NCBI GenBank assembly: GCA_013399855.1
Contig: VXAY01002880.1
Location: forward strand, 565,004 to 629,003
Direction of reading: 5' to 3'
Source: Oxyruncus cristatus
Lineage: Eukaryota; Chordata; Aves; Passeriformes; Cotingidae
Length of the DNA: 64,000 nt
In this document: in pieces, positions 1 through 64,000 of the stretch
Numbering within the stretch: the stretch's first letter is position 1
Layout: each line of letters begins with the position of its first letter
The notes under the pieces: model-generated
Database searches by the model: none
Told to the model about the DNA's origin: nothing
What the model saw: only the letters and a program-made list of their open reading frames with translations
Position numbers and translations under genes: made by a program

Positions 1-39
1 GTAACTGATACCTTCAACCAGCACTTCCAATAGGACCAA

Positions 40-232
40 CAATAGTGAGGCTGCATCTGGAGTGCTGCATCCAGTTCTGGACTGCTCAGCACGAGAGAGA
101 CATGGAGCTCCTGGAGTAGCAACAAAGATCATTAGAGGGACTGGAGCATCTCTCTTGGAAGAAAAGGCTGAGGGACCTGGGCCTGTTCAGCCTTGAGAAG
201 AGGTGACCGAGAGGGGACCTCTACTATTTATT
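40..232 (+). mobile_element. CR1 LINE fragment, sense orientation
   Basis: This matches the conserved 3' part of avian CR1. It reads through the typical run of 'ccagttctgg', 'ggagcatctctc', 'aggctgaggga' and 'ctgttcagcctt gagaagagg'. The copy lacks the 3' untranslated part and the 8-bp tail repeat, and its left edge is unclear because the element may begin before the window. It is an old, truncated, immobile copy. Confidence 0.85.
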
Positions 233-235
233 GAA

Positions 236-2956
236 TTGGAACCAATTTTTTTTTCTTTCTCTGATAATTAAAAGTAAGTAAGTGTTGAAAATAGGTAATA
301 TTGATCTTAAAAAAAGAAGACTTAAATGACAGCAGTGCTCTAGCATGGCTCCTAGCTAGCTATCATTTTCGAGAACATTACTTTAAAGGTATATTATTCA
401 GTTACTCTACCAGAATGTCACTTCTCTGATAGTTTTGTTTAGGGTTAACTCTCAGGGAAAAACAGTCATGAGATGCTATCAAAAGAAAGACATCTATGCT
501 TGAAAGGTCTTTTGTAATTGCTGGAAAAGTAGGTATATATCTTAGTTTGTTTGTGCTTAATGGACCTCTCCCAGTAATACTTTTGAGCTACAGTGAACTG
601 GGTAATGATACTGCCAACTTAGTGGACATTTGACCTCTCTTCTGGATGATATTGATAGTAAAGATGCCTTTTGAATCATTGCTGTGAAGGGGACCTTCAC
701 AAAAATTGTCACAGGGTCACAGGTTTCTCTTCAAACACATATTGAAGAGGGGAAGGCTCAGATAACACATAAAATTAAGCAGAATCGTTGTTACAGGGAT
801 TGTATGTAGCTTGTCTGTTTGAAATTGTTTTTTTTTCTTTATGCAACATACCAAAAATTCTTTCAAATATAGAGTTAAAAGTTGTGATTGCATTTTTTTC
901 AATGAAAGTTTCAATTGATGTTTAAATGACTGACAAACATTAGTAATCTTGGGGTCACTAAACCTTGAAAAACTTCTGCTTTGACAGAAACATCTGATGA
1001 TAAAATGATCAGTTACACAAGTACACTAGATTTTATATTTAAATTTCAGAAGAATACAGCAAAAAATGGAAATAAAAGTAAATCATAACATCTACTGAAG
1101 AAGCAAAGCTTAAAATTGGATATCAGATCAAAGTGGTTTTATTGAGAATAACTTAAAACAGTTATAGCCTCAATACATTGAATGACAATTCTGTATATCT
1201 TTTTACATGTTTTTAATTTAACGAATGTAGATTCTGATTACATCTGAAGACAGAAGGTCAAAAAAAGCAAGAAAGCTGTCCCAAATAAAGAGACAATGAT
1301 AACAATTTGAAAGTGTAAAGGCTTACATATATACTTCATATCTCACTCCTTACGCTTTGTTAACTTGGAGCTGCAGCTTTCCATATTTCTTGTGTCACTG
1401 GCTTGGGTTGTAGGAATGGTTGCTATTCTCATAATATTGAAACCACTACTGAAATCAGTGAAAATTTTGCTGTGAAGAATGGCAACAAAAATTTGGGTGC
1501 AATACACACAAACTTTTTTTTCTCATCTCCCTCTCAATTTTTGAGATTAGAATCTTGTTAACAGTTAAAATAATCTTTATTTGGTCTATTTCAAACAAAT
1601 TTTTGTCCACTGAAAGTGTAGCTGCAGTGTCAATAACTTTTAAAGAATTACTCCCTAAAAACTACTCCTTGCTGTTTCCTTTTTACTCTTCCTCTGTATT
1701 GAAGGTTATGTTATGATGCATACATCTCATCATCTCTAGGTAATTTAACCTCTATATTATTTTATTATTGCTCTTTTCATATTTCTTCCTCTTTTGTTAA
1801 ATGTAAAACTTAGATTCGGTGAAAACTGCCTCTATAATCTCAAGATGATTGAAAAATCAGATTTGGAGAATATTTGTGTTATTAAACTCTCTAGCATAAT
1901 AATAAGTTGTTGCAGATTTATCTGTTAATTGTATTGTAGTGTCATTCCATTTATTTTGGTATCAATAACATTGATTTCTCCTTTAGAAGTTTTGTGTCTT
2001 CGACTTCTTTTTGATACAATCTGTGTTTACATTACAGTTCTTTTGATTTGGTAAGAGGGCTATTTTTCTTTCTGTATTTTCAGGTCTATTTTCTTTAAGC
2101 AGTTGAAATTGTTATAATTGTTTAGGTCAGTTCAGAAACTACAGTCATGTATAAGAATTAAATGAAAAAGATATTGTCATATGAAGAAGATCTGTATTTA
2201 ATTACCGTATATAGTACAGTCTAATTTTGTCCAAATTAGTGTGTATTTGCATGTGTCATAGAAAGGTATGAGTTATGAGATTTGGCATCTGCTGTATTTT
2301 AGCTGTGTCATGGCCTTATGTTGTCATGATGCTGTAACATTCATTTTTAAGTTTTCTCTATTTTCCTATGTGTCACTACTGCCTTCTGTAAAGGCATACC
2401 CAAATAATTAGTATATATATCCTATTGCAGTAAAGAAAAATATTCTAAAAAAATGTTGCATGAAAATGGTGAACATGATGTGCTTGCACAGATTTAAAAG
2501 CTATTTATGTGGGCTTAACATGTCCAAACTTCATTAGTTTCTGTTTGTAAGTAACAGCCTTTTTAACTTTCAAAATTTAATCTATTTCATAACATAAAAT
2601 AAAAGAATAAATTAAATCAAATACTGATTCTTTTTCTTTCACATAAAAACACGATTGCATGTATATGATTTTGATTTGGGTTAAAATTCAATGTTCATTC
2701 AGATTGCAATGTTTTGAATCCTCCTAATACTGAGACAACTAAGTGAAAACTGTTAATATTTATTAACATCTGCTTTTGCCAATTTTAGCCAAGTATCCTT
2801 GCATGGTATCCAGTGCAAAGGTATATCAACATTGTATAAGACCTCTAAAACTAATTTAATTAAAAAAACAAATCCAGCAAAAAAATTACCATATATTTTC
2901 CAGGTCTAAAATCAGACTTAATATCTAATTCAGTCCTAAAATATTGCATAAGCTAA
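236..2956. other. AT-rich non-coding stretch
   Basis: I see no recognisable repeat, RNA gene or convincing exon here. It holds ordinary AT-rich sequence with short homopolymer runs. The minus-strand frame at 717-914 is short, has no splice context and looks like chance. Confidence 0.5.
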
Positions 2957-3051
2957 ATGGCTTTCATGTTCATATTCACTGAAGAAAGTGATGCACATGT
3001 CACAGGACATTTACGAAAGGAATTGGAGAAGGTGGCTAAGATGGTCCTCTG
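2957..3051 (+). CDS. Possible first coding exon (weak candidate)
   Basis: An ATG at 2957 opens a frame that runs to a strong donor, CTCTG/GTGAGT, at 3051/3052. The peptide starts MAFMFIFTEESD and ends with HLRKELEKVAKMV, which looks protein-like. The frame would hit TGA right at the donor if unspliced. No downstream partner exon was found on the plus strand, and sequences like this arise by chance in AT-rich DNA. No function is proposed. Confidence 0.12.
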
Positions 3052-4418
3052 GTGAGTAGTAAATAATAAGATACATGTCCATGCCAAATATAGGAGGAAA
3101 AATTTATTCCTGTCTCAGATTTTTCTCAGGGTATATGTATTACCTACATAACACTACAGTGTCTATAAAAAGGAAGCTGTTCAGGAAAATGTTGCATAAA
3201 AATATTTTTTGGGGAAAATACAGATTTATGGAAAGCAAGATTCTGAGGAACAGCCACGGATGTGTTTTTATACTAGCTTACTGCAGAGAGATGAAAACCA
3301 TATGGAAAAACACTGACCAATCATAAGGAAAATATAGGTGCCCAACTTTCCTTCTTCTAAATTTGTCAGATTCCAGACAGCTCTCTTGAGGGTGAACCTT
3401 TGGATGACCTGTTTTATTCAATCAAAGTGTTGGGTTTTTCCATTTTCACCTCTCCTTGAAAGCCACCTCCAAACTGTGATCTTCTTGTCCAGGCAGCCAG
3501 TGATGGATATTTTAAAAATATCTGAACACTTGCCTTCTGAACACTTGCCACTTTGGTGGAATTGTGATGGCAGTCATTGTTTGTTTTTTTTAGTTGTTTA
3601 TGTAAGTAACCTGTGCTCTCTGCATCGCAGAAATGCTGCCATGAGGACTATATAAGGAATTAGTCTCACTATCATGTTTTTTTCTATGTTGAGATTCAAT
3701 AATCATTTCCTGATCTTTGCAGATTTGTGAAATAGATTTACTTTATTGATTATGTTAATTCAATACAAAAATTTTAGAACATTTGCTGTATACTACTCTC
3801 CTTATGTCTTTCTGAGTATTCTTATACTCCACAGTTCTGCTCTACAGAATCTGATTTTGGATTTTTTCTCCCCAGATGAATAAGTTTGTAGTTTCCCAAG
3901 CTTAATCATCACTTTTTTCCTGACCGTATTTCTACCACCATTGTTAAATTGGTCCCACTGCTTCTCTCAAAAATAGATGCTTTCTTTACGTGCTATTCTT
4001 TCATAATGTAGAATTTAAGTTAAGGACATGACAACTGAGTAATGATTTTGTGATGATATAGTAAAATATGTATCTGTTAAATGGTCATAGAAAAATGTTT
4101 TGAAGTAGTAAACTTGTTGAAAAAAATTACCTATAAACTAAAATAACATTTGAAAGTTTTTTAAACTGCCCTCTTGCAATGAGGAATACTAAATACATTT
4201 TGTTACCTACTTTTTATGAGCAGTGCAGACTGTATAAATTTTCTGCAAGTACAATTTTCAAAACAGACACTATTGGTGCGGGAAGGTGACTGGGGGCACA
4301 ATTAGAAAAATTTGGGAAGTTATTTACACATTTTAACAGAAGGTGAATATAACTTCACAGGTTATAGGAAATGACAGGGTGAACTGCAGTTGCTGCTTCC
4401 CGGATGGAATTCATTCGG

Positions 4419-4455
4419 CACGCATGAAATGCGTGAATCATCGCCATGATGATTC
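4419..4455. repeat. Two adjacent perfect short palindromes
   Basis: CACGCAT-gaa-ATGCGTG (4419-4435) is followed, sharing one base, by GAATCATC-gccat-GATGATTC (4435-4455). Both stems pair perfectly, so the transcript of either strand could form two neighbouring hairpins. Confidence 0.8.
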
Positions 4456-4626
4456 CCCATGCAACACAGCCCACAACATAAGAGGGAGAAAATACAGGGT
4501 AGAATGCAGTGGAGACACGATGGCCAGGCTCTGTTGTAATCCTGGCAGAGGTGGGAACTCGATGGGACCGTGTAGCTGATAAACTGCATAACAGATGTGA
4601 ACCAAGGGGAATAGGAGATGTCTTGC

Positions 4627-4646
4627 TTCACCACAACTGTGGTGAA
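4627..4646. repeat. Palindrome of paired RUNX-like sites
   Basis: TTCACCACA and TGTGGTGAA face each other across 2 bp. Each arm holds ACCACA/TGTGGT, the core recognised by RUNX factors. The pairing is seen directly; any binding is inference. Confidence 0.6.
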
Positions 4647-5859
4647 ATTGTTTTCTGTGGATGGCATTGCTTCATTATAACCTAATTGTAATATTAATGC
4701 ACACCTCTATCCCAAAGTTACCTATCTCCAAGGTATGACCACCCATCACCGAGCATGTGCTCTGTGTTTTGTTGACTATACCTTTAAGAGCAAACTGACA
4801 GAATTTTACATAAATCGGTAACAAAGTTTTATATGACTGGCGTCACTCAAGCTCCACGTAAACATAAAGGAATAGCATCAAAGTGAGGTAAGGACAGGGA
4901 GAAGTCAGAGAATACTCTGTTGTAACTTCTGGGATCAGTCAACAGGCTGAATCTGTCTTTTCCCCCAACACGAGGACCCCTACTGTGTAAGAACTTTATG
5001 TGTATTCTAGTATTATCTCAAACTAGGTTTCATTGGTGACTAGAGCTTGTCCATATATTGCTTGAAATACCTTTTTGCAGTCAGTTACTGTTAACAGCAA
5101 TCTTCAAACCTTACCCTCTCACAATTTTCTATTATCAGTGTGTCTATTAATAAAGTAGGTTATTCCATTTAACGTAAGTCCTGCAAAGGGACTAGCAGTT
5201 ACCAGCAGTGCATAACATACTCAGCTAAACTGGGGAGATCTGGGAGGGAGTTCCTCTTTCTAAATTGCAATAAAAGATTAGACTCCCATACACTGTCAGC
5301 ACGTGTGCCTGAACAACTCGGTCAAACTGCCCTCAGATAGACTTAATTCTTCAGTGGAGTCCCCATAACAGGACGCTGACAGACTGATCGGTCACAAGGA
5401 ACTCAGGTTTCCTGGGGCATGGGCAGACTGATCAAACATAAAGGCTGAAGGAAATCCCCCTTCCATGTAACAGTTGGGGTAATTATTAAAATCAAGATCG
5501 TATTCTTCTTTACAGGGATATGAAGTTCCCAGTTAAGGAGTCATAAAAGTCAAAATGTAAGATCATACATCCCAAAGAAAGACTACTAATTGTTTTTCTT
5601 TTACCACAGGTACCAAATTGCTATTTTAGGTCTGCCTCTTACTTAATGTAAATGTGGATCTAATACCTTGACTGTATTGCATAGCTGAACAGCAGGGGTA
5701 CTATGGAAAGCCTCTAGGTAGCTCACAGCCTTGGCTACAGGGAGAAATAAACCACATAGGTAGCACAGGCCCACATCTATGGGTGTCCGGTGTGTGGTAA
5801 ATGTCTTGCACCCTCCAGGCACATAAAAAATGTGTAGCTCTTAATATCAGATGGGTTGG

Positions 5860-5991
5860 TCAGCCTAGTAGTTGTGAGCATATCTTGAAATGACCTAAAG
5901 TATGTTTCAGTGTGTATGCATCTCTTTGCTTCTTAATTACAGCATAGGTAAGACCTACCGGAACATTAAAAGTTGTCCTGCTCTGTTGCCT
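5860..5991 (-). CDS. Probable 3' exon of the minus-strand gene; ends at 5959 if spliced, at 5860 if terminal
   Basis: The acceptor is strong: a pyrimidine run (tctactttcttccag) ends just before base 5991 on the minus strand. The frame starts in phase 0 with RQQSRTTFNVP, which matches the phase-0 end of the exon at 12031-12081. There are two ways to end it. Splicing at CCG/GTAGGT gives a 33-bp exon, 5959-5991. Reading on gives 43 codons (VGLTYAVIKKQRDAYT and more) to a TGA whose complement is at 5860-5862. I see no clear AATAAA soon after that stop, so a terminal exon is unproven. Frame 2 of the 33-bp version is also open, so the phase support is weaker than for the exons upstream. No function is recognised. 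Confidence 0.35.
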   Translation of the reverse strand, partial: RQQSRTTFNVPVGLTYAVIKKQRDAYTLKHTLGHFKICSQLLG

Positions 5992-7370
5992 CTGGAAGAA
6001 AGTAGATTTTATTATTACAGAGTTGTAAAATGAGCCTGTGACATATGACTTACATAGCTGATATAATTTGGAATGATGAAGTAAAGTGATTCATGATTTG
6101 GTTATTAAAAATCCATAGCTAACATGAAAAGAGATATAATAATGCTGAGCTTCTTGCTAAAGTTATGACAGGGTGTAACAGCCTACTGTGGATAGCCAAG
6201 TGCAGTCATGAAAAAAGACACATTCTTAGCAGTGGCATTAGCACAATTAACTATTTGTATGCAGTAGCATTTATGATAAAGTCAAAAATAAAATTCTGTT
6301 ACCCTTCTTTGTTACCTCAGTAGTCATTCTAAGAAAACTGTGTTCAAAGAATGAGACTGGATGCTGAAGACAATCTCTCCTGGATGGGGAATTTATGTAG
6401 CTATGAATATGCCCTTTCACAGCAGACCAATAACAAAATGGATCTTTCACAATACCTCCAATATTATCACAATAGTTTTAGTTCTTTCTATCTGCTGATT
6501 TAGTAATCAAACAATATCCTGTAACGCTTTATCTTCAGGTATTGGGAAAGGGTTATGGTTGTACATATTCTTTTGTTGTTCTTTCTTGCTTTTTTGTTTT
6601 CCTCAATTATTAGGTAAGCAGAGGGAGGTGGTGGTGAGGATTTAGAAACAGTGACCTTGTAACTCTGTGTTAGTGAATTATCTTTTATCATAAATGTCAG
6701 TGTGTTTTGTATCCTTGCCTACAGACTGGACACCAGACACAGAACTGGAAAGAAATTTTCCCTAAGACTTAGCATGCCTTTGAGAGGACATCACTTTCAT
6801 TCTAGAAAGTAATGGTCAGAAATACTTTAGCAATTTTTGTGTTTGTTCTGAAATGAAACATTCACCTTTCCACCAAGATAATGCTGTTTTCTCTCCATTG
6901 TTTATGGATGCAGTGTTTAAAAAAATAGAACACTAGAACATGTAGATTTTTTCTCAGAAGTTTCTTCACAGAAGTTAGAAATAAAATAAAATTGTCTGGA
7001 TTTCACGTTAAAAGATGCTGCACCAGAAGTAAAATGCATAATTCTTCTTCAGCTGTATACAAATGTCAAGTATACTTTCAAAGATTTATGCTTTTACAGT
7101 CAAGATCCCAGATATCAATTCACAGATATTTAATTCACAATACTGTTATCTTTGCTCTTACACTCGCTTTGCCTGTGAAGAGAGAAAAAAAAAGTATTTT
7201 CTTGTACTTGCACTTCTTATATTGTATCTATGCCATTATATTCCAAAATGTTTGCCTTTAAAAGCTGTACATTCTTTATAACTTGTCCAACCGTTATTTT
7301 TGATGCAGTGTCTGACTTGCCATTACTTTTCAAAGCATTTGTTCTTTAGGACACGTGTACTGTTGTCAAC
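5992..7370. other. AT-rich stretch, probable intron
   Basis: No repeat family or exon is recognised. The open frames at 6500-7281 are short, AT-driven and lack paired splice sites. Confidence 0.4.
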
Positions 7371-7448
7371 TTAAAAAAAAACAAAAAAACCCCCAACCCT
7401 CCCCAAAAAAAACCTCCCCATCAAAAAAAACCCAAAAAACCCAAAAAA
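7371..7448. repeat. A/C-only low-complexity tract
   Basis: Almost every base on the plus strand is A or C, with runs of up to nine A and five C. The minus strand therefore has six G-runs of three or more, separated by T-runs. This is simple sequence, not coding. Confidence 0.9.
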
Positions 7449-7629
7449 GAAAATGTCAAACCAAAACCCCTATCCTCTTTACCATAGTTTTTCCATTGAT
7501 CACTCCAAATAGAAAAATAATCATTTCTGTGCAATAACACTATTTAGCAACTAATCAAAAAATGAAATATATCCTCCCAATTGATTCAATGTCACAAATA
7601 AATGTCTGAATAACGCAGATGATAAAGGA

Positions 7630-7654
7630 CTTTTTTGGTTTTCAACCAAAAAAG
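7630..7654. repeat. Perfect 11-bp hairpin
   Basis: CTTTTTTGGTT and AACCAAAAAAG pair perfectly around a 3-base loop (ttc). It lies about 30 bp before the CR1 piece at 7686. Confidence 0.9.
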
Positions 7655-7685
7655 CCCCCAACACTGAGTGTATTTGAACAAATAT

Positions 7686-7905
7686 CATAGAATAGAATCA
7701 TAGAATCATGAACGTTGGAAGAGACCTTCAAGATCACAAAGTCCAAACATCAACCCAGCACTACCACTGTAACCCCTAAACCACTAAACCACATCACAGA
7801 GGTCCAGATCCAGACACCTCTTAAGTACCTCCATGGATGGTGACTCTACCACCTCCCCAGGCATCCTATTCCAATGCCTGATAATCCTAACAGTGAAATT
7901 TGTAT
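7686..7905 (-). mobile_element. CR1 LINE 3' end, antisense orientation
   Basis: It opens with the reverse of the CR1 tail ('catagaat...atcatagaatcat'), then 'gttggaagagaccttcaagatca', and runs on through 'ctccatggatggtgactctaccacc'. That is the avian CR1 3' end on the minus strand. It is a short, 5'-truncated, degenerate copy. Confidence 0.9.
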
Positions 7906-8001
7906 TTTTGTTTACCATAATTATTGTATTTTAATTTATTTTCCCTATTAAATTGTCTTTATGCTGCTAGTTCCTAGTTCTCTAGTTTTCCCAAAATCGA
8001 C

Positions 8002-8541
8002 TGTAGTGGTTTAAGCTCAGAAAGAAATTAAGCACCATGTAACAGCTCTCTCAATTCCCCCCTCTCCCCATGACCCTCGTGGAATGGGGAGGGAAGCTGA
8101 AGTAAAACTTTTATGTTGAGATAAGAACAGTTTAATAAGTGAAAATAAATTAAAATGCAATAATTTTGGTAAATAATTATAATAAAAAGGAAACAACAGC
8201 ACAATGCATTTGCTGACCATGCACTGAACAGTACCAGGCCCTCCTTCTCAAATCCAGCTTGGTCCCCCTTCTGGGTAACTTCCCCTGGTTTATGGGGGGA
8301 TGTGTTATGGTGTGTAATATCCCCTTGGTCAGTTGAGGTCACCTGTCCCAGTTATGCTCCCTCCCACTGGTGGGGCATGAGACAAGGGAAAAGAAAAAAA
8401 GTCCTTGACTTAGGCTAAACATGACTTAGCAAAAACCAAAATATCAGTGTACTATCAACACCATTCTCATTCCTAAACCAAAATACCGCATTGTAACAGC
8501 TACTGAGAAGAAATGAGTGCTACCTTAGCTAAAACAGGACA
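8002..8541 (-). mobile_element. Solo-type retroviral LTR, minus orientation
   Basis: The plus strand starts TGTAGTGGTTTAAGC and ends AAAACAGGACA, the two termini of a common avian LTR read backwards. Between them lie known landmarks of that LTR: 'cttcccctggtttat', 'aatatccccttggtcagtt', 'agtccttgacttagg' and 'catcagtgt'. The TATA-like stretch reads on the minus strand, which gives the orientation. I see no internal retroviral sequence or clear target-site duplication, so this is probably a solo LTR left by recombination. Confidence 0.85.
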
Positions 8542-8547
8542 GATGTA

Positions 8548-8637
8548 AATCCTGAAGGTTAAGTTTCTGCATAAGCCCTTGTAGGCAGAATGTATTAGAG
8601 TAAACTATATTTGATGATTAGAAGTCCATTTAATTTT
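8548..8637 (+). repeat. Direct repeat, copy A
   Basis: This copy begins within 10 bp of the LTR edge and matches 10081-10160 closely: both share 'aatcctgaa', 'gtttctgcataag', 'cttgtaggcagaatgtatta' and 'tatatttgatgatt'. Homology stops at both sides. The family is unknown to me. Confidence 0.85.
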
Positions 8638-10080
8638 TATATATTTGAAACAAAATGTAATGTAAATAAATTAGATAAATATTTTCTACTTCTCCATACA
8701 GCTTTATACTAAAGTATGCTTTCATGATAAGAGGCACCAGTAAGAAGGAAACATCTGTCCAGAGAGGGGTTAGCACTACAAACTGTTTAGAATAAGGAAT
8801 TTAGTGAAGAACTATTAGATTACGTTTTTAGAATATTTTTATCCAAATGATTAGTCCAAAAGTATATTAAATATTAATTACTGACAAGAAAATCTTTATG
8901 CGAGTTCATTCCAGTCTATAGGTTGTCACACTTCTTTTCAAAAGGAGTTAAATTCTCATATCAAAGGTTACTATGGTAACCTTTTTTAGATGTATGCATT
9001 ATTGTTATAGCCTTGTGATGCACAAATTAACTTGGCATAATCAGGCTATTTGTTTACCAGCAGGGAAAATATTCACTTGCATCATAAAGAATTATTTCTA
9101 TCCCTCCTCCAATCACAATATAATGTATAAACAAGAAAGAAATCAAAGCAACTTTAAGTTGTTTACACTATGTCTTCTGTCAAGGATCTTTGAACAAATA
9201 TATTTTCAAAAGTGTTTGTAAAACTTTCTCTCAGACAGCAATTTTACAAAAAGTAAATAGCTCTGATAGAAGTATTTTTGGAAACTAAGAACAATGGTTA
9301 TAAATAATGCTAGAATAAATTTTTCATTTGAAATCCAACACATACTTGAAGATCACTTTTGTAAGAACCATTAAATTTTGACAGTTATTTATAACAACAA
9401 CATTTCCCCAACTGTTACCAGGAGTTGTTCTGTGTTCTTAGTATCTTCACAATGTGACATTTGTCTTCCTTACAAGAATTTAAGCTGCTAGAACATGACC
9501 TTCAGAGTAAAGTTAACTAACATGATGTTGAGCAAAACTTTTAAGGCAGTGTAGGCCAGGACAAAGTTGAATTTACAATGTTGTTAACTAGCAGTGATCT
9601 ACTCAGTAAGAATGCTACAATGTAGGATATACTGTTTACTGATTTTTATAATAACAAAAAACTGGAAGAATCCAACACAAAACACCAAATAAAAGTGAAT
9701 TAGTCTGTGCTTCGGATACCATTTTGTAAAACTACTTCTCCCAGCTCAAGAGAAGTTATTTTCTAAATACCTTATAGACTTGTATTGTCAGAACACTTTA
9801 ACAGTGCATAAACAAAGGAGAAGAATGAGTTAACAGATATTTTGCTTCATTATGATTTTCCTTTTTCTAACCTTGCCAAAATGGCACTGATTAAAATAAA
9901 AAAAAAAACACCAACCACACATATGGGAATTCCAATTTATCATCCTTCATGTACAGCTTGAGAGGCACAATGAGGAAAAGACTCAATGAGGACTGCGATA
10001 TCCAAACTGAAGAACCCTTCAATCTGAGCACCAATAAGCTCTGAGTATGCTTGTTGCCCACTAATATGGTGTATGACATG
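8638..10080. other. AT-rich stretch, probable intron
   Basis: Nothing beyond ordinary AT-rich sequence is seen. The small open frames here have no splice or promoter context. Confidence 0.4.
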
Positions 10081-10160
10081 AATCCTGAAAGTTTCTGCAT
10101 AAGTCCTTGTAGGCAGAATGTATTAAATTATATTTGATGATTGAAAGTCCGTTTCATTTT
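10081..10160 (+). repeat. Direct repeat, copy B
   Basis: Second copy of the segment at 8548-8637. It differs by a few substitutions and two small gaps, and it is not next to an LTR. Confidence 0.85.
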
Positions 10161-10729
10161 AAGACAAATGTTCTCTGTCAAAAAATTATAGCTGTTGAAA
10201 AGGGCAATTCCAACAAGTACTTGGCCAACAGTCTTGCTTTGACTGAGAAGTATTTCAATTATTTCATCATTTATACTATTCTTCATGGGTGCTACATAAG
10301 TGGCTGACTAATGAACTACAATTTGTTAAATTTGAAAGCTATTTGTAAAAATTTTAGGAAAACTCTTTTGTAAGTGCAGCATGTTGCTTTCATACATGTC
10401 AAGGAATAGTTCTGATTGGAAAAAAAACAACCTTGCCTTGAAGAAAAAAAGAATATTTTAAGAAATGTTTTGAAATAATTGGGGCTTGGGGGTTTTTATG
10501 CTAAAATATATTAAACGTAAAACAGTAAATTTGCTTTTTTTTGACAAAATGTTCATGCACACATGAATGCGTATGAATATACTTGTGTATATACAGAGAG
10601 AAAAAAAAGAGAAAGATATTTATGTTGTTCTTCAAAATTAAACAAGTTTCTGAAATTCTAAAATACTTTCAGAAATACTTGTTTGTATCCTGGGATGGTC
10701 ACACAGGTTTGAAATAAACTGGAGAGGTG

Positions 10730-11355
10730 TCGTAGGAATGAGGGCTAAGGCCATGGATGTGGCATGAGATATGTGGTGAAGGGATTGCTGTGGGCACGAT
10801 GGCATACTGAGGAGATGACAAGTTATCAGGCTGAAGGCCCCATGACCCGTGTTGCTGTAATCAGCCTGGTGGAGGAGGGAGTGATACCAGCATGTCACCA
10901 TTCAATTCTACCCTTGTGCAAGAACCACAGCCTCTGCAATCTCTCCCTTCATAACTCTTGATACCTCCCTTACATATAAAGTGGCTATCTGTGCCTTCTA
11001 CCCCCCTTTTATGATGGCAGCAACATGTATTTGACTACAGTCTCATCTCTGCTTCTCCTGAAAGTATAAATTTGGCATTTGAAATCCTCCATGGCAGAGG
11101 ATGAGAAGACCATCACCTCTCAGACAAGTTGATGGGCTTGCTCCTCTCTCCTCCGGAAAGTGGGGATGTCTCTTTGGCAAGATTTCATAAGACTGTGTCA
11201 GAGCATGCCAGGGAACACTTGCACGTACACATATTTTGTAGGTCTATACATTTATTGGCAGTACTCAAAGAAGAATCTATAAACTGTTGCTTCAATAAAC
11301 TGCACTCTTCAGGAATCTGTGATAGTCAAAGTTCTTACTGAACCTGACCTGACCA
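10730..11355 (+). mobile_element. Possible degenerate LTR
   Basis: The block is less AT-rich than its flanks. It has a TATA-like 'gtataaat' near 11065 and then 'cttcaataaactgcac' near 11290, followed by 'gttcttactgaacc'. That promoter, polyA-signal and GAACC order resembles the U3-R-U5 of avian retroviral LTRs. The ends are not defined. The small frames inside (10764-10961, 11129-11341) are treated as non-coding. Confidence 0.3.
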
Positions 11356-12030
11356 AACTTACAGTGCCGAGTTGGTTCTAATTAGAAATCAAGCCCAGAC
11401 ACACCAAGCCCCTCTGCTCTCTGAGAACCAGCTGGAATGCAAGGGGGTTTATTTCTGCCAAATGTCTATACTCTTAACGTAACATGTGTACAGGCCAAAA
11501 CTGAAGTGACTTGAGAGTCTGAACAACATTGCAGACAGACCCTGTGACAAAAATGTTCATGTGGTGGAGAGGCACACTCACTATTGTACCCAGTCTAAAT
11601 AAGCTCTACCTGCTACGGCAAGCTAAGACGTCAGCTGAGTAAGTTGTTAATACCTGTGAGCTGGGGACAGGTACAGCGGGGAAGAAGCTAAAGCCTTTTT
11701 TGCATCTAAGTAATTTACTCCCATCTGTCTTCTGACAGTTTTAATAACTAGGTTTTTTGCAAACTCAAAAATGAATCTCATACACTTGATCTTGTGTGGG
11801 ATGCCTAGGGACTTTCAATTGTCATATTTAATTTCTGAAGAAAGAATTGGCACCAGATGTTAATAAATCTAAAAGTGTCTATAACTAATAAAATTACAGA
11901 AATAGAATACCACTAAGTTCAAAACAGCTAAAAAAACCATGATGAAATGACACTTTCTTCACAAGAAAACTTAGAAAAACTAATTCATCAAAATAATTAA
12001 ATACAGTTTGAAAAACATGCCAGCACTTAC

Positions 12031-12081
12031 CAGTAGATCATAAAACTCTAAGGAGTTGAACGAAGGTTTTCTCAGTTCTAC
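12031..12081 (-). CDS. Exon of unidentified minus-strand gene (51 bp)
   Basis: The acceptor has a long pyrimidine run (ttcattttttgttcag) and the donor is CTG/GTAAGTG, close to consensus. The frame encodes VELRKPSFNSLEFYDLL, is in phase 0 at both ends, and is the only open frame of the three. It follows the phase-0 exon at 19770-19814 across an intron of about 7.7 kb and precedes the candidate at 5959-5991. The family is not recognised. The strength here lies in the sites and in phase agreement, not in any motif. Confidence 0.5.
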
Positions 12082-15000
12082 CTGAACAAAAAATGAAATT
12101 CAGCCCTTCCAGGACATTTTAAATGAGTTCTGGTAGAATATGCATTAGAAAACAAGTATCTCTTGAATTTGCAGCTAAAAGACTTCAGAATAATTGGTTT
12201 TTTTTTTCTGACACTAAATTAAAATAACATTTTCACTATCTCATGAAGTTAATGTCTACAACTCCTTCTTCAGGCTATTTTAATCTTTTCTCTGTCCCCT
12301 GGGTAGCCTTTTTTTCAGGGAAGGGACTGGGCCAATGTCCTATGAGGTTGTCAGAAGCACACTAACTTATTTGGATTTTGGATCCATTTAAGGACTTTGT
12401 CTTTGCTCAGTGAAGAGACATTCAGGAGATTCTTTCTTCTGAGACCCTTTAGTGAAATTGTTTCTTGTGTATTTTTTCAGTGCTCTCTAGAACTTCATCA
12501 TCCCCCATTTATTTACTATCCTCTCTTAGTACAATTTCTATCTACTGCTCTAACAAGGATACTATTGATGATATCCTGGACACCATCTGCCACCAAAATA
12601 GTTAGAGTGACTTTCATCCATTCTGCTTGAAATTACCTTTTATTTTAAATCACTCACAGAATAGGCTAACTGGTAAAGTCTTGTGACTATTACTTCTGGT
12701 AAGTTTTGGCCCATAAAAAAGAAAATAATTGCTAACTTTGCTGCTTGAGTTCACAAGTAGTAATGACACAGAACACTGGTAATGATTTTGTCATTTGTCC
12801 TGTATTCTCAACATTAATTACTCAGCTTTTCTGTCTATGCCTTGATTATTTTCACCGTAACTTGGTTAAAACAGGCACATTTTTGAGGAACAAATTCATT
12901 TCCACACTTAGTAGTTACATGATGACGTATTCCTTGTGAGAGGGGCTAGGTCTTTTAATTTCTTGTACCACCACAGGGTGGCTGTGGTGGGATGTTGAGG
13001 CAGCTGAGTACCATTTGCCTGGGTGCAGTGGTACCCAAGACCGGACTAGGGCCTGTGAAAGGTGTCATACGTGGGTAGATTGCTATTGTCACCAGATCTG
13101 CTGTGTTTCTCCTCTGACTCCTGGATCACTCCTGAGAAGGAGTTTTTCCAGAACAGGTACAACACATCACAGACAGCCTGTGATTTCTGGTTGAAGGCTC
13201 CTTATGTAGAACATGAAAGATGTACAATGATAAACTGACCCATTCTCCAAGATAACACTCACTGTCATCTGTCTCAGATGAAATCTTGAATCCTTAGGAG
13301 AAAGATACCATCCATAAGGCCTTAGGTATCTGGCACAGACAATAATAAACATTAGCTGAACTATACCTGCTAATTTTGTGCATGTTAGCTAGCACACAAA
13401 TTTGCAAGAAAAATACTACTACTTATATGTTAATCATTCACATGCAAGTCAGTACATTCCACCTCATTTTTGTTCAGAGCCAATCCGTGGATACATGCAG
13501 CAGCTCAGTTGGCCTAAAATTATTCAGCTTTGTGCCAGAGTCCTCAAAGAGAATATTACAAAATGGAAATAAAAGGAGATAATCGGTCTCCAAAAAATGC
13601 AGTGTTTGTGGGTATATCAGCAAGCTCTGACAAAGGCCCATCAGCTTACGTAAGGTTCTGAGAAAATTGCGGCTTTTGTCCTAGAATAGCTTTTTGGAAT
13701 GGAAAAATGAACTATGTTCATCACAGTTCAGTTATTTTTAACCAATATTTTTATTTGGAGGTGTTGCAAATGCAGCCAGAAGATGAAACTCTCTGTCTCC
13801 TATGCTTATTTGTAGGGATATATGAATAAATTCTCTGTTGCTGGAGTTTTTCACATGGCTTTCTGCGAAGAATAAGCTCTAGTCTAACAAATGACCTTTT
13901 GTTGATTTATCCTAGAACTGCATCCTTTCTTTCAGCTGAGTGCTATATGGTAAATCAGAGGTTTAGCTCGTAGAAGGAAGCCACACAGGAATCTGTTTAA
14001 TTCACCAAGGTCATAAGCTCACCATATGTGGCTGCACAGAGGATTTTTTTTTTTTTTCCAAAGCTAATTGGGCTTAGAGCTAGGCAAGTGATTACACATC
14101 CTCTTAATCACAGGTAAAGATGCATTTCAAGCTGGGAATCACGCCTTTATACCTTCTCTTACACAGTGTTTTTTTCTGCTAGAGCTGCTACTCATTTCCT
14201 AGACTGGCATGGTGCCTTCTTGTAAATTAATTGAGGACTTGCTGAATAGCAGAGATGTCAGTCAATTATGTGTTTATAAAAGAAACCTGCATTTTAGTAT
14301 AGGTACCAATTCATTCTAAAGAGCTATTCTGTGAGTGTAGAACCAAAACAGATACACAGTGACCTTTCTGAGCTGCAAACCTTGATACCCCTTTTAAAAC
14401 TGCCACTTTGCTTACCTTAAGAAAGACTAAAATAAATTTCAGGGAAATACATACTTGCAATCAAGATAGATTTTGCTCTTGGTTTTGAGTTTACAACACT
14501 TTGGTCACTAACAGATTTTAAAAAGTCAATGCTATTTGTAAGAAAATGATTTTGACATTTTCATGATGACACTTAATCATAACTTAACATGATTTAAACA
14601 GGTGGCCAGGTGTACCATCCCAAGAATTAAATTTGTTGAAAAGAAGTAATATACAGATTTTTTCATGCAAGTGCCCTCTGAATTTTTTATTCAGGTTAAA
14701 GGTGATTTGAACAAATGGAGGAATTTAATAAAGCACTTTTCAGAGCTAATAATTAGCCCCATTGTGGAGTGTTTCATAATGGGAATGGTAAAACATGTTA
14801 TGGTCTATTTTTTAGAACATTTTGATTTTAGTGTCACAAAAGATGAGACCTACTGGGCTATTTCAAAAGTGACAATGTCCTTGGTAACAAGATTCAATAT
14901 GTGAATTAAGGATTATGTAAATCACATGGGAAGAAAGAGTCTGCAGCTGAGGTACGGTCTATTACACTGCAGCCGCTGAACAAAAATTATGATGGTTTTG

Positions 15001-16438
15001 GTCAGAAAACAGTCTGGGAAGAAAGATGTAGAAAACATTTGTGGATTTTAAATATGAAAACACATTTACTTTTGCTAAGTAAATTAGTCTTTATAAAGTT
15101 CCTTAATATCTGAATATTGACTAATAAATCTGTGGTATTAATTCTGCTTCCTGGCATGAAAATATTTCTTATCATTGAAAGGGCTCTTGTTTTCTTGTAA
15201 AGTGAACCAAGTTATTTGCTGAGCTTTTTCAGCAAGCTTACTGGTGAGAGACAGGGTAAGACAACCTGACAACTACTCTGCATTCCTGAGTTAAGAGTAC
15301 AAATTCTTGCTTAAGTGAAAATGTCCCCGTGGTTCCCAATGATGATGCTATTGTTAATGTAAAAAAGGTATATTTCTCCTTTTACTCTTCATTTTCATGC
15401 TTCTAGAACTGAATCTTTTGGGATAAGGGGCCAGTTCCTTGCCTTATTTTTTCACCCTAAATGCCAAAGACTTAGACTTATGTGTCTATTTTGAAGTTAA
15501 AGGTATTTCAGAGGCTTCAGAGTTGTTATTTTGCATACACTTAAAACTATCACTAAAAAATATCATGCAAGATGAAGTGAATGATGCTTAATTTGTTCTG
15601 AGTTTTATCTCAGGTCTAAGAGAAGAATACAGCATCCAATCATAAAAGAGTTTGTTTTTGGAGACCTGCCAAAACAAAGAAAAGAGGTGCTAGCAAAATC
15701 AGACCTTTCACATGAGGTTTTCCTTGCTGTGGCTGGCTCAACTTTGTTGTTTGAGATGCTCGCTCAGAAACAGGAGACATAGTTCTGGCTTCCCCTCCTG
15801 TTATTTTCAGCCTCTTTGCAAGTGTATGCCTTACACACCAAGGTGGATGAATAGCCTGCTTAGATGGAGGTATTATTTTCCTTATGACAAAGGTCTTTAT
15901 TCCCTTCATGTACTGAAAACTGGGTTTAAAAAAACCCAATTAATAAAAAAGCTCAGATTAAAACCAATTTCACCTAATAACCCAAACACAGAGTTTTGAG
16001 TACATTTTTAACAAACTGCCTTAATAAAATGGCAAGATACTTATAGATAGAAATGCCATGGTTTATTACTCTATCTAAAATTGAAAATCACTGTCTAACC
16101 TCACACTTAAAGCAACAGCTGGGAAGCTGTAACTTGCGACAAACTAATATTACACAGTGGGAAGCAACGCAAGAGCAGGAGACATTCCTCTGAAAAATGG
16201 CAACTACAAGAGACAGAATGACTTTTTTTGGCTACCAGTAATGATCATTCTGGCCAAATGCAAACTGCGCTGAACTAGAAACATTGTTAAGAGACTCTTT
16301 TAAAAAAGGTACTGCTTCAACTGCACGGTTATTATCTTCCTTTTCATTCCTTTTTTTGTAATAAATGGGGGGAATAAATGTGTTTATACTTAAACGAAAA
16401 ATTTATCTAAAAGAGAAAATTATTTAAACACAGTGAAG
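12082..16438. other. AT-rich stretch, probable intron
   Basis: It includes a GC-richer patch at 12960-13160 with an imperfect CCACCACA...TGTGGTGG hairpin, and a poly-T run near 14043-14057. I see no repeat family here. Apart from the weak candidate at 13263-13292, no exon is supported. Confidence 0.35.
13263..13292 (-). CDS. Weak candidate micro-exon (30 bp)
   Basis: On the minus strand, a pyrimidine-rich acceptor (ggtatctttctcctaag) and a donor GACA/GTGAGTG enclose 30 bp reading DSRFHLRQMT in phase 0 to 0. It would fit between the exons at 19770 and 12031 without breaking the frame. A second frame is also open and the segment is tiny, so chance is a serious alternative. Confidence 0.2.
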
Positions 16439-16500
16439 TGGGTTTTTTGGGGGGGGTTGGTTTTGGTTAGGTTTGGTTTTCTACTGGTTTTGGTGAGTGT
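16439..16500 (+). repeat. G/T-rich low-complexity tract
   Basis: A run of nine G is followed by GG and GGTT-type units. The tract sits where the 3' tail of the antisense CR1 should be, so that tail is either lost or replaced. Confidence 0.7.
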
Positions 16501-16509
16501 ATGTAAGGC

Positions 16510-16692
16510 ATACAACCATTGACCTAACACTCTCAGATCCACCACTAAACCATGTCCCCAAGCCATGCATGCTTGTGCTTTAAACACCTCTAGGGATGGT
16601 AATTCAACCACTTTCCTGGGCATTCTGTTTGAGTGCTTGACTACCTTTACAGTGAAGAAATTTTTCCTGCTATCCAGCCTAAATCATCCCAA
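16510..16692 (-). mobile_element. Antisense CR1, first half (host of a nested insertion)
   Basis: It reads as reverse CR1 3' sequence: 'accattgacctaacact', 'ccactaaaccatgtcccc', 'ctctagggatggtaattcaacc' and 'gaagaaatttttcctgc'. It breaks off at 'cctaaatcatccc' and resumes at 17224 with a near copy of those bases, so both halves are one older element. Confidence 0.85.
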
Positions 16693-17227
16693 GAGAGGTA
16701 ATTGTCCCTCAGTGGGGAAGCACTGGTGTGGCTTCACTTTGTGCAGCTCTGGGCACCACAATATATGAAAGCTATAAAGCTATTAGAGAGCTTCAAAAAG
16801 AGGGCTACAAAGATAGTGAAGTGCATAGAGGTAAAACCATACAAGGAGTGGCTGAGGTCACTGGGTCTGTTCAGCCTGGAGAAGAGGAGTCTGAGAGAGA
16901 CCTCATCACAGTCTACAATTTCCCTGTGAGGGGAAGAGGAGGTGCAGGCACTGGTCTCATCTCTGTGATGACCAGTGACAGGACACAAGGGAATGGCCTG
17001 AAGTTGTGACAGGGGAGGTTTAGGTTGGATATTAGAAAAAAGTTCTTCACCCAGAGGGTGGTTGGGCAGTGAAACAGGCCTCCTAAAGAAGTGGTCATAG
17101 CACCAAGCTTGACAGAGTTCAAGGAGTATTTGGACACTGCTCTCAGGTACATGGTGTGATTCTTGGGGCTGTCCTGTACAGGGCCAGGAGTTGGACTTAG
17201 TTTATCCTTGGATATTCTATGATTCTA
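16693..17227 (+). mobile_element. CR1 LINE 3' part inserted within another CR1
   Basis: It runs in sense orientation through 'tgtgcagctctgggcacc', 'ctgttcagcctggagaagag', 'gaggtttaggttggatatta' and 'aaaagttcttcacccagag' to the tail 'attctatgattcta'. The 5' end is truncated as usual for CR1. It is complete at its 3' end and splits the antisense CR1 on either side. Open frames in this block are CR1 frames, not host genes. Confidence 0.9.
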
Positions 17228-17440
17228 AATCTTCCCTAGTGAAACTGGAGGCCATCTCCTCTTCTACTTTCACTTGTTAATTAGAAGAAGCTTTGTTGCC
17301 CTTCTCTGGATATACTCCAGCACCTCAGGGTCTTTCTTGTACTGCATGGCCCAAAACTCAGTGCAGGACTCAAGGTATGGCCTCACCAGTATGAGGACAA
17401 GGGGACAGTCACTGTCCTAATCCCACTCACCGCATTTCCC
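17228..17440 (-). mobile_element. Antisense CR1, second half
   Basis: It continues the element broken at 16692: 'gaggccatctcctctt', then after an internal deletion 'ttgcccttctctgga', 'actccagcacctcagg' and 'tatggcctcaccagt'. It fades near 17440. Confidence 0.85.
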
Positions 17441-17642
17441 TATTACACATAATTGCTGACTCTTAAGGTTTTAGCTCATGTAGTTAAACAGAATAGGATT
17501 TTAAACAGATGTTTGTATGCCCATGAAGGGTTACCTGGAAAAGCAGAACACTAACCTGGAAGTGTCTTCACTTACACCAGTGTCAAAACAACAGCCCATG
17601 GGAATGGATGAGAACACTATGTACTGTGTTTCTTTAGAAAGG

Positions 17643-17711
17643 GAGACAAATGTAGACAAATTTAGAGACAAATTTAGACAAAATTTAGACAAATTTTAGA
17701 TTTAGACAAAT
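17643..17711 (+). repeat. Short imperfect tandem repeat, unit about 10-12 bp
   Basis: About six or seven units of the type AGACAAATTT follow one another, with small length differences between them. The short frame across it is not considered coding. Confidence 0.85.
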
Positions 17712-19769
17712 TACTGGTTACTAAGGTTCTACAGATATTTTTTGCAGTAAGTAAATAATGAGAATTGAAATTTCTGCATCCCTATCCCTTTTCCTATCAT
17801 TACCTAGGCTGTAGTCTATCTCCCCTTCCTGACTAGTTGGTGAGACTGGAGCAAGAAAGATGATGGAGATCTGCAGCTAGAGAGAAAAAGAGTGGTGATC
17901 GTGATTTCAAATCAGCTAACTGCCTTCTAAGTGATATGCTTGATACTTGAGTGTTTCCTCTTGTCTTTCAGTAATGCCTCATTGCAAAAAATAAGCTCCA
18001 AGGCTCAAATAAGAGAATATTTTCTTGTTAGCTTAGGAAAATATGAATTAAAAAAAAACATTGTGAAATGTGCTATAGTTCAAATAATATCACACTGACT
18101 CATATAGCTAAGTATGGTAAAAAGATTTCCCTCAGCTGACAAAAAACAGACTGGAAGTTAAATTTCTCCTCTTTCTCTTGTTTAATTTCTTAAATAACTA
18201 ATTATCTTTATTACAACTTCTAACTAGGGAATGGAACTGTCTAATGAACTAAATACAAACCTGAAGAAGTTGGTTTTATTCTTTGTGTTTTCAACAAGTA
18301 GCAATTTGAATTGTTTCACTTTCTAATTCTCTCCAAGGGAAGACATGAAATCCAGGTTTGGATTTGTTTTTTTTTAAAAAAATTTTGAGCCTAGGAGAAC
18401 ACTTAAATGGAATTTTGCCTATTAAATATGAAGTGCTCAAGGCCTGTATCTCCAGATAAATACTTCTTTGTAGGATGTCACAAAGCTGAAAACCTTCTGG
18501 GCTGTTTCTGAAGAGAAATGCAAATCTGACCATTGCTTTAGGAGCAGAAATGTTAATCCAATGTGAAATTAGGAAATCTAAAGTAATTTCAGTCTTCTGG
18601 TTATAGAGCTGCTACCTTTACTCTTCACTTAACCTTTTTTCTTCTGTATCTGTGGCAAGGAACTCTGGAAACTTTGAAATTTCTAAACTGATCCAGTCTG
18701 GGGATTTAAGATTTCCAGTTTTTATGCTAGGACCCTTGAGAACTGTACTTAGATGAGCTGTAGTCCTTGGCTCCGACTTGTCTCAAAACTTTTAAAGTCA
18801 AAAAATTCTGTGAGTAAAAATGCTTATTCTATTGGAATTTCAAAAATAGAACATCTCTTACTTTTGCTACTCTTTTGAAATTTCTGTTCTGAGGAAATTT
18901 TTTTCTAACCCATTCTAGAAAGTAACGTCCTTATAAGAAAAGCAGAAATAGGGTCAAGCAGTGACACGCTCACTTAGCATTTCAAAACCTAGTGGTAGTC
19001 AAAGAGCCAAGGTATGCTCTAATTTATGTGAAATGGAAGGGAAGAAATTGTGCTTAGTGTAGTAATACAATTGTAACAATATCAAAATATAATGACCACA
19101 ACATAAAATTCTGTACTTTATCATTTGTGTCGTAGTTTTCTCTAGGTGTTACTTCTTTGAGTACTTATGCTATCAGCAGTCACATTGATGAATATCCTAC
19201 ACTGATAAAAGTTAGAAGAAATGTTTGATATTTATTGAGAAAAGGCACCAGGACAGTGAGATACCACAGACAGATTTGCTGATGTAAGTTACTCATGAAC
19301 CCTCTTTCTGCAGCCATTTCTGATCACATTTACTTTGTGGAGTTCTTTGGTCTGGGGAAAATGCAGAATCTTTTACTACAGCATAAAGTATGAGACGAGT
19401 CACTTAATGATCTATCACAGCATCTTGCATTAAACAAGAGGATTTACTTAGCTGGGAACTGCTTGAGGTACAGACCTTGTACTTCTGAATCCCAGTTAAA
19501 TGCAGATTTATTTTTTTTTTCTCTAGATAGGTGGAATTCTGTTGACTTTATCAATTAGAGAGATTAACTGTTATAGCCATTCCGAATGAATTATATTCTA
19601 CAATAGTTTTCTCAATAATTTCCTCTTAATAACTGCTCTCTTCTGCATTGATAATGAGGATGACCTATGATTGCAATTATGTCTCTCCTTTGGCCATTTA
19701 ATGACAACACCACAAAGGAGAAAAGTACTGCTGCTATGCTGGAATAGAAAGTTATTCTAAAATACTTAC
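17712..19769. other. AT-rich stretch, probable intron
   Basis: Nothing recognised. A 27-bp minus-strand open segment near 18865-18895 has a donor-like CAAAA/GTAAGAG and a modest acceptor, but it is too short to support. Confidence 0.4.
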
Positions 19770-19814
19770 GATCGAACATTTTCTGTAGGTAATCAACCAT
19801 TCAGGAACAATTAT
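19770..19814 (-). CDS. Exon of unidentified minus-strand gene (45 bp)
   Basis: The acceptor is pyrimidine rich (actttgatctttctcag) and the donor is ATC/GTAAGTA, nearly consensus. The single open frame reads IIVPEWLITYRKCSI in phase 0 at both ends; the other two frames have stops. It follows the exon at 26048-26165, which also ends in phase 0, across an intron of about 6.2 kb. The longer minus-strand frame at 19612-19800 runs through the donor into intron and is not the product. Confidence 0.5.
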
Positions 19815-21990
19815 CTGAGAAAGATCAAAGTTTTAATTAAAGCAATTTAAGACATACTAAACATAATTTGTCACAGAACACACAATGAGTATCATGACAC
19901 TTGTGAACAATGTTCTCTTGTCACGTGCAAATCACAGAAATAAGCACTGTTGAGGTAATTTCTGCTTCCACTGAGCTAATTAAGCATTTTGAATTCTATC
20001 TTGATTCCCCTCAAAACAGCATGTTCCTCAAAGTTTATTAAACTTTTGGTTTTGTGCTTAGCCTACTGGTTGCGAAATAAATTCCCAATTACCATAAATG
20101 TGGTAACAAAATCCACATTAATATATGTGTTAAGTTTCTGTGTTGTGTGGCACAGATGAGAACATATGAGAACACTTTAACCAGTGTATAGTTCACTGTA
20201 GCAGTTGACCTCTTATAAGAAAACAACTTTTTCTTAATAAGGGAAGATATGTATAAAATCAGTCATTGTAGGTGTTTTGCATGACTGAACTATATATTAA
20301 AAAGCACATTTTAAAATATAATCAAGACCAGAAACTATTCAATGAAGCAAATGACAACACTTATATAGAATCAAAACAAAACCCATAAAATTTGTGGAAC
20401 AATGTCAATCTTAGGGTAGAAAAATGAATGAGACATTTTTAAAGTCCTTTCAGCAGTCCCACGATTTTACTGAAATAAGCAAATTAATGGAATCTTAACT
20501 AATGCATGTTCACTATGTGTTAGTGACTGACCAGAAATAGATAAAAAGAACAATTGTATTTTACAAGTAAAATAAAAGTTTCAGGAATCAAAACAGGGAA
20601 ACCAGTATAGCATGCATCAAGTTGCTGAATATGTATGAGTTTTCTGATGTCTGCAGGAGAAATTATTTCTGCTCTCCTACTTCATAAAAGTGATATGTGG
20701 TGTGCATAGAGAGACTGATCGTAGCATTCCAGAAATTCCTTTTAACACCTTTCTAGTATTTTAAGGGGTACAATATTGAGTGGGGTACTGTTAATATCTC
20801 CATTATACAGATTAAAATTGAATCAAATAAAAACTAAATGCCTTGCTCTTAACTCCTGACATTATTCATTACTATGAGTACAGCTTTGTCCCCAGGATCA
20901 AATTCAGTATGGTGTGAAGTAATACCTATTTCTTTACCCATTTGTCTCAACTCTGGATGATCGATTTCCTAATGGCTGTTCAGAGCACAGACCAGAACAC
21001 TGTAAGTCAGCCTGAGGATGAAGAGCTTTTGCCACAGTTCACTGATATCTATTAACTTCAGGAGGTTTTAGGTCAGATACCATTCTGTATAGAAGATTTG
21101 TTAAGTAGGTACAGCCAAGTTTTGTCTGTCTCTGGCATAGCAATCAACTTTTGCATAAACTTGGGAGCTGTAAAGACTTCCAGGAACTCCTTGCATACCA
21201 TCTTTACCAAACTAGATTATGAAACTCACAGATCTCAAGTTAAAAATCTGTTATTAATGGTAAGTTACTGTAAAACAATAAATCATACACCCCCAACTTT
21301 CAATTGGTGAGAGGACAAATATACGTGATTTACACACTTCGTGATGCCATCAGGGCATACTATATAATGAAGTCCAGTAGGACTGTCAGAATACATATCA
21401 AAAGAAGGGATAAGAAATGCAGTTATACCTCATTCACTATGGTATAATTCTCTAGCACCTACCATGTAACAGTAGGCAATAAAGAGATAATAGGAAGTGT
21501 AGATGTTTCATCTTTGTTTCATCAGTCTATTCCAGAATCACAGGTAAAATCTTCTGGGTTTTAGTATTTTCTGGTTGTTATGTTTCTTCATATAAGAAAG
21601 ATAAGACTATGGCATTCTTAAAATTAACCTATCCTTGCTATTAGAGGTTTTCCAATTCACACTTCAGCTGCTCCTTGTCTGTCTGTTGTCTGTTCTATCT
21701 ACTTTTTCTTTTTTGCTTCTGTCCCAGAAACACGGATTTGCTTAGACACTACATGGTTTAAGGAGAAGAGTGTGAAATGACCAAAGCGTTATTCACATTT
21801 ATTTTTCCCCCATACACACTGCACTTTTGTGCTAAGACAATATGTAAAACAACAAATTTTATCATGCTGCTTTTGCCTAGGAATATTCTCCTTAACCGAG
21901 CAGTGTTCACTGAAGTAGTGGAGACATGTTCTGCAAGAACAATTTTGAGAGTCTTTTTTGTTTAACAATAATAAAAAGAATACAACCAGC
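19815..21990. other. AT-rich stretch, probable intron
   Basis: No repeat family or exon recognised on either strand. Confidence 0.4.
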
Positions 21991-21991
21991 T

Positions 21992-22612
21992 GTCCATGAG
22001 CCACTAGTGTGCCCTTGTGACCAAGAAGGGCAATGTATCCTAGTGTGCATTAGGAATAGCATTGCCAGAGGTCAAGGGAGGTCTAGTGAGGCCACACCTG
22101 GAATGTCACATCCAGTTCTGGGCTCCTCAATACAGAAAAGACATGGAGATCCTCAAGTAGATCCAGTGGAGGGTGACAAATATCATTAAGTGACTGGCAC
22201 ATCTCTCTTCCGAGGAAAGGCTGAAGGAACTGGGCATGGTCAACCTCAAGAAGAGGCAACTGAGGGAGGACCTTAGCAACGTCTGTGAGTAACTAAAGGG
22301 AGAGTGTCAAGAGGATGGAGCCAGGCTAACTTGGGTGGCACCAAGAAACAAGACAAGAGGCAATAGGCAGAAAGCGATGCACAGGAAGTTCCATCTGAAA
22401 ATGAGGAAGAACTTTATTGTGCAGGTGACCATGCACTGGAACAGATTGCCCAGAGAAGCTGTGAAGTCTCCCTCACTGCAGATTTTCGACAACTGTCTGA
22501 ACACAATCCTGTGCAATGTGCTCTGGGATGACCACGCTTGAGCAGGACGGTTGGACCAGATGACTCCCTGTGGTCCTTCCCAACCTTAGCCATTCTGGGA
22601 ATCTGTGATATA
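21992..22612 (+). mobile_element. CR1 LINE, longer 3' part, sense orientation
   Basis: It starts 'ctgtccatgagccactagtgt', passes 'gcattaggaatagcattgcc', 'ggccacacctggaatg' and 'gaggaaaggctgaaggaa', and ends near 'cattctgggaatctgtgata'. At about 620 bp it is the longest clear CR1 piece in the window. It is degenerate, and the frames inside it are remnants or antisense shadows. Confidence 0.9.
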
Positions 22613-23889
22613 CGAGTACATTTATAAATAAATTATGGTTTGGGGTTTTTTTACAATGTCTCACTGATCTGGAAGCAAGATGATCAACATAAATGCTTTT
22701 AATTATCTTCTTTCAAGCAAGTTTACTTTCTAACATATCAGGGAGGTTTTTCGGTTTTTTTCTAATTGGTAGCATGTTTTCCTCACCAAAGGTAAGGTTA
22801 ATGTAAATCCTTCCTCTATTTGCATAAATAAACATTTTCAAGTTAGCTCTACAAAGTATAAGCTTCATGTTGTAACAAATATTTTAATTATTCTTGTATG
22901 TACCCGTCAGGGGTCAGATCTGGGGAGAGGAACCCAATGGAATTGCATGCAGGAAAAAAAAATTTTTACTACTCAGCATATCATTTACGGGTCAGTGGTA
23001 AAGAAAGGTGCCAAGGGAACATATTCTGCGTATAGTCATGTTTATTGGGTAAAATGTTATGCTAGTTTTAAATTAAACCTTTTCATTTACTCTTTTTAAT
23101 TAATACAGTTGTAATACTTATTCTTGAGACATCTGAGCATTCTGCAGATCTTAAGGCCGTATATCGTATATCTGTGATCATTTGGTGGCAAATTTAAATG
23201 AACTTGTCTAACCTTATTGTTTATGTTAGTGGGCTTTTAAGTCTTGATTACATCCAGGATATCTACTTGAGACAGCCTAGGTACTTTGCATGCTCTGCAG
23301 CAGATATTTGATGCTGCAGTTCCTTTCCTCAATCAGATTAGTACTGCTGTATTTACTAGCCTCTTTGTTGTGCTGCCTAGCCCAGCACAGAGCAAGTTAA
23401 TATGTCATGATTACAAGTTTAAACAGTATTCAAAGGATTTCCATATGCCTATATTTCTGGTGTAGTGCAGGAATTAATATTATTAGACTGTACTACTGCA
23501 GTTTTTGAAGATAGATGATGGAATTTTACCTAATTATTCTTGCACAAAAAAAAAAAAGGTGATGAGTTATAAAGGGAAACAATAAAAAAATGAATAACCA
23601 TTTTCTGTCCTTGATAGGTAACTCAAAGAAGAATTTATTTGTTAGAGGGTTCCCATTAACCCTAGTCTTGCCTGTACAGTCTCAGGGAGTTTTGAATGTC
23701 TTCAGATTTTACAGTATTTACAGAGTGTTCCTGTGGCTCTACTTTCTTTCAACAGTTAATCACCCTTTGAATTCAAAAGAAATAACTGTGTCATTACAGT
23801 TAATATCAGCATGACAAATTTAACTTCTGAACTTTTACAGTTCTCAAGACTAACAGTGTTGTTTCCACTGCATGAACTTAATCTATCGT

Positions 23890-24235
23890 AAGCGTGGATC
23901 TTATCACTCTCTACAATTACCTGAGAGGAGGTTGCAGTGAGGTGGGAGTCAGTCTCTTCTCCCAGGTAACAAGTGACAGGATAAGAAGAAATGGCCTCAA
24001 GTTGCAGCAGGGCAGGTTTACACAGGCTGTTAGGAAAAAAATCCTTACTGAGAGAGTTGTCAAACATTGGAACGGGCTGCCCCAGGAAATGGTTGAGTCA
24101 TCATCTCTGGAGTTATTTATGTAGATGTGGCACCTGAGAATATGGTTTAGAGGTTGTCTTGGCAGTGCTGGGTTAACAGCAGGACTCAATGAAATTGGAG
24201 GACTTTTTCAACCTAAATTGTTCTATGATTCTACA
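23890..24235 (+). mobile_element. CR1 LINE 3' end, sense orientation
   Basis: Typical order: 'atcactctctacaattacctg', 'gaggaggttgcagtgaggtg', 'ggcctcaagttgcagcag', 'cattggaacgggctgcccc', and the tail 'ttctatgattcta'. It is 5' truncated. Open frames at 23894-24189 on both strands belong to it. Confidence 0.9.
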
Positions 24236-26047
24236 GTGAGGAAGGGAAATTGTGTAAGAAAATAATGCAGGTAACTAATTTCTGCAGACAGAATTGCTAG
24301 TGTGCAGCTTTATGTTTATTTTGGAAAGTAGACTACAGTCACAGAGCAGATAATGAAGCGTGAGGTATGATGCATTTAACTCAGTAAAATACAAAAAGCA
24401 ATTGCTTCAAGTTTTAGAAGCTGAGAAAGAAAAATTTCTAATAGACCTGTTTTTAGCAAAAAATATTGATGAATGGATCCTGTGACTTTTGGTTTTTTGT
24501 TTCTATTAAAGACTTCTTATGAGTGCAACAAAATACAGATAATTGAACTGAATTTTAATAGAAGTATTTTTCTACTTCCATGTGGGGTGATGAGTTCATA
24601 ATAGGTTGCTAGTCCTAGGTAAAACAAAAAAAGGAACATAGTGACACTATGGATAAAGATAGATGCTATTTAAGCATAATTAATAATAAGTAAAAAGTTC
24701 TCTGTGAATAGTTGTTAGGCAAAATAGAGAAACAAAGGTGCAAAGTAAAAATTATTCTGTCACATAAAGAATACATATATGTACATGGTGAACATTTGAA
24801 GATAGTTAAACTTTGCATCATATGACTGTCACTTTGTGACTGAAAACTGCTAAAGCTGAGTAATAGTTTATGTATATTTATATATATCAGCTAGGGAAAT
24901 AAAGATCATGTTGATGGGAGTGTTTAGAAGACTGAAAAATCAACTTTAAAACTAAACTTTACTAATTTAATTCATTAACATTACAGATTGTACTAGTGCT
25001 TAGTTCTTTCCTGTTATTAATCATCACTATTACACCTATGAAATGGTTAGTCTTTAGTATTTGTATCTTAAAATTCCTCATGTGTATACAATCCACAAAG
25101 CTGATGCTGTGCAGTGACCACTGATGACTGTAGGTGGTCACTGAGGTCAAGGAGATCAGTCATAAGCATTTTTAGGAAAGAAGTATGAACAAAGGGGTCT
25201 TCTATTTTATTTAACTTGCTTTTGCCTGAGGTTTTTGTGGTATTTGAATTCCCCCTAAAACTAGGAAGTTTGCTCCCAACACTCCTTGTTTCCTTTTTTT
25301 TTTTTTTTTTATTACTCACTGTTCTTGTGTATTTGGCAGGATGCCCCATCAATCACTGTCCTTTGTGCTAGTCTTGTCTTGCAGCTTTCTAATACTTGGA
25401 TGTCTCTTAGGAACTACTATATACAGCTTTGCACCTTCCATGGTCACATTGCTCACATACTTATGCAAAACCTCTTGTGTCTGACCGTCTTTTTTTTTGT
25501 TGTTGTTGTACTGTGTTGATTCACTGTCTGTAATGAAAGCATCAAGAAGAACAGAGACTATTTAAGTAGTCTGATGAAAACTAATTGTAGAGTGCTGTTC
25601 ATCAGGCCTGAGGAAACGCTCAAACAAATGGGCTATTTAGTCACACATCTAAACGTAGATTTAACAAAGTTCATGTGCCTACATTAGAGACAGATAGAAG
25701 GTTATTTTCTTTCTTCCAGGGCCTGGATCTGATGGATGAGGGTGAATCAGCTGAAGACTGATCCAAATGGAACTTGAATATATATTGCAAGTCTAGTTGA
25801 TATCAACTTTGGAGGAAAAGTCTCTTTTATGTTTCTTTTTTTCAATGCTAGTGTTATGAAAGTATTTCAAGTCAATTGCTCTTCTATATGTAGACTGTAG
25901 TGGTAGTGAAAATGGCATTTCTTTCTCAAAAAGATGTGATGGCCTGAAATTCTTACATTAAATTTCAACCTTCTTGGTTTGACCAGTATCTTCCTTTCTT
26001 AGAATTAGACTTTTCCATTTTACAAAAAGATGGGAAGCAACACTTAC
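24236..26047. other. AT-rich stretch, probable intron
   Basis: It contains a poly-T run of nearly 20 at about 25292-25310 and a (GTT) run near 25498. No gene or repeat family is recognised. Confidence 0.4.
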
Positions 26048-26165
26048 ATTTTGACTAGTAATTCCATCTGTATCATGTTTATCTGTGAAAAACTCTATTA
26101 GCTTTTTCTGCATTTTCAGCAGCTCTTCACATGACAGTTGTTGAACACTTTGTAGTCTTGTAAGC
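26048..26165 (-). CDS. Exon of unidentified minus-strand gene (118 bp), best single exon
   Basis: The acceptor is cagtttctttcatcttaag and the donor AAT/GTAAGTG. The exon begins with one base that completes a codon (phase 2) and ends in phase 0. The other two frames stop early. It encodes LTRLQSVQQLSCEELL, followed by KMQKKLIEFFTDKHDTDG and then ITSQN. The first part has the charge and leucine spacing of an amphipathic helix. The DKHDTDGITSQN stretch resembles a degenerate EF-hand loop: acidic or polar residues at positions 1 and 3 and isoleucine at 8, but no glutamate at 12. Its first base joins GG from the exon at 32118-32165 to make glycine. The protein family is unknown to me. Confidence 0.55.
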
Positions 26166-28929
26166 CTTAAGATGAAAGAAACTGACTTTTTATTATTATG
26201 TGGCAATGAGTTTTGACAGAGTTAACTGAGCTTGAAGTTCTCCAAATGTCAGTTTCTGAATGTTCCTACTTTATGATCAGGATGAAGGTATTTAGGGGAA
26301 ATGGGTGCCACCCAGACAATGTTAAAACAAAAATTATTTCTTTGACTTCAGATTGCTCAAAAACAGCTCTAGTTAATTTTGTTTGAATTATTTTTTTGGG
26401 TTTTTTTTAAGGTGCATCCTTTTATAAAGTCAGGTTATGCAAATGATTCTTTTGAGATGAAGGGGTACATAATAGATTTAGACTTTGCTGTTATTTAGAG
26501 AAAATTATTAAGAACACATTGCATTTCTGATCAGCTAATTTGGAAGGTCTGTTGCACTAATGGGCTGTGACTCTTTTCAACTGCGAAATATTTCTTTTTT
26601 AATTTTTTTTAAAGAAAAAATCTCAAAGGAATAGAATAATATATGAATATTTGTTGTAGCTCTCACTATATAATATGTGTGGAGGAATTAGATTTTATTA
26701 GAACAACTGAAAAGTTATAAATTTATTATAGATATCAGCATTTTACATCTGTAATACTATGTAAATAAAGTATCAACATAAATTCTTACTGGTGATGTAT
26801 TGATGATAATAATTTTTACAGAATGTTGACAGTTTGAACATTAGAACTTTTCCTATTCTTCTTTTCCCATTATTTTTTCTTGCTATTGTATTTTTCTTGC
26901 TATGGTAAAGCTACTGCTATCTGATTATACTTCATATAATTTCTGGTTTTTAATTTTACCTAGCAGAACAATGGACAGTTGAATTTTAACATTTAAATAT
27001 ATTAATATACAATAAAGTTGTATGAATAGTGATCTGATATAAGTTTTCAGGAGGTGAAAGCAATTGAACATATTTCAAAATAAATTCCCATTTATGGAAC
27101 ATCTGTGATAACAAAACCATGATTCCTTAACTCCCTCAGCTCATCGTAAATCTGCAAAACATGCCCAATTGTCACCGCCAGATAGAAAATGTAATATGTG
27201 GGTGAAATATTTCCAATTAGCAATACATTGGAGATTTTTTTGTTGTTGTTTTCAGAAGTATGCTTTTTAATAATCTAGAAATTACTGGAATGTTTCCAGC
27301 TTTGAAATATTTTTTAATCACCAACCCCTCCCCCCCCGATCATAGGATTAGTCCAGGTAAATCCTAAACTGAGTAGAGTAATGCACAGCTTTGCCAATTG
27401 ATGTCATGCCAATATTCAGAACTACTGACTTAAGTATTTTTGAGTATTGTATACATTAGGGAAATAAATTGAATCTGTAGGAATTCAGGTAAGCATTTAC
27501 AAATGATAAATAAAATGTGCTGTCATCAACACAGAGGCGATTTAAGAACTAGTTAAAGTGAGATAATTATAGATTTAACCTAGACACTTGCATTAAGAAC
27601 AAATTTTCTGTTAGAGGAGTACATAGGTGACTTGTTTGCAGAAAGTGGTACTATGTTGCTTTGGTTGGATTTTTTTTTTTTTTTAATTTTTCATTTTTTA
27701 TTATCCATGGATTAATTAGTTAAACTCAAAAAGTAAGGTTGTGCTGATGATACTTAAAAAGATGGATGGTGTGATAACTGTAGAAGAGGCTGGAAGAACT
27801 AAAAGGCTGGAAATGCAAAATAGAGACAAAAATGTAGTAACAAAAGCTTTATGGAGCTCCTAGAGATGAATTGTAAAAATTTTTGAAAAGAAAGACCAGC
27901 TAAAAAAGAGGAGTAAACAAAGGAGGGTCATAGCAATTTGTCTATATCAATTAATCAGATAATTTCTGAAGAAACACAAATAATAACTTTAGGAGAAACA
28001 TATTTTAGGGTTTTTTTAGACATATGGCATCTGTATGGGTACTTCTAAGACTTCATCTAGAACACTGTATACCATTCTAGTTATCTTGATCATGGGAAAC
28101 ATGAAAAAGGTAAAGAACTCTTACCAGAGAATGAAGAGTGAACTTTATGAAAAAGGATTAAAAAAAAACTTGGCTTCTGTAACCATCAAAATGAAGAATG
28201 AGAGGAGATCAGATTGTTCTCCACAAATATATCACAGAAGAAGGCAGAAGGTAGGAAGAACAACTGTTTAAACTGAAGGACAGTGTTGGCACAAGTGTAA
28301 TGGCTATAAATTTGCCATAAACTTGACAGGCTACACATTTAAAATAAAGGTTTTGAACCACTAAAGAATAAGTAAGAAATAAAAAATATCTTTTAAGATA
28401 AACCTTGATCACATTAAATATAAATTACTAATTAATTAAATTATTTTGTATTTTGTCATTTTAACTTTTAAACAACTTTTATGGTAAATTAAATGATATT
28501 TAAAATTTGCATTCAGAGTGACTATATATTCCTGTGCTGTTTTAAAGAGATTTAAACTGAGAAAATGGATAATTGGCAAATCCATAGTAGTTAGAATTTA
28601 ATAACCATTTTTCCTAATAAAAATCCAAGAGCTTGCTAAGGTCTTGTAGGAAGGAAGAGAAAGGATTTAGTCATAATTTTTTAGCTAAATTCCTATTCAA
28701 TTCCTACTTGGGCAACTGTTGTTTCTGAAAAAGCCATTTAATTTTCGTACTGTAAAGCTGACATGAGTTCAGGTATATACATCCTGTAATCTTGTAGGAT
28801 TACTTTTTCCTCTCTTCTTTTTTTCCTTTTAACTCTTAGTTAATTTTTCATCTTGGACTGTAAGACATATTATGGATATTTTAAACAGTGCATACATATG
28901 ACACGGGGAAACCTTTTTCACAGTCTTAC

Positions 28930-29017
28930 CTAAAACCTGACTTAAGGTTGCAATTTCCAATGCTTGTATTTTATCTCTTGGAAAGCAACGGAACAGAAAT
29001 CTGTGTGTTCCTTCAAA
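28930..29017 (-). CDS. Candidate exon, out of phase with the main chain (88 bp)
   Basis: The acceptor (gattggttttgttcag) and donor TTTTAG/GTAAGAC are good. Only one frame is open over the whole segment, starting FEGTHRFLFRCFPRDK and ending in phase 1. It lies between the exons at 32118 and 26048, which join to each other in phase 2, so including this segment would break the frame. It may be chance, an alternative exon leading to decay, or part of something else. Confidence 0.2.
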
Positions 29018-30966
29018 CTGAACAAAACCAATCAAAATCTTTTGAAAAGGTTCTACAGAAGCTAATGTATGATGAAAATTTAACATTATAAAAAGGCCTG
29101 ATATTAGCTGCCTCTTTAAGGAACCATTATTAATATATATAAATTTTCCTATTCATTCCTTTGGCTGGGTAACTGTGACCAGTATGATCTTCAATAAACT
29201 TTTAACTTATGTGGTTTGAAAAGCTGGCAGATGAGCACAATAAAAATACCATCACAGGCTTTTTTTGAGGCCTTCAGATACTATCTAGACTTTGAGATTG
29301 CCAAGTAGGGTAACATGGCATATGGCATTTGTAAAAGGCCATATGCCAATGCATACATTGTCTGAGATGTCTGAAAAATGGTGATTTTTAGGCAACTGTG
29401 ACAGAAACGACCTGATTTCTTTTCAATACTAACTTTGATTCATCCTTCTAATTTGAAGTACCTCTAAAATCTGTATCATGTATGTGTTCTGGGATGGATG
29501 ACTTTACCAGATAGGATCCCATTGTACTATGTAGTCCATTAATTTATGAAAAATAACAACTTTTGGATAATATTCTTCTGTTTACACTGCAATATACAGC
29601 ATGTGAATAGGTAAATAATTCTGACAGAAATAAATTGGTCACAAAATAGTACACATGGAACAAGCAGGTCATTATTAGTTGTCCAGACTACCACTGCGTG
29701 TGTCTGGATAAATTCAGTGCCAGTTTTCTAGAAACTTCAGGCATTGAACCCTAAAGGGTCCAAAACAATGCTTTACTATCTTATTGGATAGGAATGTAAC
29801 TAATTACTGAAAATCTTGGCAGAAATTATCTTGGAGGCATGTTAATATTGCATCAGGACTGAGGTCTTGAAAGTTTCAATACTGGCATTGAATTGTTTTG
29901 TGTTTTTACTTCCATCAATTTGTACTTTCACTTACATGAAGTGGACTGAGATCAACCTATACCTGTCCATACCTGTGTGTACTTTTCAAACTTTTATTTA
30001 ATTGTTGCTTTCTGACTTATTAGAAGGGAAATTTAACTAGTAAGTTAGAGAATAAGAGAAGTCATAAAAGACTTGAAGTTCATGTTTTCTTAAGTCACAG
30101 AAAACAGAGAGAAAAATCCTGAAATATATTATTTAAAAAAAAAAAAAAAGATAAACAAATTGTACTTTACTTTGATCTTTTCTTTAGTTTCCATAGTGGA
30201 AATCAGTGTTGTGACCATGGATTATTTTGATTTGGCAAAAGTGGAATTTTCTTGCTACATAAGTTTTACCTTATAACAAAATAATTGTACCGGCCCACAA
30301 TGCTGATCAGTCTTAAACTGTAGACATCTGCAACCGAATGTGTTTGTCTATACTGTCAGAGTTATTGCAGGTATAGCCAAGGGTATAATTCACCTCACTA
30401 AATGTAGGTATTATAGAACATATGCCACGAATCGGGCAATCGAATTGCACCATAGCTTCTACTGACTTGCTACAAGATATAAAGTTAACAGGATCAAGTA
30501 TAAGATGTTTCTGAATGTATAAGATATGTATTTTATGTTGGTTGTGATAATGGCAACTCATTGTATAACTGCAGTATTTAGTGTCCCTCAAGTATTAACT
30601 AGGTGAATAATTCAGATAATCCTATTCATTTTTTTCTTAAGAAAATTTTAACTAAGCTATTCAAAGGAAAGCCCTGATTGTTTGCTCAGTGTGAGTGTTG
30701 TTGTTTATCTTCTGCCCTTACAAATTATTCAGCAGGTTAAGATGCAAAGTGCCATAATTTAATAGCATGAAGTCCTTCTGCTTCAAAAGTTTCCTTCTGT
30801 ACTCTCTACTCCTCTGCCAAAGTGGTCCCCCAAGCCATATTTGAAATACAAATTTACACTTTCTTTCAGTTAAGTTTTAGAATGCCTGCTGGTTGGAAAA
30901 TAATTTAAACCAGGATTTAAAAAGAAAATTAAAAGGAAGTGTTTAAAATTTTATATATGTCTATAG

Positions 30967-31122
30967 GGCATTCTGCCAGAAATACTGAAACCATGTGAAT
31001 ATGAAGAATGTTTAGAAGTTTATGGGATAAAGAAGCCTTTCAGTTACACAATAAATAATATATCTGAAGATTGGCAAGTTAAGCATTCTTTTCTTCAAGT
31101 TATTAATTTAGGAAATTTCTGA
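30967..31122 (+). CDS. Candidate plus-strand open segment, 51 codons to a stop
   Basis: After an acceptor-like 'atatatgtctatag' the frame reads GILPEILKPCEYEE and on through LEVYGIKKPFSYT to a TGA at 31120. The composition looks protein-like. There is no good donor before the stop and no phase-compatible partner was found, so it could only be a terminal exon or chance. Confidence 0.15.
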   Translation, partial: GILPEILKPCEYEECLEVYGIKKPFSYTINNISEDWQVKHSFLQVINLGNF

Positions 31123-32117
31123 TCTGAAGGTCTGTGGTCATCATCCAAAAGTGAGTCATCTGGGTTCTTTGGGAGGTTTCTTATCTATCTGAATAAACCT
31201 ACCTGCTTTTGCAGACTCTTCACTCATCCTCATCTGATCTTGGAATACTCATGAGGTTTTATCTCAGCACAAATTAAGCCTCAAGGAAGCTATGACATTT
31301 TAATATACAAGTTGTATCACCATGTTATGCTTCTAGGGTTTGGGAGTCATTTTCTCACCTCAGAGTTAGTAACTAGTGAAAGAGGCCAATACCATTCTTG
31401 AATTTTATTTTTTTTTTAATTAAAAATTCAAAAAGCACATAAGAATATGCAATTCTAAATAGACATAATTCTCTATATATGTTTAATTCTTAGTTTTACT
31501 CCACTGGAAGCTCTGTGAAGCAAGATTTTTCTTGACTTGTCAGAAAAAAGCAGTTTATATTCCTTTAACTCAGACTCAGGCATTGCAGTGATCCACATCA
31601 GATAGTATATCCTGTCATGTTTTGTTTTCTTTTCAGTTGTCTGTCTGGACTCCTCTCTCACCAACAGAGAAGCTGTAAGAGAAGCCATAAGGCTATGCTT
31701 AATCTACATAAAACAATTTTGCATTTCATTTTAAAACTCAAATCTATCTGTCCAAACAAACAAGATACTATGCTCGGCCTGAAAGAGAGCTGCACAACAG
31801 TACTGAAGCAACACAGTAGACATCTGTGCACTACACTGCTACTAGGTAAAAACCCAGAATTACTTTGAGATAGCTCTAGAAATTTTTGTTGTGTTAATGT
31901 AATGTTTTAAAGTTCTAATTACTCCCAAAGATATTTTGACCATGCCATCCCATTAGTTTTCTCAGTTCAATAAATGAATCTCTCAGGCTTTGTTTTCACA
32001 AAAAATTAGGGAAGGGAAGGTGATGGGATTTTTCTTTTTTCCTTTTTTTTTTGTTTTCTTCATACTGACTTATATATTCTGACTCTTAGCCCCTGGAAAG
32101 GAAAACAGAAGACTTAC

Positions 32118-32165
32118 CCGATATGAGTTTGCTCAGCTATGGATGTTTGACCTTGATGGAGTTTT
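32118..32165 (-). CDS. Exon of unidentified minus-strand gene (48 bp)
   Basis: The acceptor (atctatcttatttccccag) is the best in the window and the donor is CGG/GTAAGTC. The only open frame starts with one carried base and ends with two, reading KLHQGQTSIAEQTHI. The first A joins AG of the exon at 49383-49440 to give arginine, and the final GG joins G of the exon at 26048-26165 to give glycine. An antisense open frame also crosses this spot on the plus strand but has no usable donor. The family is not recognised. Confidence 0.5.
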
Positions 32166-33099
32166 CTGGGGAAATAAGATAGATTGCAATTGTGCACTAA
32201 AGTGAAAAAGGTTGGTCTGTTTCCCCCTCCCGCCTCCCAATTCACTAGTGATGGAAATGCCAAAATACATTTTAATGAACTGGTTTTCATGTTTACCTGA
32301 TTATTTTCTTTCCCCAGTTATGTTGAACATCTAAACAATCTGTTCCAGGAGAATATTGCTGTGATATTTTCTTAACGTTTTGCCAGGTAACTCAGGGTCT
32401 TTATTGGCTTCATAATTCAGCACTCCTATGAGCAAGAACATTGTAGGCTGGTAAAATGTACAGTTTGATGATTTAACATTCACTCTAAAAAATCAAACGG
32501 TCACAATCACACTATCCAATAGTTCAAAAACGGCAGTCTGTCCAGGCAGCTGAGAAAGTATGTTCTTACAATTACAATATCTCTAACATTCCAATGTCAG
32601 ACTAGTGGTTGGAAAAAAAACCTTACAGATGCATGAGATTAAGTTTGGGCAGAATAGTTAATAGAGATAAAAAAAAAGAGTGAGGGTGTGCACACAGGAC
32701 AACCTGATTGGAATCTGGTTATCCCAGCATACTTTTTGTACTTGTATTTTCTGTATTCTGCTACAGTACTGATGCAAATTCCGTCATATTTGAAATGATA
32801 TGAAAGAGAACCAAGCTATGAAATATGGTTTTTCATCTGTTCTTGCTGTGATCCATTCAAAAGTCTAATATCTCATACATAAGGCTAATACAGGCCACAG
32901 TATAAGGAAGAAGTCCATGATTCTTAATGTATAATTGCTAAGATACAAAGGAAGTCAGCAACTCTCAGTTTTCTGAAGAGTAGTAATGATACTCTAGCAA
33001 GTTATGGAAGATATTACTTTTAAGGAGTAGTGAAAATTATATTTTAATATTAAGTTCATATGCTAATATCTCTCTTAAAATATATCTTGAACTATGGCA

Positions 33100-33860
33100 G
33101 GAAAGCCTACCCCTGATAAGACCTAAAGTCCAACACAATGCAAGCTATCAGCTGCTGGCACCAGGGTGCCAGTCTGGGTGTTATAGGATGCTAAGACCAT
33201 CCTGGTCCACCAGACTTCAAATACGCATCTTGCTATTGAAACTGGATTTGACAGATAAGCTTGTCTGCTGGCTTGTAGATCTGTGACTAGCAGTCAGTCA
33301 CTTTACAGTATAAAAGTTCAGTCCCCTTGCAGTCAGATTCTTCTGACATAATCCCTCTTGGGGTGTGTGTGTGGAGATTTGTCCCTTGGCTGGGGAAGCC
33401 CTCCAGGGATACTCCTCGAGGCTGAGAGAAAGAGATATCCTCATGAACATTGGTCTGGATGAGTTACATCAAATCTCTACTTAATTATTTTTTCTTTTTG
33501 CTAGCTTTAATATAACTGCTTCAACAACTACAGTGAACTATACTACTTTATGCTATATTATTTTCTACTAGTAGATTTTTAGCATTTATATTGTGTAGCA
33601 AATAGTTCCGATTAAGATATTTTGTCTGTTCACTTGTTTGCTAATTTGTCATAATAAATAATTCATTTATATAAATATATCTGCTTTGCCATCATTAAAA
33701 ACTGTGGGGCAAAGTGGTTTAATCACACCTCTTTAATTCCTCTAAATTTAAGCTGTTAACAGTCCGAAGCTCAGATAGTATTCAGTCACACCTAAATCCT
33801 TCTCTGAGAAGGAATTTAGAAAGCAAAGGAGTCCTTCCTGTGTCTCGAGACTCACCGGCA
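33100..33860 (+). mobile_element. ERVL-type solo LTR, plus orientation
   Basis: Several stretches match an avian ERVL LTR that I recognise. They are 'cagctgctggcaccagggtgcc', a TATA box in 'cagtataaaagttcagtcc' near 33306, 'ggagatttgtcccttggctgg' with 'ctgagagaaagagat', and the far end 'aaaggagtccttcctgtg' with 'gagactcaccggca'. Order and spacing follow the LTR from U3 to U5. No gag or pol is apparent on either side, so it is probably solo. The ends are approximate and no target duplication was found. Confidence 0.75.
33306..33318 (+). promoter_or_regulatory. TATA box of the LTR
   Basis: AGTATAAAAG within the LTR U3. It would start a plus-strand transcript, opposite to the proposed host gene. 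Confidence 0.45.
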
Positions 33861-33913
33861 AGGCTTTGTTTTTTAATCACTTTGTCTAAGCCTTCCACTC
33901 CCTCCCATGACAG

Positions 33914-34018
33914 GACGAAGCAATTTTATACAGTGTAGCAGAACACCTCAAGATACTTGGAAAAGATATGCACATGACAGTCTTTTCAGAAGACTGGGAA
34001 ACCATGAGGCTGATGAAG
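33914..34018 (+). CDS. Candidate plus-strand exon of 35 codons next to an LTR
   Basis: A long pyrimidine tract (gccttccactccctcccatgacag) precedes GAC at 33914, and AAG/GTAGTG follows at 34018. The frame is open, phase 0 to 0, starting DEAILYSVAEHLKILGKD and ending SEDWETMRLMK. Codon content looks coding. It lies about 50 bp after the LTR and on the opposite strand to the main gene. It could be a relic of a retroviral or captured sequence, a separate gene, or chance. The donor is weaker than those of the minus-strand chain. Confidence 0.25.
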
Positions 34019-37000
34019 GTAGTGCATATATTTTTTTCCCCTGTGATATGAATGACATTAAGTAGTAAACTCATATTAAAAAAAACCCTAATCAAGTACT
34101 GCTGAATTTCAAATCACTTATCTTCAGTTCATTTACTTTGATGTATGTGACAGTGGTTTTTTTTAACTCTAACATCAGTCTATATCTAAAAAACCCTCAT
34201 AGAAGTGATCTCGTTTTAGGGAAATCTTTGTGTGTAATTGTCAATTAACAGTCACAATTTTCAATTAATTTTGAACTCATTCACTCTACAAAACCTTTTT
34301 CAGATGTTAGTCTAGACTTGTTTTAATGTAACTTTAATAAAATGCTTCCTAGTCAGGTTCTAATTTTCAGTGAGCACTAAAAGGACTATAAATTGTTCCT
34401 ATTTGATGCGAAGGAAATGTGTAACACATTCTGTGTTTTCTCATCAGTGTTTGTTTTTCATTCATGGTGACATAGCAATTTATATACAGCTTGGAAGAGG
34501 TTTTGTTGCTGGAAAGATAGTAATTTCCTTTTTATGGTAAACGTGAAGAAAAAAAAATGGTAGGAAAAGCTTTGTTTGCTTTTGAAAGGTCATGCCCAAT
34601 GAAAAAATCCATCTCTGGTGAATCAGATTACTAATCTGTGAAACCGATTTATAGCAGATACTGATTTTTAGAAGAAAAGCAATGATTTTAGGGAAGTTTT
34701 TCACTCCTCTAAGGTAAAGGTTTTCTGTCCAAAAGATGGTTTCATGGAGATAGCTTTTTAATTTATTTGTAGCTTCCGATGTTGTTAAAGTTTGGCTCAT
34801 GCATCGGAACTGTTTTTTATTCATGGAGATTTGTGAATTATTTGCAGTTAAATGGCAATTTTTAAATAGACACATTAGCATTACAAAACCTAAAATAGCT
34901 ATTGCAATCTACTAAAATTGCTTTAAATCTATTCATACTAGAATTCATGCTTGAAGTATATCTATTCTTATTTTCAAAAGTAATTTTTAAAAAGCAATGT
35001 AAGTTATGTAAGGATTAGAGATGTTCAAAGATTGGAATACACAGATTCTTAAGTCTTTAATTCTCTCAGACAATACATTATAGATTTTCAAAATAAATCC
35101 TTTTGTGAGAATATGTAGCTTTGATGAAAGCTAGAATAAGAGGCAAAACAGATTTCTGGATTATTCATATCACAAAGGTTCAGAGCCAAAAGTCTCCATT
35201 GGTCTGTCAAATTTATTTATATCTTATAGTATTATCCCAGAAAAGCAGCTTCAGTTTGCCGGCAAGATTATTGTTTCAAGAATATCTGACAGGTTCAAAT
35301 ACATGTATGTGAATAATACATTACTAGGTATATCATGTCTTTAGGTATTCAACATAATTTTTAAGCTATAAACCTAGTTTCTCTTAATGGGACACTTCAC
35401 ATGTAACAGCTTAGGAATACCATATGTCAAACTTTGACAAATTTCAGCAATAAGTAAATCTTGCAACTGTGTTCCCTTCAGTCTTGGTAACTGGAATTAT
35501 TAAGGAAAAAAATAATTCATTTTATGTGGTTTTTTTCCTACCTTTTCATGGAAAGCTGAAGCAAAAGAATTTTGTCTCATTTATGAAGTGACAGCCATTC
35601 AAACAGATACATTTGTTTTGTATGTGGTAAGAGAAAATACATGAAAGTATAAATTGAATAAAGGTTTTATCAGCATAAGCACAACATGACATCAGTCACA
35701 AGTGACAAACCCTTTAGTCAGCCTTAGAGGTCATCCCATGTATCTGTTAATGAAACCTGGAAAAGAAACCTTACCCTGGCAGTTTTTTAGTGCTGCATGT
35801 GTTGTATGTTGTCTCAGAGGCTTAGAATAGTCTGATAGCTAGAAAAGTTGAGTGGGTAATTGGAACACAGATGAGTGTGTGAAAAAAAAGGCCTGAAAAT
35901 TTGGGGAATGATAAAATATATTTTAATTAGAAAAGTTGCAAATTAATAGAAATTTGAGTATTATAATTTTACCTCTACCACTAATTGAAATAATCTTCTC
36001 CAGACACTTGTGTAATTTTACTGCCATTAGAAGAATGCCTAATTTTGTCCTTCTTCCATTACATGAATTTAACCATGAATTTTGATGAACTGTATTTTTA
36101 GAAGCTTCTGCTGACTAAGCACTAATGAGAATTTCTTGCTTAAATGATATTACTTTATATTACTGCTAATATTTCCTTCTCCACTACTCTTTATGTTTGG
36201 CTTTTGGTTTTCATACATTAACACTATGTTTCTAAATAAGGATATGCAGAGACCTAGCATTATGTATATTTTTAAATGTCATTCACATCTCAGGTAAAGT
36301 CAAGTTTTGGTAGTTTCCCAGGTTGATGATTTGAAGACAGGTTATACATTTTGGAGTTGGATGGTTATCTTTTCTAGTTACAGTCTGAAGTAAACATGCT
36401 AACCAGCACAGATGCTTGAGATTTTGCAAAGAAAATACATGCGTGGTCTGAAGCATACTGTAAAACATACTGTGTTAGAAGAAAATTCTAAATTCAAAAT
36501 TTTTAACTTTAGAAGGAAAGGACAAATACAAATAACAGTAAATTAAACTAGTTAAAGATATGTGTATAACTAAAAATGAAGTAGCCTATCATTTGCTTTT
36601 ATACACTGTACAAGAAAACAGAGTATTTGGTAGTGTGAAAACTAAATTTTAGAATTAACTACATCAGATGATGACAATGTCAAATATTATAGCTGGAACT
36701 TTTAAAAAGTATAATAACTTCATGACCAATACAAATATTTTCAGTGGGTTAGTTATGATAAAATATAACCACCTCTGTATTCACAATGACAGCTTACTGT
36801 TAGGGTATACATTAAAGATTTATTTTGTACTGGAAATTGTATAGTTTTACATTTGTTGTCATTTCCTAGCTAACAGAGAAATGTGTCTGAAATTGTTATT
36901 CTGTTTCTATAGACCATCCATTAAAACAGAGGAAGCAAGTGCAGCATTCAGTTTGATTACAGTCTATCCATTGAATTTCTAGGAGAAGGAATTGTTTGTG

Positions 37001-39900
37001 ACTTTTTGAAATAAAAAAGTAATTTCCCCTGTTCTTATTCACGACATGCTTTACATGTATAACAGTTCTATCCAGGAACTTCCACTGGTTGAGTCATTTC
37101 ACAGAGTATTAGGAATGGGAAAGCACAATTATGCATCTGCCATGGTTCAACCCCAGCAGGCAATTAAGCCCTGGACACTCACTTACTCATCCAAGGATGC
37201 TTTTGATTAAGTATCCTTTCCCAGAACAGAAACCTTAGTAAGCACAGTAAGTAAAGTTTTTGCTACTATCAGTAAAGGCCTCCGATTGTGTTTTGAATTG
37301 ATAGTGTAGGATCTCATAACCTGTCTGAATTTTTTGGCCCAAGGTCATTTTAGTTTAACAGCTAACGACCATGTGGATTTTATCTATTATTTTTTCTTCA
37401 AATGGTATTACTTTATTCTGTAACATCTACTACAAATAATATCCATACAGATAGCAGTAACAGTTACTTACTATACCTAGAATAAACTTTGGCCCTAAAA
37501 AGCTGTATAAGAGGGCAATCATTAAATGATAACTGAGGTGTCAAGTCTGTCAGCACTTCACCAGCGGTGAATTATGGATACAAATGTGAGTTCATAAAAA
37601 ACCTCATAGTTTTGGGGGTAACATAAAGAATAAATAACTACCATCTAACTCATGTTCAACATGTGATACATAACAAAGTCAAAAGTAAAATGAGTTATTG
37701 TCCTGCGCAGACAGTATATGAAGCATGTCATTAAAAAACAGAACCTCAAGTGAACATCAGGTTGATGAGAAGGAAGTATGAACATCTTGCTGGTCTTTGC
37801 AAAATGAAGAAGAAACACCCACAGTTAAACACCAAACTGCTCCTTGTGAAGGCTTCAGGCTGGTGAAAACTCACTGTTATCCCTCCCTGCCACTCCTCAT
37901 TCAGCCTCGGGACTTGAAGGAGCAGTGGAAAGGTGATCATCATAGCATCAGAGACAAAGGTGAGTCAACAAAGAAATAAGTTTTATTGTATAAGAACTTT
38001 TAAATGTAACCTTGTTAGTGAGAGGTATATTGTCCAAATTATTTGCTCTGTGTTAGTATCAGTGTACCTGACCTAATAATAAACTTTTGTGTCTTTGTTA
38101 TGCCATTAAAATTTTTGATTGGACTAGTAATACATTGTTGGCATTACTTGAATGTAGTTACTTCTATGCTTGTCCATCACAATATTTTGACCATAATAAT
38201 ATGGCCACACCATAATTTCAGAAAATGTTCATAATCTGAGAGCAATGGGGGACTACATGGTGTTGGCCCAAATAAGGGGAATCTTTGCAAGAAATGTACT
38301 TAATTTCTAAAAATGTGCATTATCTAGTTAAATTCTATTAATTTTTCTGAGAATCTGAAAGTTAATATTCACAACCTGTCTCACAATTAAATTATTTAAA
38401 ATATCAATGCTTATATTTACAAACTAATGTTTTATGTCAGTTGTTGATAACAGTATTTAAGCAATTGTAACTTTACATAATTGGGTCATCTGCTAAAGTG
38501 TTAAAAATTCAGTAAAACACAGAGCAGAGATGTTCCAACATATCTTTTGAAAATAAATGGCTGAAAGCATGCGTCTGAGGTGCTCGAGTACTGTATTACG
38601 TACTCTGATATAATGACGAAAACTGAGTCTTGAGTGATATATTCAAATAATTGAAGATACTGTCTCTCAATCCTTTCTCTAAAATAAAAGATAAAGATTT
38701 ATCAGACCCTCTTAATCTTTTTCATAATACAGCTCCTTACTCCCCAAACTAGCAAAAAAGGACATATAAATAAATATAATTAAAAGAGATATATCACTAC
38801 TTACAACTGATGACTAGTCCGTTCAGCTCTCACCCAATCCATTAAAACCTTTTCTGTAGCCTAAATTAAGGAAAAATGATGCACCTACCAGTAACCAAAA
38901 AAATATTTAAGGGATTTAGAGCAATTTTATAATCACCTATTCAATCAATGGCACATGGAATGAATTCTAGGAAACAAGAATGAATGATTTTTTTTAAAAA
39001 AGAAAAAAAAAAAAAAAGAGAGAGGTCTATCCTTGAGGCTAGAGAGTCAAAAGAGCTATCAGCTCATAAGCAGATGACTGACCAAACTGGCTCCAGAGCT
39101 GCTAGCAAAACTGCTGAAGGAGTTTGCCAGCCAGTCAAGGAGTATTGCTGGAAAAGAAATCTTTCCTGTTTAGGCAGCTGTACCCTATGATTCAAAGGAA
39201 TGGGGTAAAAATTGCTTCAGTCAGATAAGAAAAACATTATCTATTCAAGATGCTTCACCTAATTAAGGAAAAAAACATAGAAGCATTCTGAAAATACCAT
39301 TGTTCGGGAAAGCAGTGGTGCATCAGTTTTCAAGTGTCTATAGTATTCTCTCTTTAGAGGTATGGAATAAATGTGCTTTTCTCAGGTGACAGATGTTGTA
39401 ATAAAACACAAAGAAGCTGAGAATGAAAAAAACATCCCATTACTGGAGGGAATAGATTCTAAAAAAGATACTTCAAAGCTATTATTTTTTAGTTTGTATA
39501 CTGTCACTTTATCTCTTGATTTTGGGGTGATATAAGTGGATAAAACCCTTCCATTCCAAACCTTTCAAGCCAAGGTGTTTTCATATCCTGACATAAGCTA
39601 TTGAACTGTTCACAGGTCATGAAACAGGGTGACATGACTGATAACACTCAACAACACCAGCTGTCGTTCAAAAGCTCACACTAAATAAAAGAGAAAAATT
39701 CTCTTCTCAAAACCTATATTAAAGTACTGTTTGTACAATTGGCTCAATGTTCCTTAAGAATGCATATGATACAAATTACATAAATGGCCTTATATAAACT
39801 GTCCTAATTAAGGTTTACTAATTGATACTGAATTTAATTAATCTAGATTTAAACATCAAGCTAAAAAGGCAAACAGCTTTTTCTATGTTGATTTACTGGC
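34019..39900. other. AT-rich stretch, probable intron
   Basis: It holds no recognised repeat family. Points of note are the 133-codon minus-strand frame at 34480-34881, which has no splice or start context, and a possible donor AAAG/GTGAGT at 37960. Confidence 0.4.
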
Positions 39901-40315
39901 TCTGATGGGTTGAACTTGGCTGGCTGATGGGTGTCCACCAAGTTACTCCCTCAGTCTTCCTCCTCAACAGAACAGGGGAAGAAAATAAGATGAAAAGCTC
40001 ATGGGCCAAGATGAGGTCAGGGAGATCAATTACTGTCATGTGCAAAACAGACTAGACCTAGGAAATTAATTTAGTGTATTGGCAATTAAAAAGAGAGAAG
40101 GATAGCAAAAAAAAATCCCCAAATTAAAACCAGCTGCTCCCCATCCCTTCCTTGTTCTCAGGCTCAGTTTCACTCCTAACTGTTCTGCCTTCTCCCTTTG
40201 AGGATTGCAGGAGGATGGGGAATGGGAGTTGTGGTCAGTTCATGATGTATTGTCTCTGTTGCTCATGCTCTTCTCCAACAATGGTGATACCATGGTGTTT
40301 GCTGCACACTACCTG
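39901..40315 (-). mobile_element. LTR fragment, minus orientation, same family as 59.9 and 62 kb
   Basis: The plus strand starts with the reversed LTR end ('tgatgggttgaacttggctgg'), then 'ggtgtccaccaagttactccc', 'gaaaataagatgaaaagctcatggg' and 'cagttcatgatgtattgtctctg'. This is the 3' half of the long LTR seen at 59912-60725. The remainder is missing or too decayed past about 40315. Confidence 0.75.
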
Positions 40316-41025
40316 TTAAAGGAGAGGAATTAGATGAAGTCATTTTAAACCGCTGGAGAAAAATTCATCCTCACATGACACCATTCACATGCGGTACAAC
40401 AACCACCCCAATAGCTTCTAGAAAGGCAGTGTGACAGGTGTAAACACTATAGGAGACTTCTGAAAAATACTAGGGAAAGTTTCTTGATGCATGCAATCCA
40501 TGTGCTGGACACATTGCTCAAGAATGAGAACTGATTGGTGATGTGCATTCTTAGAGAAATGAGTAAAAATAAAAAATAGTCGAATTACTACCATAAATTC
40601 TGGAGAGCAGATTGTGGCTTGTTTAGAGATCTGTTTGTTGAGATTTCATGAGAGTCTGACCTGAAGAGTAAAAGGGCCACGAAAAACTGGTTGATTTTCA
40701 AGGTTAATATCCTCAAAGCATAGAATAGTTCATGCTGACATAGCAGGAACTTGATCAGGCAAGGCAGAAGGCCCGCACAGGGAATCTCTGACTGAACTCC
40801 AGTGCAGGAAGGAAGTGCAAGGACTGTGGAGATAAGGACTGGCCACCTGTGAGGACCACAGAGATACTGTTCGGCTGTGCCGGTTTGGAGATCCAAAAGC
40901 AACCGCTGAGCAGGAAGTAGAACTCTAGAGAGAAGAGAAGTGAGGTCCTCTGGAAGTACATTGGCAAAGAGAAGGCAAAGACAAATTATCTTATTTTGCT
41001 TTAAATAGAGAAGCTAAGGGAAATC
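40316..41025. other. Unassigned GC-richer stretch
   Basis: About 40740-40900 is richer in GC than its surroundings and carries minus-strand frames (40588-40967). I cannot assign it. It may be a decayed part of the LTR element beside it. Confidence 0.3.
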
Positions 41026-41029
41026 TTGT

Positions 41030-41352
41030 CTTCATCTGCTGAACGGGAGGCTGTAGTGAAGACAAATCTAGATGGTTCTCAGAGGTCTACGGTAGTACAA
41101 GAGGCAATAGGCACAAGAAACAACATGAGAAATTATGATTAGCTATGAAAAACACCTTCTTACCATGGGTGTGTTCTAACACTCCAAGGAATTGCGCAGA
41201 AAGGCTGTGAAATCTCAGTCCTTGGAGATAGTGAAAACCTGGGCGAAATCATCTTAAGTGGACCTGTTTAAAGATAGGGATTACACCTGATGACTTCCAA
41301 CTTATTTTGTTAAATGTAGAAACAAATTGTAATTGTATGATTCTGTGATGTC
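41030..41352 (+). mobile_element. Highly diverged CR1 3' end, sense orientation
   Basis: The order of CR1 marks is still visible: 'gggaggctgtagtgaag', 'acaagaggcaataggcac', 'ggaattgcgcagaaaggctgtg', 'ttaagtggacctgttt', and a tail 'tgtatgattctgtgatg'. It is more eroded than the other copies, so probably older. Confidence 0.7.
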
Positions 41353-44300
41353 ACAAGAGTACAGAAATACTCCTCCCACTTTAAATTCTGTCTTGGTCTT
41401 AATACACTTCAAAAATTCAACAAAAGTTTGAGGTAGAAACAGGTAGGGGGCAGGTTATACCTTAGCATTACACTACACATTAGCTACATTAACACAGATA
41501 AATTGTTAATTGCTCAATCAACACAGCTAAATTCTCATCAGAATTAATTGATGTATATTGATGTACTGGTGGTTTTTTTCTTAAAGTACCTGTAATGGAT
41601 AAAGAACTTTGGGAAAAGCTGTACGCTTTTATTGCTATTGCTTTGCTTTAATTGGTTTTGACGTTCTGAAACTCTAATAGAAAAAAAATAACAGTTAAAT
41701 AATGACAGTCCTAATTATTCAGAACACAAATTAGTTAAATTGCACACAGAAAAAAAAAAATTAATAAAAGACACTTTCTTTTCTTTGTGTGGCTGAAAAT
41801 AACCCCAGAAAAATCAGGAATCCTTGGTTTTAGTTGAAGACGGTAATTTTTCAACAACTTAAGATGTAAACAAGATCTAACCAAGGGAGGTTTTTTATAT
41901 GAAAAGTTCACCAGTTGTTGTAATCCAACACAAAAAGCCCAAGATCTTAAAGATTAGCAAAAAAGGATATATTTATATCATTAATGAAAACTTGCATTTT
42001 AGCCAATCCTGTGTGATACTGCTGGTTTGTGTGCCAGCACTAGGTATTTATGCACATGAAATTAGTTAGATGTTTTTAATTTTTTTAGACTGGGCCTATA
42101 AAAACTAATGAAGATCACATATTGAGGTGAAGTTAGGAGTTTTATCTCTGTTTTCATCTAGGTTTATACTTCTGAAGAGGTGTTGAAACTAGTGAAGAGT
42201 TAAACATACTACATTCCTTACAGCCATGGTAAAAGTTGTTATACTTTGAGGCTGTGATCTACCAAAAGGGAACTCTGGGATTACTTCAGGCTGCAATATC
42301 TAACTGATCTCTTGCTGTTGGTATGCAGTTAGTAGACTTCACAGTTATTTGATAAAGGAATAAAGGCAAGCAAGGATAAACCCAGGGTTTCTTTACTGGT
42401 CTGCAGGTATGAGTAGACCCTCCTAGCATTAATCTAAGGTATGCTTAATGATAGGCAGTTTACTGAAAAGTGAGAAAAACTCCACTAAATATTCCACCAA
42501 AGTATTTCAAATGTTTCAACTACAAAAGATTTCCTATCAGCACATCCACTCCAGAAGTCAGCTACTGTCAATCTGCCAACAAAAAACCCATCTTTACTTC
42601 CATAGTAAACTGTTGTGTGATTAATGTTATTTTTATAACTTCTAAAAGTAATGTTCAAATGCATTTTGTATCAAGAATAAGTATCCTTAGAAAGTGAACA
42701 TTACATAACTTATGGCCCATAGATAGGTGACCTATATGACACTCCATTACTGATTGCAGTTTTGACACTGCTAGACTTATTTCCCCAGCTGGATTTCTGT
42801 GTGTCCTGTAGTTCATGCTTTTTATATTTAAGCCCTTGAATATATATTTTTTTACTTTGTGATTAAAGATTTAGTTAAAGAAAAGGCTTCTTTAAACTGT
42901 GTACCTTCAAGAGGTAAATTTTCCCTGCCTAATTAAATTATTCTAATTAAATTATTCAGAGCCCTTGTTCCCCAGTAAGTGCAACCACTTAACAGGGAAA
43001 GGAATTCTAGTCACAAAGATGGCAATATTCACATATGTCTGTATCTGCTGTTGTTGAAAATATGATTCTAAACAGTAAACTAAATGTTAGTTCTGCCTTA
43101 TTTGCAAAACTGTAGTCCAAACTCTTCCCTAACATCATTGCCAGAGAATTTTATTTTATTTTTTTTTATTTTTTTTTTTAAATTTTATTTATGTTCATGT
43201 ATCAGTACAGGAAGGAACAAGTCCTGCTGGCATTGCCACTACTGGTTTACAGGGTCATTTTGTCAGTGTGTCAGCTCTTGCATCTCTGTTTTCCTTTTTC
43301 CTACTTCATGTTGACAAGTCATTTTTCATTTCCTGTTGCTAGATGTCCAGCCTTGAGTCACCCGAGGGATCCTTATACCTGGAGGTACATAAGTACTGCA
43401 TTGGCATCCTCTGGAGAACCTTATCAATACTGTGCTTGGTCAGTATGACTGATGACTACAGATATAACTGTCATCATACAGCTGTTGTTTGCAATTAGGA
43501 AATAAAATGACCTTCATTCTGACCTGTAAGGTATTATAATATGCAATGTTTAAGTTGTTTCTCTCTTATGGTCACTGATTAGATGAAAGTCTATTGTAAT
43601 TCTTACAGTTTAGTTTATTCCTCACTTTCCTTCACACTGAAAGTAAGAATTTAGACTGCTGGAAGTGTTCTATTCATTAGAGGGTTTTTTTAATTTGTTT
43701 GTTTTCATTTCAGTCCTTTTTCACTTAGGGTTTTAGCGGCCAATTTCAAGGACAATTGAGTATTATTTTTTTTTTTTTGTAACTCTTACATGACTTTCTG
43801 TTTTCAGCTTTTTTTAGAGTGATGCTTTTGAAATAGCAAGCTGTCATGTTCACTTGAAGTGGACTTTGATACAAGCCAGGCAATATAACAATTCTCTGGA
43901 ATCTTGTTTCAATGCTTTTCTCTGTGATTATAGTGTTGTCTGCCACAATTCTCATGTTTCACATTCATACAGTTGGTTTGGGTTAAGAATTGTTTAATTG
44001 CTTCAATCTAACAGTCATTGTCATTCATTCTTTCATGAAAGATCTTTTAAAGTAATAAAGATGAAACAAGTTCCAGTATTTCAATTGGAGCTATACTGAA
44101 TGGAGATACATATAAAGTTTACAAATGCTAGATTTTAGTAGTTCTAGTCAGAATGTTTTATTCATCATTTTCTAATGGGTTTAGGAATTTTTGGTGCAAT
44201 TTACTTTATCTCTTAAATACACAAGCATACCTTTTCAGTTTCAGAATGAAATCAGATGATATAACGAACAATAAGGACTTTAGTAATATTTGCATATAAG

Positions 44301-47300
44301 GATTTTTGAAGATAAACTATCAATCTTAAAGGAAAACACCAAGATTCCCAAGTAACCAAATACTGAAATTACTTTATTTTAAAAATCTGCGAATAATGTT
44401 ACCTAAAATGAAAATTAAGGGAGGAAAAATATAGGCATTATTTCTATTGCCAAGTGAAAGTGGCAATCTTGAGACCCAGTTTCTGGACCATTGGGTGAAA
44501 ACTTCTTACAAATACTTTCCTAGCATTTAAAAAGGGTCACTGACCTCAAGCTTTCAAAGCTGCCGTGTTGTTACGTGGGCTTTAAATTAAGGCTAAAAGA
44601 GGAAAAGAAACTGTCAAATTGCACAAAAGAATTGACATGATCTCCCAGCCCACAAAATAAGCAAACACTGAATGCATTAACTATCTTTTATTTTAGAAAA
44701 AAAGGATAAATATTAAAAATATAAAATGTCTAGATAAAGAGAAAAGCAAGATCAAGAAACTGCATTCTACAATGGATCTGTTCTAATGTAAATAATAACT
44801 TTGTGATAGTTTTGCACAAATGGATCAGCTGTATGTAGATGTAAAAAGCTTTGTAAAAATCATCATAGAAGCAACTATATTAAAAGTATGGTTTATATCA
44901 GAAAGGGGTAAAACAAATTATGGAATCTCATTGGAAGTACTTTGGGTTAATAACAAGAAAAGAAAAACAGAACTGAGGGAGAGATTTTTTTCCTCCAGGT
45001 AACTTGAAATTACCAGTTTACTATGTAACTAACCTATTAGTTGCTAGCAAACAGACTCAAGCAAACCAAGAAGTTATGTTTCTGAATAGATGTCATTTTC
45101 ATATTCAGGGAGACAATTATTAATTAAATGTAATGTAAATCATGGCACTGATTTGAAATGCAAACTACGTTTTTTATTAGAACAGATTTTGTAAAAGTCC
45201 TGGGAAAGATTATGGTTTATTACCATAGAAATTACCTTTTTAAAGAAATAATACTGTGTTCCCCTGAGAACCATTAGCTGATGTCTTTAATTAAAAAAAG
45301 TCTAGGTACTCCAAAAGAAATTGTAATTGAGGTCAAATATACTAGAAAACCTTGAACACAATCTATGCCAAAAACAACCTTATTCTGACAGTGATAATTT
45401 TTTCCACAAAAAATTAGTCCCAATACTTTTAAGCTGTACAGAAGGATTTTTTTCATGTTTGATTAAACTCAATTGTATTAATTACTCCAATGTGTGTCTG
45501 CGTATACACATCCTAATAATAGATGTTCACTGTGACAGCTATACTGCATTCTCATCCTAACCATGATTTTGTCAATTGTCTTGCCCTCAAATAAGTTAAA
45601 AATGAACTGTGACTTTCGATTTTGTGACACAATCTAAATTGGTCACAGAAGACATCCAGAGAGAGTCATCTGCCTATCAACATCTTTATCTGTCTGTCAC
45701 TGCAATAAGTAGGCATTCCTCGTAAGGTTTAGGAGAAGCATCTATGCTATCCCATTTGGATCATCTTTGCTGCACCTCTTAATGACTAGTTATGTTTCTA
45801 AACATCAATGAAGTGTCACATTACTTATAGGTATTTTTAATTGGCTATTTTTGTTTCAATAATTTTATTTTGTTAGCAGCTGAGGAAGGAGACACCGGTG
45901 AAACCTTGATGATATTTTTAAACTGTTAATATTTTTTTGAGAGTAGTGCCTGATCTATGATATCAATATAAGCATTTAGACTAGATACTTTTTCTAGCTG
46001 TATCCTTTCAGGGTGCAAAGTTCAGACAAGAGAGTTTGTTAAAGGTCATTTAGTTATGATAGAATCTGGCAGTTCGCAGCTCAACAGTTGACCACAGTGA
46101 GCGATACTGATAAAGCCTGATACAAGGAGTCCCTTGTGTGTGGCAGCTTTTCCTGGTTTAGTTTTATTTCTGCATATTTCCTCGTTAATTATCACCTCTA
46201 TTTAGCTACAGCAAACAAGTGGAAAATGAGATTGTTCAAACGATCTCAAACAAACATATGCAAGTCTGATTTTATCTTGATCTATCTTATATCTTTTTAT
46301 AACCCTTGTTTATGACAGAAGCTGATATTTTACCATTTTTCATAGCCAAACCTTGCAACAGAGAGGTGATTCTTTGGATGTCTACTAAAATCACCTAGAA
46401 ACCATAATTTCATTGGAAAATATGCAGTTCAAATAGTTATTTTAATTTATATTCTGGCTGACTGTATTTTGTACACATGTGATCTCAATAAGGAGTTAAG
46501 CAAATTGCTGAATGTCTGCCATGAGGACTGATTCATTTGCTGGTTTGTTTGAGCTTTGATTTTTGAATTCCTCAGCTTTGCTATATTGGGTGGCTTATAA
46601 AATATTAAAAAGTTATTTGAATATTCATCAAACTGGGCTACTTGCTCTGGTGTAAACATGTCAAACACTTCCATGCAAAAACTTTCTTATTTTTAACTGT
46701 GATGCCTTTAAATTTGGCATTTGCTGTCTGAATTGATCTGGAAAACATGAGTATCTTCAGTTGCAGTTTATCTAGATGGTTTCATTAAACTGTGGACATC
46801 ATAACTCTCTAGTGAGAGCACATTTCTGATGTCATGTAAAATTAATGGCAGAGCCACTATTAACTTCAATGGAAGCACAATTGTTCCTCTGGTGCTATGG
46901 TCACTCGTGAGGCTGGACCTCCTCTGTAGAGAAGTGAGCAAAATGAGCCACTCATAAGTTACTTGGCAGTATGATCTTTCTGTGCAAAAGGTTAAATTTA
47001 ACTGCAGTGCTGTTTCTTTTGGTAACTTCAAAAGGAAGTTTGGATGTGTTTGTTGGTGGTTGGGTTTAGTGCGCACTAAGGCTGAGGTTTATCGTCTTTT
47101 GGTATTAAGTGATACAGGTCTAAGTTTACTCAAAGAAGGTTGTGCACTAATGACAGGTTGTCAGTGTATCCACCAGTGTGAGGGTATCTGGGGTGAGAAG
47201 GCTCAGCTGTTCAGGGACCTGTTCCTGTTTTCACTAATGGAAGAGTGACAGGCTTGTTCCTTGGGTCACCTCTCATGAGTGTTTGCAGCTTCAGTGTTCT

Positions 47301-49382
47301 CCCACCCTCCTTGTTTCATTTTGGCTGAAGGATTGTTTTAAAGGACTCTGAGTGTGCTCTTGGGAAATTGAAAGTTCATTGTGTTGTAAGTAGGTTAAAG
47401 ACAGCTATTATCTTTCCTGGGTTATATCTACATACTCTGTATTTGAGGACAGCTCTGAGAGCAAGATGTGCCTCGTTGGAGGCTGAAGAATAAGGTTTCT
47501 ATGATGAAGAGTGAGAGACTTTCTTTTAAACATTGTTCACTGGGGCAAATGACTCTGTAGTTGTGCATTCTTATGTTTTGGGGTTTATTTAAACTGGAAA
47601 TCTAATTTCCTTGGGTATTACTTCCTTACAATTGATTATACTTTCTTGTGCAGCTTCTGTGACTATCTCATGAGAATGTAAGGGATAATTTGAAGGAAAT
47701 ATATCATTAATCTTTCAAGAATTATTTTAAGCTCATGGCTTTTTGTATATTGTATGCTATGTTAAAAAAAAAAAAGCTTTTATTTAAAAAGAGTTTTTTC
47801 ACTGATTTGGATAAATTGATTTTTTTATAACATTATGTTAAAAAATTCACCTCTTAACACAAATCTTAGGAGGATACACTTTAGAAACCATGATCGTATT
47901 GAACATTTTTACTGAAGGTTTTAGAAAAAAAAAATCACAATAGTATAAAACAATTATTCATTTTTGCAAACAATAATGTATGAAAATATAAAGCTTCAAA
48001 ATGACTGATGACAACACTGAATCATTTCCAACGATGAACATGACAATGTAAAAAGGTCAACATTGTCTTTTCAAATTACGTAATAAAAATGTTTTGATTT
48101 GCCTTTTTTTTCTCATTATTTTTAATTCTTGCTGTAAATGTGTTCCTTTGTAATCTTGGAAAAGTTAGTTAAAAATGAAAGTTATTTTTAGTTCCCTGTG
48201 CAAGATCCCATGGTGAGAAATTATTGGCAGAGTGAGACACATAGGACTACAACAGGAGGCATGAGACATGTTTTGCTTTGCCAAGGAACAGAAGTTATTA
48301 AAAAATATTAATGAAAGCTCTTCACCATTTCAAGGGGCGACAATGTATTCCTCAAACAAGAAAGAAGTGATCTTTCCTTTTTGCCTTTTTTAATTTTTCA
48401 CTCCTCTGTACTCTTGGTCTGCCATTTTCCAAAATCTCTCAAGAGTTTTCCAGAAAAGGTTCAGTGTGGCCAGTGTACATAATATAGAGAAAGATTCTAA
48501 TCCACCTCACAACCTCATTTTCTCATGCACTTTTTTTATTTTATTTTATTTTATTTATTCACTCTTCTTGATATTCATAAAATTATTTTCATGTTTCTTG
48601 AAATGAATGTTCCCCCTGATGAGGTTACATTACAAATATGTGGAATATACATTTGTACTGCTCACTATTGTATGTTACACTTGAAAAATAGTCATGTCTA
48701 CTCTCCAGTTTCTGCTTTCTGCTTTTGACTTGGTAGCATTGTTAACAAACCAAGCTTCAAGGATAGTGCCATGAAAAAATTCAGACCATCTCCTCATGAT
48801 ATCAGTGTTTGGATCCAGGCACTCTGAAAATCCATTTCCTTGTGCTCTCCTTATTGGAAAAATAGAAATTGGAATTGTGTGGGTCTTTTTCCTCCTTTTA
48901 TTTTATTCCTTTATTTGAATGGAAGCTTTATCATCCTCTTACATTGATATTTCATCGCAAGATTTTCTGAAACTGTTCTTTCCCCCAGAGAACAAGAGGG
49001 GAGTACAATCTTTGAGTGTAGGCAATGTAGTTTGGTGCAAAAGACAGGGAAAAAAAGACAAGGCAAAAGACATTGACCTTAGTTTTGTGAGTGTGGATTT
49101 TTCCTGAGCACCTGAGGAAGGATAACCCTCCTGTGTAACATGATGGCACGGAGACACTAGATCTACAAGTACAACAGGGTGATCAGCTGCATTAATGTTC
49201 AAAGTACAGAAAAGAAATAGAAAGAACTAACAAACCAATGTACAGTCCAGTTGAATATTAAAGTGCAATAGCAGAACACAGAACTAAACTTATCAAACAC
49301 TTTAAAGATGAGCATATTCATTTTCTTACCAGTTATTCATGATAGAAACTGTCTTTTCTAAAAAAAATTGTTACTGACTTAC
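41353..49382. other. AT-rich stretch, probable intron
   Basis: Long and mostly featureless. It includes an A/T run at 43149-43192, a CT-rich patch near 43300-43450 and a GC-richer patch near 47050-47300 that I cannot assign. No exon is supported. Confidence 0.35.
48531..48559 (+). repeat. (TTTTA)n microsatellite
   Basis: Four to five units of ATTTT follow a T run. Confidence 0.9.
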
Positions 49383-49440
49383 CTCAAAACAATCACTCTA
49401 TCCTCTGTAGATAAACTATCATCTGTAAGTCTTAATTTTC
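49383..49440 (-). CDS. Exon of unidentified minus-strand gene (58 bp), most upstream confident exon
   Basis: The acceptor (actttgctatatttcttaccag) has a long pyrimidine run and the donor is GAG/GTAAGTC. The only open frame starts with two carried bases (phase 1) and ends with AG (phase 2), reading KLRLTDDSLSTEDRVIVL. AG joins A of the exon at 32118-32165 to give arginine. The intron that follows is about 17 kb. The next exon upstream must end in phase 1. The candidate at 49880-49908 does so, but is weak. Confidence 0.5.
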
Positions 49441-49879
49441 CTGGTAAGAAATATAGCAAAGTAAACTTCACTTCATGATATTCTGGATGTAAGAGGTTGG
49501 AAAAATCACAGTCAACACATTAATTAAATTTCTGCTATCAAAAAAGCAAATTCATTTCCAGAATTGCTTCTTATGTTTGTAGGTGTTTACACATGTAGCT
49601 GTACCAGGACACTAAAATTATGATTATATTAACATAATTTTTCTTAGTCTACTACCATAAAACACAAACAGAATATATGGAATGATTTTTAAGCATTCAG
49701 TCTAGGACTTGAATTATAGTCCTGCTGTTAAATCCCTGATGATATGAAGTACCTGTATCACTTCATTTGATTTGGAAGAAGCATTTTCCAACATAGTCAT
49801 ATTTTTACACTATAGGCTTAAGTTACGTGTTGGTGATGGTCTTGAACAAATCAAATTTATCAGGATCATCATTCTTTAC

Positions 49880-49908
49880 CAGATCTGACTACAGAGGTGG
49901 CCATATCA
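49880..49908 (-). CDS. Weak candidate micro-exon (29 bp)
   Basis: The acceptor is ggtttctgtcacatag and the donor CTG/GTAAAG. One frame is open (DMATSVVRS), phase 2 to 1, which would feed the exon at 49383-49440 correctly. The donor is not ideal and the segment is short. Confidence 0.2.
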
Positions 49909-50337
49909 CTATGTGACAGAAACCTGCTTGGTAGTAATTACTCTCCTAGAGTTTGTGAAAGGGATGGATATTAACATTACCTCCAACACCTCAGCAAGTT
50001 GGTGCCTGTGTTCTGTCCACTCTTCTTGTTTATTTGAAAGTTCGCAGAAATCTTTCACATTGTTGAAATATCTCACAAGAATAATATCTCACTTTGCGCT
50101 GCTCCATGAGACTTATTGAGGTCTGGGGATCATTGCAAGAGAAGCTCCAAGTGATATATGACAGTCTGGAATAAGGCAAACTATAGACCTTGTTTGTGCT
50201 CATCTCGCTGCAGGCAGTACATGAACCTCAGACGATCTGAAATCCCATTTGTACATCCCCTGTGCCATTTCTTTAGCCTCAGAAGTTTTCACTGAGTAGT
50301 TGAAGCCCTCAAATTTTTTTTGATGATGTGAACTTAC

Positions 50338-50391
50338 TTCTGCTATTGCACTTACTTTATTTTTTTGCCTTTGCAGATGTGGCAAAGTAGT
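50338..50391 (-). CDS. Candidate exon with two tandem donors (36 or 54 bp)
   Basis: The acceptor (aaagtccttcttttag) is strong. The frame reads TTLPHLQRQKNK to a first donor AAA/GTAAGTG (exon 50356-50391), or continues with VSAIAE to a second donor GAA/GTAAGTT (exon 50338-50391). Both end in phase 0, which does not fit directly onto the phase-1 start at 49440, so at least one further exon would be needed. A second frame is open in the shorter form. Confidence 0.25.
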
Positions 50392-51559
50392 CTAAAAGAA
50401 GGACTTTGGGTTTCACAGTTTATCTGTGTTCAGAAGTAGTCAGAATGGATTCTCCCCTCCCATTCTCAACCTTGTTCTTTCAAATCTCCTGTGTTTAGTA
50501 TAAAATGCTTTCTGCTTGGAAAGAAAGTTCAATTTCTTTCAACATGGCACCTTTTCCTCTTGAATTGCCAACTCTTTTTTTTTTTTTTTTTAAGAGATGT
50601 TATTTTTAAATATACTGTTGTATTATTAAACTATGCTAGGATGCCATCTTAGAGAATGATTTGAAGTCTATTTTAAATTTTCCTTTGAACTGATTTTTAC
50701 AGTAACTGGTTTAGGCGCAAATTACAATTAATAAAGTTTTAACCCTTTTTAATCAGAATTAATGTATGTAAGTCTGAGTCTTGTTTTGAGTCTGAGCAAT
50801 CTACACAGATGTTTAAGAAATCTATATATTTGTGTCTGTCTCTTCTGCAAATATTTTTTTCCTGTTTTCATTTATTTAAATTCTCACTGCATGTGATATT
50901 CAAATGGTTACATTAGGTTTTTTTAACTCTATTTGTGTGCTTATCACCACTTAAAGCATTAAGAATGATGATTGTCCTGAGTTACGTTACAGTGTGGATA
51001 ATCTGGGTAAAGTTTTTGTGCTAGCTTTATTTGCCATTTATTTTTTATTTATGGAATTTTCAATATCCTCTTCATCAGTCCTCTTAGGACACCAGCTGTG
51101 AAGTACATCAGTTAATGTCCTGTGTGAGGGGTTATTATTCAGCAAAGATCTCAGGGCGAAGAGCTTTGGGTTTTGATTTGTTTGTTTCAGAAGACTGTGA
51201 GCAGGCTAGAAGAAAAGGTTTGGGTTAGATCAATATACCTCCATGGTTTTGCAGTGGCTAAACAGCTCAAATACTTGTTGAATCAATTTTTACACTAACT
51301 TCCAACTGTATCATGTCTGATTTAGCATAGATCTGGTAACCAAGAATATAAAAAATAAAAGAAATTAGGTCTATGAAAGAATACAAGCATATTACAGACC
51401 TGCTGCCTCACTTCTTGGTGACCCTGGTTTGAAAACCCCTGAAGATTTCCAGGCGAAGTGGCTGCTTGCCACTTTCTCTTAAACAAATATTTCCCTGGGG
51501 CTCCAGTGCAGCCAGGGACTACAACATCCATATAAGCCATCATTGCTGAAAATCTTTGT

Positions 51560-51660
51560 CACAGATATTAATTATACTGTATATTAATATATTAAGTATA
51601 TTAACATAATATATTAATTATATTAATTAGATATGAAATATATTATAATCTTATTATTAT
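51560..51660. repeat. AT-rich block of overlapping inverted repeats
   Basis: TATTAATATATTAA-type units repeat and mirror each other over about 100 bp with almost no G or C. Confidence 0.75.
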
Positions 51661-52214
51661 TCTGTTATCCAGGTGTTGCATGAAAAATATTACTGATCTA
51701 AGAGATGACAAGTTGAGACTGGGCATTATATAAAATCAGACGAGAGATAGAAAATTAATTGATTCCTACCAACAGATGCTCAGTACAAAGAATTTAAATA
51801 GCAGAAGCAGAGCCTTTCAAACTGTTTGAAAGCACCTGGTAGCATAGATTTCTCACAGCATGGACTCAATGCTTGTCTTTTATAGGGCTTATGGTGCTTT
51901 CTTTTATAATAATCTTTGCTCTTGTCATGACATGTCTCTAGCTGCGATGGGTTAAGGATATTTTTAAGCAATGTTTGTAAGAAAGGTAATATCAGTTCAT
52001 GTAATAGAAAATACTGTTGGATTTGGGAACAGGCAACCTTCCAGGCAAACAGACCAGTCTTTCATGTGTTCAAGAGCTTGTTCTTCTTTCTCTGTTATAG
52101 CAGTTGTTACAATGACATATTACATCCTCCTGCAAATCTTGTCTGCTTCAGACCACTGTCAAGTGTGAAAAGTTTTTAAGGTGGGTTTATACTAAGGTAA
52201 TCAAAATATTATAG

Positions 52215-52352
52215 GTTGTGTTTTTTGTGAGTTTGTGGTTTGTTTTTTTGTTTTGTTTTGGTTTGGTTTTGTTTGATTGTTTTTCTTTCATTGATTGTGT
52301 TTGATTTGATTGGTTTGTGTGGGGGGATGCTGTGGTTTGTTTTGTTTTGTGT
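52215..52352 (+). repeat. T/G-rich low-complexity tract
   Basis: Loose TTTTG and TTTGG units. The antisense frame rich in K, N, Q and T is a by-product. Confidence 0.85.
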
Positions 52353-52799
52353 TTTTTTTTCCACCTCAGCAGAAGCTTTTCAGTTTGTACCTGCTCAGAA
52401 TTTGCTATGATGCGTATTGCGCACAAAATTATGTGCTATGCACACTGACAATAAATGAAATAATATTTCTGTTCCCTTCAAATAGGCAATATGCTATTAA
52501 ATACCAAAAAAAAAAAATAAGAAAAAGAAAAGTATTGCTAAACTTTTCCTAGTGCCTTTGTTTTTTTTTAGTATGGTATTTTCTGACTATAAATATTACC
52601 AGTTTTACAAACTGAAACTATTATTACTTGGATTAAATATAATGCTAGTTCTGTAACTGATGAATTTTCAACAGTATATTATTGTGTCAAATTTTATGAA
52701 TTGACATTTTGGAAGATAACAACAGTAAATTAAATCCTTGAAGGGAAAGGTTGAGCTTTCCACTGCTACATAAGACAACTCCTGTATACTCCACTCTCT

Positions 52800-53277
52800 G
52801 CTTTGCTCCTCCCCAGCACAACGACATGGACCTTTTGGAGCAGGTCCAGAGGAGGGACACAAAGATGATTAGAGGGATGGAGCATCTTTCCTATGAGGAA
52901 AGACTGAGAGAATTGTGGTTGTTCAGCCCAGAAAAGAGAAGACTTAGGGGTGAACTTATTGTGGCCTCCCAGTACCTGAAGGGAGCCTACAGGAAAGCTG
53001 GAGAGGACATGAATTGATGGGACAAGAGGTAATAGGTTTAAACTGAAAGAGGGTAGGTTTTGATTACATATTAGGAAAAAATTCTTTACAGTGAGGGTGG
53101 TAGGACTCTGGAACAGGTTGCCCAAAGAAGTTGGTGATACCACATCCCTGGAAGTGTTCAAAGCCGGGTTAGATGGGGCCTTAAACAACCTAGTCTGGTA
53201 GAAGGTGTCCCTACCCATGGCAGTGGGGTTGAAACTAGATGGTTCCTTCCAATCCAAGCCATTCTATGATTTGATGA
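52800..53277 (+). mobile_element. CR1 LINE 3' end, sense orientation
   Basis: It shows 'ttggagcaggtccagaggagg', 'agatgattagagggatggagc', 'aggaaagactgagagaat', 'ttctttacagtgagggtgg', 'ctggaacaggttgccc', and the end 'ccattctatgat'. The 163-codon minus-strand frame at 52766-53257 is simply antisense CR1. Confidence 0.9.
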
Positions 53278-53822
53278 TAAACCAATAAGTATTTGTTTGT
53301 AAAAATATGTAGCTGATAAAATACAAAGAGATCTGAAACAAAATAGGCCTAAGAAATACTAAAGAAAATTTCAGGATGTGATATGGAAAGTTGATCAAAT
53401 ATTTTGAATAGAATGTAACTTTTCAAACATGACAGAGACATAAATTAAGAAGATCAACAAAGCTGACCCTGGATGTGAATGAAAGGAGAAAGTCAGCTGA
53501 GGAAAACAATTTTGATTAGAACATTTCTTTGGTCTTTACAAGCTTTATCTCTAATAAATTTACACAACATGATTCATACAGGTCATTAAAATAATATATT
53601 GGCAGAGATATGGTGCAAGATTATCTTGTTATTATGGAGAGAGTTTAATTAAAAGTTGCAACCATAGGTCACACAAAGTTATTCTCAATAATGACGCAGA
53701 CTTTTCAATACTTGGCAATATTTATGAAGTTATTTTACAGCCTCTATTAGGAATAAATTTTTTTCCATATTATTTAAATAATTTTACTGCTAGAGTAGTA
53801 GTGAGAACAGAAAAAAATGAAA

Positions 53823-53863
53823 GAACAGAAACAAATAAAAAAACAGAAACAAATAAATAAATT
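53823..53863 (+). repeat. Short tandem duplication
   Basis: Two adjacent copies of 'aacagaaacaaataaa', then a few AATA units. Confidence 0.8.
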
Positions 53864-55304
53864 GATATGCAAACAAAATTAGTTTACCAACTGTTAGTGC
53901 TGAGTTGCTGTGGTTTTATCACTAAAGCATGGCTGACCATAGCATTATGTAAATGATTATAAAATATTTAAGTAGGCTTTCAGAATGTAAAGGTTTTCTA
54001 CAGATCCAAATCCAGATCCAGAGCCTTTATGTAGATCTTCTGTGACTTTTTTTCCTGAGAGTGTAAAGGGGATGTGATATGAGATTGTTGTTCATTTTCA
54101 TGTCAGTGACTGAATTGTAGCATAAGAGAATCATCTCAGTTCTCCCTCATGTCCCCTTGGCAAGATTTGCTAAAGAAAGGATTGATGAATTTAGCTTTTA
54201 ATGGGAGATAAATTTAAGGGGTTCATTAGTTCAACCTAAACCCCTAAAACTGAGGATACGTGCAGGTTTTTTAAAAGGTGCTTCTGAATTTGCCCATATC
54301 TTCTGCTAGTAGAGATAAATATATATGAACCATTAACCAGGAGACTAAATCTGTTACATGCAGGAAAGCTTTTTTAGTGCAGTGCAGTCTCCAGAATCCA
54401 GAAATTAATTTCCAGGCCCATTTCTGCTGCGTACCACTCACTCCCCTGAACCTTTCTGCCTGACTTTAATGCTACAAGGTCCACTTCTACTACCTTATCA
54501 ATGACAGATTATGAAAGAAGAATTTCTCACTTTTCACCAGTATTTTAAATCAATTTCTGGAAGTAGATGTTCTCCACCTTTTTGTGTGGGTACATAATTA
54601 AAAAAAAAAAAAAAATAAATAACAACATCTGCAGAGCTTTAGGCTGCCCTGACAATTTACTTTCTTCTTCAGTGGATTTACATGTGTTTTCTGGACAAGC
54701 AAAGACATCCTCATGTGATTTCTGCTCCAGAGGATGTGAAAGTAGCTTAACATTGCTGCTATTTGGCATATATATATACTGGTTTGTTTACATAGCATAC
54801 CACATCTCTCTGAAATGCTACCCTGGCTGTTTTTATGGTTATTGAAGTGGCAATATATTTACTGTAGTAAGAGAATATTGTGTTCTTATATGTATATTAG
54901 CAATCTATAATGCCCTTCTGAACATGTAATTGTAAGAAATCAATGGTGAAAAGTGGTTACATATATATGAGCATGGTGTTTTAGATTATAATTTACATAG
55001 TTTATACTTATTTTGAAAAAGTTTGATTGGCAGTTTATTTTCTCTTCATGTTTTAGATCAGCTCTTCCTCATTGCTTTTCTCAAAGTGTTTCTTACAAAG
55101 TTTACTTGCTAGAAAGGTAACTTCTTTTTAAAATTAATTTGTTTCTTTTTCTTTGACATAATTTTAAGATACTAATGCAATAGTGTAATAGTTATAACTT
55201 CAAAGGAATTTATTACAACAATAGAGTTTTTGTATCCCTGGAAAGGTTTATTTCGTGCCGTGAGTTCATTTAACATCTATGTCGTACTTATCTGTCAAAC
55301 TCAC

Positions 55305-55335
55305 CCATTTATTCAGTAATGTCTCATCATTCTCT
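55305..55335 (-). CDS. Weak candidate exon (31 bp)
   Basis: The acceptor is gcctttgtcttgctagcag and the donor TGG/GTGAGTT. One frame only is open, phase 2 to 0, reading ENDETLLNKW. Its phase-0 end would fit the start of the candidate at 50338-50391. It could be a further upstream exon of the minus-strand gene, but it is too short to be secure. Confidence 0.22.
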
Positions 55336-57756
55336 CTGCTAGCAAGACAAAGGCATTAGACTTCTTTAAATTTTAACTAAACCTAGGTAATTGGTCACAA
55401 TGGATTTCTCTGAAAGTCATTTTGCACTTTAATTGAAATATTGACTTTTGTGAAGTGAAAAACTCATTTTGCACACTCAAGATCTCAGCAACTCTTAAAA
55501 GTCTTCAGACAGGTATTAACTGCAGTGTAGAGACGTGTTGGTTCTGTACAAGATAAAGTGAGTTATCCTATTCCCTTTTCTTACATTTAAATGTATAGAA
55601 CTGGAAGCCAAACACAAGTTCCAATTTAACTTTTTTTGCATGGAATAATATTCTGGAAAGGTCAACACCTTAGTAAATAAGGCCCTTTCCTGGAGATATT
55701 GCTGTCACACTGAGTGAGTATTCATTACAAAACCTCATCAGCATTTTGTCCTGTGGTTCTGCATGAAGAGTGCGACCCATAATTGTTTCTGACAGGGAAA
55801 TATTATTGGGGAGTGAAGTGAAACACCAAAAACTTTGGTTATCTGATACATTTTTCAATTACAATCTCAAACTCAACTGATTTGAGAAATAAAATTAATT
55901 TTAAAGTTAGTCATCCTTTCCGGGTAAGCAAATGACAAGTAACAGTTATAACCAAAAAGTCCCTTATGTTTTTGAACTTAGAGTTATTTATATAAGAACA
56001 GCTATTTTCAGTATTAGCCTATGTATGGATGCAGGTATAAACTAAGGTATTTTTATTCACCTTTTGTTGAGAATGAAAGTACATCAAACATCCATTTGCT
56101 CCCAAGGCTTAATTTCATTTATCTTATTGAAGTTCTGTGAGTATACTCTTTCTTTTCTTTTTTAAAAATATGGTAGTAAGATAACATGTCTAGTGTAAAA
56201 AAATAAAAAGAGAAAGGAAAAAGTTGACTGAAATTATCATTAAGTGTTCTTATATTTTGGTAGGTAATCTGAGACACTGAAATGCAGCTTCTAAAAGAGT
56301 TGAGAAATCTTCATCATGTATCTTTCAAGGGCAAAATGAAAATAAGAATTGAATGGCTTTGAACTACCTTTGTGGGTCAAGCCAAAGATCATTCAGGTCT
56401 TCTGCCTGAAGTATCATTTGAAGGCATTTAGGGAAAAATGCAATCACAGAATATGCAAAAATTAAACTTTTCATCATTTTCTCAAAGGTTTTAGTGATGG
56501 CAGGACTTCGACCACCCTGTTTAATAGCAAGAGAAAAACTTTTTTCACTTAAAGTTTTGATTGATCTTGGACACCCTTACACTTTTGATCTCCAGAACAT
56601 TGTATGTCACATTAATTCCACAATTAATTAAGAGTTTTGTGAAAAACGTTTTCTTTTGTGCCACTGTGACTCCTGATTTCACTGGCTGCCTGATAATCCT
56701 TGAATTATAAAAAAATGGATCATCACTGCTTATTTTTTTCTTGAATGTATGGATCTATGTTATATGCTCTGCTTGTTCTGTTTGCTGAAGTATAAAAATC
56801 TAGACTATTAATGTCTTCACATGAAAAACATTGCATACTTTCTTGTCCCTCTCCATGCATTCTTTAATTCTCAAGACTGTAGAATAATTGTTTCTCTTTT
56901 TTTTTTTCATGTTTAACCTACCTGTATATTAAACAGATGGGGTTTTTTTTGAAACTAACTGTAATGTTTCCAAGATTTCTTTCCTAAATGGCAATATTCT
57001 CAATTGAGCCATTTTCTGTAGGTTTCATTAGAAGTTTCATTTTGTGGAAAATTTTACATTGCTATTTAGTTTAATCTCTTTATCACTCAATAGTGTGATT
57101 TTTTAATTTATTTTTTTTTTAGCTCTTTACAGTCAACATTGACATTTCAGATCACCTGTAAGTTTTTTGTAGTTCACTATCTATTCTATTTTACAGGTTA
57201 TGAACAGATAAACACATTCACATACAATCGAAAAAAACCAAGAATTTTGGAAAGTTAGTTTTTCTGTTGGCTTAAAAAAACCCAAAAATGCCTTTTATCT
57301 AATGTTCTTCAGGGATTTCTGACATGAAAAATTCTCCCCAAAACCCCAGAAGATTTGCAAAGAGAATTTAAAATACATTCTTAAAAAATTATACATAATT
57401 CACTTCTTTTCAGCTTCTGTTACTGGTGGCAAAGTGGTCTTCTCAGACATATAACTTTCATCTGAAGAACTGTTGAAAAACTGGGAAGATAGGAAAATTG
57501 TTACAGAACCAGAAATCTTCTGGTTTTATAATATATTCTAAGATGTTCTTGGAGGCGAATTAAACAGGTGGTGCACAGGATTCCAATGTTTTAGGAAAAA
57601 ACTAGCAGGAGAGAATGTTTAAGAAGGAATATTTATCACCAAATTCTACAAGATTTAGAGAGAACAGCTGGATACAAGTCTGTAAATTTTAAATATGACC
57701 TGTCCTAAAAGCTATAGTATTTCACTTTAAATTAGCTGAAAATATTTATATGCCTT

Positions 57757-57870
57757 CATAGAATCTTAAAATTGTTTTGGGTTAGAAGGGGCTTAAAAGA
57801 TCATCCAAATCCAACCCCCCTGCCCTGGTCAGGGAACCTTCCACTAGACCAGGCTGCATCTTCACTTGAA
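57757..57870 (-). mobile_element. CR1 LINE 3' tail, antisense orientation
   Basis: 'catagaatctta', 'tttgggttagaaggggctta', 'aaagatcatccaaatccaac' and 'ccactagaccaggctgc' are the CR1 3' end reversed. The rest of the element, if present, is too decayed to follow past about 57870. Confidence 0.85.
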
Positions 57871-59911
57871 ACCAAGCCAAGTTTCCTGTTGTAGTCAAAC
57901 CTTTCGGGTAACCATGACTCGGGAAGCAAGACATGCATTTGTCACACCCTAGCTTATAAAAATTCACAAGATAATGACACATCTTTGTTGTATTTATTTA
58001 TTTTCATTCAGAATATGATGAATATTTAAAAATTACAATCAGTATTATATTTTATTTATAAAATATTTTAAAAATAATATCCTTTTTACTTGCTCCTGTT
58101 TTCGTAAACCTTTACATTAAAAGTGATTTATGTAATCACTAAGGCAGGTGTTTATCCTGAGAGCCCATAATACATTTACAGACAGAAAAAACTGATGCAG
58201 TTTAAGTGCTACTTGAGCCATTTGCTTTTTTCAAGAAGAAATCATCCTATGTTCCTCTGTTTAGAGAATAGAAGAATTACCTGAATTACTTCTGCTTTAA
58301 GAAAGTGAAATGAATCATACAGACATATGATTGTATGTGCATACATATATGAAAAGCATTCTAGAAAATAAAAAGATAGTGAGGTTGTAAAAGGTTTATC
58401 AAGACGGCTATTTTGGCTAGTGAAATGCTACCCCTTTCCCACCTACAATGCTGTGTGTGCTCTAAGAGTCATCACAAGACTGAAGCAGCACAAGGGGAAA
58501 AAGAAAGGTGGTGGAAAACAGCTTTGCCTCACTCTTAGACATGAAATGTATGTATGTTACTTCAGAAATTGTCTGCTTAACTGACTTTGTACATGCTACA
58601 GAAATGATTTGCAGTCATCATAGAGACTACTTAATGAGACAAGGTGCAAATAAGGTTAAGCACTGCAACAGCACTGTCTGAGCAAGATGAACAGTCTGTT
58701 TGGTACTGTGAGCATGAAGTAAACAGTCATACAAGTCAAAATATGAAAAAGCTTTTCTGTGTTTGCCTGGAGCTTCCAGTACTTCTGTATTTTTTTAGGA
58801 AACAAAATTTAAGAGGTTACCCTCATGTGATCCTGCACCTATAAATATTTAGGCTCTTCAAATATGGTATGCTCTCAAAAATGTCTCCCTTTCTGATAGT
58901 GGTCAATATCTACTACTTCTTTGGTATTCTTCCCCCTGTTGTGCACCTTTTAGTGCGTATTTACAAGCAGAAGCCCTAGAACACTTGGTATCTCATCAAA
59001 GTAAATTTTTTGAGTCTCATCCTTCAGCTTCAAACTGTCTATTACTACATTTGTAGGGAAAATGATGTTCTTCCAAATCTGATACCTCTCTGGTACACCT
59101 GTGTCTCAAGTAGACTAATACTGTAGAAGAGTAGTTTTTTGCATCATGAACTAACTAGAGGACAGGGAGTGAAGTGAAAAGGCAGAAGATTGGAGCTGTA
59201 GCTTCATTTCTATTAGACAGTAGTTGAAACTGCTTGCCTTTTCTTCAAAATTAGACCTCTGAGTTGAAGTATACCACTTGCTGGGTATGGCAGTCTATTT
59301 GCACTTAGAAATATAAGAAGTCGAGAATGAATTCTTGTAGCAAAATATCTTGTTTGATTTCAGCTAAGATATTGGACTGTGTCTCATTTTTGACTTTTAC
59401 TGAGATATGAAAGATTTTTAAAATCAAGAATAATCCAAGAAATGTACACACACAGACACATACATATATGTTTGCATTGAGTACATTATCATTGCTTATT
59501 TCTTCTGCTCTTCAAATTCCTCAAAGCAAATATGCCTGTGTTGCAGTGGGACTTTACTGTATTTGATTTAAGTGTTAATAAATATGATTAGTATGGGTCA
59601 CATATATTGTAGTTTTAGATGATTTCAATTTTCAAACCCTAAAATTCTTTCAGCTAATAATTTCCTCATCTACTGTATTTCAGTGTAGGACCTCCATATG
59701 TAATTATCATACAGATAAGTACTTCTTTCTGTGTTCTAAATTGGCTAATTACTGGGGAGCTTAATTACTATGTTACCAGAAATTCGCTGAGTGTAAAGAT
59801 ATCTTGAGCTACAGAATGAGGAAAGAGTAAGCCTGATACTTTCTTCTGCTGATCAGAGCTGTGATAAAAGTTTGATTTATCTTTTCTCCTATGTATTCGA
59901 TTTATATATTT
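57871..59911. other. AT-rich stretch
   Basis: Nothing recognised on either strand. Confidence 0.4.
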
Positions 59912-60725
59912 GGTATGCTTGGCAAGATTTTGGTAGCAGGAGAACTACAGGAGCGGCTTCTGTCAGAAGATGATATAGGGTGCCCACATGCCTGGCAGAC
60001 CCAGTGCCTGGCACAGAATCACAGCATATGCTGACCATGCTGAAGCAGATATCCATTTTGCAGACCACAGAGGACCCCACGCTGCAGCAGGTAGGTGTGT
60101 CCTGACGACAGCTGCAGTCCATGGAGAGCCCATCCTTGAGCAGGTTTTCTGGCAGGACCTGTGGCCCAAAAGGGGACCCATGCTAGAAGCAGTCTGTTTC
60201 TGAAGGACTGTATCCTGTGCAAGGGACCCACACTGTAGGAATTCATGGAAAACTGCAGCCCATGGGACAGACCAACATTGGAGCAATTTGTGAATGACTG
60301 ACTCGTGTAGGTGGGACCCTATGCTGGAGCAGGAGAAGGAGCAACGGAGACAATGAACAGCATCATGAACTGACCACAAACCCCAATCTCTGTCCCCCTG
60401 TGCCTCTTGAGACATGGAAATTAAAAGAGTAAGGGGTGAAGCTGAGCCTGGGAAGAAGGGAGGAGTGGCAGGAATGAGATTTTAGATTTATTCTAATTTC
60501 TTATTATATTTATCTTTTTAATTGGCAAGAAATTAAATTAATTTGCTCAAGCTGAGTCCATTTTTCCCATGACAGTCATTGCAGAATGAGTTCTCCCTCT
60601 CCTTATCTGAACTCACAAGCTTTTTGTTGTATTTTGTTGTATTTTCTCCGCCTGTCCAGCTGAGGAGGGGAGTGATAGAGCAGTTTGGCAGGCACCTGGC
60701 AGCCAGCCAAGGTCAACCCACCACA
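59912..60725 (+). mobile_element. Avian LTR, plus orientation, internal deletion
   Basis: It starts near 'tatgcttggcaagattttggtagc' with 'cggcttctgtcagaag', and has tandem-like units 'gaccccacgctgcagcagg' and 'gggacccatgctagaagcag'. It continues with 'catgaactgaccacaaacccc' and 'aagctgagcctgggaagaag', and ends 'ccagccaaggtcaacccaccaca'. This is a long LTR family I know from birds. Part of U3 after about 59970 is missing compared with the minus-strand copy at 61972-62870. All open frames here on both strands, including the 150-codon one at 59963-60415, are LTR sequence. Confidence 0.85.
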
Positions 60726-61971
60726 TTCTAATTGAGTGTTTTCTTGGTAAATTGCATTCTGGTTTAGTATTGCAACAAAGAATATGTATATGTTATTTGA
60801 TTATTAAAATATTTTATTAGATTTTAAAGATAAGAAGTCTGGCCACTTACAAGTAAGAGAACTGGAAAATGCTTTTGCACAAACTATAAAATTATAGGAT
60901 CATATTTTAAAGTACTTTCTTCACCGATATAGGATTGTCTGTCATCACTATACAATTAAAATTAACCAACGTTCAGGAAAAAAAGGAATGTATGGTCTTT
61001 AATTGTAAAATCTGATAGATGTTAGCCACCTGAGGTTAACCAATAGATGAGGTGCTATTTTAAGGATTTTGTTTATTTATTAATTATTAAATTAGCCAGT
61101 GTTATTTTAGACAGCTGTATCTTGAACCTCTGTATCTAGGATTTGTATTAAGAACCCTTTTCATAACCTTTAAATTTACTCAAAAAAGAATTAAAGGAAG
61201 AAACAATGAAGTAATGCAACAAGAATTGTATTTCTTGGTATATTCCCTCGTTCAGTGGACAAAGTTTGAGTATTTTAAGTAATTGGATTAAGCCATATGA
61301 ATTCTCTTTCCTTTAATAAAGATGTTGGCAGAAAACTTCCTGTTCTCTTTTTAATCCATTTAGCAATTCCCCACAGAATAGCACACTCATTATGAGTAGT
61401 AGATTCCTTTGAAAAACAGATAAGTAATTTATTCTCTTGTGTCAAGTTACTTTACATTCAAATATGCAAGGCGATGTAAAGTACAAGAATATTTTTTTAC
61501 ATGTGTTTTGAACACATGTCTGAACAAAAAAGATAGTTGCTATATATGCTTTAATTGGAGGAAAACACAACTAGTTTATCTGGGAATTGAAATAATTCTT
61601 AGGGCACAGATCATCTTTCTGTACTCACATATCTTCCGCCAGTGAAGAATTAGTTACTATAGGTCATTCAAGTTTGTTTTCTACCCATTGCTGATACCCA
61701 ATAAGTGGGTATTTGAATGTTAATTATTGAACATGCTGTATTGGAGCTTAAAACTATATAGAATATCTAACAGAACAACAGGTAAACTAAGAAATGGCAG
61801 GTCAGAAAAGATCTTGTGAGGGTGATAAAGGCTTCTGGAAGTCCTAAACACAGAGTGAAGTCTATAAAGAAATGGTTTAAAAAATAATGTCTCAGTTTTT
61901 ACTGTATTTTTTTCTACATGTTTTTAGGTATCACTTACCCTACAAGTCATGGAATTATAACTATTTTTATA
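60726..61971. other. AT-rich spacer between two inverted LTRs
   Basis: No retroviral coding remnant is visible, so the two LTRs do not flank a provirus. Confidence 0.5.
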
Positions 61972-62870
61972 TGTGCCAGGTTTACCTTTGCTGCCTGGCA
62001 GATACCCACCTAGTCACTCTTATACTCCCTCTCTGTCATGGGAAAATAAGAGGAAAAAGCTCAAGGATTGAGATAAAAATATGGAGATCATTAATGTTTC
62101 TACCATCAAGGGCAAAACAGTCAAGCCTCATGAAACTAATGTAATCTATTACCAATTAAATAAGGTATGTAAGGAGAAAAGCAAGGACAAAATTATAACA
62201 GCACCTTTGCCCTACATCTTTTTTTCCCTAGGCCTATCTTTACCCTTTTGTTTCTAACTCTCTACCACCTCCTCCTCCCAGAGGGGTGCAGGGTGAATGG
62301 GCAATTGGCATTGCACTCAGTTCATAACAGTTCATCTCTCTGTCCTTCCTCAGGCTTTTATCGTTTTCCAGCATGGGGCCCCTTCTCCAGGACAAAACTG
62401 CTGCAAGATGCGTCCTCCACCAGCCATGGTCCTTCAGTAATACCTGGTCCAGCATGGAGCTTCATTTTTTTCAAGACTTTGGGTTTTTTTGGAAATAACC
62501 ACCTGCTCTGGTGTACTGACCTCCATGGGCTAACAATAGCTGCTCCAGGGTGATCCTCACCATGGACCGCACGGGAGACACTGCTTAAGTGCCTGGAGCA
62601 CCTCCTCCCTCTCCTTGTATGACCTTGGTGCTTCCGGGATCATTTCTTGCATTTGTTTTCTGCCTCCATTACTCCTCTCTGCTTTCAGGCCTTTTGTGTT
62701 TGTTTTCTTCAATATCTTACCACAGAGGCACCACCAGCTTGGCTGAAGGGCTCAGCTATGATTATTATGGGTCCACTGCGGAGGTAGGTGGGACCTGCCA
62801 CATGTGGCGAAGTGCAGAGCCTGCCCTCTCCTCCCACAGGAACACTGCCCCAAACCATCTGGTTAAATTT
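61972..62870 (-). mobile_element. Avian LTR, minus orientation, same family
   Basis: The plus strand starts 'tgtgccaggtttacctttgctg', the reversed LTR end. It then gives 'ctccatgggctaaca', 'cctggagcacctcctccc', 'gtatgaccttggtgcttcc', 'tattaccacagaggcacca'-like and 'ctgaagggctcagct' in the reverse order of the family. It keeps the U3 part that the copy at 59912 has lost. Open frames at 62240-62921 are LTR sequence. The right edge is approximate. Confidence 0.8.
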
Positions 62871-64000
62871 AAAATAACCTTCCTTTCATCCACAGTGATT
62901 GCATTTACCCTTCATGTCTAATAATGAATTTAAAACAAATGATGAAAGAATTGCTCATTAGGAACCTAAATTTTGTCTGGTGAATCTATATGTATACGAA
63001 TCTATATCTTTATGACTGTTTATCCACAACTAAACACCTTGTAATCTGAGATTAAAATGTTTGGTTTTGTGTTGTTTTTTTTCCCCAGTTAGTCAGAATC
63101 CCTATCTCTGTCTCCTTCCACTTCCTGTACTAAGCTTCTGCTCTACCAGTTTCACTAGAAAATTTTTGTGTACAAGTGTTGCTCCTGACAGTAGCTGAGT
63201 TTCAGTGAGCACGGACACAAAGAGCTACATGTTCCAAAATAAAAACAAGCAGCAAATCATAAGGTTTAAAAAAGAATTTAAAAAATCCTCTGATGAATAA
63301 ACTAAGTTATTTTTCTCCATTACTCATGTGAAAGTCTGGACATTAATGCTTACTGGAGAACAGTTTTTCCATGATATTCTGACTAATACTTTTCTGACAG
63401 GTGAAGTCATTCTCTGTGTATTTTACTATTGGTACTGGTATGCAAGACAAGATTCTTCATTCACTACTAAGTTTGTTCTGGTTGCATAAAATTTCAACTA
63501 GATTAATTTAATGTCAGCCCATGAAAACATTGCCATGACACTGTTTTTCCAGATTGCTGCATTTAGATAAAGGTATAATTTAGAAGACTGCTATCTCTTT
63601 TCTCGAAGTCAGTCCTGAAAGTCTCACTCATGATTAATCTATGCTTTTCTTTCCAGAAATCTGCCCTTGTGAGTAAGATCTATGATAGCTGAAGATGTAA
63701 CTCAATTCTTGTCAGTGACTGATTCACATCAACTTCTAGGGAAGCTGAATCAGGTTTTTACTATTATGCTAAGCATATAGAGTCTTTACTGATATTGCAA
63801 ACCTCTTTACAAATTGTCTGCGCACACCCCAGATTTATTCTCTAGTCATCTGGTCTTTAGTGCAGTATCAAAAACTACTGAAGGGGACTAAAGATAAAAA
63901 GGCCTTCAAAAAGAATCAACATTATGCATCATGTCTTTCTGAATTATATCTGTTACTTAGGTCAAACCCTAGCAGAGATATAGATTTCAAAAGATTTAGT
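62871..64000. other. AT-rich stretch to window end
   Basis: No gene, RNA or repeat family recognised. Confidence 0.4.

Follow-up and report, generated by a model that had tools for sequence, protein, structure and literature searches.

The two described systems closest to the locus analysed here are the ordinary vertebrate multi-exon gene and the decoy exon. According to the excerpted parts of one study (PMC3098058), the decoy exons within human introns exceed the real ones in number by an order of magnitude, an imbalance that lends weight to a chance origin of the exon-like series reported below. Like the decoys in those excerpts (PMC3098058), the present locus has splice-like sites flanking short open frames without other support, but the density of units with a GTAAGT donor on its minus strand exceeds that in the other DNA examined. 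With an ordinary vertebrate multi-exon gene it shares GT-AG sites, internal exons of 45-118 nt, a phase-consistent reading frame and the absence of any second copy found, whereas it differs in having no recognisable protein family and a weak coding composition, and in being known from sequence alone.

The window, i.e., the whole stretch of 64,000 nucleotides under analysis (C846:565004-629003), belongs to a 1,037,108,819-base assembly, whose size, together with CR1-like remnants, suggests a bird. An earlier sequence-only reading had proposed five segments on its minus strand, each with an acceptor, a GTAAGT donor and a single open frame. All five were recovered where they had been placed, each of them with AG directly ahead, GTAAGT directly behind and exactly one frame open (from 49383-49440 to 12031-12081). 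Site quality, listed below as acceptor/donor bits obtained with vertebrate weight matrices, varied among the segments; the splice matrices, like the codon table and the amino-acid frequencies used further on, are approximations not fitted to the present genome.

49383-49440, minus strand: candidate exon of 58 nt, KLRLTDDSLSTEDRVIVL, whose first 2 nt belong to a split codon and which leaves 2 nt; 5.6/7.7 bits
32118-32165, minus strand: candidate exon of 48 nt, KLHQGQTSIAEQTHI, with 1 nt in and 2 nt out; 5.2/7.4 bits
26048-26165, minus strand: candidate exon of 118 nt, LTRLQSVQQLSCEELLKMQKKLIEFFTDKHDTDGITSQN, with 1 nt in and 0 out and an open frame of 39 codons; 2.9/3.6 bits
19770-19814, minus strand: candidate exon of 45 nt, IIVPEWLITYRKCSI, phase 0/0; 1.8/0.9 bits, the poorest sites of the five
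12031-12081, minus strand: candidate exon of 51 nt, VELRKPSFNSLEFYDLL, phase 0/0; 4.7/6.6 bits

Canonical acceptors and donors were present at all five proposed exons, those of the fourth (19770-19814) being weak. The claim that the phases agree at all four junctions (2/2, 2/2, 0/0, 0/0) also held, as the intron phases of 2, 2, 0 and 0 matched on both sides and the joined segments formed a continuous reading frame of 106 codons with 0 stops. Judged by eye, 26048-26165 was the most protein-like of the five and looked helical; it was also the top match in a protein search of the species' own genome (E 1.1e-19). The DNA around 49383-49440 occurs at one place in the genome. In our judgement the odds are about even that one ordinary gene on the minus strand, with long U2-type (GT-AG) introns, has most of the five segments as internal coding exons, and this is the explanation that we prefer.

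The phase agreement itself carries less weight than had been assumed. The probability of chance agreement had been put at about 1 in 81, which is wrong because the five segments were chosen out of a larger pool of qualifying units. To qualify, a unit had to end at a GTAAGT donor, have an acceptor scoring 1.8 bits or more, measure 40-130 nt and be open in one frame only. Within the window, 7/16 GTAAGT donors qualified on the minus strand as compared to 2/20 on the plus strand, and an acceptor threshold of at least 1.7 bits, which lets in 19770-19814, brought the minus-strand count to 8/16; the thresholds for exon units and chains were set post hoc, after the five segments had been seen. When random phases were assigned to the eight donors (each with a single acceptor, so that donor 49383 lost its second one), chains of at least five exons arose in 28% of 20,000 trials and chains of at least six in 6.5%. 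The actual pool gave six phase-consistent chains of five exons, two of which are distinguished only by the acceptor that donor 49383 takes, as well as a single chain of six. This longest chain omits 49383-49440 and uses two other units in its place:

50338-50391, minus strand: rival exon-like unit, TTLPHLQRQKNKVSAIAE, phase 0/0; 1.9/3.7 bits
38805-38860, minus strand: rival exon-like unit, ATEKVLMDWVRAERTSHQ, with 0 in and 2 nt out; 2.5/1.4 bits

The second of these cannot directly follow 49383-49440, and more than one exact exon list fits. The estimate of 1 in 81 greatly overstates the evidence, and the argument from phase is weak. More widely, since the candidate pool has to be counted, matching phases at splice-like sites picked by hand are much weaker evidence than a factor of 1/3 per junction would imply. 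The randomisation and the several alternative chains speak for chance, by which the five segments would be decoy (pseudo) exons, which abound in vertebrate non-coding DNA, picked out of the larger pool since their phases agreed; we hold this explanation to be somewhat doubtful, though a serious contender. The six-exon chain further suggests that a real minus-strand transcript, coding or not, may have exons that coincide only partly with the five, which we consider unlikely. In such a transcript 49383-49440 might give way to 50338-50391 and 38805-38860, or further exons whose donors are not GTAAGT might lie between the five segments, and the introns would therefore be shorter than 6-17 kb. GTAAGT makes up only a minority of vertebrate donors, so a gene using it at every exon would be unusual, and this too fits a different exon set. 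However, the sites of 49383-49440 are far better than those of its replacements, with 13.3 summed bits as compared to 5.6 and 3.9.

The enrichment of units on one strand favours a minus-strand gene, with the reservation that it was tested post hoc. Half of the minus-strand GTAAGT donors in the window qualified (8/16), as compared to 20/145 in other DNA, i.e., the plus strand of the window (2/20) together with both strands of 290 kb of flanks (Fisher P 0.0016, post hoc). Qualifying units are about 3.6 times as frequent among the minus-strand donors as in the remaining DNA, which stands against a chance origin of the series. At an acceptor threshold of at least 1.7 bits, the longest phase-consistent GTAAGT chain comprised 6 units on the minus strand; on the plus strand it was 1, and none of eight 50-kb flank strands exceeded 2. 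A chain of 6 was reached by 0/250 order-2 and 0/250 order-4 Markov sequences, i.e., by 0/500 overall, which likewise argues against chance, and in an order-3 run a chain of 5 was reached by 0/300. The excess in chain length depends on the acceptor threshold: with at least 2.5 bits the minus-strand chain of 4 was equalled by 0/250 and 3/250 Markov sequences, and a threshold of 4 bits left a chain of 2, which 14/250 and 15/250 sequences equalled. Across 354 kb, the minus strand had 7 units with two strong sites (acceptor at least 4.5 and donor at least 6.5 bits) and the plus strand 2; among the 7, 2 look retroelement-derived by eye and 2 are copies of one duplicated unit.

Donors other than GTAAGT gave a mixed picture. 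Pooled, the other common donors showed no excess on the minus strand (27/194 vs 251/2006). Those scoring at least 0.5 qualified more often there (19/87 vs 124/983, the latter added up by hand from the remaining 13 rows), which would be expected if the transcript used an exon set different from the five. With a generic donor model (penalty 9.5), the best phase-consistent chain scored 65.2 on the minus and 60.9 on the plus strand, and the minus-strand value falls within the range of 41.8-69.3 for eight overlapping flank strands; the Markov mean was 30.8, and 65.2 was reached by 1/150 sequences of order 2 and 2/150 of order 4. By generic splice-chain scores the minus strand does not stand out against either the plus strand or the flanks, and equally good chains in both places are what chance would produce. 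Unconstrained dynamic-programming chains, a more permissive variant run over 264 kb with a penalty of 7, reached 333.8 on the plus strand as compared to 262.0 on the minus strand and were rejected as too permissive to use.

Upstream of the window, two further exon-like units were identified on the minus strand:

L018:1163-1224, minus strand: exon-like unit, (R)EIQKLLEILPFEQWLSAFRS; acceptor 8.5 bits, donor 8.7 bits
L013:9481-9555, minus strand: exon-like unit, SILMTYPPPSNSDYFNRLLPKRVS

The first has the top summed site score in the list of minus-strand units and recurs at 1296-1357 as part of a 133-base tandem duplication (L018:1163-1357, minus strand; C846:690166-690360), both copies having very strong splice sites. 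The two copies cannot be included in phase together, which leaves a duplication of recent date, mutually exclusive use of the pair or an artefact of the assembly. The L018 and L013 units each lie at one place in the genome, their phases are compatible with each other and with 49383-49440, and L013 is located between the L018 unit and 49383-49440. This fit is suggestive of a gene; two such agreements have a chance of about 1 in 9, with alternatives uncounted.

The composition of the joined frame leans weakly to coding and does not decide the matter. As compared to random open segments, its amino-acid log-odds were -1.4 bits (P 0.15) and its codon log-odds -7 bits (P 0.18). The summed amino-acid log-odds of the five segments gave P 0.07 against 593 exon-like candidates in the region, and against 474 candidates P was 0.09 for purine content and 0.07 for GAR-type triplets. 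GC content was 0.350 in the exons vs 0.321 in their flanks. Aspartate and glutamate account for 15/106 residues, with 6.6 expected from background, and alanine, glycine and proline for 6/106, where the background would predict 11.8 and proteins 21.

No homology to a known protein or domain was detected in the collections searched, in line with the earlier statement that the protein is not recognised. Pfam returned no family at E up to 10 for either the 107-aa join or a 154-aa join that included the two upstream candidates, and PDB gave 0 matches for the 107-aa join; the sole PDB match for the 154-aa join (2p35, E 1.2) was rejected as chance-level. Searches of a 5.8-billion-protein collection, which may not include vertebrate proteins, yielded 0 matches with the 107-aa query, with an X-padded version of it admitting longer proteins, and with the third exon within a 1900-codon frame. 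In the protein search of the species' own genome with the join, the matches listed included the five segments themselves and, up to E 10, a single other one on another contig (E 3.65), which was taken as chance; among these matches, a second copy of the candidate gene was not found. A text search of the literature gave no match for the candidate's peptide words, and we know of no vertebrate protein that the candidate resembles. That neither the coding measures nor the homology searches give confirmation is compatible with the five segments being decoys.

The proposal of one gene with introns of 6-17 kb stands in part: the excess of GTAAGT units on the minus strand supports it, whereas the phase argument is weak, the exon set is not unique and generic chains do not distinguish the strand. 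If the segments do belong to one ordinary minus-strand gene, this gene would sit in an AT-rich part of the 1.04 Gb genome, and the spliceosome would join its exons into the continuous reading frame, which would encode a charged, probably helical stretch unlike any described domain. The most that can be said of function is that this would probably be a charged, helical protein region. Transcription, splicing and translation of the locus are inferred, as are the exact exon list, any tissue of expression and any function. In 354 kb (C846 465004-819003), CpG observed/expected was 0.10-0.23 across 10-kb blocks, and no CpG-island-like stretch was present (300 bases, GC >52%, CpG observed/expected >0.6). 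Therefore the promoter may be a tissue-restricted one lacking a CpG island, or may be located further away. A more particular version of this gene, which we regard as improbable, would encode a bird-restricted or very fast-evolving protein of an undescribed family from tiny exons spread over >110 kb (from position 12031 of the window to the upstream candidate at window-frame position 125224), including a tandemly duplicated 62-nt exon whose copies cannot be included together in frame. If the minus-strand gene is real, one gene model of an ordinary kind would be added or completed.

Strand asymmetry was considered in addition. Along their genes, the vertebrates treated in the excerpted passages of one study have a positive TA skew on the non-template strand, bird data not being among these passages (PMC2927911). 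Between 12 and 49 kb of the window, the plus strand had a TA skew of +0.016 and a GC skew of +0.043, with neighbouring 10-kb blocks varying by several hundredths. This weak and noisy signal has the sign that fits plus-strand transcription and is the wrong one for a minus-strand gene.

The surroundings were screened for domains and RNA genes. Three-frame Pfam scans with X at stops covered 314 kb of the minus strand (264 kb plus 50 kb further upstream; window coordinates about -99999 to 214000) and found no domains beyond retroelement ones (reverse transcriptase and endonuclease domains and a single RNase H-like one), apart from one PIGA match (E 0.048) that was taken as chance. The corresponding scan of the plus strand was confined to the window, where about 49.5 of 64 kb gave no domain match; the last 40 kb (L029-L032) were covered by ORF and splice lists only. 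A tRNA scan and an Rfam scan at gathering threshold found nothing in the window. On the plus strand, a single unit within the window combines a strong acceptor with a strong donor, at 37905-37959 (PRDLKEQWKGDHHSIRDK; acceptor 6.5 bits, donor 8.3 bits). Remnants of retroelements occur in L006 (minus strand, about 6536-6862), L007-L011 and L024-L028, with matches to RVT_1 down to 2.7e-16 and to Exo_endo_phos_2 at 5.3e-07; some of their translations, judged by eye, are presumably closer to an RTE-type element than to CR1. GC-richer stretches are located at 59966-62918 of the window and in the flanks near window-frame 115, 140, 215 and 244 kb; some of these share translated phrases, as seen by eye, and the stretches are probably copies of a dispersed repeat.
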